DNA from: Cylicocyclus nassatus
Lineage: Eukaryota > Nematoda > Chromadorea > Rhabditida > Strongylidae
NCBI GenBank assembly: GCA_958299035.1
Contig: CATQJL010000223.1
Coordinates: 55,224,302-55,288,301, forward strand
Direction: 5' to 3'
Length of the DNA stretch: 64,000 nucleotides
Part shown: piece by piece, positions 1 through 64,000 of the stretch
How positions within the stretch are numbered: the stretch's first letter is position 1
Layout of the letters: each line of letters starts with the position of its first letter
Made by a program: the position numbers and the translations under genes
The notes under the pieces: generated by a model
Database searches by the model: none
The model's input: the letters and a program-made list of their open reading frames with translations, nothing else
What the model was told of the DNA's origin: nothing

Positions 1-105
1 TTTGTGAACAGCGGACTAACTTGCAAAAGAGCAAAAAATCCACGAGGAAGACCACCACCAACATGGCTAGACATGTTGTGGAAAGGACGGAAAAGATGTG
101 TCGTC
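1..105 (+). pseudogene. possible non-LTR retrotransposon RT tail fragment
   Basis: The frame starting near base 4 reads a short basic stretch, RGRPPPTWLDMLWKGRKR, at about bases 40-100. It resembles the GRP..RW.D motif found near the C-terminus of reverse transcriptases in RTE/CR1-type LINEs. The frame then runs straight into the GC-rich foldback element that starts at 123, so only a scrap remains. The match is short and could be chance. A translated search against LINE proteins would decide it. Confidence 0.3.
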
Positions 106-122
106 TCAAAAGGTCAGACTAA

Positions 123-1478
123 GGCCCGTATGCACGTACGTCCCCGCTGGGGAGGGGAGGGGAGCTGGATCCCCAGGGGAACGATCCCCTCCGCCGAAGC
201 CCGCCATGACAGAGGGGAGGGGAGCGATCCCCTCCCCTGCACCTAAGCGGGGATGGTGTGAATGGTTTCAGAGGTATTGATCGAGCGAACCCCAGTGCAT
301 ACGGGGTTCGAATGGGGGAGGGGATCCCTTCCCTTCCCCCACTCGAACCCCGTATGCGCGAATTCAACTCAGTAACGCGGGGGAGGGGATCGACATCCCC
401 TGCAACGAAGTAGGGGTTCGATGGTGTAGATCATGCCAGAGACGCGGATATTCTGGTTCTGCTCAGTCATTACCAAGCATTTCGTTCATTTTGATGGAGG
501 ATTTTCTTTGAAAGCCGGGTTCTTCTCTCAGCGACCTGTGGCTTGCAATTTGTCTTTCTTTTCTATATTCGCCTTTTGAGAAGAAATCCGAGCAACAATA
601 GCTGCCAATTTCGATTATTTGTAGGAGTTTTTGATCATTCAGGAAATTTGCGCATTTTTCATATAACATATTAGTTTTAACTATATAGGCTGAGTAAACA
701 CATTGTAACTTTCATATTTCATGACATATTGCCATTATCTTATCATTTTAACATAAGCTGCCTTGAAAAAATCTAGAAAGTAGCATATTTGCCTATTTCT
801 GAGTAGAAATTCCCTGCGGAGTGATCCCCTCCCCAGCGTTCCCCTTGTGCATAGCAGGGATGGCTGCTGGGGATCATTCCCCTGGGATAAAGGACGATAT
901 GCAGCTGATAGCTACAGCGTTTATGGAGAGCTGGCACAATTTGCAGCTTTTGTTATGTGTTAGAATACTGCTTTGAGCGTCTGCGCGGCACCCCCCCCCC
1001 CCCTTTTTCGGCAGCCTAACGTCTTCTACCCATTCCCTTGCAGAGACACATCAACTTCTACAGTTCAACATTTTTACGCTGAAATGGAGCAGCATGAGCG
1101 AAAGTGGGCAGCATCCAAGAAAGCATGAACATAATGGGAGTAGAGACAATCATTTTTAGTGCCCCGAGCGCATTCACTGCATACGCGCATTCCGCAACCC
1201 TAAATTAATGAAAGTGAGGAGATGAAGATGAGTTGCAGTCAAAATATGAAATAAGAAAGAGTTTTTCATAGAAAATTTGAAAGCAAGGTGAATTCCCCGC
1301 TTGATCCCCTCTTGTGCATAAGAGGGTTCACTTCCCCTCCCCACAGGGGATCCCTTGTCCGATATTGTCTTTGTGCATACGGGGGTTCGCGCGGGGAGGG
1401 GAAGGGATCCCCAGCGGGGATCGTTTCTGTGGTTAAGCGCGCATCCCCTCCCCGCGGGGATGTACGTGCATACGGGCC
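123..1478. mobile_element. GC-rich foldback DNA element with TAA target duplications
   Basis: The ends are inverted copies: GGCCCGTATGCACGTAC at the left and its reverse complement at the right, followed inward by CCCCGC-rich sequence. TAA flanks both sides (120-122 and 1479-1481). A 3-bp TWA duplication is typical of PIF/Harbinger-type elements. The interior is non-coding. It carries repeated GC-rich modules at about 123-440, 810-890 and 1290-1478 built from the same GGGGATCCC and GTGCATACGGGG motifs, plus a C13 run near 991. The part between the modules (about 440-800 and 890-1280) is AT-rich and unrecognised. The modules could instead be separate small insertions of one family. Confidence 0.5.
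297..357. repeat. near-perfect 61-bp palindrome
   Basis: The left arm starts GCATACGGGGTTCGAATGGG and the right arm is its inverse, ending CGAACCCCGTATGC, with a short CTT-containing centre. It lies inside the GC-rich foldback element. The same arm motif (GTGCATACGGGGGTTCG) recurs alone near 1373, so it is a family module rather than a unique hairpin. Confidence 0.75.
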
Positions 1479-1481
1479 TAA

Positions 1482-2457
1482 GTGTTTTTCCATTCAAGTG
1501 CAGTCTGTTTGATGTCGTTCAGCTAGTGAGTGTTTCTTTGGAGAGCTAATACTCAGAGAATTCTTGGTAAAACTGCTTTTATACTTTTAGCCCATATATA
1601 TTACCTCAGCGGCTCCATTGCTTCAACCCCTTCAAAAGGCTGCTTCGATTTAGATGTTGCCGCTCCCGACGGAGGCCTTTGCATAGTTTACTTTGTATCT
1701 AAGCTGTTCTGAAATGAAAGATTGTTTTGTGAAGTAGAAGCTACAAACTATCAGGATAATTACTCTAACAACGGTAGAATACTTGTCCGAAGTGATTTTT
1801 AAATGAAGCGTACATCGTCTTATAGAGTCTCGAACGCTGATTTTAAATCTGCTTTCGATATCTGTAAAGCGCTTCTGAGAGTTATAGGAATCTATTGAGG
1901 CAAGAATTCAAAGATTTGGCTTAGTAAAAAAAGGTGTTAGGGCTTTCCAGCGCTTGAAAAAAGTAATGACTGGCGCTTATTACACTGAAAATATGAGCTG
2001 CATAAAGTGAAAGAAGAAGGAAGAAGAAGAGCTTCTCAGAAGCGCTCTACCAAAAGCAAATTTGGAATCAGTGTTATATGCTCTGTAAGACATTGTACAT
2101 TTCATATGGAAACGCTACTTCAATGGATGTCGCGACTTTGTTACCATGATGCTTGACGAGCTCCAAAGAAGATGTCAACAATTACACAGTAACGTCGAAC
2201 TAGCGACCTTGCAGGGTCGTGTGATTAGAACAAATGAACAACATCAAGAACTTGGCAAGCTTTGCCTTATATCACTGCAGTATGATAGCCTGTTTAATTA
2301 TCGTAATGCAATAACAATTTTCTTTTGAATGACAGGTTTATAAGTGGTTTGGCATTAACAAACGGCTCTGTTCTTTATGTGCACAGCCTGCCGCAACTGT
2401 AATTGAGCTCAAAAACCATGTCTTTGTTATATACTTCGAAGGGCAAAGATTATGCGG
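1482..2457. other. unannotated intergenic stretch
   Basis: AT-rich sequence with no open frame longer than about 60 codons, no RNA gene and no repeat ends that I can recognise. Confidence 0.6.
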
Positions 2458-2460
2458 TTA

Positions 2461-2668
2461 GGCTCCCGCCAGAGTGCCGAGGCCACGCCAGCGCTACGCC
2501 GGCGCCGAGCCAACGTCTCGATCGATACACGTGTATTTCGTTGGGGCGAGGCTAGCTGACCTAGTTCTCAGCCAGGGCCCCGCCCCAACAAAATACACGT
2601 GTATCGATTAAAACGCTGGCTCGGCGCCGGCGTAGTGCTGGCGTGGCTTCAGCATTCTGGCGGGGGCC
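2461..2668. mobile_element. 208-bp Harbinger-like MITE, TTA duplication
   Basis: Two arms of about 93 bp are inverted copies of each other around a short centre. Termini are GGCTCCCGCCAG at the left and the inverse of GGCCCCCGCCAG at the right. TTA is duplicated at 2458-2460 and 2669-2671, a TWA-type duplication typical of PIF/Harbinger MITEs. The arms share the core ACGCCGGCGCCGAGCC and ATCGATACACGTGTATTT. By eye all arm differences are transitions, many of them CG to TG or CA. It has no coding capacity and would need a transposase supplied in trans. Confidence 0.85.
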
Positions 2669-2671
2669 TTA

Positions 2672-3102
2672 GAAACTCTTAATTGACTCCAGACAGCAGC
2701 CAGCAGATAAAGCAAGTTCTAAATCACCGTTCTAGATTTATCCAGTAGTTCTGATTACCACAGTCAACAAGAACTTTTCCATGTTTAAAGTGGGAATTCG
2801 AAATGAAAGGCTTGGGAAGTTGAATTATTTTGGACCAGTGGCGTTCAATTGCGAATAATCAAAGCCTGATTTTCTTCTCCGTGCAACTATACGGCGTATC
2901 ATATAAAGACCAAGACGCTTTGCATAGAAAGCTTTTAGTTTTGATACGATTTGAGTAAAGCAATCCCTGTAGAGTGTGAAAGGCTACGAATTTTGAACTG
3001 CAAGAGCACTTATGGCGACCCCAGTTTGAAACTTCGAAGAGCGAAAACCTTGTGTATGGCCTGACTACGATTACCATTAGGCTCTATCTAATTCAGATAA
3101 AT
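2672..3102. other. unannotated intergenic stretch
   Basis: AT-rich sequence between the MITE and a Helitron. Its open frames are short and resemble nothing known to me. Confidence 0.55.
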
Positions 3103-3757
3103 CTAGCTGGCTTACCCGGCTCCGATCTGCGCTGTCAAAACATATGATGAATCATCGCTATCCCAGTACAACCTTTCCCTATGCCTACGCCTACATGCGA
3201 GTTTACTATTCCCTAATATAAAAACTAATATTGTATTCGTAGTCATTGTTTTAGTGATCAGCATGCTTGATTATCCCCCTATGTCAACTCCCAGCCCGTA
3301 GCCCAAACTTTGAAAAAAACCGATAAAATCGATAAAGGTAATGGATAATTACGAAGACTAATATCGTATTCGTAATCATCATGCTCGATTACCCCTGTGC
3401 CAATTCCCAGCCCCGCAGGTCAAACTTTGAAGAAAACCGATAAAATTGATAAAGGTAATGGATAATTCTAAAAACTAATATTACCAAACTATATTGTATT
3501 CGTAGTCAGCATGCTCGATTACCTCCCCCCCCCCGTGCCAAACCCCAGCCCCGTAAGTGAACTCTGCAAAAATCGATAAAATCGATGTCGATCGATGAGG
3601 AAAGTAGCCTATGACGCACGCGCCGCCCCGAAGTGTATGTGTGCAAAGTTTGGTCCGGATCGGTTCAGAAATAAAATTTTCTATTCGGAACGTTCGTACA
3701 CACATAAGACAGAGAGGCAGAAAACAGACAAACAGACATTCAGCTTCATATATAAGA
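3103..3757 (-). mobile_element. non-autonomous Helitron, full length
   Basis: Read on the minus strand it begins TCTTATATATGAAGCTGAATG, runs into a TGTC-type tetranucleotide repeat and a conserved block (TTCTGAACCGATCCGGACCA and relatives), then tandem internal units of about 117 bp containing ATCGATAAAATCGAT. It ends GGAGCCGGGTAAGCCAGCTAG. TC at the 5' end and CTAG at the 3' end with GC-rich potential hairpin sequence just upstream are Helitron hallmarks. The host base before the 5' end is A as expected; the base after CTAG is A rather than T, probably a mutation. No Rep/helicase is encoded. Sister copies lie at 54807-55879, 55880-56389 and 61700-62068. Confidence 0.7.
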
Positions 3758-3807
3758 TAGATACGAACCAGTTTTCCGAGCAATAATCTGTTTTATTTGC
3801 GCAAATA

Positions 3808-4709
3808 TTAGGTTGTTGCATAATGTCCGATTTGAATTTTTTGAGTTCGAAATGTCATGAGTTCTTTCAAAGCCAACTTTTTTCCAAGATCTTAGTTTCT
3901 GTGTGTTGAGCAATTCCTTGGCTATCAGATACATATTGAAATCTGCGAAAATCCGTGTTAGGAAGAAGCAAGCTCAAAAACTTTACAGCGCTTTTCTTCA
4001 AACCTGTCTTTTTCGACATGGCAATGCTCCATTATAAGAATTGATAGGCATTTTGTCTAAAAATGGAAAGAGAATTCTTCGCAGATTATTTTGCACCATA
4101 AAGGAGACCACAGGATCTGCGTTGCCGAGAGATTTTTTTGACCGAACAAAAAATTAGCCACTTTTTGATCTCGCTTCAGCGCATGTGTGCAATCCTATTT
4201 ACGACTTATGAAGATTTTACAATTGACGTGAGCGCCGAAAAAGAATTGGTGGTTGGGCCCTGCTAGCTCTTGCTTTACCCTAGCACCTCCAACTTTGAAG
4301 CCGTCGATTACTTCTATTCGCAGAAAGTTATAGCTTGTGAAACATCTATACAGAAAATTAATGTTTGACAATAAATTTTACTAGCAAGACGTTTTCTTCA
4401 TGAAATGAACTTGTGCGTATGCTAGCCTATTACACCCTTATTTCGCAACAAATCAAAAAACTTGACCTGAAGGACTTGTAAAGATCTCCTCGCAAGAACA
4501 TATTTCTAGGGTGAGAACGTACCTTGGCCACTCGGAGTTTTTAGGCCTGAAATCTCCTTACACTAAGAAAATTATTGAAATTTGATATGCTTTAGAAAAA
4601 AGCACTTTCTAATGGTACTAACAATACCGCATTAGAGATAAAATTCTCTTAAAACAGCTGCTTCAAACATAAGGCAAAAAAATCGGACAGAACTTATGCA
4701 ACAACCTAA
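3808..4709. mobile_element. internally deleted mariner-like element
   Basis: Termini are inverted copies: TTAGGTTGTTGCATAA at the left and its inverse at the right, extending inward to the GTCCGATTT motif on both sides. TA flanks each end (3806-3807 and 4710-4711). This terminal sequence and TA target are typical of the mariner branch of Tc1/mariner. The element is 902 bp against the usual 1.3 kb, and I see no transposase frame on either strand, so it is a degraded or deleted copy. Confidence 0.75.
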
Positions 4710-4711
4710 TA

Positions 4712-5640
4712 CTTCTCATAAAGAATTCTCCGCGTCGCATGCACTTTGATTTCGCAGTGAATTTGCAGGGGAGACGGTCGAATGGCGCGTTTTGATCGAT
4801 TGTCACTGATCAGAAAAGCCAGAAAAAAGTTCAAATTTGATTTAGTACTTCCGGGACTTCAACTAGTAATCGTTTGTTATTGTTTCTGATATGATGACAA
4901 AACATTAGGAGTTTAGAAACCTCGCTTTTGTAGAGTAGAAATCCCTCTGGCAATCACGACTGTCGAAACGCGCGCCTTTCGACATATACCCAATTTTCAG
5001 TGGAAAGTGAATCCAAATGTTTAGGAGCTAGGAGCTCTCAAAGCGCTTGCAGCAAGCAAACCATCGAAACAAGTGCAGTTCGATCGCACCTTCATAGTTT
5101 TCAGAATGCATGTCAAAGTTTTAATTAGCGCGTACCAGATTTACTACGAGTGCACGACATGCTCAAAGACATAATTATTGTGGGACAACATAAGACTAGC
5201 AAAATCACGCTGTTGTTCAATGCTTGACTGCGACCAAATCATCCACTCAATCACATCGAGTGATGCTTTCAATTTGGCACGCAAAGTAAAATTTTCTTGT
5301 ACAGCTGATGTCGTTCCAGGTGCCGTCCGCGTTGACCTGAAATTATGCAGATATCACCAATCTACATGTTTCCATCTTTAACTCATCTAGATTATCTTAG
5401 AAATCTTTCAATCCATTTCGGAGAGTATGAAGGTAGAAAAACTTGACGCTTATGGCTTTTGTAAGCATGTACATAGGGCATTCATAAAAGTGGACGATGA
5501 CGGCGTACGAGGTTTCGGCAACTGCACTTTCTTGGCCTCCATCCCTACTCAAACAGTTTATTTGCATGACGGTAGCCTTGTAGGCAGTGTCCAGTCAAAG
5601 GGCGCGTAAGTTCTCCTGAAAATTGATGAAGGAGTCTCAA
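4712..5640. other. unannotated intergenic stretch
   Basis: No recognisable gene or repeat ends. Open frames at 5178-5381 and 5427-5609 are short and show no domain that I know, and I do not call them as genes. Confidence 0.5.
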
Positions 5641-5644
5641 CTAA

Positions 5645-5873
5645 GGCACTGCTCAAGGGGCAGCGCAAATTGTTCATTCACAGCTGAGAAGTCCGTCGCC
5701 GAAAACCCCGCGCCTGCGCCGTGACCGTAACCAAACGACTTTGACCACTTTAACACCAGCTCGTGCTGGGACATATCCTAAGTGTTACAACAGTCACGGC
5801 GCAGCCGTGGAGTGTTGGGGGATGGATTTCTCAGCCGTGACTGAGTTATTTGCGCTGCGGTTTGGGCAGTGTC
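5645..5873. mobile_element. foldback MITE with degenerate TTAA flanks
   Basis: The left end GGCACTGCTCAAGGGGCAGC is inverted at the right as GCGCTGCGGTTTGGGCAGTG. Flanks are CTAA (5641-5644) and TTAG (5874-5877), each one base from TTAA. Internally CCGTGACCG and CAGTCACGGCGC form a further inverted pair. The same terminal motif bounds the element at 53304-53519, so this is a small family. TTAA targets point to piggyBac- or Kolobok-type mobilisation, which is inference. An open frame at 5741-6004 crosses the right end and is not a gene. Confidence 0.6.
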
Positions 5874-6159
5874 TTAGCCAGAACCTTCTAATCAGTTTCC
5901 AGGCAAAAAACCCGTATGCCCCGATTTGTATGGACACTGCCTTTGAGGAAGTGACTGAGATGAGCACTGGAATAATGCCCTTTCTTCGAGTTACGCTTTC
6001 GTGACGTTTGGATGGACGCAATGACTTCAGTCGAATCCACGCTCACAATGCTGTCTTGTTTTGAATAACATAAGGTGGGTAAGGACGAGCACTGTCCCAA
6101 AATTAATTTGCAAAATTTGGTTTGCATGGCTTTTGCTATTGTTCAAGTTACTTGTATAC

Positions 6160-6214
6160 CAGTGGCGGTCCGAGAAATTTTCTTCGGGGGGGGGGGGGCG
6201 TTGATACCACTGCT
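6160..6214 (+). mobile_element. hAT-like terminal sequence with G13 run, cut by gap
   Basis: CAGTGGCGGTCCGAG followed by a G13 run (6186-6198) resembles the CAGTGGCGG... termini of many hAT elements. The rest is lost in the assembly gap that starts at 6215. A similar GGTGGCGGAGGGGGG string occurs at about 52680 on the other side of the tRNA array. Only one end is visible, so no target duplication can be tested. Confidence 0.4.
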
Positions 6215-6714
6215 NNNNNNNNNNNNNNNNNNNNNNNNNNNNNNNNNNNNNNNNNNNNNNNNNNNNNNNNNNNNNNNNNNNNNNNNNNNNNNNNNNNNNN
6301 NNNNNNNNNNNNNNNNNNNNNNNNNNNNNNNNNNNNNNNNNNNNNNNNNNNNNNNNNNNNNNNNNNNNNNNNNNNNNNNNNNNNNNNNNNNNNNNNNNNN
6401 NNNNNNNNNNNNNNNNNNNNNNNNNNNNNNNNNNNNNNNNNNNNNNNNNNNNNNNNNNNNNNNNNNNNNNNNNNNNNNNNNNNNNNNNNNNNNNNNNNNN
6501 NNNNNNNNNNNNNNNNNNNNNNNNNNNNNNNNNNNNNNNNNNNNNNNNNNNNNNNNNNNNNNNNNNNNNNNNNNNNNNNNNNNNNNNNNNNNNNNNNNNN
6601 NNNNNNNNNNNNNNNNNNNNNNNNNNNNNNNNNNNNNNNNNNNNNNNNNNNNNNNNNNNNNNNNNNNNNNNNNNNNNNNNNNNNNNNNNNNNNNNNNNNN
6701 NNNNNNNNNNNNNN
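6215..6714. other. assembly gap, exactly 500 N
   Basis: A run of 500 N, probably a default gap of unknown size. The first bases after it (AATC) are the last four bases of a tRNA-array spacer, so the array continues into the gap and its true left end is unknown. Open frames drawn through this run are meaningless. Confidence 0.95.
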
Positions 6715-6718
6715 AATC

Positions 6719-6790
6719 GGTCCCGTGGTGTAGCGGTTAGCACTCAGGACTCTGAATCCTGCGACGTGAGTTCAAATCTCACCGGGACCT
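6719..6790 (+). tRNA. tRNA-Gln (CTG), first visible copy and array consensus
   Basis: All stems pair. The acceptor is GGTCCCG with CGGGACC and discriminator T. The D stem is GTGT/GCAC with one G-T. The anticodon stem is CAGGA/TCCTG around CTCTGAA, giving anticodon CTG at bases 34-36 (6752-6754), which reads CAG (Gln). The T stem is GTGAG/CTCAC. The internal A box TGGTGTAGCGG and B box GTTCAAATC match Pol III consensus. No CCA is encoded, as in eukaryotes. The product would be charged with glutamine for cytosolic translation. Most of the 254 full copies are identical to this one by eye. Any copy is found at its start from the array formula and ends 71 bases later (72 for k=191). Confidence 0.97.
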
Positions 6791-6794
6791 AGTC

Positions 6795-6798
6795 TTTT
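6795..6798 (+). terminator. Pol III TTTT terminator of the unit
   Basis: A T4 run lies four bases after the tRNA 3' end and is repeated in nearly every unit (AGTCTTTTGC, or AGTGTTTT and AGTATTTT variants). In about eleven units (k=29, 37, 48, 62, 74, 76, 79, 86, 88, 91, 130) it is reduced to TTT (AGTCCTTTGC), and in k=178 it is TCTCTTG. These may terminate poorly. Confidence 0.8.
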
Positions 6799-7057
6799 GC
6801 AGAAGATCTTCAATACGTCGCCATCGTCGAGGGCGGTCTGCGATAAGGATAGAATGGAAAGCAGTTATCAGCGATGTGATTATGTCCGAATCGGTCCCGT
6901 GGTGTAGCGGTTAGCACTCAGGACTCTGAATCCTGCGACGTGAGTTCAAATCTCACCGGGACCTAGTCTTTTGCAGATGGTCTCCAATACGTCGCCATCG
7001 TCGAGGGCGGTCTGCGATAAGGATAGAATGGAAAGCAGTTCTCAGCGATGTGATTAT

Positions 7058-7066
7058 GTTCGAATC
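7058..7066 (+). promoter_or_regulatory. second B-box-like motif just upstream of the tRNA
   Basis: GTTCGAATC occupies bases -9 to -1 of the unit whose tRNA starts at 7067 and matches the B-box core (GTTCRANNC) completely. It recurs at the same place before most copies. Units with TGTCCGAATC have a one-base mismatch. No matching A box is evident in the spacer, so it may be an extra TFIIIC contact or a relic of an older T arm. Function is inference. Confidence 0.4.
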
Positions 7067-7936
7067 GGTCCCGTGGTGTAGCGGTTAGCACTCAGGACTC
7101 TGAATCCTGCGACGTGAGTTCAAATCTCACCGGGACCTAGTCTTTTGCAGAAGGTCTTCAATACGTCGCCATCGTCGAGGGCGGTCTGCGATAAGGATAG
7201 AATGGAAAGCAGTTCTCAGCGATGTGATTATGTTCGAATCGGTCCCGTGGTGTAGCGGTTAGCACTCAGGACTCTGAATCCTGCGACGTGAGTTCAAATC
7301 TCACCGGGACCTAGTCTTTTGCAGAAGATCTTCAATACGTCGCCATCGTCGAGGGCGGTCTGCGATAAGGATAGAATGGAAAGCAGTTCTCAGCGATGTG
7401 ATTATGTTCGAATCGGTCCCGTGGTGTAGCGGTTAGCACTCAGGACTCTGAATCCTGCGACGTGAGTTCAAATCTCACCGGGACCTAGTCTTTTGCAGAA
7501 GGTCTCCAATACGTCGCCATCGTTGGGGGCGGTCTGCGATAAGGATAGAATGGAAAGCAGTTATCAGCGATGTGATTATGTTCGAATCGGTCCCGTGGTG
7601 TAGCGGTTAGCACTCAGGACTCTGAATCCTGCGACGTGAGTTCAAATCTCACCGGGACCTAGTCTTTTGCAGATGGTCTCCAATACGTCGCCATCGTCGA
7701 GGGCGGTCTGCGATAAGGATAGAATGGAAAGCAGTTCTCAGCGATGTGATTATGTTCGAATCGGTCCCGTGGTGTAGCGGTTAGCACTCAGGACTCTGAA
7801 TCCTGCGACGTGAGTTCAAATCTCACCGGGACCTAGTCTTTTGCAGATGGTCTCCAATACGTCGCCATCGTCGAGGGCGGTCTGCGATAAGGATAGAATG
7901 GAAAGCAGTTATCAGCGATGTGATTATGTCCGAATC

Positions 7937-10900
7937 GGTCCCGTGGTGTAGCGGTTAGCACTCAGGACTCTGAATCCTGCGACGTGAGTTCAAATCTCAC
8001 CGGGACCTAGTGTTTTGCAGAAGATCTCCAATACGTCGCCATCGTCGAGGGCGTTCTGCGATAAGGATAGAATGGAAAGCAGTTCTCAGCGATGTGATTA
8101 TGTTCGAATCGGTCCCGTGGTGTAGCGGTTAGCACTCAGGACTCTGAATCCTGCAACGTGAGTTCAAATCTCACCGGGACCTAGTCTTTTGCAGAAGATC
8201 TTCAATACGTCGCCATCGTCGAAGGCGGTCTGCGATAAGGATAGAATGGAAAGCACTTCTCAGCGATGTAATTATGTTCGAATCGGTCCCGTGGTGTAGC
8301 GGTTAGCACTCAGGACTCTGAATCCTGCGACGTGAGTTCAAATCTCACCGGGACCTAGTCTTTTGCAGAAGGTCTCCAATACGTCGCCATCGTCGAGGGC
8401 GGTCTGCGATAAGGATAGAATGGAAAGCAGTTATCAGCGATGTGATTATGTCCGAATCGGTCCCGTGGTGTAGCGGTTAGCACTCAGGACTCTGAATCCT
8501 GCGACGTGAGTTCAAATCTCACCGGGACCTAGTCTTTTGCAGATGGTCTCCAATACGTCGCCATCGTTGAGGGCGGTCTGCGATAAGGATAGAATGGAAA
8601 GCAGTTCTCAGCGATGTGATTATGTTCGAATCGGTCCCGTGGTGTAGCGGTTAGCACTCAGGACTCTGAATCCTGCGACGTGAGTTCAAATCTCACCGGG
8701 ACCTAGTCTTTTGCAGAAGGTCTCCAATACGTCGCCATCGTCGAGGGCGGTCTGCGATAAGGATAGAATGGAAAGCAGTTCTCAGCGATGTGATTATGTT
8801 CGAATCGGTCCCGTGGTGTAGCGGTTAGCACTCAGGACTCTGAATCCTGCGACGTGAGTTCAAATCTCACCGGGACCTAGTCTTTTGCAGATGGTCTTCA
8901 ATACGTCGCCATCGTTGAGGGCGGTCTGCGATAAGGATAGAATGGAAAGCAGTTCTCAGCGATGTGATTATGTCCGAATCGGTCCCGTGGTGTAGCGGTT
9001 AGCACTCAGGACTCTGAATCCTGCGACGTGAGTTCAAATCTCACCGGGACCTAGTGTTTTGCAGAAGATCTCCAATACGTCGCCATCGTCGAGGGCGTTC
9101 TGCGATAAGGATAGAATGGAAAGCAGTTCTCAGCGATGTGATTATGTTCGAATCGGTCCCGTGGTGTAGCGGTTAGCACTCAGGACTCTGAATCCTGCAA
9201 CGTGAGTTCAAATCTCACCGGGACCTAGTCTTTTGCAGAAGATCTTCAATACGTCGCCATCGTCGAAGGCGGTCTGCGATAAGGATAGAATGGAAAGCAC
9301 TTCTCAGCGATGTAATTATGTTCGAATCGGTCCCGTGGTGTAGCGGTTAGCACTCAGGACTCTGAATCCTGCGACGTGAGTTCAAATCTCACCGGGACCT
9401 AGTCTTTTGCAGAAGGTCTCCAATACGTCGCCATCGTCGAGGGCGGTCTGCGATAAGGATAGAATGGAAAGCAGTTATCAGCGATGTGATTATGTCCGAA
9501 TCGGTCCCGTGGTGTAGCGGTTAGCACTCAGGACTCTGAATCCTGCGACGTGAGTTCAAATCTCACCGGGACCTAGTCTTTTGCAGATGGTCTCCAATAC
9601 GTCGCCATCGTTGAGGGCGGTCTGCGATAAGGATAGAATGGAAAGCAGTTCTCAGCGATGTGATTATGTTCGAATCGGTCCCGTGGTGTAGCGGTTAGCA
9701 CTCAGGACTCTGAATCCTGCGACGTGAGTTCAAATCTCACCGGGACCTAGTCTTTTGCAGAAGGTCTCCAATACGTCGCCATCGTCGAGGGCGGTCTGCG
9801 ATAAGGATAGAATGGAAAGCAGTTCTCAGCGATGTGATTATGTTCGAATCGGTCCCGTGGTGTAGCGGTTAGCACTCAGGACTCTGAATCCTGCGACGTG
9901 AGTTCAAATCTCACCGGGACCTAGTCTTTTGCAGATGGTCTCCAATACGTCGCCATCGTTGAGGGCGGTCTGCGATAAGGATAGAATGGAAAGCAGTTCT
10001 CAGCGATGTGATTATGTCCGAATCGGTCCCGTGGTGTAGCGGTTAGCACTCAGGACTCTGAATCCTGCGACGTGAGTTCAAATCTCACCGGGACCTAGTG
10101 TTTTGCAGAAGATCTCCAATACGTCGCCATCGTCGAGGGCGTTCTGCGATAAGGATAGAATGGAAAGCAGTTCTCAGCGATGTGATTATGTTCGAATCGG
10201 TCCCGTGGTGTAGCGGTTAGCACTCAGGACTCTGAATCCTGCAACGTGAGTTCAAATCTCACCGGGACCTAGTCTTTTGCAGAAGATCTTCAATACGTCG
10301 CCATCGTCGAAGGCGGTCTGCGATAAGGATAGAATGGAAAGCACTTCTCAGCGATGTAATTATGTTCGAATCGGTCCCGTGGTGTAGCGGTTAGCACTCA
10401 GGACTCTGAATCCTGCGACGTGAGTTCAAATCTCACCGGGACCTAGTCTTTTGCAGAAGGTCTCCAATACGTCGCCATCGTCGAGGGCGGTCTGCGATAA
10501 GGATAGAATGGAAAGCAGTTATCAGCGATGTGATTATGTCCGAATCGGTCCCGTGGTGTAGCGGTTAGCACTCAGGACTCTGAATCCTGCGACGTGAGTT
10601 CAAATCTCACCGGGACCTAGTCTTTTGCAGATGGTCTCCAATACGTCGCCATCGTTGAGGGCGGTCTGCGATAAGGATAGAATGGAAAGCAGTTCTCAGC
10701 GATGTGATTATGTTCGAATCGGTCCCGTGGTGTAGCGGTTAGCACTCAGGACTCTGAATCCTGCGACGTGAGTTCAAATCTCACCGGGACCTAGTCTTTT
10801 GCAGAAGGTCTCCAATACGTCGCCATCGTCGAGGGCGGTCTGCGATAAGGATAGAATGGAAAGCAGTTCTCAGCGATGTGATTATGTTCGAATCGGTCCC

Positions 10901-11068
10901 GTGGTGTAGCGGTTAGCACTCAGGACTCTGAATCCTGCGACGTGAGTTCAAATCTCACCGGGACCTAGTCTTTTGCAGATGGTCTCCAATACGTCGCCAT
11001 CGTTGAGGGCGGTCTGCGATAAGGATAGAATGGAAAGCAGTTCTCAGCGATGTGATTATGTTCGAATC
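7937..11068 (+). repeat. higher-order repeat: three rounds of 6 tRNA units
   Basis: Units k=7-12, 13-18 and 19-24 repeat as 1,044-bp blocks. Markers recur at that distance. The spacer with AGTGTTTT plus GCGTTCTGCG lies near 8053, 9097 and 10141. The next tRNA (8111, 9155, 10199) has G45 to A in the variable loop, and its spacer has GAAGGCGG, GCACTTCTC and TGTAATTATG. The tRNAs otherwise keep the CTG anticodon and paired stems. Confidence 0.85.
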
Positions 11069-13156
11069 GGTCCCGTGGTGTAGCGGTTAGCACTCAGGAC
11101 TCTGAATCCTGCGACGTGAGTTCAAATCTCACCGGGACCTAGTCTTTTGCAGAAGGTCTTCAATACGTCGCCATCGTCGAGGGCGGTCTGCGATAAGGAT
11201 AGAATGGAAAGCAGTTCTCAGCGATGTGATTATGTTCGAATCGGTCCCGTGGTGTAGCGGTTAGCACTCAGGACTCTGAATCCTGCGACGTGAGTTCAAA
11301 TCTCACCGGGACCTAGTCTTTTGCAGAAGGTCTCCAATACGTCGCCATCGTCGAGGGCGGTCTGCGATAAGGATAGAATGGAAAGCAGTTCTCAGCGATG
11401 TGATTATGTTCGAATCGGTCCCGTGGTGTAGCGGTTAGCACTCAGGACTCTGAATCCTGCGACGTGAGTTCAAATCTCACCGGGACCTAGTCTTTTGCAG
11501 AAGATCTTCAATACGTCGCCATCGTTGAGGGCGGTCTGCGATAAGGATAGAATGGAAAGCAGTTATCAGCGATGTGATTATGTCCGAATCGGTCCCGTGG
11601 TGTAGCGGTTAGCACTCAGGACTCTGAATCCTGCGACGTGAGTTCAAATCTCACCGGGACCTAGTGTTTTGCAGAAGATCTTCAATACGTCGCCATCGTT
11701 GAGGGCGGTCTGCGATAAGGATAGAATGGAAAGCAGTTCTCAGCGATGTGATTATGTTCGAATCGGTCCCGTGGTGTAGCGGTTAGCACTCAGGACTCTG
11801 AATCCTGCGACGTGAGTTCAAATCTCACCGGGACCTAGTCCTTTGCAGAAGGTCTCCAATACGTCGCCATCGTCGAGGGCGGTCTGCGATAAGGATAGAA
11901 TGGAAAGCAGTTCTCAGCGATGTGATTATGTTCGAATCGGTCCCGTGGTGTAGCGGTTAGCACTCAGGACTCTGAATCCTGCGACGTGAGTTCAAATCTC
12001 ACCGGGACCTAGTCTTTTGCAGATGGTCTCCAATACGTCGCCATCGTTGAGGGCGGTCTGCGATAAGGATAGAATGGAAAGCAGTTCTCAGCGATGTGAT
12101 TATGTTCGAATCGGTCCCGTGGTGTAGCGGTTAGCACTCAGGACTCTGAATCCTGCGACGTGAGTTCAAATCTCACCGGGACCTAGTCTTTTGCAGATGG
12201 TCTCCAATACGTCGCCATCGTTGAGGGCGGTCTGCGATAAGGATAGAATGGAAAGCAGTTCTCAGCGATGTGATTATGTTCGAATCGGTCCCGTGGTGTA
12301 GCGGTTAGCACTCAGGACTCTGAATCCTGCGACGTGAGTTCAAATCTCACCGGGACCTAGTCTTTTGCAGATGGTCTCCAATACGTCGCCATCGTTGAGG
12401 GCGGTCTGCGATAAGGATAGAATGGAAAGCAGTTCTCAGCGATGTGATTATGTTCGAATCGGTCCCGTGGTGTAGCGGTTAGCACTCAGGACTCTGAATC
12501 CTGCGACGTGAGTTCAAATCTCACCGGGACCTAGTCTTTTGCAGAAGGTCTCCAATACGTCGCCATCGTCGAGGGCGGTCTGCGATAAGGATAGAATGGA
12601 AAGCAGTTCTCAGCGATGTGATTATGTTCGAATCGGTCCCGTGGTGTAGCGGTTAGCACTCAGGACTCTGAATCCTGCGACGTGAGTTCAAATCTCACCG
12701 GGACCTAGTCTTTTGCAGATGGTCTCCAATACGTCGCCATCGTTGAGGGCGGTCTGCGATAAGGATAGAATGGAAAGCAGTTCTCAGCGATGTGATTATG
12801 TTCGAATCGGTCCCGTGGTGTAGCGGTTAGCACTCAGGACTCTGAATCCTGCGACGTGAGTTCAAATCTCACCGGGACCTAGTCTTTTGCAGAAGGTCTC
12901 CAATACGTCGCCATCGTCGAGGGCGGTCTGCGATAAGGATAGAATGGAAAGCAGTTCTCAGCGATGTGATTATGTTCGAATCGGTCCCGTGGTGTAGCGG
13001 TTAGCACTCAGGACTCTGAATCCTGCGACGTGAGTTCAAATCTCACCGGGACCTAGTCTTTTGCAGAAGGTCTCCAATACGTCGCCATCGTCGAGGGCGG
13101 TCTGCGATAAGGATAGAATGGAAAGCAGTTCTCAGCGATGTGATTATGTTCGAATC

Positions 13157-16100
13157 GGTCCCGTGGTGTAGCGGTTAGCACTCAGGTCTCTGAATCCTGC
13201 GACGTGAGTTCAAATCTCACCGGGACCTAGTCCTTTGCAGAAGATCTTCAATACGTCGCCATCGTCGAGGGCGGTCTGCGATAAGGATAGAATGGAAAGC
13301 AGTTCTCAGCGATGTGATTATGTTCGAATCGGTCCCGTGGTGTAGCGGTTAGCACTAAGGACTCTGAATCCTGCGACGTGAGTTCAAATCTCACCGGGAC
13401 CTAGTCTTTTGCAGATGGTCTCCAATACGTCGCCATCGTCGAGGGCGGTCTGCGATAAGGATAGAATGGAAAGCAGTTCTCAGCGATGTGATTATGTTCG
13501 AATCGGTCCCGTGGTGTAGCGGTTAGCACTCAGGACTCTGAATCCTGCGACGTGAGTTCAAATCTCACCGGGACCTAGTCTTTTGCAGAAGGTCTCCAAT
13601 ACGTCGCCATCGTCGAGGGCGGTCTGCGATAAGGATAGAATGGAAAGCAGTTATCAGCGATGTGATTATGTCCGAATCGGTCCCGTGGTGTAGCGGTTAG
13701 CACTCAGGACTCTGAATCCTGCGACGTGAGTTCAAATCTCACCGGGACCTAGTCTTTTGCAGATGGTCTCCAATACGTCGCCATCGTTGAGGGCGGTCTG
13801 CGATAAGGATAGAATGGAAAGCAGTTCTCAGCGATGTGATTATGTTCGAATCGGTCCCGTGGTGTAGCGGTTAGCACTCAGGACTCTGAATCCTGCGACG
13901 TGAGTTCAAATCTCACCGGGACCTAGTCTTTTGCAGATGGTCTCCAATACGTCGCCATCGTTGAGGGCGGTCTGCGATAAGGATAGAATGGAAAGCAGTT
14001 CTCAGCGATGTGATTATGTTCGAATCGGTCCCGTGGTGTAGCGGTTAGCACTCAGGACTCTGAATCCTGCGACGTGAGTTCAAATCTCACCGGGACCTAG
14101 TCTTTTGCAGAAGGTCTCCAATACGTCGCCATCGTCGAGGGCGGTCTGCGATAAGGATAGAATGGAAAGCAGTTCTCAGCGATGTGATTATGTCCGAATC
14201 GGTCCCGTGGTGTAGCGGTTAGCACTCAGGACTCTGAATCCTGCGACGTGAGTTCAAATCTCACCGGGACCTAGTGTTTTGCAGAAGATCTTCAATACGT
14301 CGCCATCGTTGAGGGCGGTCTGCGATAAGGATAGAATGGAAAGCAGTTCTCAGCGATGTGATTATGTTCGAATCGGTCCCGTGGTGTAGCGGTTAGCACT
14401 CAGGACTCTGAATCCTGCGACGTGAGTTCAAATCTCACCGGGACCTAGTCTTTTGCAGAAGGTCTCCAATACGTCGCCATCGTCGAGGGCGGTCTGCGAT
14501 AAGGATAGAATGGAAAGCAGTTCTCAGCGATGTGATTATGTTCGAATCGGTCCCGTGGTGTAGCGGTTAGCACTCAGGACTCTGAATCCTGCGACGTGAG
14601 TTCAAATCTCACCGGGACCTAGTCTTTTGCAGATGGTCTCCAATACGTCGCCATCGTTGAGGGCGGTCTGCGATAAGGATAGAATGGAAAGCAGTTCTCA
14701 GCGATGTGATTATGTTCGAATCGGTCCCGTGGTGTAGCGGTTAGCACTCAGGACTCTGAATCCTGCGACGTGAGTTCAAATCTCACCGGGACCTAGTCTT
14801 TTGCAGAAGGTCTCCAATACGTCGCCATCGTCGAGGGCGGTCTGCGATAAGGATAGAATGGAAAGCAGTTCTCAGCGATGTGATTATGTTCGAATCGGTC
14901 CCGTGGTGTAGCGGTTAGCACTCAGGACTCTGAATCCTGCGACGTGAGTTCAAATCTCACCGGGACCTAGTCTTTTGCAGAAGGTCTCCAATACGTCGCC
15001 ATCGTCGAGGGCGGTCTGCGATAAGGATAGAATGGAAAGCAGTTCTCAGCGATGTGATTATGTTCGAATCGGTCCCGTGGTGTAGCGGTTAGCACTCAGG
15101 TCTCTGAATCCTGCGACGTGAGTTCAAATCTCACCGGGACCTAGTCCTTTGCAGAAGATCTTCAATACGTCGCCATCGTCGAGGGCGGTCTGCGATAAGG
15201 ATAGAATGGAAAGCAGTTCTCAGCGATGTGATTATGTTCGAATCGGTCCCGTGGTGTAGCGGTTAGCACTAAGGACTCTGAATCCTGCGACGTGAGTTCA
15301 AATCTCACCGGGACCTAGTCTTTTGCAGATGGTCTCCAATACGTCGCCATCGTCGAGGGCGGTCTGCGATAAGGATAGAATGGAAAGCAGTTCTCAGCGA
15401 TGTGATTATGTTCGAATCGGTCCCGTGGTGTAGCGGTTAGCACTCAGGACTCTGAATCCTGCGACGTGAGTTCAAATCTCACCGGGACCTAGTCTTTTGC
15501 AGAAGGTCTCCAATACGTCGCCATCGTCGAGGGCGGTCTGCGATAAGGATAGAATGGAAAGCAGTTATCAGCGATGTGATTATGTCCGAATCGGTCCCGT
15601 GGTGTAGCGGTTAGCACTCAGGACTCTGAATCCTGCGACGTGAGTTCAAATCTCACCGGGACCTAGTCTTTTGCAGATGGTCTCCAATACGTCGCCATCG
15701 TTGAGGGCGGTCTGCGATAAGGATAGAATGGAAAGCAGTTCTCAGCGATGTGATTATGTTCGAATCGGTCCCGTGGTGTAGCGGTTAGCACTCAGGACTC
15801 TGAATCCTGCGACGTGAGTTCAAATCTCACCGGGACCTAGTCTTTTGCAGAAGGTCTCCAATACGTCGCCATCGTCGAGGGCGGTCTGCGATAAGGATAG
15901 AATGGAAAGCAGTTCTCAGCGATGTGATTATGTTCGAATCGGTCCCGTGGTGTAGCGGTTAGCACTCAGGACTCTGAATCCTGCGACGTGAGTTCAAATC
16001 TCACCGGGACCTAGTCTTTTGCAGAAGATCTTCAATACGTCGCCATCGTTGAGGGCGGTCTGCGATAAGGATAGAATGGAAAGCAGTTCTCAGCGATGTG

Positions 16101-16984
16101 ATTATGTTCGAATCGGTCCCGTGGTGTAGCGGTTAGCACTCAGGACTCTGAATCCTGCGACGTGAGTTCAAATCTCACCGGGACCTAGTGTTTTGCAGAA
16201 GATCTTCAATACGTCGCCATCGTTGAGGGCGGTCTGCGATAAGGATAGAATGGAAAGCAGTTCTCAGCGATGTGATTATGTTCGAATCGGTCCCGTGGTG
16301 TAGCGGTTAGCACTCAGGACTCTGAATCCTGCGACGTGAGTTCAAATCTCACCGGGACCTAGTCTTTTGCAGATGGTCTCCAATACGTCGCCATCGTTGA
16401 GGGCGGTCTGCGATAAGGATAGAATGGAAAGCAGTTCTCAGCGATGCGATTATGTTCGAATCGGTCCCGTGGTGTAGCGGTTAGCACTCAGGACTCTGAA
16501 TCCTGCGACGTGAGTTCAAATCTCACCGGGACCTAGTCTTTTGCAGAAGGTCTCCAATACGTCGCCATCGTCGAGGGCGGTCTGCGATAAGGATAGAATG
16601 GAAAGCAGTTCTCAGCGATGTGATTATGTCCGAATCGGTCCCGTGGTGTGGCGGTTAGCACTCAGGACTCTGAATCCTGCGACGTGAGTTCAAATCTCAC
16701 CGGGACCTAGTGTTTTGCAGAAGATCTTCAATACGTCGCCATCGTTGAGGGCGGTCTGCGATAAGGATAGAATGGAAAGCAGTTCTCAGCGATGTGATTA
16801 TGTTCGAATCGGTCCCGTGGTGTAGCGGTTAGCACTCAGGACTCTGAATCCTGCGACGTGAGTTCAAATCTCACCGGGACCTAGTCTTTTGCAGAAGGTC
16901 TCCAATACGTCGCCATCGTCGAGGGCGGTCTGCGATAAGGATAGTATGGAAAGCAGTTCTCAGCGATGTGATTATGTTCGAATC
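13157..16984 (+). repeat. higher-order repeat: 11-unit block, two rounds
   Basis: k=37-47 (from 13157) and k=48-58 (from 15071) are 1,914 bp apart. k=37 and k=48 share A31 to T in the anticodon stem together with a TTT-only terminator. k=38 and k=49 share C27 to A (CACTAAGG). k=40 and k=51 share GTTATC plus TGTCCG in the spacer. The later part of the second round is less regular: k=57 (16637) has A14 to G, which alters the D-loop base that normally contacts T8. Confidence 0.7.
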
Positions 16985-19594
16985 GGTCCCGTGGTGTAGC
17001 GGTTAGCACTCAGGACTCTGAATCCTGCGACGTGAGTTCAAATCTCACCGGGACCTAGTCTTTTGCAGATGGTCTCCAATACGTCGCCATCGTTGAGGGC
17101 GGTCTGCGATAAGGATAGAATGGAAAGCAGTTCTCAGCGATGTGATTATGTTCGAATCGGTCCCGTGTTGTAGCGGTTAGCACTCAGGACTCTGAATCCT
17201 GCGACGTGAGTTCAAATCTCACCGGGACCTAGTCTTTTGCAGAAGGTCTCCAATACGTCGCCATCGTCGAGGGCGGTCTGCGATAAGGATAGAATGGAAA
17301 GCAGTTCTCAGCGATGTGATTATGTTCGAATCGGTCCCGTGGTGTAGCGGTTAGACCTCAGGACTCTGAATCCTGCGACGTGAGTTCAAATCTCACCGGG
17401 ACCTAGTCTTTTGCAGAAGGTCTCCAATACGTCGCCATCGTCGAGGGCGGTCTGCGATAAGGATAGAATGGAAAGCAGTTCTCAGCGATGTGATTATGTT
17501 CGAATCGGTCCCGTGGTGTAGCGGTTAGCACTCAGGTCTCTGAATCCTGCGACGTGAGTTCAAATCTCACCGGGACCTAGTCCTTTGCAGAAGATCTTCA
17601 ATACGTCGCCATCGTCGAGGGCGGTCTGCGATAAGGATAGAATGGAAAGCAGTTCTCAGCGATGTGATTATGTTCGAATCGGTCCCGTGGTGTAGCGGTT
17701 AGCACTCAGGACTCTGAATCCTGCGACGTGAGTTCAAATCTCACCGGGACCTAGTCTTTTGCAGATGGTCTCCAATACGTCGCCATCGTCGAGGGCGGTC
17801 TGCGATAAGGATAGAATGGAAAGCAGTTCTCAGCGATGTGATTATGTTCGAATCGGTCCCGTGGTGTAGCGGTTAGCACTCAGGACTCTGAATCCTGCGA
17901 CGTGAGTTCAAATCTCACCGGGACCTAGTCTTTTGCAGATGGTCTCCAATACGTCGCCATCGTTGAGGGCGGTCTGCGATAAGGATAGAATGGAAAGCAG
18001 TTCTCAGCGATGTGATTATGTTCGAATCGGTCCCGTGGTGTAGCGGTTAGCACTCAGGACTCTGAATCCTGCGACGTGAGTTCAAATCTCACCGGGACCT
18101 AGTCTTTTGCAGAAGGTCTCCAATACGTCGCCATCGTTGAGGGCGGTCTGCGATAAGGATAGAATGGAAAGCAGTTCTCAGCGATGTGATTATGTTCGAA
18201 TCGGTCCCGTGGTGTAGCGGTTAGCACTCAGGTCTCTGAATCCTGCGACGTGAGTTCAAATCTCACCGGGACCTAGTCTTTTGCAGAAGATCTTCAATAC
18301 GTCGCCATCGTCGAGGGCGGTCTGCGATAAGGATAGAATGGAAAGCAGTTATCAGCGATGTGATTATGTCCGAATCGGTCCCGTGGTGTAGCGGTTAGCA
18401 CTCAGGACTCTGAATCCTGCGACGTGAGTTCAAATCTCACCGGGACCTAGTCTTTTGCAGAAGATCTTCAATACGTCGCCATCGTCGAGGGCGGTCTGCG
18501 ATAAGGATAGAATGGAAAGCAGTTCTCAGCGATGTGATTATGTTCGAATCGGTCCCGTGGTGTAGCGGTTAGCACTCAGGACTCTGAATCCTGCGACGTG
18601 AGTTCAAATCTCACCGGGACCTAGTCTTTTGCAGAAGGTCTCCAATACGTCGCCATCGTTGAGGGCGGTCTGCGATAAGGATAGAATGGAAAGCAGTTCT
18701 CAGCGATGTGATTATGTTCGAATCGGTCCCGTGGTGTAGCGGTTAGCACTCAGGACTCTGAATCCTGCGACGTGAGTTCAAATCTCACCGGGACCTAGTG
18801 TTTTGCAGAAGATCTTCAATACGTCGCCATCGTTGAGGGCGGTCTGCGATAAGGATAGAATGGAAAGCAGTTCTCAGCGATGTGATTATGTTCGAATCGG
18901 TCCCGTGGTGTAGCGGTTAGCACTCAGGACTCTGAATCCTGCGACGTGAGTTCAAATCTCACCGGGACCTAGTCTTTTGCAGAAGGTCTCCAATACGTCG
19001 CCATCGTCGAGGGCGGTCTGCGATAAGGATAGAATGGAAAGCAGTTCTCAGCGATGTGATTATGTTCGAATCGGTCCCGTGGTGTAGCGGTTAGCACTCA
19101 GGACTCTGAATCCTGCGACGTGAGTTCAAATCTCACCGGGACCTAGTCTTTTGCAGATGGTCTCCAATACGTCGCCATCGTTGAGGGCGGTCTGCGATAA
19201 GGATAGAATGGAAAGCAGTTCTCAGCGATGTGATTATGTTCGAATCGGTCCCGTGGTGTAGCGGTTAGCACTCAGGACTCTGAATCCTGCGACGTGAGTT
19301 CAAATCTCACCGGGACCTAGTCTTTTGCAGAAGGTCTCCAATACGTCGCCATCGTCGAGGGCGGTCTGCGATAAGGATAGAATGGAAAGCAGTTCTCAGC
19401 GATGTGATTATGTTCGAATCGGTCCCGTGGTGTAGCGGTTAGCACTCAGGACTCTGAATCCTGCGACGTGAGTTCAAATCTCACCGGGACCTAGTCTTTT
19501 GCAGAAGGTCTCCAATACGTCGCCATCGTCGAGGGCGGTCTGCGATAAGGATAGAATGGAAAGCAGTTCTCAGCGATGTGATTATGTTCGAATC

Positions 19595-22500
19595 GGTCCC
19601 GTGGTGTAGCGGTTAGCACTCAGGTCTCTGAATCCTGCGACGTGAGTTCAAATCTCACCGGGACCTAGTCCTTTGCAGAAGATCTTCAATACGTCGCCAT
19701 CGTCGAGGGCGGTCTGCGATAAGGATAGAATGGAAAGCAGTTCTCAGCGATGTGATTATGTTCGAATCGGTCCCGTGGTGTAGCGGTTAGCACTCAGGAC
19801 TCTGAATCCTGCGACGTGAGTTCAAATCTCACCGGGACCTAGTCTTTTGCAGAAGGTCTCCAATACGTCGCCATCGTCGAGGGCGGTCTGCGATAAGGAT
19901 AGAATGGAAAGCAGTTCTCAGCGATGTGATTATGTTCGAATCGGTCCCGTGGTGTAGCGGTTAGCACTCAGGTCTCTGAATCCTGCGACGTGAGTTCAAA
20001 TCTCACCGGGACCTAGTCCTTTGCAGAAGATCTTCAATACGTCGCCATCGTCGAGGGCGGTCTGCGATAAGGATAGAATGGAAAGCAGTTCTCAGCGATG
20101 TGATTATGTTCGAATCGGTCCCGTGGTGTAGCGGTTAGCACTCAGGACTCTGAATCCTGCGACGTGAGTTCAAATCTCACCGGGACCTAGTCTTTTGCAG
20201 AAGGTCTCCAATACGTCGCCATCGTCGAGGGCGGTCTGCGATAAGGATAGAATGGAAAGCAGTTCTCAGCGATGTGATTATGTTCGAATCGGTCCCGTGG
20301 TGTAGCGGTTAGCACTCAGGACTCTGAATCCTGCGACGTGAGTTCAAATCTCACCGGGACCTAGTCTTTTGCAGAAGGTCTCCAATACGTCGCCATCGTC
20401 GAGGGCGGTCTGCGATAAGGATAGAATGGAAAGCAGTTCTCAGCGATGTGATTATGTTCGAATCGGTCCCGTGGTGTAGCGGTTAGCACTCAGGTCTCTG
20501 AATCCTGCGACGTGAGTTCAAATCTCACCGGGACCTAGTCCTTTGCAGAAGATCTTCAATACGTCGCCATCGTCGAGGGCGGTCTGCGATAAGGATAGAA
20601 TGGAAAGCAGTTCTCAGCGATGTGATTATGTTCGAATCGGTCCCGTGGTGTAGCGGTTAGCACTCAGGACTCTGAATCCTGCGACGTGAGTTCAAATCTC
20701 ACCGGGACCTAGTCTTTTGCAGATGGTCTCCAATACGTCGCCATCGTCGAGGGCGGTCTGCGATAAGGATAGAATGGAAAGCAGTTCTCAGCGATGTGAT
20801 TATGTTCGAATCGGTCCCGTGGTGTAGCGGTTAGCACTCAGGACTCTGAATCCTGCGACGTGAGTTCAAATCTCACCGGGACCTAGTCTTTTGCAGATGG
20901 TCTCCAATACGTCGCCATCGTTGAGGGCGGTCTGCGATAAGGATAGAATGGAAAGCAGTTCTCAGCGATGTGATTATGTTCGAATCGGTCCCGTGGTGTA
21001 GCGGTTAGCACTCAGGACTCTGAATCCTGCGACGTGAGTTCAAATCTCACCGGGACCTAGTCTTTTGCAGAAGGTCTCCAATACGTCGCCATCGTTGAGG
21101 GCGGTCTGCGATAAGGATAGAATGGAAAGCAGTTCTCAGCGATGTGATTATGTTCGAATCGGTCCCGTGGTGTAGCGGTTAGCACTCAGGACTCTGAATC
21201 CTGCGACGTGAGTTCAAATCTCACCGGGACCTAGTCTTTTGCAGAAGGTCTCCAATACGTCGCCATCGTTGAGGGCGGTCTGCGATAAGGATAGAATGGA
21301 AAGCAGTTCTCAGCGATGTGATTATGTTCGAATCGGTCCCGTGGTGTAGCGGTTAGCACTCAGGACTCTGAATCCTGCGACGTGAGTTCAAATCTCACCG
21401 GGACCTAGTCTTTTGCAGAAGATCTTCAATACGTCGCCATCGTCGAGGGCGGTCTGCGATAAGGATAGAATGGAAAGCAGTTATCAGCGATGTGATTATG
21501 TCCGAATCGGTCCCGTGGTGTAGCGGTTAGCACTCAGGACTCTGAATCCTGCGACGTGAGTTCAAATCTCACCGGGACCTAGTCTTTTGCAGAAGGTCTC
21601 CAATACGTCGCCATCGTCGAGGGCGGTCTGCGATAAGGATAGAATGGAAAGCAGTTCTCAGCGATGTGATTATGTTCGAATCGGTCCCGTGGTGTAGCGG
21701 TTAGCACTCAGGTCTCTGAATCCTGCGACGTGAGTTCAAATCTCACCGGGACCTAGTCCTTTGCAGAAGATCTTCAATACGTCGCCATCGTCGAGGGCGG
21801 TCTGCGATAAGGATAGAATGGAAAGCAGTTCTCAGCGATGTGATTATGTTCGAATCGGTCCCGTGGTGTAGCGGTTAGCACTCAGGACTCTGAATCCTGC
21901 GACGTGAGTTCAAATCTCACCGGGACCTAGTCTTTTGCAGAAGGTCTCCAATACGTCGCCATCGTCGAGGGCGGTCTGCGATAAGGATAGAATGGAAAGC
22001 AGTTCTCAGCGATGTGATTATGTTCGAATCGGTCCCGTGGTGTAGCGGTTAGCACTCAGGTCTCTGAATCCTGCGACGTGAGTTCAAATCTCACCGGGAC
22101 CTAGTCCTTTGCAGAAGATCTTCAATACGTCGCCATCGTCGAGGGCGGTCTGCGATAAGGATAGAATGGAAAGCAGTTCTCAGCGATGTGATTATGTTCG
22201 AATCGGTCCCGTGGTGTAGCGGTTAGCACTCAGGACTCTGAATCCTGCGACGTGAGTTCAAATCTCACCGGGACCTAGTCTTTTGCAGAAGGTCTCCAAT
22301 ACGTCGCCATCGTCGAGGGCGGTCTGCGATAAGGATAGAATGGAAAGCAGTTCTCAGCGATGTGATTATGTTCGAATCGGTCCCGTGGTGTAGCGGTTAG
22401 CACTCAGGACTCTGAATCCTGCGACGTGAGTTCAAATCTCACCGGGACCTAGTCTTTTGCAGAAGGTCTCCAATACGTCGCCATCGTCGAGGGCGGTCTG

Positions 22501-23770
22501 CGATAAGGATAGAATGGAAAGCAGTTCTCAGCGATGTGATTATGTTCGAATCGGTCCCGTGGTGTAGCGGTTAGCACTCAGGTCTCTGAATCCTGCGACG
22601 TGAGTTCAAATCTCACCGGGACCTAGTCCTTTGCAGAAGATCTTCAATACGTCGCCATCGTCGAGGGCGGTCTGCGATAAGGATAGAATGGAAAGCAGTT
22701 CTCAGCGATGTGATTATGTTCGAATCGGTCCCGTGGTGTAGCGGTTAGCACTCAGGACTCTGAATCCTGCGACGTGAGTTCAAATCTCACCGGGACCTAG
22801 TCTTTTGCAGATGGTCTCCAATACGTCGCCATCGTCGAGGGCGGTCTGCGATAAGGATAGAATGGAAAGCAGTTCTCAGCGATGTGATTATGTTCGAATC
22901 GGTCCCGTGGTGTAGCGGTTAGCACTCAGGACTCTGAATCCTGCGACGTGAGTTCAAATCTCACCGGGACCTAGTCTTTTGCAGATGGTCTCCAATACGT
23001 CGCCATCGTTGAGGGCGGTCTGCGATAAGGATAGAATGGAAAGCAGTTCTCAGCGATGTGATTATGTTCGAATCGGTCCCGTGGTGTAGCGGTTAGCACT
23101 CAGGACTCTGAATCCTGCGACGTGAGTTCAAATCTCACCGGGACCTAGTCTTTTGCAGAAGGTCTCCAATACGTCGCCATCGTTGAGGGCGGTCTGCGAT
23201 AAGGATAGAATGGAAAGCAGTTCTCAGCGATGTGATTATGTTCGAATCGGTCCCGTGGTGTAGCGGTTAGCACTCAGGTCTCTGAATCCTGCGACGTGAG
23301 TTCAAATCTCACCGGGACCTAGTCTTTTGCAGAAGATCTTCAATACGTCGCCATCGTCGAGGGCGGTCTGCGATAAGGATAGAATGGAAAGCAGTTCTCA
23401 GCGATGTGATTATGTTCGAATCGGTCCCGTGGTGTAGCGGTTAGCACTCAGGACTCTGAATCCTGCGACGTGAGTTCAAATCTCACCGGGACCTAGTCTT
23501 TTGCAGAAGGTCTCCAATACGTCGCCATCGTTGAGGGCGGTCTGCGATAAGGATAGAATGGAAAGCAGTTCTCAGCGATGTGATTATGTTCGAATCGGTC
23601 CCGTGGTGTAGCGGTTAGCACTCAGGTCTCTGAATCCTGCGACGTGAGTTCAAATCTCACCGGGACCTAGTCTTTTGCAGAAGATCTTCAATACGTCGCC
23701 ATCGTCGAGGGCGGTCTGCGATAAGGATAGAATGGAAAGCAGTTATCAGCGATGTGATTATGTCCGAATC
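19595..23770 (+). repeat. higher-order repeat: 12-unit block, two rounds
   Basis: The A31T tRNA variant with TTT-only terminator appears at k=74, 76, 79 and again at k=86, 88, 91, a shift of 12 units (2,088 bp). Two further A31T copies, k=95 and 97, keep TTTT. A31T breaks the last pair of the anticodon stem (T31 against T39), so these copies are likely weakened or inactive. Confidence 0.7.
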
Positions 23771-26700
23771 GGTCCCGTGGTGTAGCGGTTAGCACTCAGG
23801 ACTCTGAATCCTGCGACGTGAGTTCAAATCTCACCGGGACCTAGTCTTTTGCAGAAGATCTTCAATACGTCGCCATCGTCGAGGGCGGTCTGCGATAAGG
23901 ATAGAATGGAAAGCAGTTATCAGCGATGTGATTATGTCCGAATCGGTCCCGTGGTGTAGCGGTTAGCACTCAGGACTCTGAATCCTGCGACGTGAGTTCA
24001 AATCTCACCGGGACCTAGTCTTTTGCAGAAGATCTTCAATACGTCGCCATCGTCGAGGGCGGTCTGCGATAAGGATAGAATGGAAAGCAGTTCTCAGCGA
24101 TGTGATTATGTTCGAATCGGTCCCGTGGTGTAGCGGTTAGCACTCAGGACTCTGAATCCTGCGACGTGAGTTCAAATCTCACCGGGACCTAGTCTTTTGC
24201 AGAAGGTCTCCAATACGTCGCCATCGTTGAGGGCGGTCTGCGATAAGGATAGAATGGAAAGCAGTTCTCAGCGATGTGATTATGTTCGAATCGGTCCCGT
24301 GGTGTAGCGGTTAGCACTCAGGACTCTGAATCCTGCGACGTGAGTTCAAATCTCACCGGGACCTAGTCTTTTGCAGAAGATCTTCAATACGTCGCCATCG
24401 TCGAGGGCGGTCTGCGATAAGGATAGAATGGAAAGCAGTTATCAGCGATGTGATTATGTCCGAATCGGTCCCGTGGTGTAGCGGTTAGCACTCAGGACTC
24501 TGAATCCTGCGACGTGAGTTCAAATCTCACCGGGACCTAGTCTTTTGCAGATGGTCTCCAATACGTCGCCATCGTTGAGGGCGGTCTGCGATAAGGATAG
24601 AATGGAAAGCAGTTCTCAGCGATGTGATTATGTTCGAATCGGTCCCGTGGTGTAGCGGTTAGCACTCAGGACTCTGAATCCTGCGACGTGAGTTCAAATC
24701 TCACCGGGACCTAGTCTTTTGCAGAAGGTCTCCAATACGTCGCCATCGTCGAGGGCGGTCTGCGATAAGGATAGAATGGAAAGCAGTTCTCAGCGATGTG
24801 ATTATGTTCGAATCGGTCCCGTGGTGTAGCGGTTAGCACTCAGGACTCTGAATCCTGCGACGTGAGTTCAAATCTCACCGGGACCTAGTCTTTTGCAGAA
24901 GGTCTCCAATACGTCGCCATCGTCGAGGGCGGTCTGCGATAAGGATAGAATGGAAAGCAGTTCTCAGCGATGTGATTATGTTCGAATCGGTCCCGTGGTG
25001 TAGCGGTTAGCACTCAGGACTCTGAATCCTGCGACGTGAGTTCAAATCTCACCGGGACCTAGTCTTTTGCAGAAGGTCTCCAATACGTCGCCATCGTCGA
25101 GGGCGGTCTGCGATAAGGATAGAATGGAAAGCAGTTCTCAGCGATGTGATTATGTTCGAATCGGTCCCGTGGTGTAGCGGTTAGCACTCAGGACTCTGAA
25201 TCCTGCGACGTGAGTTCAAATCTCACCGGGACCTAGTCTTTTGCAGAAGGTCTCCAATACGTCGCCATCGTCGAGGGCGGTCTGCGATAAGGATAGAATG
25301 GAAAGCAGTTCTCAGCGATGTGATTATGTTCGAATCGGTCCCGCGGTGTAGCGGTTAGCACTCAGGACTCTGAATCCTGCGACGTGAGTTCAAATCTCAC
25401 CGGGACCTAGTCTTTTGCAGAAGGTCTCCAATACGTCGCCATCGTCGAGGGCGGTCTGCGATAAGGATAGAATGGAAAGCAGTTCTCAGCGATGTGATTA
25501 TGTTCGAATCGGTCCCGTGGTGTAGCGGTTAGCACTCAGGACTCTGAATCCTGCGACGTGAGTTCAAATCTCACCGGGACCTAGTCTTTTGCAGAAGGTC
25601 TCCAATACGTCGCCATCGTCGAGGGCGGTCTGCGATAAGGATAGAATGGAAAGCAGTTCTCAGCGATGTGATTATGTTCGAATCGGTCCCGTGGTGTAGC
25701 GGTTAGCACTCAGGACTCTGAATCCTGCGACGTGAGCTCAAATCTCACCGGGACCTAGTCTTTTGCAGAAGGTCTCCAATACGTCGCCATCGTCGAGGGC
25801 GGTCTGCGATAAGGATAGAATGGAAAGCAGTTCTCAGCGATGTGATTATGTTCGAATCGGTCCCGTGGTGTAGCGGTTAGCACTCAGGACTCTGAATCCT
25901 GCGACGTGAGTTCAAATCTCACCGGGACCTAGTCTTTTGCAGAAGGTCTCCAATACGTCGCCATCGTCGAGGGCGGTCTGCGATAAGGATAGAATGGAAA
26001 GCAGTTCTCAGCGATGTGATTATGTTCGAATCGGTCCCGTGGTGTAGCGGTTAGCACTCAGGACTCTGAATCCTGCGACGTGAGTTCAAATCTCACCGGG
26101 ACCTAGTCTTTTGCAGATGGTCTCCAATACGTCGCCATCGTTGAGGGCGGTCTGCGATAAGGATAGAATGGAAAGCAGTTCTCAGCGATGTGATTATGTT
26201 CGAATCGGTCCCGTGGTGTAGCGGTTAGCACTCAGGACTCTGAATCCTGCGACGTGAGTTCAAATCTCACCGGGACCTAGTCTTTTGCAGATGGTCTCCA
26301 ATACGTCGCCATCGTTGAGGGCGGTCTGCGATAAGGATAGAATGGAAAGCAGTTCTCAGCGATGTGATTATGTTCGAATCGGTCCCGTGGTGTAGCGGTT
26401 AGCACTCAGGACTCTGAATCCTGCGACGTGAGTTCAAATCTCACCGGGACCTAGTCTTTTGCAGATGGTCTCCAATACGTCGCCATCGTTGAGGGCGGTC
26501 TGCGATAAGGATAGAATGGAAAGCAGTTCTCAGCGATGTGATTATGTTCGAATCGGTCCCGTGGTGTAGCGGTTAGCACTCAGGACTCTGAATCCTGCGA
26601 CGTGAGTTCAAATCTCACCGGGACCTAGTCTTTTGCAGAAGGTCTCCAATACGTCGCCATCGTCGAGGGCGGTCTGCGATAAGGATAGAATGGAAAGCAG

Positions 26701-29700
26701 TTCTCAGCGATGTGATTATGTTCGAATCGGTCCCGTGGTGTAGCGGTTAGCACTCAGGACTCTGAATCCTGCGACGTGAGTTCAAATCTCACCGGGACCT
26801 AGTCTTTTGCAGATGGTCTCCAATACGTCGCCATCGTTGAGGGCGGTCTGCGATAAGGATAGAATGGAAAGCAGTTCTCAGCGATGTGATTATGTTCGAA
26901 TCGGTCCCGTGGTGTAGCGGTTAGCACTCAGGACTCTGAATCCTGCGACGTGAGTTCAAATCTCACCGGGACCTAGTCTTTTGCAGAAGGTCTCCAATAC
27001 GTCGCCATCGTCGAGGGCGGTCTGCGATAAGGATAGAATGGAAAGCAGTTCTCAGCGATGTGATTATGTTCGAATCGGTCCCGTGGTGTAGCGGTTAGCA
27101 CTCAGGACTCTGAATCCTGCGACGTGAGTTCAAATCTCACCGGGACCTAGTCTTTTGCAGATGGTCTCCAATACGTCGCCATCGTCGAGGGCGGTCTGCG
27201 ATAAGGATAGAATGGAAAGCAGTTCTCAGCGATGTGATTATGTTCGAATCGGTCCCGTGGTGTAGCGGTTAGCACTCAGGACTCTGAATCCTGCGACGTG
27301 AGTTCAAATCTCACCGGGACCTAGTCTTTTGCAGAAGGTCTCCATTACGTCGCCATCGTTGAGGGCGGTCTGCGATAAGGATAGAATGGAAAGCAGTTTT
27401 CAGCGATGTGATTATGTTCGAATCGGTCCCGTGGTGTAGCGGTTAGCACTCAGGACTCTGAATCCTGCGACGTGAGTTCAAATCTCACCGGGACCTAGTC
27501 TTTTGCAGAAGGTCTCCAATACGTCGCCATCGTTGGGGGCGGTCTGCGATAAGGATAGAATGGAAAGCAGTTCTCAGCGATGTGATTATGTTCGAATCGG
27601 TCCCGTGGTGTAGCGGTTAGCACTCAGGACTCTGAATCCTACGACGTGAGTTCAAATCTTACCGGGACCTAGTCTTTTGCAGAAGGTCTCCAATACGTCG
27701 CCATCGTCGAGGGCGGTCTGCGATAAGGATAGAATGGAAAGCAGTTCTCAGCGATGTGATTATGTTCGAATCGGTCCCGTGGTGTAGCGGTTAGCACTCA
27801 GGACTCTGAATCCTGCGACGTGAGTTCAAATCTCACCGGGACCTAGTCTTTTGCAGATGGTCTCCAATACGTCGCCATCGTTGAGGGCGGTCTGCGATAA
27901 GGATAGAATGGAAAGCAGTTCTCAGCGATGTGATTATGTTCGAATCGGTCCCGTGGTGTAGCGGTTAGCACTCAGGACTCTGAATCCTGCGACGTGAGTT
28001 CAAATCTCACCGGGACCTAGTCTTTTGCAGAAGGTCTCCAATACGTCGCCATCGTCGAGGGCGGTCTGCGATAAGGATAGAATGGAAAGCAGTTCTCAGC
28101 GATGTGATTATGTTCGAATCGGTCCCGTGGTGTAGCGGTTAGCACTCAGGACTCTGAATCCTGCGACGTGAGTTCAAATCTCACCGGGACCTAGTCTTTT
28201 GCAGATGGTCTCCAATACGTCGCCATCGTTGAGGGCGGTCTGCGATAAGGATAGAATGGAAAGCAGTTCTCAGCGATGTGATTATGTTCGAATCGGTCCC
28301 GTGGTGTAGCGGTTAGCACTCAGGACTCTGAATCCTGCGACGTGAGTTCAAATCTCACCGGGACCTAGTCTTTTGCAGAAGGTCTCCAATACGTCGCCAT
28401 CGTCGAGGGCGGTCTGCGATAAGGATAGAATGGAAAGCAGTTCTCAGCGATGTGATTATGTTCGAATCGGTCCCGTGGTGTAGCGGTTAGCACTCAGGAC
28501 TCTGAATCCTGCGACGTGAGTTCAAATCTCACCGGGACCTAGTCTTTTGCAGATGGTCTCCAATACGTCGCCATCGTCGAGGGCGGTCTGCGATAAGGAT
28601 AGAATGGAAAGCAGTTCTCAGCGATGTGATTATGTTCGAATCGGTCCCGTGGTGTAGCGGTTAGCACTCAGGACTCTGAATCCTGCGACGTGAGTTCAAA
28701 TCTCACCGGGACCTAGTCTTTTGCAGAAGGTCTCCATTACGTCGCCATCGTTGAGGGCGGTCTGCGATAAGGATAGAATGGAAAGCAGTTTTCAGCGATG
28801 TGATTATGTTCGAATCGGTCCCGTGGTGTAGCGGTTAGCACTCAGGACTCTGAATCCTGCGACGTGAGTTCAAATCTCACCGGGACCTAGTCTTTTGCAG
28901 AAGGTCTCCAATACGTCGCCATCGTTGGGGGCGGTCTGCGATAAGGATAGAATGGAAAGCAGTTCTCAGCGATGTGATTATGTTCGAATCGGTCCCGTGG
29001 TGTAGCGGTTAGCACTCAGGACTCTGAATCCTACGACGTGAGTTCAAATCTTACCGGGACCTAGTCTTTTGCAGAAGGTCTCCAATACGTCGCCATCGTC
29101 GAGGGCGGTCTGCGATAAGGATAGAATGGAAAGCAGTTCTCAGCGATGTGATTATGTTCGAATCGGTCCCGTGGTGTAGCGGTTAGCACTCAGGACTCTG
29201 AATCCTGCGACGTGAGTTCAAATCTCACCGGGACCTAGTCTTTTGCAGAAGATCTTCAATACGTCGCCATCGTCGAGGGCGGTCTGCGATAAGGATAGAA
29301 TGGAAAGCAGTTCTCAGCGATGTGATTATGTTCGAATCGGTCCCGTGGTGTAGCGGTTAGCACTCAGGACTCTGAATCCTGCGACGTGAGTTCAAATCTC
29401 ACCGGGACCTAGTCCTTTGCAGAAGATCTTCAATACGTCGCCATCGTCGAGGGCGGTCTGCGATAAGGATAGAATGGAAAGCAGTTCTCAGCGATGTGAT
29501 TATGTTCGAATCGGTCCCGTGGTGTAGCGGTTAGCACTCAGGACTCTGAATCCTGCGACGTGAGTTCAAATCTCACCGGGACTTAGTCTTTTGCAGAAGG
29601 TCTCCAATACGTCGCCATCGTCGAGGGCGGTCTGCGATAAGGATAGAATGGAAAGCAGTTCTCAGCGATGTGATTATGTTCGAATCGGTCCCGTGGTGTA

Positions 29701-30904
29701 GCGGATAGCACTCAGGACTCTGAATCCTGCGACGTGAGTTCAAATCTCACCGGGACCTAGTCTTTTGCAGAAGGTCTCCATTACGTCGCCATCGTTGAGG
29801 GCGGTCTGCGATAAGGATAGAATGGAAAGCAGTTCTCAGCGATGTGATTATGTTCGAATCGGTCCCGTGGTGTAGCGGTTAGCACTCAGGACTCTGAATC
29901 CTGCGACGTGAGTTCAAATCTCACCGGGACCTAGTCTTTTGCAGAAGGTCTCCAATACGTCGCCATCGTCGAGGGCGGTCTGCGATAAGGATAGAATGGA
30001 AAGCAGTTCTCAGCGATGTGATTATGTTCGAATCGGTCCCGTGGTGTAGCGGTTAGCACTCAGGACTCTGAATCCTGCGACGTGAGTTCAAATCTCACCG
30101 GGACCTAGTCTTTTGCAGAAGGTCTCCAATACGTCGCCATCGTTGAGGGCGGTCTGCGATAAGGATAGAATGGAAAGCAGTTCTCAGCGATGTGATTATG
30201 TTCGAATCGGTCCCGTGGTGTAGCGGTTAGCACTCAGGACTCTGAATCCTGCGACGTGAGTTCAAATCTCACCGGGACCTAGTCTTTTGCAGAAGATCTT
30301 CAATACGTCGCCATCGTCGAGGGCGGTCTGCGATAAGGATAGAATGGAAAGCAGTTATCAGCGATGTGATTATGTCCGAATCGGTCCCGTGGTGTAGCGG
30401 TTAGCACTCAGGACTCTGAATCCTGCGACGTGAGTTCAAATCTCACCGGGACCTAGTCTTTTGCAGAAGGTCTCCAATACGTCGCCATCGTTGGGGGCGG
30501 TCTGCGATAAGGATAGAATGGAAAGCAGTTCTCAGCGATGTGATTATGTTCGAATCGGTCCCGTGGTGTAGCGGTTAGCACTCAGGACTCTGAATCCTGC
30601 GACGTGAGTTCAAATCTCACCGGGACCTAGTCTTTTGCAGATGGTCTCCAATACGTCGCCATCGTCGAGGGCGGTCTGCGATAAGGATAGAATGGAAAGC
30701 AGTTCTCAGCGATGTGATTATGTTCGAATCGGTCCCGTGGTGTAGCGGTTAGCACTCAGGACTCTGAATCCTGCGACGTGAGTTCAAATCTCACCGGGAC
30801 CTAGTCTTTTGCAGAAGGTCTCCAATACGTCGCCATCGTCGAGGGCGGTCTGCGATAAGGATAGAATGGAAAGCAGTTAACAGCGATGTGATTATGTTCG
30901 AATC

Positions 30905-33900
30905 GGTCCCGTGGTGTAGCGGTTAGCACTCAGGACTCTGAATCCTACGACGTGAGTTCAAATCTCACCGGGACCTAGTCTTTTGCAGAAGATCTTCAAT
31001 ACGTCGCCATCGTTGAGGGCGGTCTGCGATAAGGATAGAATGAAAAGCAGTTCTCAGCGATGTGATTATGTTCGAATCGGTCCCGTGGTGTAGCGGTTAG
31101 CACTCAGGACTCTGAATCCTGCGACGTGAGTTCAAATCTCGCCGGGACCTAGTCTTTTGCTGAAGGTCTCCAATACGTCGCCATCGTCGAGGGCGGTCTG
31201 CGATAAGGATAGAATGGAAAGCAGTTCTCAGCGATGTGATTATGTTCGAATCGGTCCCGTGGTGTAGCGGTTAGCACTCAGGACTCTGAATCCTGCGACG
31301 TGAGTTCAAATCTCACCGGGACCTAGTCTTTTGCAGAAGGTCTCCAATACGTCGCCATCGTCGAGGGCGGTCTGCGATAAGGATAGAATGGAAAGCAGTT
31401 CTCAGCGATGTGATTATGTTCGAATCGGTCCCGTGGTGTAGCGGTTAGCACTCAGGACTCTGAATCCTGCGACGTGAGTTCAAATCTCACCGGGACCTAG
31501 TCTTTTGCAGATGGTCTCCAATACGTCGCCATCGTTGAGGGCGGTCTGCGATAAGGATAGAATGGAAAGCAGTTCTCAGCGATGTGATTATGTTCGAATC
31601 GGTCCCGTGGTGTAGCGGTTAGCACTCAGGACTCTGAATCCTGCGACGTGAGTTCAAATCTCACCGGGACCTAGTCTTTTGCAGATGGTCTCCAATACGT
31701 CGCCATCGTTGAGGGCGGTCTGCGATAAGGATAGAATGGAAAGCAGTTCTCAGCGATGTGATTATGTTCGAATCGGTCCCGTGGTGTAGCGGTTAGCACT
31801 CAGGACTCTGAATCCTGCGACGTGAGTTCAAATCTCACCGGGACCTAGTCTTTTGCAGATGGTCTCCAATACGTCGCCATCGTTGAGGGCGGTCTGCGAT
31901 AAGGATAGAATGGAAAGCAGTTCTCAGCGATGTGATTATGTTCGAATCGGTCCCGTGGTGTAGCGGTTAGCACTCAGGACTCTGAATCCTGCGACGTGAG
32001 TTCAAATCTCACCGGGACCTAGTCTTTTGCAGAAGGTCTCCAATACGTCGCCATCGTCGAGGGCGGTATGCGATAAGGATAGAATGGAAAGCAGTTCTCA
32101 GCGATGTGATTATGTTCGAATCGGTCCCGTGGTGTAGCGGTTAGCACTCAGGACTCTGAATCCTGCGACGTGAGTTCAAATCTCACCGGGACCTAGTCTT
32201 TTGCAGAAGATCTTCAATACGTCGCCATCGTCGAGGGCGGTCTGTGATAAGGATAGAATGGAAAGCAGTTCTCAGCGATGTGATTATGTTCGAATCGGTC
32301 ACGTGGTGTAGCGGTTAGCACTCAGGACTCTGAATCCTGCGACGTGAGTTCAAATCTCACCGGGACCTAGTATTTTGCAGAAGGTCTCCAATACGTCGCC
32401 ATCGTTGAGGGCGGTCTGCGATAAGGATAGAATGGAAAGCAGTTCTCAGCGATGTGATTATGTTCGAATCGGTCCCGTGGTGTAGCGGTTAGCACTCAGG
32501 ACTCTGAATCCTGCGAAGTGAGTTCAAATCTCACCGGGACCTAGTCTTTTGCAGAAGATCTTCAATACGTCGCCATCGTCGAGGGCGGTCTGCGATAAGG
32601 ATAGAATGGAAAGCAGTTATCAGCGATGTGATTATGTCCGAACCGGTCCCGTGGTGTAGCGGTTAGCACTCAGGACTCTGAATCCTGCGACGTGAGTTCA
32701 AATCTCACCGGGACCTAGTCTTTTGCAGAAGGTCTCCAATACGTCGCCATCGTTGGGGGCGGTCTGCGATAAGGATAGAATGGAAAGCAGTTCTCAGCGA
32801 TGTGATTATGTTCGAATCGGTCCCGTGGTGTAGCGGTTAGCACTCAGGACTCTGAATCCTGCGACGTGAGTTCAAATCTCACCGGGACCTAGTCTTTTGC
32901 AGATGGTCTCCAATACGTCGCCATCGTCGAGGGCGGTCTGCGATAAGGATAGAATGGAAAGCAGTTCTCAGCGATGTGATTATGTTCGAATCGGTCCCGT
33001 GGTGTAGCGGTTAGCACTCAGGACTCTGAATCCTGCGACGTGAGTTCAAATCTCACCGGGACCTAGTCTTTTGCAGATGGTCTCCAATACGTCGCCATCG
33101 TCGAGGGCGGTCTGCGATAAGGATAGAATGGAAAGCAGTTCTCAGCGATGTGATTATGTTCGAATCGGTCCCGTGGTGTAGCGGTTAGCACTCAGGACTC
33201 TGAATCCTGCGACGTGAGTTCAAATCTCACCGGGACCTAGTCTTTTGCAGAAGGTCTTCAATACGTCGCCATCGTCGAGGGCGGTCTGCGATAAGGATAG
33301 AATGGAAAGCAGTTAACAGCGATGTGATTATGTTCGAATCGGTCCCGTGGTGTAGCGGTTAGCACTCAGGACTCTGAATCCTACGACGTGAGTTCAAATC
33401 TCACCGGGACCTAGTCTTTTGCAGAAGATCTTCAATACGTCGCCATCGTTGAGGGCGGTCTGCGATAAGGATAGAATGAAAAGCAGTTCTCAGCGATGTG
33501 ATTATGTTCGAATCGGTCCCGTGGTGTAGCGGTTAGCACTCAGGACTCTGAATCCTGCGACGTGAGTTCAAATCTCACCGGGACCTAGTCTTTTGCAGAA
33601 GGTCTCCAATACGTCGCCATCGTCGAGGGCGGTATGCGATAAGGATAGAATGGAAAGCAGTTCTCAGCGATGTGATTATGTTCGAATCGGTCCCGTGGTG
33701 TAGCGGTTAGCACTCAGGACTCTGAATCCTGCGACGTGAGTTCAAATCTCACCGGGACCTAGTCTTTTGCAGAAGATCTTCAATACGTCGCCATCGTCGA
33801 GGGCGGTCTGTGATAAGGATAGAATGGAAAGCAGTTCTCAGCGATGTGATTATGTTCGAATCGGTCACGTGGTGTAGCGGTTAGCACTCAGGACTCTGAA

Positions 33901-36900
33901 TCCTGCGACGTGAGTTCAAATCTCACCGGGACCTAGTATTTTGCAGAAGGTCTCCAATACGTCGCCATCGTTGAGGGCGGTCTGCGATAAGGATAGAATG
34001 GAAAGCAGTTCTCAGCGATGTGATTATGTTCGAATCGGTCCCGTGGTGTAGCGGTTAGCACTCAGGACTCTGAATCCTGCGACGTGAGTTCAAATCTCAC
34101 CGGGACCTAGTCTTTTGCAGAAGGTCTCCAATACGTCGCCATCGTCGAGGGCGGTATGCGATAAGGATAGAATGGAAAGCAGTTCTCAGCGATGTGATTA
34201 TGTTCGAATCGGTCCCGTGGTGTAGCGGTTAGCACTCAGGACTCTGAATCCTGCGACGTGAGTTCAAATCTCACCGGGACCTAGTCTTTTGCAGAAGATC
34301 TTCAATACGTCGCCATCGTCGAGGGCGGTCTGTGATAAGGATAGAATGGAAAGCAGTTCTCAGCGATGTGATTATGTTCGAATCGGTCACGTGGTGTAGC
34401 GGTTAGCACTCAGGACTCTGAATCCTGCGACGTGAGTTCAAATCTCACCGGGACCTAGTATTTTGCAGAAGGTCTCCAATACGTCGCCATCGTTGAGGGC
34501 GGTCTGCGATAAGGATAGAATGGAAAGCAGTTCTCAGCGATGTGATTATGTTCGAATCGGTCCCGTGGTGTAGCGGTTAGCACTCAGGACTCTGAATCCT
34601 GCGAAGTGAGTTCAAATCTCACCGGGACCTAGTCTTTTGCAGAAGATCTTCAATACGTCGCCATCGTCGAGGGCGGTCTGCGATAAGGATAGAATGGAAA
34701 GCAGTTATCAGCGATGTGATTATGTCCGAACCGGTCCCGTGGTGTAGCGGTTAGCACTCAGGACTCTGAATCCTGCGACGTGAGTTCAAATCTCACCGGG
34801 ACCTAGTCTTTTGCAGAAGGTCTCCAATACGTCGCCATCGTTGGGGGCGGTCTGCGATAAGGATAGAATGGAAAGCAGTTCTCAGCGATGTGATTATGTT
34901 CGAATCGGTCCCGTGGTGTAGCGGTTAGCACTCAGGACTCTGAATCCTGCGACGTGAGTTCAAATCTCACCGGGACCTAGTCTTTTGCAGATGGTCTCCA
35001 ATACGTCGCCATCGTCGAGGGCGGTCTGCGATAAGGATAGAATGGAAAGCAGTTCTCAGCGATGTGATTATGTTCGAATCGGTCCCGTGGTGTAGCGGTT
35101 AGCACTCAGGACTCTGAATCCTGCGACGTGAGTTCAAATCTCACCGGGACCTAGTCTTTTGCAGATGGTCTCCAATACGTCGCCATCGTCGAGGGCGGTC
35201 TGCGATAAGGATAGAATGGAAAGCAGTTCTCAGCGATGTGATTATGTTCGAATCGGTCCCGTGGTGTAGCGGTTAGCACTCAGGACTCTGAATCCTGCGA
35301 CGTGAGTTCAAATCTCACCGGGACCTAGTCTTTTGCAGAAGGTCTCCAATACGTCGCCATCGTCGAGGGCGGTCTGCGATAAGGATAGAATGGAAAGCAG
35401 TTAACAGCGATGTGATTATGTTCGAATCGGTCCCGTGGTGTAGCGGTTAGCACTCAGGACTCTGAATCCTACGACGTGAGTTCAAATCTCACCGGGACCT
35501 AGTCTTTTGCAGAAGATCTTCAATACGTCGCCATCGTTGAGGGCGGTCTGCGATAAGGATAGAATGAAAAGCAGTTCTCAGCGATGTGATTATGTTCGAA
35601 TCGGTCCCGTGGTGTAGCGGTTAGCACTCAGGACTCTGAATCCTGCGACGTGAGTTCAAATCTCGCCGGGACCTAGTCTTTTGCTGAAGGTCTCCAATAC
35701 GTCGCCATCGTCGAGGGCGGTCTGCGATAAGGATAGAATGGAAAGCAGTTCTCAGCGATGTGATTATGTTCGAATCGGTCCCGTGGTGTAGCGGTTAGCA
35801 CTCAGGACTCTGAATCCTGCGACGTGAGTTCAAATCTCACCGGGACCTAGTCTTTTGCAGAAGGTCTCCAATACGTCGCCATCGTCGAGGGCGGTCTGCG
35901 ATAAGGATAGAATGGAAAGCAGTTCTCAGCGATGTGATTATGTTCGAATCGGTCCCGTGGTGTAGCGGTTAGCACTCAGGACTCTGAATCCTGCGACGTG
36001 AGTTCAAATCTCACCGGGACCTAGTCTTTTGCAGATGGTCTCCAATACGTCGCCATCGTTGAGGGCGGTCTGCGATAAGGATAGAATGGAAAGCAGTTCT
36101 CAGCGATGTGATTATGTTCGAATCGGTCCCGTGGTGTAGCGGTTAGCACTCAGGACTCTGAATCCTGCGACGTGAGTTCAAATCTCACCGGGACCTAGTC
36201 TTTTGCAGATGGTCTCCAATACGTCGCCATCGTTGAGGGCGGTCTGCGATAAGGATAGAATGGAAAGCAGTTCTCAGCGATGTGATTATGTTCGAATCGG
36301 TCCCGTGGTGTAGCGGTTAGCACTCAGGACTCTGAATCCTGCGACGTGAGTTCAAATCTCACCGGGACCTAGTCTTTTGCAGATGGTCTCCAATACGTCG
36401 CCATCGTTGAGGGCGGTCTGCGATAAGGATAGAATGGAAAGCAGTTCTCAGCGATGTGATTATGTTCGAATCGGTCCCGTGGTGTAGCGGTTAGCACTCA
36501 GGACTCTGAATCCTGCGACGTGAGTTCAAATCTCACCGGGACCTAGTCTTTTGCAGAAGGTCTCCAATACGTCGCCATCGTCGAGGGCGGTATGCGATAA
36601 GGATAGAATGGAAAGCAGTTCTCAGCGATGTGATTATGTTCGAATCGGTCCCGTGGTGTAGCGGTTAGCACTCAGGACTCTGAATCCTGCGACGTGAGTT
36701 CAAATCTCACCGGGACCTAGTCTTTTGCAGAAGATCTTCAATACGTCGCCATCGTCGAGGGCGGTCTGTGATAAGGATAGAATGGAAAGCAGTTCTCAGC
36801 GATGTGATTATGTTCGAATCGGTCACGTGGTGTAGCGGTTAGCACTCAGGACTCTGAATCCTGCGACGTGAGTTCAAATCTCACCGGGACCTAGTATTTT

Positions 36901-37168
36901 GCAGAAGGTCTCCAATACGTCGCCATCGTTGAGGGCGGTCTGCGATAAGGATAGAATGGAAAGCAGTTCTCAGCGATGTGATTATGTTCGAATCGGTCCC
37001 GTGGTGTAGCGGTTAGCACTCAGGACTCTGAATCCTGCGAAGTGAGTTCAAATCTCACCGGGACCTAGTCTTTTGCAGAAGATCTTCAATACGTCGCCAT
37101 CGTCGAGGGCGGTCTGCGATAAGGATAGAATGGAAAGCAGTTATCAGCGATGTGATTATGTCCGAACC
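30905..37168 (+). repeat. segmental duplication of 26 tRNA units
   Basis: Markers at k=139, 140, 145, 147 and 148 recur at k=165, 166, 171, 173 and 174, a shift of 4,524 bp. They are G43A (CCTACGAC), A63G with GCTGAAGG after it, GGTATGCG in the spacer, C5A in the acceptor stem (GGTCACG), and C47A. C5A removes one acceptor pair with G68. Shorter copies of the same block occur in between (C5A also at k=156 and 159), so this segment was copied more than twice. Confidence 0.8.
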
Positions 37169-39951
37169 GGTCCCGTGGTGTAGCGGTTAGCACTCAGGAC
37201 TCTGAATCCTGCGACGTGAGTTCAAATCTCACCGGGACCTAGTCTTTTGCAGAAGGTCTCCAATACGTCGCCATCGTTGGGGGCGGTCTGCGATAAGGAT
37301 AGAATGGAAAGCAGTTCTCAGCGATGTGATTATGTTCGAATCGGTCCCGTGGTGTAGCGGTTAGCACTCAGGACTCTGAATCCTGCGACGTGAGTTCAAA
37401 TCTCACCGGGACCTAGTCTTTTGCAGATGGTCTCCAATACGTCGCCATCGTCGAGGGCGGTCTGCGATAAGGATAGAATGGAAAGCAGTTCTCAGCGATG
37501 TGATTATGTTCGAATCGGTCCCGTGGTGTAGCGGTTAGCACTCAGGACTCTGAATCCTGCGACGTGAGTTCAAATCTCACCGGGACCTAGTCTTTTGCAG
37601 AAGGTCTCCAATACGTCGCCATCGTCGAGGGCGGTCTGCGATAAGGATAGAATGGAAAGCAGTTATCAGCGATGTGATTATGTTCGAATCGGTCCCGTGG
37701 TGTAGCGGTTAGCACTCAGGACTCTGAATCCTACGACGTGAGTTCAAATCTCACCGGGACCTAGTCTCTTGCAGAAGATCTTCAATACGTCGCCATCGTT
37801 GAGGGCGGTCTGCGATAAGGATAGAATGAAAAGCAGTTCTCAGCGATGTGATTATGTTCGAATCGGTCCCGTGGTGTAGCGGTTAGCACTCAGGACTCTG
37901 AATCCTGCGACGTGAGTTCAAATCTCGCCGGGACCTAGTCTTTTGCTGAAGGTCTCCAATACGTCGCCATCGTCGAGGGCGGTCTGCGATAAGGATAGAA
38001 TGGAAAGCAGTTCTCAGCGATGTGATTATGTTCGAATCGGTCCCGTGGTGTAGCGGTTAGCACTCAGGACTCTGAATCCTACGACGTGAGTTCAAATCTC
38101 ACCGGGACCTAGTCTTTTGCAGATGGTCTCCAATACGTCGCCATCGTCGAGGGCGGTCTGCGATAAGGATGGAATGGAAAGCAGTTCTCAGCGATGTGAT
38201 TATGTTCGAATCGGTCCCGTGGTGTAGCGGTTAGCACTCAGGACTCTGAATCCTGCGACGTGAGTTCAAATCTCACCGGGACCTAGTCTTTTGCAGATGG
38301 TCTCCAATACGTCGCCATCGTCGAGGGCGGTCTGCGATAAGGATAGAATGGAAAGCAGTTATCAGGATGTGATTATGTCCGAATCGGTCCCGTGGTGTAG
38401 CGGTTAGCACTCAGGACTCTGAATCCTGCGACGTGAGTTCAATTCTCACCGGGACTTAGTCTTTTGCAGAAGGTCTCCAATACGTCGCCATCGTCGAGGG
38501 CGGTCTGCGATAAGGATAGAATGGAAAGCAGTTCTCAGCGATGTGATTATGTTCGAATCGGTCCCGTGGTGTAGCGGTTAGCACTCAGGACTCTGAATCC
38601 TGCGACGTGAGTTCAAATCTCACCGGGACCTAGTCTTTTGCAGATGGTCTCCAATACGTCGCCATCGTCGAGGGCGGTCTGCGATAAGGATAGAATGGAA
38701 AGCAGTTCTCAGCGATGTGATTATGTTCGAATCGGTCCCGTGGTGTAGCGGTTAGCACTCAGGACTCTGAATCCTGCGACGTGAGTTCAAATCTCACCGG
38801 GACCTAGTCTTTTGCAGAAGGTCTCCAATACGTCGCCATCGTTGGGGGCGGTCTGCGATAAGGATAGAATGGAAAGCAGTTCTCAGCGATGTGATTATGT
38901 TCGAATCGGTCCCGTGGTGTAGAGGTTAGCACTCAGGACTCTGAATCCTGCGACGTGAGTTCAAATCTCACCGGGACCTAGTCTTTTGCAGAAGGTCTCC
39001 AATACGTCGCCATCGTTGGGGGCGGTCTGCGATAAGGATAGAATGGAAAGCAGTTCTCAGCGATGTGATTATGTTCGAATCGGTCCCGTGGTGTAGCGGT
39101 TAGCACTCAGGACTCTGAATCCTGCGACGTGAGTTCAAATCTCGCCGGGACCTAGTCTTTTGCTGAAGGTCTCCAATACGTCGCCATCGTCGAGGGCGGT
39201 CTGCGATAAGGATGGAATGGAAAGCAGTTCTCAGCGATGTGATTATGTTCGAATCGGTCCCGTGGTGTAGCGGTTAGCACACAGGACTCTGAATCCTGCG
39301 ACGTGAGTTCAAATCTCACCGGGACCTAGTCTTTTGCAGAAGGTCTCCAATACGTCGCCATCGTCGAGGGCGGTCTGCGATAAGGATAGAATGGAAAGCA
39401 GTTCTCAGCGATGTGATTATGTTCGAATCGGTCCCGTGGTGTAGCGGTTAGCACTCAGGACTCTGAATTCTGCGACGTGAGTTCAAATCTCACCGGGACC
39501 TAGTCTTTTGCAGATGGTCTCCAATACGTCGCCATCGTTGGGGGCGGTCTGCGATAAGGATAGAATGGAAAGCAGTTCTCAGCGATGTGATTATGTTCGA
39601 ATCGGTCCCGTGGTGTAGCGGTTAGCACTCAGGACTCTGAATCCTGCGACGTGAGTTCAAATCTCACCGGGACCTAGTCTTTTGCAGAAGGTCTCCAATA
39701 CGTCGCCATCGTTGGGGGCGGTCTGCGATAAGGATAGAATGGAAAGCAGTTCTCAGCGATGTGATTATGTTCGAATCGGTCCCGTGGTGTAGCGGTTAGC
39801 ACTCAGGACTCTGAATCCTGCGACGTGAGTTCAAATCTCACCGGGACCTAGTCTTTTGCTGAAGGTCTCCAATACGTCGCCATCGTCGAGGGCGGTCTGC
39901 GATAAGGATGGAATGGAAAGCAGTTATCAGCGATGTGATTATGTTCGAATC

Positions 39952-40024
39952 GGTCCCGTGGTGTAGCGGTTAGCACTCAGGACTCTGAATCCTGCGACGT
40001 GAGTTCAAAATCTCACCGGGACCT
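39952..40024 (+). tRNA. tRNA-Gln (CTG) copy with 1-base T-loop insertion
   Basis: Copy k=191 reads GAGTTCAAAATCTCAC, giving an 8-base T loop in place of 7. The anticodon and other stems are unchanged. The T loop must dock with the D loop and forms the B box, so this copy is probably non-functional. It restores the 174-bp phase lost at the spacer deletion near 38365. Confidence 0.8.
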
Positions 40025-42214
40025 AGTCTTTTGCAGATGGTCTCCAATACGTCGCCATCGTCGAGGGCGGTCTGCGATAAGGATAGAATGGAAAGCAGTT
40101 CTCAGCGATGTGATTATGTTCGAATCGGTCCCGTGGTGTAGCGGTTAGCACACAGGACTCTGAATCCTGCGACGTGAGTTCAAATCTCACCGGGACCTAG
40201 TCTTTTGCAGAAGGTCTCCAATACGTCGCCATCGTCGAGGGCGGTCTGCGATAAGGATAGAATGGAAAGCAGTTCTCAGCGATGTGATTATGTTCGAATC
40301 GGTCCCGTGGTGTAGCGGTTAGCACTCAGGACTCTGAATCCTGCGACGTGAGTTCAAATCTCACCGGGACCTAGTCTTTTGCAGATGGTCTCCAATACGT
40401 CGCCATCGTTGGGGGCGGTCTGCGATAAGGATAGAATGGAAAGCAGTTCTCAGCGATGTGATTATGTTCGAATCGGTCCCGTGGTGTAGCGGTTAGCACT
40501 CAGGACTCTGAATCCTGCGACGTGAGTTCAAATCTCACCGGGACCTAGTCTTTTGCAGATGGTCTCCAATACGTCGCCATCGTTGGGGGCGGTCTGCGAT
40601 AAGGATAGAATGGAAAGCAGTTCTCAGCGATGTGATTATGTTCGAATCGGTCCCGTGGTGTAGCGGTTAGCACTCAGGACTCTGAATCCTGCGACGTGAG
40701 TTCAAATCTCACCGGGACCTAGTCTTTTGCAGATGGTCTCCAATACGTCGCCATCGTCGAGGGCGGTCTGCGATAAGGATAGAATGGAAAGCAGTTCTCA
40801 GCGATGTGATTATGTTCGAATCGGTCCCGTGGTGTAGCGGTTAGCACTCAGGACTCTGAATCCTGCGACGTGAGTTCAAATCTCACCGGGACCTAGTCTT
40901 TTGCAGAAGGTCTCCAATACGTCGCCATCGTCGAGGGCGGTCTGCGATAAGGATAGAATGGAAAGCAGTTCTCAGCGATGTGATTATGTTCGAATCGGTC
41001 CCGTGGTGTAGCGGTTAGCACTCAGGACTCTGAATCCTGCGACGTGAGTTCAAATCTCACCGGGACCTAGTCTTTTGCAGATGGTCTCCAATACGTCGCC
41101 ATCGTCGAGGGCGGTCTGCGATAAGGATAGAATGGAAAGCAGTTCTCAGCGATGTGATTATGTTCGAATCGGTCCCGTGGTGTAGCGGTTAGCACACAGG
41201 ACTCTGAATCCTGCGACGTGAGTTCAAATCTCACCGGGACCTAGTCTTTTGCAGAAGGTCTCCAATACGTCGCCATCGTCGAGGGCGGTCTGCGATAAGG
41301 ATAGAATGGAAAGCAGTTCTCAGCGATGTGATTATGTTCGAATCGGTCCCGTGGTGTAGCGGTTAGCACTCAGGACTCTGAATCCTGCGACGTGAGTTCA
41401 AATCTCACCGGGACCTAGTCTTTTGCAGATGGTCTCCAATACGTCGCCATCGTTGGGGGCGGTCTGCGATAAGGATAGAATGGAAAGCAGTTCTCAGCGA
41501 TGTGATTATGTTCGAATCGGTCCCGTGGTGTAGCGGTTAGCACTCAGGACTCTGAATCCTGCGACGTGAGTTCAAATCTCACCGGGACCTAGTCTTTTGC
41601 AGATGGTCTCCAATACGTCGCCATCGTTGGGGGCGGTCTGCGATAAGGATAGAATGGAAAGCAGTTCTCAGCGATGTGATTATGTTCGAATCGGTCCCGT
41701 GGTGTAGCGGTTAGCACTCAGGACTCTGAATCCTGCGACGTGAGTTCAAATCTCACCGGGACCTAGTCTTTTGCAGATGGTCTCCAATACGTCGCCATCG
41801 TCGAGGGCGGTCTGCGATAAGGATAGAATGGAAAGCAGTTCTCAGCGATGTGATTATGTTCGAATCGGTCCCGTGGTGTAGCGGTTAGCACTCAGGACTC
41901 TGAATCCTGCGACGTGAGTTCAAATCTCACCGGGACCTAGTCTTTTGCAGAAGGTCTCCAATACGTCGCCATCGTCGAGGGCGGTCTGCGATAAGGATAG
42001 AATGGAAAGCAGTTCTCAGCGATGTGATTATGTTCGAATCGGTCCCGTGGTGTAGCGGTTAGCACTCAGGACTCTGAATCCTGCGACGTGAGTTCAAATC
42101 TCACCGGGACCTAGTCTTTTGCAGAAGGTCTCCAATACGTCGCCATCGTCGAGGGCGGTCTGCGATAAGGATAGAATGGAAAGCAGTTATCAGCGATGTG
42201 ATTATGTTCGAATC

Positions 42215-43606
42215 GGTCCCGTGGTGTAGCGGTTAGCACTCAGGACTCTGAATCCTGCGACGTGAGTTCAAATCTCACCGGGACCTAGTCTTTTGCAGAT
42301 GGTCTCCAATACGTCGCCATCGTCGAGAGCGGTCTGCGATAAGGATAGAATGGAAAGCAGTTCTCAGCGATGTGATTATGTTCGAATCCGTCCCGTGGTG
42401 TAGCGGTTAGCACTCAGGACTCTGAATCCTGCGACGTGAGTTCAAATCTCACCGGGACCTAGTCTTTTGCAGAAGGTCTCCAATACGTCGCCATCGTCGA
42501 GGGCGGTCTGCGATAAGGATAGAATGGAAAGCAGTTCTCAGCGATGTGATTATGTTCGAATCGGTCCCGTGGTGTAGCGGTTAGCACTCAGGACTCTGAA
42601 TCCTGCGACGTGAATTCAAATCTCACCGGGACCTAGTCTTTTGCAGAAGGTCTCCAATACGTCGCCATCGTTGGGGGCGGTCTGCGATAAGGATAGAATG
42701 GAAAGCAGTTCTCAGCGATGTGATTATGTTCGAATCGGTCCCGTGGTGTAGCGGTTAGCACTCAGGACTCTGAGTCCTGCGACGTGAGTTCAAATCTCAC
42801 CGGGACCTAGTCTTTTGCAGAAGGTCTCCAATACGTCGCCATCGTCGAGAGCGGTCTGCGATAAGGATAGAATGGAAAGCAGTTATCAGCGATGTGATTA
42901 TGTTCGAATCGGTCCCGTGGTGTAGCGGTTAGCACTCAGGACTCTGAATCCTGCGACGTGAGTTCAAATCTCACCGGGACCTAGTCTTTTGCAGATGGTC
43001 TCCAATACGTCGCCATCGTCGAGAGCGGTCTGCGATAAGGATAGAATGGAAAGCAGTTCTCAGCGATGTGATTATGTTCGAATCCGTCCCGTGGTGTAGC
43101 GGTTAGCACTCAGGACTCTGAATCCTGCGACGTGAGTTCAAATCTCACCGGGACCTAGTCTTTTGCAGAAGGTCTCCAATACGTCGCCATCGTCGAGGGC
43201 GGTCTGCGATAAGGATAGAATGGAAAGCAGTTCTCAGCGATGTGATTATGTTCGAATCGGTCCCGTGGTGTAGCGGTTAGCACTCAGGACTCTGAATCCT
43301 GCGACGTGAATTCAAATCTCACCGGGACCTAGTCTTTTGCAGAAGGTCTCCAATACGTCGCCATCGTTGGGGGCGGTCTGCGATAAGGATAGAATGGAAA
43401 GCAGTTCTCAGCGATGTGATTATGTTCGAATCGGTCCCGTGGTGTAGCGGTTAGCACTCAGGACTCTGAGTCCTGCGACGTGAGTTCAAATCTCACCGGG
43501 ACCTAGTCTTTTGCAGATGGTCTCCAATACGTCGCCATCGTCGAGGGCGGTCTGCGATAAGGATAGAATGGAAAGCAGTGCTCAGCGATGTGATTATGTT
43601 CGAATC
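42215..43606 (+). repeat. higher-order repeat: 4-unit block, two rounds
   Basis: k=204-207 and k=208-211 are 696 bp apart and share GTTATC in the first spacer's unit, then a tRNA with G1 to C (CGTCCCG), one with G52 to A, and one with A38 to G (CTGAGTCC). G1C breaks the first acceptor pair. A38G could pair with C32 and shorten the anticodon loop. Confidence 0.75.
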
Positions 43607-46042
43607 CGTCCCGTGGTGTAGCGGTTAGCACTCAAGACTCTGAATCCTGCGACGTGAGTTCAAATCTCACCGGGACCTAGTCTTTTGCAGAAGGTCTCCA
43701 ATACGTCGCCATCGTTGGGGGCGGTCTGCGATAAGGATAGAATGGAAAGCAGTTCTCAGCGATGTGATTATGTTCGAATCGGTCCCGTGGTGTAGCGGTT
43801 AGCACTCAGGACTCTGAATCCTGCGACGTGAATTCAAATCTCACCGGGACCTAGTCTTTTGCAGAAGGTCTCCAATACGTCGCCATCGTTGGGGGCGGTC
43901 TGCGATAAGGATAGAATGGAAAGCAGTGCTCAGCGATGTGATTATGTTCGAATCGGTCCCGTGGTGTAGCGGTTAGCACTCAGGACTCTGAATCCTGCGA
44001 CGTGAGTTCAAATCTCACCGGGACCTAGTCTTTTGCAGAAGGTCTCCAATACGTCGCCATCGTTGGGGGCGGTCTGCGATAAGGATAGAATGGAAAGCAG
44101 TTCTCAGCGATGTGATTATGTTCGAATCGGTCCCATGGTGTAGCGGTTAGCACTCAGAACTCTGAATCCTGCGACGTGAGTTCAAATCTCACCGGGACCT
44201 AGTCTTTTGCAGAAGGTCTCCAATACGTCGCCATCGTCGAGGGCGGTCTGCGATAAGGATAGAATGGAAAGCAGTGCTCAGCGATGTGATTATGTTCGAA
44301 TCGGTCCCGTGGTGTAGCGGTTAGCACTCAGGACTCTGAATCCTGCGACGTGAGTTCAAATCTCACCGGGACCTAGTCTTTTGCAGATGGTCTCCAATAC
44401 GTCGCCATCGTCGAGGGCGGTCTGCGATAAGGATAGAATGGAAAGCAGTTCTCAGCGATGTGATTATGTTCGAATCGGTCCCGTGGTGTAGCGGTTAGCA
44501 CTCAGGACTCTGAATCCTGCGACGTGAGTTCAAATCTCACCGGGACTAAGTCTTTTGCAGAAGGTCTCCAATACGTCGCCATCGTCGAGGGCGGTCTGCG
44601 ATAAGGATAGAATGGAAAGCAGTTCTCAGCGATGTGATTATGTTCGAATCGGTCCCGTGGTGTAGCGGTTAGCACTCAGGACTCTGAATCCTGCGACGTG
44701 AGTTCAAATCTCACCGGGACCTAGTCTTTTGCAGATGGTCTCCAATACGTCGCCATCGTCGAGAGCGGTCTGCGATAAGGATAGAATGGAAAGCAGTTCT
44801 CAGCGATGTGATTATGTTCGAATCGGTCCCGTGGTGTAGCGGTTAGCACTCAGGACTCTGAATCCTGCGACGTGAGTTCAAATCTCACCGGGACCTAGTC
44901 TTTTGCAGAAGGTCTCCAATACGTCGCCATCGTCGAGGGCGGTCTGCGATAAGGATAGACTGGAAAGCAGTTCTCAGCGATGTGATTATGTTCGAATCGG
45001 TCCCGTGGTGTAGCGGTTAGCACTCAGGACTCTGAATCCTGCGACGTGAGTTCAAATCTCACCGGGACCTAGTCTTTTGCAGAAGGTCTCCAATACGTCG
45101 CCATCGTTGGGGGCGGTCTGCGATAAGGATAGAATGGAAAGCAGTTCTCAGCGATGTGATTATGTTCGAATCGGTCCCGTGGTGTAGCGGTTAGCACTCA
45201 GGACTCTGAGTCCTGCGACGTGAGTTCAAATCTCACCGGGACCTAGTCTTTTGCAGATGGTCTCCAATACGTCGCCATCGTCGAGGGCGGTCTGCGATAA
45301 GGATAGAATGGAAAGCAGTGCTCAGCGATGTGATTATGTTCGAATCGGTCCCGTGGTGTAGCGGTTAGCACTCAGGACTCTGAATCCTGCGACGTGAGTT
45401 CAAATCTCACCGGGACCTAGTCTTTTGCAGATGGTCTCCAATACGTCGCCATCGTCGAGGGCGGTCTGCGATAAGGATAGAATGGAAAGCAGTGCTCAGC
45501 GATGTGATTATGTTCGAATCGGTCCCGTGGTGTAGCGGTTAGCACTCAGGACTCTGAATCCTGCGACGTGAGTTCAAATCTCACCGGGACCTAGTCTTTT
45601 GCAGATGGTCTCCAATACGTCGCCATCGTCGAGGGCGGTCTGCGATAAGGATAGAATGGAAAGCAGTTCTCAGCGATGTGATTATGTTCGAATCGGTCCC
45701 GTGGTGTAGCGGTTAGCACTCAGGACTCTGAATCCTGCGACGTGAGTTCAAATCTCACCGGGACCTAGTCTTTTGCAGAAAGTCTCCAATACGTCGCCAT
45801 CGTCGAGGGCGGTCTGCGATAAGGATAGAATGGAAAGCAGTTCTCAGCGATGTGATTATGTTCGAATCGGTCCCGTGGTGTAGCGGTTAGCACTCAGGAC
45901 TCTGAATCCTGCGACGTGAGTTCAAATCTCACCGGGACCTAGTCTTTTGCAGATGGTCTCCAATACGTCGCCATCGTCGAGGGCGGTCTGCGATAAGGAT
46001 AGAATGGAAAGCAGTTCTCAGCGATGTGATTATGTTCGAATC

Positions 46043-46114
46043 GATCCCGTGGTGTAGCGGTTAGCACTCAGGACTCTTAATCCTGCGACGTGAGTTCAAA
46101 TCTCACCGGGACCT
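46043..46114 (+). tRNA. array tRNA copy with anticodon CTT (Gln to Lys-type change)
   Basis: Copy k=226 has loop CTCTTAA, so bases 34-36 (46076-46078) are CTT, which would read AAG (Lys). The body is still the glutamine tRNA. Base 2 is also changed (GATCCCG), giving an A-C mismatch in the acceptor stem. The glutaminyl-tRNA synthetase recognises the anticodon and first acceptor pairs in known systems, so charging is uncertain. It is probably a decayed copy, but if made and charged it would cause misreading. The duplicate is at 47609. Confidence 0.75.
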
Positions 46115-47608
46115 AGTCTTTTGCAGATGGTCTCCAATACGTCGCCATCGTCGAGGGCGGTCTGCGATAAGGATAGAATGGAAAGCAGTGCTCAGCGATG
46201 TGATTATGTTCGAATCGGTCCCGTGGTGTAGCGGTTAGCACTCAGGACTCTGAATCCTGCGACGTGAGTTCAAATCTCACCGGGACCTAGTCTTTTGCAG
46301 ATGGTCTCCAATACGTCGCCATCGTCGAGAGCGGTCTGCGATAAGGATAGAATGGAAAGCAGTTCTCAGCGATGTGATTATGTTCGAATCGGTCCCGTGG
46401 TGTAGCGGTTAGCACTCAGGACTCTGAATCCTGCGACGTGAGTTCAAATCTCACCGGGACCTAGTCTTTTGCAGAAGGTCTCCAATACGTCGCCATCGTC
46501 GAGGGCGGTCTGCGATAAGGATAGACTGGAAAGCAGTTCTCAGCGATGTGATTATGTTCGAATCGGTCCCGTGGTGTAGCGGTTAGCACTCAGGACTCTG
46601 AATCCTGCGACGTGAGTTCAAATCTCACCGGGACCTAGTCTTTTGCAGAAGGTCTCCAATACGTCGCCATCGTTGGGGGCGGTCTGCGATAAGGATAGAA
46701 TGGAAAGCAGTTCTCAGCGATGTGATTATGTTCGAATCGGTCCCGTGGTGTAGCGGTTAGCACTCAGGACTCTGAGTCCTGCGACGTGAGTTCAAATCTC
46801 ACCGGGACCTAGTCTTTTGCAGATGGTCTCCAATACGTCGCCATCGTCGAGGGCGGTCTGCGATAAGGATAGAATGGAAAGCAGTGCTCAGCGATGTGAT
46901 TATGTTCGAATCGGTCCCGTGGTGTAGCGGTTAGCACTCAGGACTCTGAATCCTGCGACGTGAGTTCAAATCTCACCGGGACCTAGTCTTTTGCAGATGG
47001 TCTCCAATACGTCGCCATCGTCGAGGGCGGTCTGCGATAAGGATAGAATGGAAAGCAGTGCTCAGCGATGTGATTATGTTCGAATCGGTCCCGTGGTGTA
47101 GCGGTTAGCACTCAGGACTCTGAATCCTGCGACGTGAGTTCAAATCTCACCGGGACCTAGTCTTTTGCAGATGGTCTCCAATACGTCGCCATCGTCGAGG
47201 GCGGTCTGCGATAAGGATAGAATGGAAAGCAGTTCTCAGCGATGTGATTATGTTCGAATCGGTCCCGTGGTGTAGCGGTTAGCACTCAGGACTCTGAATC
47301 CTGCGACGTGAGTTCAAATCTCACCGGGACCTAGTCTTTTGCAGAAAGTCTCCAATACGTCGCCATCGTCGAGGGCGGTCTGCGATAAGGATAGAATGGA
47401 AAGCAGTTCTCAGCGATGTGATTATGTTCGAATCGGTCCCGTGGTGTAGCGGTTAGCACTCAGGACTCTGAATCCTGCGACGTGAGTTCAAATCTCACCG
47501 GGACCTAGTCTTTTGCAGATGGTCTCCAATACGTCGCCATCGTCGAGGGCGGTCTGCGATAAGGATAGAATGGAAAGCAGTTCTCAGCGATGTGATTATG
47601 TTCGAATC

Positions 47609-47680
47609 GATCCCGTGGTGTAGCGGTTAGCACTCAGGACTCTTAATCCTGCGACGTGAGTTCAAATCTCACCGGGACCT
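47609..47680 (+). tRNA. second array tRNA copy with anticodon CTT
   Basis: Copy k=235 carries the same two changes as the copy at 46043: G2 to A and anticodon CTT at 47642-47644. It lies exactly nine units downstream, so the pair arose by block duplication, not by independent mutation. Confidence 0.75.
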
Positions 47681-50600
47681 AGTCTTTTGCAGATGGTCTC
47701 CAATACGTCGCCATCGTCGAGGGCGGTCTGCGATAAGGATAGAATGGAAAGCAGTGCTCAGCGATGTGATTATGTTCGAATCGGTCCCGTGGTGTAGCGG
47801 TTAGCACTCAGGACTCTGAATCCTGCGACGTGAGTTCAAATCTCACCGGGACCTAGTCTTTTGCAGATGGTCTCCAATACGTCGCCATCGTCGAGGGCGG
47901 TCTGCGATAAGGATAGAATGGAAAGCAGTTCTCAGCGATGTGATTATGTTCGAATCGGTCCCGTGGTGTAGCGGTTAGCACTCAGGACTCTGAATCCTGC
48001 GACGTGAGTTCAAATCTCACCGGGACCTAGTCTTTTGCAGATGGTCTCCAATACGTCGCCATCGTCGAGGGCGGTCTGCGATAAGGATAGAATGGAAAGC
48101 AGTTCTCAGCGATGTGATTATGTTCGAATCGGTCCCGTGGTGTAGCGGTTAGCACTCAGGACTCTGAATCCTGCGACGTGAGTTCAAATCTCACCGGGAC
48201 CTAGTCTTTTGCAGAAAGTCTCCAATACGTCGCCATCGTCGAGGGCGGTCTGCGATAAGGATAGAATGGAAAGCAGTTCTCAGCGATGTGATTATGTTCG
48301 AATCGGTCCCGTGGTGTAGCGGTTAGCACTCAGGACTCTGAATCCTGCGACGTGAGTTCAAATCTCACCGGGACCTAGTCTTTTGCAGATGGTCTCCAAT
48401 ACGTCGCCATCGTCGAGGGCGGTCTGCGATAAGGATAGAATGGAAAGCAGTTCTCAGCGATGTGATTATGTTCGAATCGGTCCCGTGGTGTAGCGGTTAG
48501 CACTCAGGACTCTGAATCCTGCGACGTGAGTTCAAATCTCACCGGGACCTAGTCTTTTGCAGAAGGTCTCCAATACGTCGCCATCGTCGAGGGCGGTCTG
48601 CGATAAGGATAGAATGGAAAGCAGTTCTCAGCGATGTGATTATGTTCGAATCGGTCCCGTGGTGTAGCGGTTAGCACTCAGGACTCTGAATCCTGCGACG
48701 TGAGTTCAAATCTCACCGGGACCTAGTCTTTTGCAGAAGATCTTCAATACGTCGCCATCGTCGAGGGCGGTCTGCGATAAGGATAGAATGGAAAGCAGTT
48801 CTCAGCGATGTGATTATGTTCGAATCGGTCCCGTGGTGTAGCGGTTAGCACTCAGGACTCTGAATCCTGCGACGTGAGTTCAAATCTCACCGGGACCTAG
48901 TCTTTTGCAGAAGGTCTCCAATACGTCGCCATCGTCGAGGGCGGTCTGCGATAAGGATAGAATGGAAAGCAGTTCTCAGCGATGTGATTATGTTCGAATC
49001 GGTCCCGTGGTGTAGCGGTTAGCACTCAGGACTCTGAATCCTGCGACGTGAGTTCAAATCTCACCGGGACCTAGTCTTTTGCAGATGGTCTCCAATACGT
49101 CGCCATCGTCGAGGGCGGTCTGCGATAAGGATAGAATGGAAAGCAGTTCTCAGCGATGTGATTATGTTCGAATCGGTCCCGTGGTGTAGCGGTTAGCACT
49201 CAGGACTCTGAATCCTGCGACGTGAGCTCAAATCTCACCGGGACCTAGTCTTTTGCAGAAGGTCTCCAATACGTCGCCATCGTTGGGGGCGGTCTGCGAT
49301 AAGGATAGAATGGAAAGCAGTTCTCAGCGATGTGATTATGTTCGAATCGGTCCCGTGGTGTAGCGGTTAGCACTCAGGACTCTGAGTCCTGCGACGTGAG
49401 TTCAAATCTCACCGGGACCTAGTCTTTTGCAGAAGTTCTCCAATACGTCGCCATCGTTGGGGGCGGTCTGCGATAAGGATAGAATGGAAAGCAGTTCTCA
49501 GCAATGTGATTATGTTCGAATCGGTCCCGTGGTGTAGCGGTTAGCACTCAGGACTCTGAATCCTGCGACGTGAGCTCAAATCTCACCGGGACCTAGTCTT
49601 TTGCAGATGGTCTCCAATACGTCGCCATCGTCGAGGGCGGTCTGCGATAAGGATAGAATGGAAAGCAGTGCTCAGCGATGTGATTATGTTCGAATCGGTC
49701 CCGTGGTGTAGCGGTTAGCACTCAGGACTCTGAATCCTGCGACGTGAGTTCAAATCTCACCGGGACCTAGTCTTTTGCAGAAGGTCTCCAATACGTCGCC
49801 ATCGTCGAGGGCGGTCTGCGATAAGAATAGAATGGAAAGCAGTTCTCAGCGATGTGATTATGTTCGAATCGGTCCCGTGGTGTAGCGGTTAGCACTCAGG
49901 ACTCTGAATCCTGCGACGTGAGTTCAAATCTCACCGGGACCTAGTCTTTTGCAGAAGATCTTCAATACGTCGCCATCGTCGAGGGCGGTCTGCGATAAGG
50001 ATAGAATGGAAAGCAGTTCTCAGCGATGTGATTATGTTCGAATCGGTCCCGTGGTGTAGCGGTTAGCACTCAGGACTCTGAATCCTGCGACGTGAGTTCA
50101 AATCTCACCGGGACCTAGTCTTTTGCAGATGGTCTCCAATACGTCGCCATCGTCGAGGGCGGTCTGCGATAAGGATAGAATGGAAAGCAGTTCTCAGCGA
50201 TGTGATTATGTTCGAATCGGTCCCGTGGTGTAGCGGTTAGCACTCAGGACTCTGAATCCTGCGACGTGAGTTCAAATCTCACCGGGACCTAGTCTTTTGC
50301 AGAAGGTCTCCAATACGTCGCCATCGTCGAGGGCGGTCTGCGATAAGGATAGAATGGAAAGCAGTTCTCAGCGATGTGATTATGTTCGAATCGGTCCCGT
50401 GGTGTAGCGGTTAGCACTCAGGACTCTGAATCCTGCGACGTGAGTTCAAATCTCACCGGGACCTAGTCTTTTGCAGAAGATCTTCAATACGTCGCCATCG
50501 TCGAGGGCGGTCTGCGATAAGGATAGAATGGAAAGCAGTTCTCAGCGATGTGATTATGTTCGAATCGGTCCCGTGGTGTAGCGGTTAGCACTCAGGACTC

Positions 50601-50914
50601 TGAATCCTGCGACGTGAGTTCAAATCTCACCGGGACCTAGTCTTTTGCAGATGGTCTCCAATACGTCGCCATCGTCGAGGGCGGTCTGCGATAAGGATAG
50701 AATGGAAAGCAGTTCTCAGCGATGTGATTATGTTCGAATCGGTCCCGTGGTGTAGCGGTTAGCACTCAGGACTCTGAATCCTGCGACGTGAGTTCAAATC
50801 TCACCGGGACCTAGTCTTTTGCAGAAGGTCTCCAATACGTCGCCATCGTCGAGGGCGGTCTGCGATAAGGATAGAATGGAAAGCAGTTCTCAGCGATGTG
50901 ATTATGTTCGAATC

Positions 50915-50963
50915 GGTCCCGTGGTGTAGCGGTTAGCACTCAGGACTCTGAATCCTGCGACGT
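50915..50963 (+). pseudogene. truncated last tRNA-Gln copy of the array
   Basis: Copy k=254 is intact through the anticodon stem (49 bases) and then breaks at GCGACGT before the T arm. It lacks the B box and terminator. The sequence continues into an inverted spacer (TCTCGACGGTGGCG), so this is the rearrangement point at the array's right edge. Confidence 0.9.
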
Positions 50964-50965
50964 TC

Positions 50966-51060
50966 TCGACGGTGGCGTTGTATTGGAGACCTTGTGACGA
51001 AGACTAGGTCCCAGTGAGATTTGGACTCACTCGCAGGATTCAGAGTCCTTAGTGCTAACC
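50966..51060 (-). pseudogene. inverted, decayed array unit with tRNA-Gln relic
   Basis: On the minus strand, part of a spacer (50966-51005) and a tRNA-Gln relic (51006-51060) are recognisable. The relic keeps the acceptor 3' strand, T arm and CTG anticodon loop. It has several substitutions, has lost one base between T arm and anticodon stem, and lacks about 18 bases of the 5' end, including most of the A box and acceptor 5' strand. It faces the array head to head across 50964. Confidence 0.85.
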
Positions 51061-51074
51061 AGGTCAAGCGTGGG

Positions 51075-51136
51075 ATGTTGCACATCACACATGGAGGGGG
51101 TCGTAGAGGGGTTAGAGAGGGGGAGGAGGGTCGTTA
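51075..51136. other. G-rich tract next to the array
   Basis: Several runs of four or five G (GGAGGGGGTCG, GAGGGGTTAG, GAGGGGGAGGAGGG) could form a G-quadruplex on the plus strand. Another G-rich tract follows at 52686-52738, and a G13 run lies at 6186-6198 left of the array. Confidence 0.5.
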
Positions 51137-51880
51137 TCGAGGTCATATTGATGTTACTGACATGATGTCATTCAACAATGTCTGACAGGCCCATTGTGCA
51201 AGATATTAGCACTGGTGTTTTGGCCTACCGTCGTACACGTACAGTAAGATTGATAAACAAACACTAAAAGCATAAGAGCATCATTTTCGTTATTAGCATG
51301 TCGAGTAACCCCAGTGAGCCAAGTTTTAGCTAATTTTGAAATTTTCAAATATTGAGACACTCATGAGGTGTTCATTTTCGAACGTGTTAACTTTGTTTCA
51401 AAGGTGAGTAAGCTACTTCTTTCTTCACTCAGTACAAAGTAATACTACTTCTTTGTTCTTAGGAATTCCACTTCAACTAACATCCAAACCCTGGAACTGA
51501 GGGCAAGCAAGGTTCTTGTTTGATATCTCAAATTAGAGAACCAATCGAGCTCGAATCACTCTTGAAGTTAAGAGGGTTAGGCTATCGAATTTTGCTTGTT
51601 CTTGCCGCCCTCCCTCTCGATTCACGTAGTAGCGCAGGCTTAGCATATTACCGTAATTCAATATTTTCGCGGTGTCTTCCATTTGCATGGCTAAGGAGAA
51701 ACGATGATATCTTTCCCTGGGAGTAACAATTTTGCGTGAACTGCGATATGGCGAAGGTTTAGTAGTAGCAACCATATAAAACAGACGAGATCTGAACGCT
51801 TTGAAGGCAATTTAGTGGGATGCGGACAACTCCTAAAAAGTGTGGCAGCCAAAGCTTTTTAGAAGTTGTGCCACACCCCA
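51137..51880. other. unannotated intergenic stretch
   Basis: Mostly AT-rich. Open frames of 60-80 codons (51172-51360, 51520-51726, 51533-51775) show no known domain and I do not call them genes. A small hairpin (CTAAAAAG with CTTTTTAG) lies at about 51832-51862. Confidence 0.5.
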
Positions 51881-51884
51881 TTAA

Positions 51885-52221
51885 AGGCACCGTCCACCCA
51901 AATTTTCGACTTCCAGGTTTTTGTCGTTTCAGGGCCTTCTCATGTCCCTGATTCCAAATATGAAGTTAAGAATCTGCGAAAACCCCGACAATCCCCATTC
52001 CGGAGAACCCACAGGCCGGCTTTCCAGAATGGTGATTGGATGAGCGCGCACAAATGGGCGGGCATGGATGGGGGTCCTCGTGCATCTTCGCTATTCCGAG
52101 GCGATTTTCTCGCTTCCGAAGCGGTATATTGCGCCGCGACTTGGGCATTGGCTTGATAGGAGGCCTTACTGTTATACGCTGCCAAAAGCTCAACACTCTT
52201 AACTTAGAGTGGACGGTGCCT
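51885..52221. mobile_element. 337-bp TTAA-type MITE
   Basis: Termini AGGCACCGTCCAC and its inverse GTGGACGGTGCCT are flanked by TTAA at 51881-51884 and 52222-52225. TTAA duplication with short inverted ends fits piggyBac- or Kolobok-type MITEs. The interior contains GC-rich sequence with short open frames on both strands but no transposase. Confidence 0.75.
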
Positions 52222-52225
52222 TTAA

Positions 52226-52679
52226 CTCAGGTCCAAAAAATTTTTTAGCGAACATAAGGCTTATAGTTTGACCGCCTTGATCTGGTAGTTTTCATAAAAG
52301 TAATTTGAGCCTGATCCATCTTCTTCGTCTGAGTAGAAGCTGGTGAAAGCGCAGCCATTGGAAGCGAAAAATGAGCCAAACGAGATTTTGTCTACTTCTA
52401 ATTCCATAGTTTGATGTTCATTTGAAGCAGGATTTATGGACAGGCGAACATAGAGTATCGCAATAAATACAAAAAAAAAGAGTTGGCTAATTCAGTTTTG
52501 ATAAACAGTTATTCATGTTTGAAAATGACCACTTCACTTGGGTGGTCCACCATTGGAAAATTTTAAAATTCGCTGAAACTTGGTCCACAGGGGTTTTTTG
52601 ACGCGATAATTACGAATATGTGCCTAATTATGCAAGTTAAAGCCTTTATTTAATGCCTTCGGACGGCAAACGATAAAGC
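52226..52679. other. unannotated intergenic stretch
   Basis: No gene, RNA or recognised repeat ends. AT-rich, with an A9 run near 52472. Confidence 0.55.
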
Positions 52680-52740
52680 CGGTGGCGGAGGGGGGGGGGA
52701 TATTGAGAGAGAAGGTAGGGGTGAGGGGGGGGGGGGTCGT
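52680..52740. other. G-rich tract with hAT-end-like start
   Basis: GGTGGCGGAGGGG is followed by long G runs separated by ATATTGAGAGAGAAGGTA. The start resembles the hAT-like end at 6160 (CAGTGGCGG). It may be a decayed transposon terminus or simply a low-complexity tract. Confidence 0.35.
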
Positions 52741-52776
52741 ATCCGGCGCTTGTGTGCCACACCTCTTGCTCCACTC

Positions 52777-53062
52777 TTGTGCTAACCGCTACACCACGGG
52801 ACCGAACCGATAATGCTCACATCGCTGAGGACAGTTTCCCACTATCCTCATCGCAAACCGCTCACAACGATGGCGACGTATTGGAGATCTTGCGCAAAAG
52901 ATTAGGTCCCGGTGAGATTTGAACTCACGTCGCAGGATTCAGAGTGCTAACCATCACAACACGAGACAGAACCGGTCATACTCGCATCGCTAAGAACTGT
53001 TTCCTATTCTATCCTCATCGCAAACCGCTCTCGACGAAGGCGAAGTATTAGAGACTTTGTGT
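52777..53062 (-). pseudogene. inverted relics of the tRNA-Gln array
   Basis: Read on the minus strand, the array spacer and tRNA are recognisable at reduced identity. A tRNA 5' half lies at 52777-52803, with its acceptor CGGGACC inverse and A box kept. A spacer follows at about 52804-52903, and a second tRNA relic at 52904-52968. A further spacer piece runs to about 53062. The second tRNA has lost seven bases of the anticodon stem and has a damaged acceptor stem, while its T arm is perfect. These are older, non-functional units in the opposite orientation to the main array. Confidence 0.85.
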
Positions 53063-53303
53063 ATACTTAATGGAATGCGGAATTCTTCTGTGGTTACGTG
53101 GGCACTCTAAAAGTCGTTTTGTATGATTGCACCACTTTTGCGACCTTTTAGAGGCGGTTGCGGTCAAGACGGTTGCACAAAGTAGAAAGAAGATTTTCGT
53201 ATTTTTGAGCCTGGGATTGCACTGATCAGTGTAAGAATTAAGCGTCCAGGCAAGTCTGGACACATGGAGATCTCACGGATAGCATTTTTGGGGCCCTAGC
53301 TAA

Positions 53304-53519
53304 GCCACTGCCCAACCGGCAGCTCAGGTAATGCTCTAACGGCTGAGATATTCCCCTCGAAAGTGGACTCCAGGATCGTATTTGGCATGGACCCATGGCA
53401 CACGTGGGTCCTCGCGCGAAACTTCCATGAATCCATTAGAGTACGATCCTGAGGTCCAGTTTGTAGGCGTGTATCTAAGCCGTTAGTGAGTCACCTGCGC
53501 TGCCGCTTGGGCAGTGCCT
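53304..53519. mobile_element. foldback MITE, family of the 5645 element
   Basis: The left end GCCACTGCCCAACCGGCAGC is inverted at the right as GCTGCCGCTTGGGCAGTG. Flanks are CTAA (53300-53303) and TTAA (53520-53523). A second inverted pair inside (CCAGGATCGTA with TACGATCCTGAGG) makes most of the element fold. The right TTAA is shared with the next element. Confidence 0.65.
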
Positions 53520-53523
53520 TAAA

Positions 53524-53967
53524 GGCAGCGGCTCGGCAGATTTTGCATTTCCACCTTTTTGCATGTTTTGGGCCTTCTCGACCCGTAGATCCCTAATCTG
53601 AGCTTTAAAAGGGGTGAAAAGGCCTTTTCGGTTTTTTTTTTCAATTTCCAAAAGGCAGCTTGGACGGGAATTTTCAAAAGGAAAGTCGGGAGGCCCTGGC
53701 ACGAAGACCCTGCTGCCTGTAATTTTGGCTTTGTATAGCATGCACAATGCGGGAAAGCGCTCGGGAGGTCCCGCGCCGTCTAGCGGAGAATACTCGTCCG
53801 AACAAGGTGTTAGGGGAGCGAAAGGAGGAAGGGGGCGGCGCTTGGGCCGCCCCTTGGCTTGCATAGTTCACATTTTCGGCGCGGAGTTGCTGTTTTGGTT
53901 CACTTGCATGGCCTCCTATCCACCTGTGTCAAAATCTGAGGTAGGTCAATCTGCCGAGCCGCTGCCT
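53524..53967. mobile_element. 444-bp TTAA-type MITE
   Basis: Ends AGGCAGCGGCTCGGCAGAT and the inverse ATCTGCCGAGCCGCTGCCT are flanked by TTAA at 53520-53523 and 53968-53971. The interior matches the copy at 57814-58231 over long stretches (GGTGTTAGGGGAGCGAAAGG, GCTGTTTTGGTTCACTTG). The open frames at 53475-53864 and 53614-54000 run through the element on opposite strands and have no known domain. Confidence 0.85.
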
Positions 53968-53971
53968 TTAA

Positions 53972-54806
53972 TTAGGGACGCAAACTTACTTTCCACATAA
54001 AATCCCTATGTGTCCAGACTTGCCTAGACGCTGCATTCAAAAAGCATCCGCGTCCAATCCGCCGTTGAAAGGTCCGAAAAAGAAAGCGGTGCGAACTCCG
54101 TGATTCTTCAATGTGAACAGGCCCAGAGACATTAAAGGCAGTGTCTCACCAAAATTGGGGTAATGCCTCCTGCACACATTCTACTAGAAGGCCCCTAAAT
54201 AGGTCACTGCAACAAGTTCGACTCGATCCGGGCCCTTCTATGCCGAGAAAACTGCCCTCAAAGTGGCCCGCAAAGCGCGATTTGGCCATCACGGCCGACG
54301 CTCCCTGTTTCCCCATTACGCGTTCTAACATGTCTCTCCACTTGGCGTCCGCGTTATTGTGTTTCTGCCACTGTGGCGAAGGCTGAAGTTAGGAGGCGGA
54401 ATCCGTCCACGTTGCTTTCGCGGGACCACCAGGAAACGGGGTTCCTGACAACTTAGTGCGGTTTTGAGCCCCTTCAGTGTTAGACGAGGCCCATTAAGTA
54501 AAATGCAAATATCTTGGCAACCAAATTTTGGTCATAGGAGAAGTTCAGCTTCAAGAATCTTTCTCCGCAGATTTTCCTTGCATGCTGCTTATGATTTGTT
54601 TATTCTCACTATTTCGTGTAGAACTTGGAGTAGGAGTGAATAAGATTTGAAGCACTGGCATTTCCAAGTCAGAAAACACAAAACCTTTTCTTATTTGTGC
54701 GACCGTCTTGACCGCCACTGTCGTGCTCTGCTAAAAATTGCAATGGTGCAATCACACAGAATATTAGAGTGATGACGACTGTATCTTTCTTGGTCCCCGC
54801 TCTTAA
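53972..54806. other. intergenic stretch with a lone TTAA-type end
   Basis: TTAA at 54132-54135 followed by AGGCAGTGTCTCACC looks like the left end of another TTAA element, but I find no matching right end. The remainder, including a frame at 54141-54386, is unrecognised. Confidence 0.4.
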
Positions 54807-55879
54807 TCTTATATATAAAGCTGAATGTCTGTTTGTCTGTCTGTATGTCTGTCTGTATGTCTGTCTGTCTGTCTGTGTGTACGTATGTTCCGAATAGAAA
54901 ATTCCATTTCTGAACCGATCCGGACCAAACTTGGCACACATACACTACGGGCCCCGGCGGGTGTCATAGGCTACTTTTCGTCATCGATTGATATCGATTT
55001 TATCGATTTTTATCGATTTTTTTGCTGAGTCCACCTACGGGGCTGGGAGTTGGCACAGGGGGGTAATCGAGCATGGGGATTCCGAATACAATATTGGTTT
55101 TCAGGATTATCGATTACTTTTATCGATTTTATCGATTTTTTTGCAAAGTTTGAGCTACGGGGCTGGGAGTTCGCACAGGGGGGTAATCGAGCATAGGGAT
55201 TCCGAATACAATATTGGTTTTCGGGATTATCGATTACTTTTATCGATTTTATCGATTTTTTTGCAAAGTTTGAGCTAGGAGGCTGGGAGTTGGCACAGGG
55301 GGGTAATCGAGCATGCTGATCATCCCCAAGGGGGGTGATCAGCATGTTCGATTACACCCCTGTGCCAAATTCCAGCCCCCTAGCTCAAATTTTCAAAAAA
55401 TCGATAAAATCGATAAAAGTAATGGACGATCTTGAAAACTAATATTGTATTCGTAATCTGCATGCTCGATTACCCCCTGTGCAAACTCCCAGCCCCGCAG
55501 GTCAAACTTTACAAAAAAATCGATAAAATCGATAAAAGTAATGGACGATCATGAAAACTAATATTGTGTTCGTAATCAACATGCTCGATTACCCCCTGTG
55601 CAAAATCCCAGCCTCGCATGTCAAAATTACAAAAAATCGATAAAACCAATAAAAGTAATCTATAATTCTGAAAACTAATATTGTATTCGGAATCCCCATG
55701 CTCACTTCCCCCCTGTGCCAACTCCTAGCCCTGTAGGTGAACTCTGCAAAAAAATCGATAAAAATCGGTAAAATCGACGTCGATCGATAACGAAAAGTGG
55801 ACTGTGACACCCGCCGGGGCCCGAAGTGTATGTGTGCCAAGTTTGGTCCGGATACGGCGGAGCCGGGTAAGCCAGCTAG
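54807..55879 (+). mobile_element. non-autonomous Helitron with internal long inverted repeat
   Basis: It starts TCTTATATATAAAGCTGAATG after host base A (54806), then has a TGTC/TGTA microsatellite (54827-54880). It ends with hairpin CGGCGGAGCCG (55855-55865), ten bases, then CTAG (55876-55879). These fit Helitron termini well. The interior is unusual: plus-oriented tandem units of exactly 120 bp (from 55041, 55161, 55281) meet minus-oriented units at a palindromic centre near 55328, so 54918-55327 and 55330-55851 form long inverted arms of unequal length. No protein is encoded; frames here are microsatellite translations such as repeated TDRQ. The next Helitron begins at the very next base. 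Confidence 0.8.
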
Positions 55880-55898
55880 TCTTATATATAAAGCTGAA

Positions 55899-55937
<39 letters not shown>

Positions 55938-56389
55938 ATGTCTGTACGTATGTTCCGAATAGAAAATTCCATTTCTGAACCGATCCGGACCAAACTTGGC
56001 ACACATACACTTCGGGCCCCGGCGGGTGTCATAGGCTACTTTTCGTCATCGATCGATATCGATTTTATCGACTTTTATCGATTTTTTGTAAGGTTTGACC
56101 TGCGGGGCTGGGAGTTTGCACAGGGGGGTAATCGAGCATGGGGATTCCGAATACAATATTAGTTTTCAGGATTATCGATTACTTTTATCGATTTCATCGA
56201 TTTTTTGCAAAGTTTGAGCTACGGGGCTGGGAGTTTGCACAGGGGGTGAGCATGCTGATTTCGAAAACAACACAGAGAACGGGAAATGAAGTGCAGAAGT
56301 GGGCACAGGGAAAGGCTGTACAGGAATAGGAATGGGGCCTTTATTGCAGTGTTTTCACAGGGCCGGGCGGAGCAGGGTAAGCAAGCTAG
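55880..56389 (+). mobile_element. non-autonomous Helitron, head to tail with the previous copy
   Basis: It begins TCTTATATATAAAGCTGAATG directly after the CTAG of the preceding element and ends GGGTAAGCAAGCTAG at 56389, followed by host T. Taken with host A at 54806, the two copies together sit in a single A-T target, as expected for Helitron insertion. The 3' hairpin region (GGCCGGGCGGAGCAGGG) is imperfect. The inner part has the TGTC repeat, the CCGATCCGGACCAAACTTGG block and two ATCGAT-rich units. Confidence 0.8.
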
Positions 56390-56442
56390 TTAATTCATAA
56401 TGAACAACGCCTCCATAATCTATTGACCATACTTCATATATT

Positions 56443-56465
56443 NNNNNNNNNNNNNNNNNNNNNNN
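56443..56465. other. assembly gap, 23 N
   Basis: A short run of N with an apparently measured length, unlike the 500-N gap at 6215. Confidence 0.95.
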
Positions 56466-57481
56466 CGACTAAAATAACTTTTGATTCTAGATATTCACAA
56501 AAGCAATGGCATCTGCCGCATCCCCTAAAAAATCAGGAGAGTTGCAAAAAATGAAAAGTGAAAAAATTGTCAGACCCTGTCGACCATAATGGAACCGTGA
56601 TGGAATTCACCATTCCCCTCTAGTCAACATTCCCCTCTCTATGCCACCTTCTATATGCTAACCCTAGAATCGTTGTTTGGTAAACAGCATGCACACTTAC
56701 CCCTCTAAAATTTCGGGACAAAGCTCAAAGTTTGTAGAAAAATGATAAAATTGATGGACAAAAAACAATTTCTATGAATGAACTAGCGGCATACCCAGCT
56801 ATGTCCGGGCTACTTCTTTGAAATCAGCAATTTATGATGTTCAAATACTTTACCTGCTATGATCTTATGACCTATACACAAAATATTTTGGTTGCGAACT
56901 CCATGTTAATCTAAATTTGGTGATTTGACAGTAATTTTTGAGAGAAGTAACGCAGATCTATGGATAAAATCCAGAGTAAAGACTCAGTAGTATGGAATAA
57001 GGGTACAGATCATATTGTAAAAATACAGCACTTCCATCTATTCTTGCTACTTTGACATTTCTATTGGGATTTCCTGAAAAGGCGCGCTCATTTTACTTAA
57101 CAGGTTTGCTTCCCACGAATGTACTCGTAAGCGTAGTGGGATGGGAGTGATAAAGCATATCACTTACAATGGGAGCATTTTCACTGTGCCGTCCTCTGAT
57201 CGATTGCTTTCTGTCTATTGGAGATAGAGCCCTCATCACGCAAGTGCAACAGTTTCTCCATTTTCTGGCATGCTCCAAGTGGACTGTGACAAAAGTGAGT
57301 GTAGCTTAGATTTTGTTTCCTTGTATCGCTACTACAGTTCAAGCATTCTTCAATATTTGGATGTAATACGACAAAGACCGCTGCTCTAATCATATAATCG
57401 AATATATTTTATGGATGACTGTCACTAATGCTCTTGTTTTTGATGCCATAGTTTAGATCGCAACAGTATATCCAATTGACA
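56466..57481. other. intergenic stretch with a decayed Helitron unit
   Basis: At about 56630-56765 a worn minus-oriented Helitron internal unit is visible (GTTTGGTAAACAGCATGC, TTACCCCTC, AAAATGATAAAATTGATGG). The rest is AT-rich, and its open frames near 57093-57393 show no domain that I recognise. Confidence 0.45.
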
Positions 57482-57487
57482 TACAGG

Positions 57488-57718
57488 GCTTATCGATTGC
57501 AGTTCAGATGCACCAGCATCTCCGCTCCCGCGCGGGACTCTGCACCTCTTCCGCAAACATGTCTGCACTTCTTCCGCGAAAGGCTGAGGCTCCGCCTTTC
57601 CTACGCTCGCGGTGGGAAAGTGATCAAAGAACATGTTCGCTAAAGAGGAGCAGAGTCCAGACGAGGCGGCCGCGCGGAAGCGGAGAGTGGTGCGCCCGAC
57701 ACTGCAGTTGATAAGCCC
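57488..57718. mobile_element. 231-bp foldback element with 6-bp target duplications
   Basis: Ends GGGCTTATC and its inverse GATAAGCCC extend into imperfect arms that share GCAGT, CTCCGCT-CCGCGCG and GGACTCTGC-CCTCTT. CATACA is repeated on both sides (57482-57487 and 57719-57724). The centre is GC-rich (CTCCGCCTTTCC...). The 6-bp duplication does not assign a superfamily with confidence. Overlapping frames on both strands (57425-57721, 57508-57711) are by-products. Confidence 0.7.
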
Positions 57719-57813
57719 CATACATGCTGATAGAAGTTACCTTGAGAAATGGCGCCCATGATGTTACGGAAGGATCCTACAAACCTCACCGTAATCGCAT
57801 ACATCAATCTTAA

Positions 57814-58231
57814 AAGGCAGCGGCTCGGCAGATTCTCGACTTGAAGTTTTTCGCTTGCCTGGGGGTAATTCGAGGCGCTCATTCCGAAAATCCACATTAG
57901 AGAGCTTGAAAACGGCAAAAACGAGCGTTTTTCGATGCTCTTACCCTTGAGATTGGACGAGTGGAGCAAGGTGGATGACGCTGAATCGTGGCGGGATCCA
58001 ATACTTATACCATTGCGGAGGGCAGTCTCCAATGGTGAGAAAGAAATTGCCAACTCGTCCGCACAAGGTGTTAGGGGAGCGAAAGGAGGAAGGGGAGCGG
58101 AGCTTGGCTTGCCCCCCTGGCTTGCAGAATTCGCATTTTCGGCCCGGAGCTGCTGTTTTGGTTCACTTGGAGGGCCTTCTATCCATCTACGTCAAGTTCT
58201 GAGGTAAGTCTATTCTTCCGAGCCGCTGCCT
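57814..58231. mobile_element. TTAA-type MITE, second copy of the 53524 family
   Basis: TTAA at 57810-57813 is followed by AAGGCAGCGGCTCGGCAGA. The right end CCGAGCCGCTGCCT is followed by TTAA at 58232-58235. The interior matches 53524-53967. It has one extra A at the left end and scattered substitutions, so it is not a very recent insertion. Confidence 0.8.
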
Positions 58232-58420
58232 TTAAAGGCAGCGTCAGGGCAAGAATTCGGATGGAATTTTTTTCGCTTACATGGGCTTATCCTTCCCGCT
58301 GATTCCGAAAATGCAGCTGCAACGGAGAGCACGAAAACGTCGAAAACGGGCTTTTCCATAAGCTCTTGATTTAAATTTTGTCGCCTGCCGCCAAGGTCAA
58401 GGGTCAAGATGCAGAGTCTC
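58232..58420. mobile_element. left end of another TTAA element sharing a target site
   Basis: TTAA (58232-58235) is immediately followed by AGGCAGCGTCAGGGC, a related but different terminus, continuing into sequence with CGAAAATGCAGCTGC. I find no inverted right end, so the element is truncated or its end has diverged. The end given is approximate. Confidence 0.35.
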
Positions 58421-58511
58421 TGTGGGACTCTACGTCTTGACTGTGTGCGGTATGCGCACTCTGGCTTATCGAACTAACTCGTCCCCGGTCGCCAGGACGT
58501 TCTGGTCGCCA

Positions 58512-58540
58512 CTTCTGAAGCGGTTTTCTCGCTTCAGAAG
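58512..58540. repeat. perfect 11-bp stem hairpin
   Basis: CTTCTGAAGCG and CGCTTCAGAAG pair perfectly around a 7-base loop (GTTTTCT). It could be a transcript hairpin or a fragment of a foldback element, and no gene context supports a role. Confidence 0.7.
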
Positions 58541-59455
58541 AAATTAGTGCATTGCCAGTTGGGCAAGAGCCTTACCAGGCCGGGAGCCCTTGTACTTTAC
58601 ATTTTCATTTTTGAGACGCCTTCAAAGGTACATGAGAACCTCTTGAAGTGCTCTTCTTGTCACTGCGTTTTGCATGCAAAACTCAGAATGGGACGTACCG
58701 CTATTGTTCACTTTCACTTAGACGAATGATTTAATAGGCCCTTCATTTCCTAGATTTACGTAAACAAATCAGTAAATTGATAGAAGAACCCAGGACTTCA
58801 ACTCGCAATACTCTAGTTTCTAAACAGCATGCTCAAGTAACCCTCCCTGCACTGTTTTCCAGCTCCCAGCTCTAAACTTAGAAGAAGGGTACTTGGTGAC
58901 CGTGGCCATTCGTAATGATTTGTATATCAGAAAATGCGCCTTTCAATGCTGGTCCGAATACTGTCTTCCATATGACGATAACCTGGATGGAGTTATGATC
59001 GTTTTTTCATGAATAAATTGCATTACTGCGGAGGGTTTTCATTAATAGAAGTTTTTTTACTTTCCAAATGCTGATTATGATTTAGATAGGTATAATACAA
59101 CAGTACTCTTTTCAGATTCTCCTCAATAGCTTCAAACGGTAATCTAGAACAATTTTGGTGATTGTAGCTACCCAAAAGCACACAAATTTTCCACGAAAAA
59201 AGTTCATAACTTCCTTCAGAAGATCGCTTTGCAAATATCGAGCACAGTTTTAGAATCAGCGTTTTGAGGTGCATCTTAGGGTATACATCGCATTCCAAAT
59301 GGCTACGGTCACCGAGTATCCTTTCCTTGTTAGCAAAATTCCAATGAATGTGTACCTCAATCACTTTTTAGAGACTGGTATTCTGTTTCTCAGACAGTCA
59401 AAGGGATATTGCGCCATTTGCCCGCCGGAGGTATTCCTTCTGTCTGAGTTGAATG
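58541..59455. other. unannotated intergenic stretch
   Basis: A worn Helitron internal motif (AACAGCATGCTCAAGTAACC) lies near 58820. The longest frame, minus 59023-59364, has no domain that I recognise and no splice context that I can support. Confidence 0.45.
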
Positions 59456-59575
59456 TGCTGAGCCCGTAGCCCAAACTGTTTGCAACGATGAAATCGGTTT
59501 TGCTCGATAACGAAAGGTTGTCTGCGACGCCTGCCTTGTCCCGAAGTAAATGTGTAGTCCGGTCCGGAGCATCAT
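59456..59575 (-). mobile_element. Helitron fragment
   Basis: AGCCCGTAGCCCAAACTGTT, CTCGATAACGAAAGG and CCCGAAGTAAATGTGTAGTC correspond to the internal and 5' regions of the minus-oriented Helitrons, but the ends are missing. It is interrupted at about 59576 by the TTCGAAT-rich block. Confidence 0.55.
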
Positions 59576-59825
59576 AGAGTTTTCACAGTATACTTGGGTA
59601 ATTCGAAAATTTTTCATCGAATGAATGAATATCGAATAAATTCGGAAAGGAAAAACTTCGAATAAACGAATATCGAATAAATTCGAGGTTAAAAATTTTT
59701 CGAATGAACGAATTCCGAATAAATGAAATTCAAAAATATCGAATGAATGAATATCGATTATATCCGAACATTGGGAGCCGAATTTCGAATAAATATTCGA
59801 ATGATTTATCGAATAACTAGAGCAA
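59576..59825. repeat. TTCGAAT-rich low-complexity block
   Basis: Irregular repeats of GAATAAATTCG, CGAATGAATG and AATATCGAATAA. The left border reads TTTTCACAGTATACTTGGGT. The block at 61084-61345 has the inverse of this border (ACCCAAGTATATTTCACAG) at its right end, so both belong to one dispersed element type. The minus frame 59390-59869 is a translation of this repeat. Confidence 0.6.
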
Positions 59826-59879
59826 CCATATCTCAAACTTGCTGACATATCTGGCTGAAGCCGATCCATTCATAATCAG

Positions 59880-60290
59880 CAACCTCGTATCCCCTATACC
59901 AACTCCTAGCTCAAAATTTTCCGAAAATCGCTGAAATCGATAAAATCGATTCCGGTTTTAATCAGCATCCTCATTTACCCCCCCCCCCCCTGTACCAACT
60001 CCCAATCGCAGCTAAGACTTCTCCAAAAATCGATAAATTTGATGAAGTAAATTTTTATCCATAATCAGCACCCTCACTTACCCCCCTTGTACCAATTTCC
60101 AGTCCCGCAGCTAAGACTTTTTCAAAAACCGATAAAATCGATAAAGTAAATTTTCATCCTAATCAGCACCCTCACTTATCTCCTTGTACCAACTCCCAGC
60201 CCCGCAGCTAAGACTTCTTTAAAAATCGATAAAATCGTTTTTATATATAATCAGCACTCTTCTAACCCGTTGTACCAACCCCCAGCCCCT
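59880..60290 (-). repeat. tandem Helitron internal units without ends
   Basis: About four units start AATCAGCA at 59960, 60063, 60161 and 60249. Each has a pyrimidine-rich CTTACCCCCC segment, CAACTCCCAGCCC and AAAATCGATAAAATCGAT, in the minus orientation. Neither TC nor CTAG termini are present. Confidence 0.6.
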
Positions 60291-61083
60291 CAACAACGTC
60301 GCCACATATATACTTAAATGCCACAAATGCTACCATACATTGCCTGTTCATAGGACACTTTCGTCTTGTATGGCATAAGCTAATCGTGGACGAAGGCATG
60401 TGGTTTATTCCGCGAAGCGAGCACGATTGCCCCTAGCCCCGGGCATACTGCAGGCATTTCAGTGGCGACGTGGTTTGGCAATAGTCACATTGTCCAAAAC
60501 TTATTCTAAAAGTACAGAATGCAGGGTATTTATCTTTTTAGTAAGTTGTACACGCTAAACATTTTAGGTAAGCTGGCGTTACATTTGAAGACATCTCGTA
60601 ATTGGCAAATCGCGTACGGCGATCTAAACCGTCTAAACCTCCACTGCAACTGCGATGTCCTTTACTCAAAATACACCAGTTCGCAAAAAAACTCTATGGT
60701 AGCGAATAGAGGCAGTTGTGCAATATAACTTATGCGAGCAAGAGTGCTCACTAGGTGGGCTTTGCCCACAAGCATGAGCAATCCAAGGAAAAATAAGGCA
60801 TTTCAAAACACTTTCAGTATATGAACTCGGAACATGAGCTTAAATTTGATAGCTTCTTTGCTGATTTGGTGCCAGTAGCAGTGCGAACAATCTCATTGAT
60901 CGAAAAAGCATCAACTAAAATCCAGATATGATTTTTTACTGTCAAGCAGTCGGAAGAATGCGACTTTCCATACAGTTCAAAGGTCATACGGTTGCAAAAG
61001 CTGCATTACCGAGTTTTGCGAAAAAAAAAACGCGGACGAAGTGAGCTTGATACTCAGCAGGCTCTGCAACAAAGTCAAATAAT
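60291..61083. other. unannotated intergenic stretch
   Basis: No gene is supported. A small hairpin GTGGGCTTTGCCCAC lies near 60757. The frame at 60519-60728 has no known domain. Confidence 0.5.
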
Positions 61084-61345
61084 TTGAATACGGAGTTCAT
61101 TCGAATACGAATTCGAATAAACATTCGAATAAAACAATCGAATAAAATCTATTCGAAACCCCGTTTTTTGATTATTCGAGTTTCGAATTTTATTCGAAAC
61201 CCCGTCTACTCAATTATTCGAGTTTCGAATGTTATTCGAAAATGGAAGAACTCCGAATATCGAATTTCGAATGCGAATATATTCGAATGCTTTATTCGAA
61301 TGATCGAATTTCTATTCGATTCGGACCCAAGTATATTTCACAGCA
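61084..61345. repeat. second TTCGAAT-rich block
   Basis: Repeated TATTCGAAACCCCGT, CGAATTTTATTCGAAAC and related strings. The right border is inverted relative to the left border of the block at 59576. The plus frame 61084-61509 is low-complexity translation rich in I, R and N, not a gene. Confidence 0.6.
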
Positions 61346-61699
61346 AACGTGAATACACATGCAAGGCAAGCCCTTCAAGAAACATTCGAACGCGCGCGTC
61401 AACATGGAGAAAAATGAAAGAAAATGGAGATGGCACTTTAGCTTACTCTTTAAGGGTCGTTTTTGATAAATTTTACATTTCTCGAAACGCAGTGCTTGTA
61501 GAAGGCTAAAAATTTTATCTACACTTTCACTTGAAAGGTCATTCGACGAGGGACTAATTTCTAAACGAGATTTACTCGCATCAAGGTGGTGGTAGAGATT
61601 ACTAGTACGCTTATTCATACATTTCAAAGAGTCAGTACGAGCCCCTGTGAAGCGAAAAGGAGGCACTGGTAAACGATATCGGTCTGCTATACAGCAAAA
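61346..61699. other. unannotated intergenic stretch
   Basis: No supported gene. A minus frame (61292-61666) crosses the repeat border and has no domain that I recognise. Confidence 0.45.
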
Positions 61700-62068
61700 C
61701 TAGCTTGCTTACCCGGCTCCGCTAGGCCCTGTCAAACACTGTAATAAAGGTCCCATCCCTATCCCTGTACAGCCTTTCCCTGTGCCCACTTCTACACTTT
61801 ATTTTACGTTCCCTGGGTTGTTTTCGAAATCAGCATGCCCACTTACCCCCCTGTGCCAACTCCCAGCCCTGTAGCTCAAATTTTGCAAAAAATCGATAAA
61901 ATCGATATCGATCGATAACGAAAAGTAGCCTATGACACGCTCCCTGCCCCGAAGTATATATGTGCCAAGTTTGGTCCAAATCGGTTCAGAAATAAAAATT
62001 TCTATTCCGCACATACGTACAGACAGACAGACATACATACATACAGACATTCAGCTTTATATATAAGA
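61700..62068 (-). mobile_element. short non-autonomous Helitron, 369 bp
   Basis: On the minus strand it begins TCTTATATATAAAGCTGAATG after host A and has a TGTA/TGTC microsatellite, the CCGATTTGGACCAAACTTGG block and a single ATCGATAAAATCGAT-type unit. It ends CGGAGCCGGGTAAGCAAGCTAG followed by host T. This is the most compact of the four end-to-end copies and gives the minimal structure of the family. Frames inside (61799-62050) are repeat translations. Confidence 0.8.
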
Positions 62069-62214
62069 TTAGCAAAATCTTTTAACGTTTGTCGAATGCG
62101 AATGTGAGAAAATTAAAAATGCTGAACATTTCTAAAGTCACATTTATCCGCAAAATACGGGTTCTAAAATGTTAATTGTTGAATGTCCAGGTGTGCGCGA
62201 GATTCCTCAAAAGG

Positions 62215-62764
62215 TCAAGTCTTTTGATACAGCTTGCTAGTAACTAACTGAACAAGCTTACTTAGAAAGTACAATCTGCTATTGTCATCAAACAAGACAT
62301 TGTCAACTACAAAGTCCCAAGTCATAATTTGGGAATGTTGTTTCTTCAAATTACTTCTGTATCGCACAGGCTTGTTAAGTGCCTTTGTTTCCAATCCCAC
62401 GACCCAACGTTTCAATACCATCGTCTTCCGCAAATGCCCGAAAATGGTTCAAAGTTGACTCAACACCACCAAAGATCGAATCCAAGTAAGCTTCTTTTCG
62501 GCTTTTCCTCATGCTAATTTGATTGCTGGTCTTTCGCCATTCTTGCTCTGCACAATTCCCATACCAGCAAGACTGAGAAGAAGCCAAAAATTTCAGATGC
62601 GGTCTTTGATTTTTTCGAGACACATTGAATTTTTCATACGAAGGCCATTGACAAATCTGTTTTGCATAGAAGTAATTGGAAGACTTTAGCACATGCGGGA
62701 TGTCCTCAGAATGTAAGGATCGTTTGGTCGTTGACTCATCAAAAAGCTTCTGCTTAGGTATCAT
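62215..62764 (-). CDS. unrecognised open region, possible exons
   Basis: Two minus-strand frames overlap: 62375-62764 (129 codons) and 62215-62433 (72 codons). The second contains a plausible protein-like stretch, TWDFVVDNVLFDDNSRLYFL, followed by CTAAGTAAGC, which could be a splice donor. I recognise no domain. It lies about 570 bp downstream of the lectin exons on the same strand, so it could be a neighbouring gene, further exons or a relic. A sequence search or RNA evidence would decide. Confidence 0.25.
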
Positions 62765-63159
62765 ATTGTAGTGGCTTTGACTTTACAACACAAAAAGACC
62801 GATTCTTTACCAGCATAATCTTTAGTTTGAAAAAGTATATCGTGACAACGGTTTTCCGTGTAATCAGCAAAACCCTGATTATATCAACTAATCTATCATC
62901 TTCTATCATCTCGCTCTATAAAGATATCCTACGTTACTTACTACATTGAGTTAGTGTTCCTGAAACTCTCACTACAAAAGGTTAAGACTCTTTGAAGATT
63001 TTCTGAAACGGCAGGCGATTCAATGACGACACTGGTCTAAAGTTTATGCTGTAATCCTACAGTAATGAAGACTGAATTGGTATATTTTGTACAATAATTT
63101 TGAGTTGAAGCCAGCCCTATAACATGCGGTTCATAGTTCAGCGAAAGTTGTTCATACAA

Positions 63160-63225
63160 AAGACCCACTAGCGATACGAACGTGTAACACATTTTCTTGG
63201 GACATCCTACCATTCTGCTATCCTG
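63160..63225 (-). pseudogene. possible decayed last lectin exon
   Basis: After the third lectin exon a conserved C-terminal part (W.D..C....Y.C) is expected. The minus strand here reads DSRMVGCPKKMCYTFV in one frame, and W-stop-DVP in the overlapping frame. Together they resemble a WxDVPC-type ending broken by a frameshift and a stop. No good splice acceptor precedes it. The reading is weak and could be chance; if correct, the lectin gene is damaged, or uses an exon farther downstream. Confidence 0.25.
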
Positions 63226-63331
63226 GTGCATTTCGAGGTGTGTGGAATTTGTTCTTACATAAAGGTGCAAATGACACTTTTGGGCTTACATAAGTACAAG
63301 AAACGCATAGCCATAAATCGCAATGACTCAC

Positions 63332-64000
63332 AACTGTGCAGTACTCTCCTCCCAGGTTGTTGGGTTCGTTACGATCCCAGTTTTCGAAGTCAGTGGGTGA
63401 GTGGTCAATCCAGTGTTTTTCTCGCGTGTTTGCATCTACTGTCGCGAAACGCAAGCCAATCCAAGTCTTTGTATGGTTGCTTTTTTCTGCAAAATATACT
63501 AAGTCTATATCAAAAATGTAAAGAAATACGTAAAAAATTGAGAGCTTGCTTTCCTACAAGAAAGCGTATTTGCCTTAAGATGCTTGTTTTGGTTTTTTTA
63601 CGAAAAGTGCAGCCTGTTGTGACTATTGCAAAATGAGCAAGCGTTTCACCAAGCAACTCCTTTCAATACGAAAAAACGTGAAAACTAACGAGAAGCTGCC
63701 CAAGCAAAAGTTTTGACTAGTATAATTTCTTGGAAAGTTTGTCACCGTGAATAAGTTTGTTTTGCTCTTGAGTGTGTATGGAAGCCAAAAGTCCACCAAT
63801 GCTCTCACAGTACTTTTCCGCTTCATAAGCAGTTTTGTCCTCAAAGAACACCTGCAATTGTCAAAAACTTTATAAATGAATCAGCTTCCAAGAAGATTAG
63901 CTGCGGCACAGCAAAAAATAGAATACATCATAGCTATGCGATGATTGTTACGGAAGATTTACCTTAAAGCATAAGTGCTTCGGCTCAGTGTTCCAGTTTG
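63332..64000 (-). CDS. C-type lectin domain protein, partial, three exons
   Basis: Exons on the minus strand are 63963-64000 (continuing beyond the window), 63746-63851 and 63332-63486. Donors are AAG/GTAAAT, ACG/GTGACA and GTT/GTGAGT; acceptors are CAATTGCAG and ATTTTGCAG. Splice phases fit: exon 1 ends on a codon, exon 2 leaves one base, and exon 3 supplies two. The joined product shows a C-type lectin fold in order: HLCFKVFFED, YEAEKYC, GGLLASIH, TWIGLRF, FENWDRNEPNNLGGEYC. EPN is the calcium- and sugar-binding motif linked to mannose-type ligands in characterised lectins. The N-terminus (signal peptide) lies outside the window, and the final exon with the WND/second cysteine part is not clearly found. 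Such proteins are usually secreted or membrane-bound and are abundant in nematodes. The ligand is inference. Confidence 0.85.

What the first reader, a model, noticed from the sequence alone, without database searches (positions are those of the whole stretch)
6715..50963. Single 44-kb array of 255 tRNA-Gln(CUG) genes
The sequence shows 254 full and one truncated head-to-tail copies of a 174-bp unit, each with a foldable tRNA, A and B boxes and (mostly) a TTTT terminator. tRNA genes in tandem arrays are known, for example in Entamoeba and Xenopus, but one isoacceptor amplified this far on one strand is remarkable. Possibilities are a real tRNA gene bank for CAG decoding, a tRNA-derived satellite with a structural role (TFIIIC-bound boundary, heterochromatin), or selfish expansion. 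Since most copies stay consensus in the tRNA while common variants sit in the spacer, either selection or homogenisation is acting.
Basis: partly seen in the sequence, partly recalled or inferred. Interest (0 to 1): 0.92.

Follow-up and report, generated by a model that had tools for sequence, protein, structure and literature searches.

The report
Giant tandem arrays of glutamine tRNA genes
A roundworm chromosome carries hundreds of head-to-tail copies of one glutamine tRNA gene in two giant neighbouring arrays; such arrays are known from a related worm, but here the tRNA part stayed identical between the arrays while the rest drifted, which suggests that they still work as genes.

Summary
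The array is real as assembled: 174-bp units, 255 copies, 6715-50963, with 254 Rfam matches above threshold. It is neither single nor complete. Its left end is a 500-N assembly gap. A second, larger tRNA-Gln(CUG) array lies on the same scaffold at 54.921-55.088 Mb: 1,062 units, 629 full-length and 433 half-units lacking T arm, B box and terminator. The two arrays and their inverted edge copies hold all 585 exact copies of this tRNA in the assembly. Other tRNA arrays exist: Lys(UUU) (990 matches on one strand) and three Arg(UCG)/Cys(GCA) clusters. The host is a strongylid nematode.

Between the arrays the tRNA consensus differs at 0 of 72 positions, the spacer at 22 of 102. Unit order shows block duplication. 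Best reading: an ordinary Pol III gene, amplified and homogenised by unequal exchange, with selection holding the tRNA consensus. Expression is untested. Similar arrays are published for Nippostrongylus brasiliensis (PMC5765664), so this is a new member of a known kind. One T-stem base pair separates the array tRNA from the dispersed genes, so expression is testable.

The parts
6215..6714 (.). 500-N scaffold gap; the array abuts it, so its left end is not assembled
   Evidence: N run of exactly 500
6715..50963 (+). Array 1: 255 head-to-tail units of 174 bp, each a 72-nt tRNA-Gln(CUG) gene plus a 102-bp spacer; the last copy is truncated
   Evidence: TRF, anchor scan, Rfam 254 matches, ARAGORN
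6719..6790 (+). First tRNA gene, consensus sequence; cloverleaf is the minimum-energy fold
   Evidence: ARAGORN, strand folding
38212..40125 (+). Stretch between the 173-bp unit (1-bp deletion in the spacer, 38212) and the 175-bp unit (1-bp insertion in the tRNA T loop, 39951) that puts the register back
46043..46114 (+). tRNA-Gln body with anticodon CTT (Lys anticodon); the same variant recurs at 47609-47680
   Evidence: ARAGORN and unit listing
30495..37601 (+). Two copies of an exact 2,583-bp repeat (starts 30495 and 35019), the longest block duplication in array 1
   Evidence: runs of unit types against shuffles
50965..51060 (-). Inverted, damaged partial unit directly after the array (tRNA with deletion and substitutions)
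52779..53061 (-). Inverted, damaged units; the complete tRNA body here has substitutions and a deletion and is not called by ARAGORN
54036..54807 (.). Right-flank stretch that is also found right of array 2 (C223:55,090,705-55,091,510); 64 substitutions in 762 aligned bases
   Evidence: not tested whether it is a dispersed repeat

Best explanation
This is one of two related giant tandem arrays of tRNA-Gln(CUG) genes on one scaffold of a strongylid nematode. Shown: the repeat unit is a complete tRNA gene with A box, B box and a T-run; blocks of several units were duplicated locally; both arrays carry inverted units and a shared stretch at their right edges; the tRNA consensus is identical in both arrays while spacer and flank have diverged. 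Inferred: one Pol III tRNA gene was duplicated head to tail; the array grew and is homogenised by unequal exchange or conversion; the locus was duplicated; and purifying selection against loss of tRNA function keeps the majority sequence, although single copies mutate freely. On that reading a good part of the copies are transcribed, so the arrays are a working tRNA gene bank with satellite-like dynamics.
For: Consensus differences between arrays: tRNA 0/72, spacer 22/102, Fisher 3.1e-6; set against segregating sites 0:29 vs 22:30 (p 1.1e-5) and 0:40 vs 22:55 (p 3.5e-5). Shared flank 64/762 substitutions against 0/72 in the tRNA, p 0.004. tRNA diversity 0.0079 vs 0.0269 outside it in array 1 (region offset by one base). 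No tRNA variant reaches 5% in array 1 (0/29 vs 7/30 spacer sites, p 0.011). B-box core unchanged in 243/252 and 576/618, A box in 247/252 and 571/618 units; T-run in 242/255 and 624/629. No broken stem pair in 216/252 and 470/618 units. Arrays carry T50-A64 where the dispersed genes carry G50-C64, a pair-preserving change, so they were not overwritten by the dispersed genes. Block duplications: runs of 14 and 15 unit types against at most 5 in 200 shuffles.
Against: No expression data. Within an array, variable sites are as frequent in the tRNA as outside it (28/72 vs 31/102, p 0.26), and stem variants keep pairing no more often than chance predicts (4/17 and 9/32, expected 0.167, p 0.51 and 0.09), so single copies look unconstrained. 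The frequency-spectrum test is not significant in array 2 (3/40 vs 12/55, p 0.087). 433 of 1,062 units in array 2 are half-units without B box or terminator, and their 5' tRNA part is nearly as uniform as in full units (348/433 vs 530/629), so homogenisation alone explains uniformity within an array. The between-array test rests on one pair of arrays.
Confidence: 0.62

Rival explanations
1. A tRNA-derived satellite: the arrays grow and persist through recombination alone. The tRNA is inherited cargo, mostly silent, and its sameness comes from homogenisation or short-tract conversion.
For: 433 half-units are spread through array 2; variation inside an array ignores tRNA structure; block duplications; the Arg/Cys arrays are more worn, with 2 of 50 Cys matches exact, one of them a lone gene.
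Against: 0/72 against 22/102 between arrays would need conversion tracts confined to the tRNA; the dispersed genes are not the donor, because they carry another T-stem pair. Copies outside array 1 are damaged in the tRNA.
Confidence: 0.25
2. A chromatin element: the many TFIIIC-binding B boxes act as a boundary, a clustering site or a chromosome-organising block, with or without tRNA output.
For: B-box core unchanged in 243/252 and 576/618 full units. A human tRNA tandem repeat is proposed as a boundary element (PMC4041453, passages seen).
Against: Selection for TFIIIC binding alone would not keep the acceptor stem, anticodon and T-run. No chromatin data.
Confidence: 0.08
3. An assembly artefact: a short real array expanded or mis-joined by the assembler.
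For: Array 1 begins exactly at a 500-N gap; exact repeats up to 2,583 and 2,522 bp can mislead assemblers; no reads could be examined.
Against: 73 distinct unit types among 254 units and 258 among 1,062; two arrays with different spacers; no N in the 200 kb that holds array 2; tRNA repeats in long-read contigs of another strongylid (PMC5765664). Exact copy number stays uncertain.
Confidence: 0.05

Closest known systems
tRNA VeCTRs (very long complex tandem repeats) of Nippostrongylus brasiliensis, a strongylid (PMC5765664; abstract and passages seen)
   Same: Single-tRNA units of about 150-200 bp in head-to-tail arrays of about a hundred copies or more; same nematode group
   Different: There about 150 tRNA-Trp and 90 tRNA-Ser copies; here tRNA-Gln with 255 and 1,062 units, half-units in one array, and a second array for comparison
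Hydractinia RNA-gene arrays (PMC11067881; section 14 read)
   Same: Tens to hundreds of near-identical tRNA copies in even tandem arrays
   Different: [quoted passage not shown] here 102-nt spacers and, as far as seen, few isotypes
Entamoeba tRNA arrays (PMC2652664; passages seen)
   Same: tRNA genes as tandem array units kept alike by concerted evolution
   Different: There nearly all tRNA genes are in arrays, 25 unit types with up to 5 tRNAs; here free-standing dispersed tRNA-Gln genes remain
Human tRNA repeat at 1q23.3 (PMC4041453; passages seen)
   Same: A tRNA-bearing tandem repeat on a chromosome
   Different: 7.3-kb units, 9-43 copies
Oocyte-specific tandem tRNA genes of Xenopus (PMC11500080; passages seen) and the tRNA-rich Chr4R Region-2 of zebrafish (PMC11075544; passages seen)
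   Same: Large tandem or clustered tRNA sets besides tRNA genes elsewhere
   Different: Stage-specific use is reported for Xenopus and only proposed for zebrafish; here it is untested

Membership tests
Strongylid tRNA VeCTR (PMC5765664) | Very long tandem repeat whose unit is one tRNA gene plus a spacer | tested here: met
   TRF, ARAGORN, Rfam
Strongylid tRNA VeCTR (PMC5765664) | Host is a strongylid nematode | tested here: met
   TBP 94% to Ancylostoma ceylanicum, 86% to Strongylus vulgaris; 582 exact SL1 copies
Strongylid tRNA VeCTR (PMC5765664) | Same amplified isotype (Trp or Ser) | tested here: inconclusive
   The array is Gln. A recalled tRNA-Trp pattern gave 0 matches, not even a dispersed gene, so it says nothing; Ser not tested
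Strongylid tRNA VeCTR (PMC5765664) | Array seen in single long reads | not testable with these tools
   No reads available
Entamoeba-type tRNA arrays | Nearly all tRNA genes of the genome in arrays | tested here: inconclusive
   Free-standing Gln(CUG) genes exist; no full census (one search scored 63 of 54,414 candidates)
[quoted passage not shown]
   Spacer 102 nt in the window array
tRNA-derived SINE | Dispersed retroposed copies with a tRNA-related head and a tail | tested here: not met
   All 585 exact copies lie in the two arrays and their inverted edge copies
Oocyte-type tRNA arrays | Expression confined to oocytes or early embryos | not testable with these tools
   No expression data

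The most novel reading that the evidence does not exclude
The arrays are a second, separately regulated tRNA set: array-type Gln and Lys isodecoders are made in bulk in one setting (for example oocytes or early embryos of a very fecund worm), while the dispersed isodecoders serve the rest of the body. Selection then acts on an array as a population of genes that tolerates a large minority of dead units, and different strongylids amplify different tRNAs.
Probability: 0.15. Interest if true: 0.85.

Novelty: new member of a known kind. Interest (0 to 1): 0.56.

Why it matters
It turns a curiosity into a test case. Two related arrays with a fixed tRNA and a drifting spacer show how selection can act on a gene that exists in hundreds of copies. 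The base pair that separates the array tRNA from the dispersed genes lets ordinary tRNA sequencing tell whether giant tRNA arrays are used, when and how much. It also warns annotators: tRNA gene counts in such genomes can be dominated by a few arrays and need not mirror decoding supply.

Tried and rejected
Organism: a copepod (Eurytemora) was considered from genome size and the number of large scaffolds and dropped: published GC is 33% (PMC11706791, PMC12639140, passages seen) against 43-44% GC in the window flanks, with CpG o/e 0.92 and 0.97. PMC11801625 and PMC10682056 were searched for 'tRNA' with no occurrence.

Other arrays: the Rfam scan of the genome scored only 63 of 54,414 candidates and did not list the Gln arrays, so the census is incomplete. 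Val, Gly and Thr tRNAs on small contigs C25, C304 and C62 were dropped as probable bacterial contigs (encoded CCA in Gly and Thr; Val by look; inference).

Retroposed mature tRNA as a sign of expression: L039 has array-type T50-A64, one further change, and a 3' CCA, but in L045 the same CCA belongs to an inverted repeat around the tRNA, so it was not used.

A recalled tRNA-Trp pattern gave 0 matches and is uninformative. A first pairing test used a wrong D stem and was redone; only A-box, B-box and anticodon counts are taken. In one search the tRNA region was offset by one base; one search uses the right one.
Full report
OBSERVATION. TRF reports 6715-50963, period 174, 254.3 copies, 98% matches. 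An anchor scan gives 255 tRNA starts; of 254 spacings 252 are 174 bp, one 173 and one 175. Rfam gives 254 matches at or above the gathering score; the 150 listed are all tRNA, most at 67.4 bits. ARAGORN Gln(CTG) and two CTT copies with an otherwise Gln-like body. The cloverleaf is the minimum-energy fold of the consensus. TTTT follows 242 of 255 copies; of the other 13, 11 have TTT, one has a broken run and one is the truncated last unit. The left boundary is a 500-N gap, so the array is a minimum.

HOST. The window lies in a 514.7-Mb assembly of 369 contigs, on C223 (91.7 Mb); three other scaffolds seen are 107.7, 89.1 and 83.5 Mb. A TATA-binding protein gene about 19 kb left of array 2 encodes a protein 94% identical to one of Ancylostoma ceylanicum and 86% to one of Strongylus vulgaris. 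The SL1 sequence (recalled) occurs 582 times exactly, partly in 680-bp repeats. The host is therefore a strongylid nematode; the species was not established.

THE WIDER LOCUS. A DNA search with one unit found matches of 86-89% identity at 54.92-55.09 Mb on the same scaffold. In the fetched 54.90-55.10 Mb (no N), array 2 runs from 54,921,249 to 55,087,937 with 1,062 units: 629 full (618 of them 172 or 174 bp) and 433 short (410 of them 134-136 bp). The common short unit lacks 38 bp, which removes the T arm with the B box and the terminator (consensus sequences). ARAGORN finds 633 tRNAs in that 200 kb: 626 CTG and 2 TTG on +, 5 CTG on -. The exact 71-nt array tRNA occurs 583 times forward and twice reverse in the whole assembly: 188 in the window array, 395 in array 2 and the 2 reverse ones among the inverted units right of array 2. 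Copies with mismatches elsewhere are not excluded by this.

OTHER tRNAs. tRNA-Lys(UUU) within 3 mismatches: 995 places, 990 of them on the minus strand; only 100 were listed, and most of these lie at C305 from 73.767 Mb on, about 202 bp apart. Ten such genes were read at 73.815-73.817 Mb, and tRNA matches of the same length reach 73.946 Mb. Arg(UCG) over 60 nt within 3 mismatches: 194, the 100 listed being exact; Cys(GCA): 50, of which 2 exact, one of them a lone gene. Arg and Cys lie in divergent units of about 438 bp near 25.4, 45.1 and 48.7-48.8 Mb of C223. Large tRNA arrays are thus a feature of this genome, and they differ in how intact they are.

SELECTION OR HOMOGENISATION. With 252 and 629 full units aligned, consensus differences between arrays are 0 of 72 in the tRNA and 22 of 102 outside it (Fisher 3.1e-6). 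Set against segregating sites this is 0:29 vs 22:30 for array 1 (p 1.1e-5) and 0:40 vs 22:55 for array 2 (p 3.5e-5). Variants at 5% or more: 0 of 29 tRNA vs 7 of 30 spacer sites in array 1 (p 0.011), 3 of 40 vs 12 of 55 in array 2 (p 0.087, not significant). A flank shared by both arrays differs by 64 substitutions in 762 aligned bases (against 0/72, p 0.004), and inverted copies right of array 1 have deletions and substitutions in the tRNA; in contrast 5 inverted copies right of array 2 are still called as tRNAs. Against selection on single copies: variable sites are as frequent in the tRNA as outside it (28/72 vs 31/102, p 0.26; region offset by one base there), and stem variants keep pairing about as often as chance predicts (4/17 and 9/32, expected 0.167). 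The 5' tRNA part of dead short units is nearly as uniform as that of full units (348/433 vs 530/629). So homogenisation alone explains uniformity within an array, while identity between arrays needs selection, or conversion in very short tracts confined to the tRNA.

GROWTH. Coding each unit by its sequence shows runs of unit types repeated in order; the longest repeated run is 14 units in array 1 and 15 in array 2, against at most 5 in 200 shuffles each. Longest exact repeats are 2,583 and 2,522 bp. This is what unequal exchange or block duplication leaves.

ISODECODERS. The G50-C64 form (standard numbering, my count) occurs exactly 8 times, on three scaffolds. Of nine off-array copies fetched, six (L038, L040-L044) are free-standing G50-C64 genes, each with a T-run of at least four; L045, also one of the 8, sits in an inverted repeat; L039 and L046 are variant copies. 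The eighth exact copy (C1:102,051,270) was not read. The arrays carry T50-A64. For Lys, four listed dispersed copies differ from the array type at two anticodon-stem positions; this change is not pair-preserving (G-C against A-G), and one lone copy at C305:73,655,448 has the array type. Array and dispersed tRNAs can therefore mostly be told apart by sequencing.

MECHANISM. Most likely a Pol III tRNA gene was amplified, the array was homogenised by exchange, the locus was duplicated, and selection keeps the majority tRNA. Shown: anatomy, duplication pattern, tRNA identity between arrays. Inferred: transcription, selection as the cause, order of events. Not shown: any role in CAG decoding, development or chromatin.

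LITERATURE. The searches listed no paper that I recognised as describing this array; the library holds open-licence papers only. The closest is N. [quoted passage not shown] Further precedents: Hydractinia (PMC11067881, section 14), Entamoeba (PMC2652664, passages), human 1q23.3 (PMC4041453, passages), plants with 27-28 copies (PMC11700998, passages), Xenopus (PMC11500080, passages) and zebrafish (PMC11075544, passages). A 2010 survey knew such tandem repeats only from Entamoeba (PMC2888827, passages).

VERDICT. Real as assembled, larger than reported, not single, and a new member of a known kind. The value lies in the between-array test and in the diagnostic base pair.

Noticed in passing
L045 (C1 near 61,045,000); related flanks in L046 and partly L039: A complete tRNA-Gln(CUG) sits in the middle of a perfect inverted repeat with arms of at least 48 bp; L046 shares the left flank and L039 a few right-flank bases. 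A tRNA-bearing foldback element, unexplained; a genome count was asked for and never answered.
   Followed up: partly
C305 from 73,766,541; L029: Array of tRNA-Lys(UUU) genes, about 202-bp units, minus strand; 990 minus-strand matches within 3 mismatches.
   Followed up: partly
C223 near 25.41, 45.11 and 48.74 Mb; L030-L032, L037: Three arrays of divergently oriented tRNA-Arg(UCG)/tRNA-Cys(GCA) units of about 438 bp, with many mutated Cys copies.
   Followed up: partly
L009 762-2678 (C223:54,900,762-54,902,678): TATA-binding protein gene about 19 kb left of array 2. TBP is also part of the Pol III factor TFIIIB (recalled); the nearness may be chance.
   Followed up: partly
window 46043-46114 and 47609-47680: Two array copies share an anticodon change to CTT (Lys) and a second substitution in the acceptor stem; probably one mutant copied.
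   Followed up: no
C1:30,138,576-30,172,829 and 31,608,644 onward: SL1 spliced-leader copies in two tandem arrays of about 680-bp units, in opposite orientation.
   Followed up: no
window 3257-3481, 54998-55773, 59984-60237: Related short tandem repeats of about 97-120 bp with ATCGAT motifs on both sides of the array; similar sequence lies just left of array 2.
   Followed up: no
contigs C25, C304, C62 (L033, L034, L036): tRNAs that look bacterial, Gly and Thr with encoded CCA, on small contigs; probable contaminants of the assembly.
   Followed up: no
window 63218-63553 (minus): Fragment of a C-type lectin gene (Pfam PF00059, E 5e-5).
   Followed up: no
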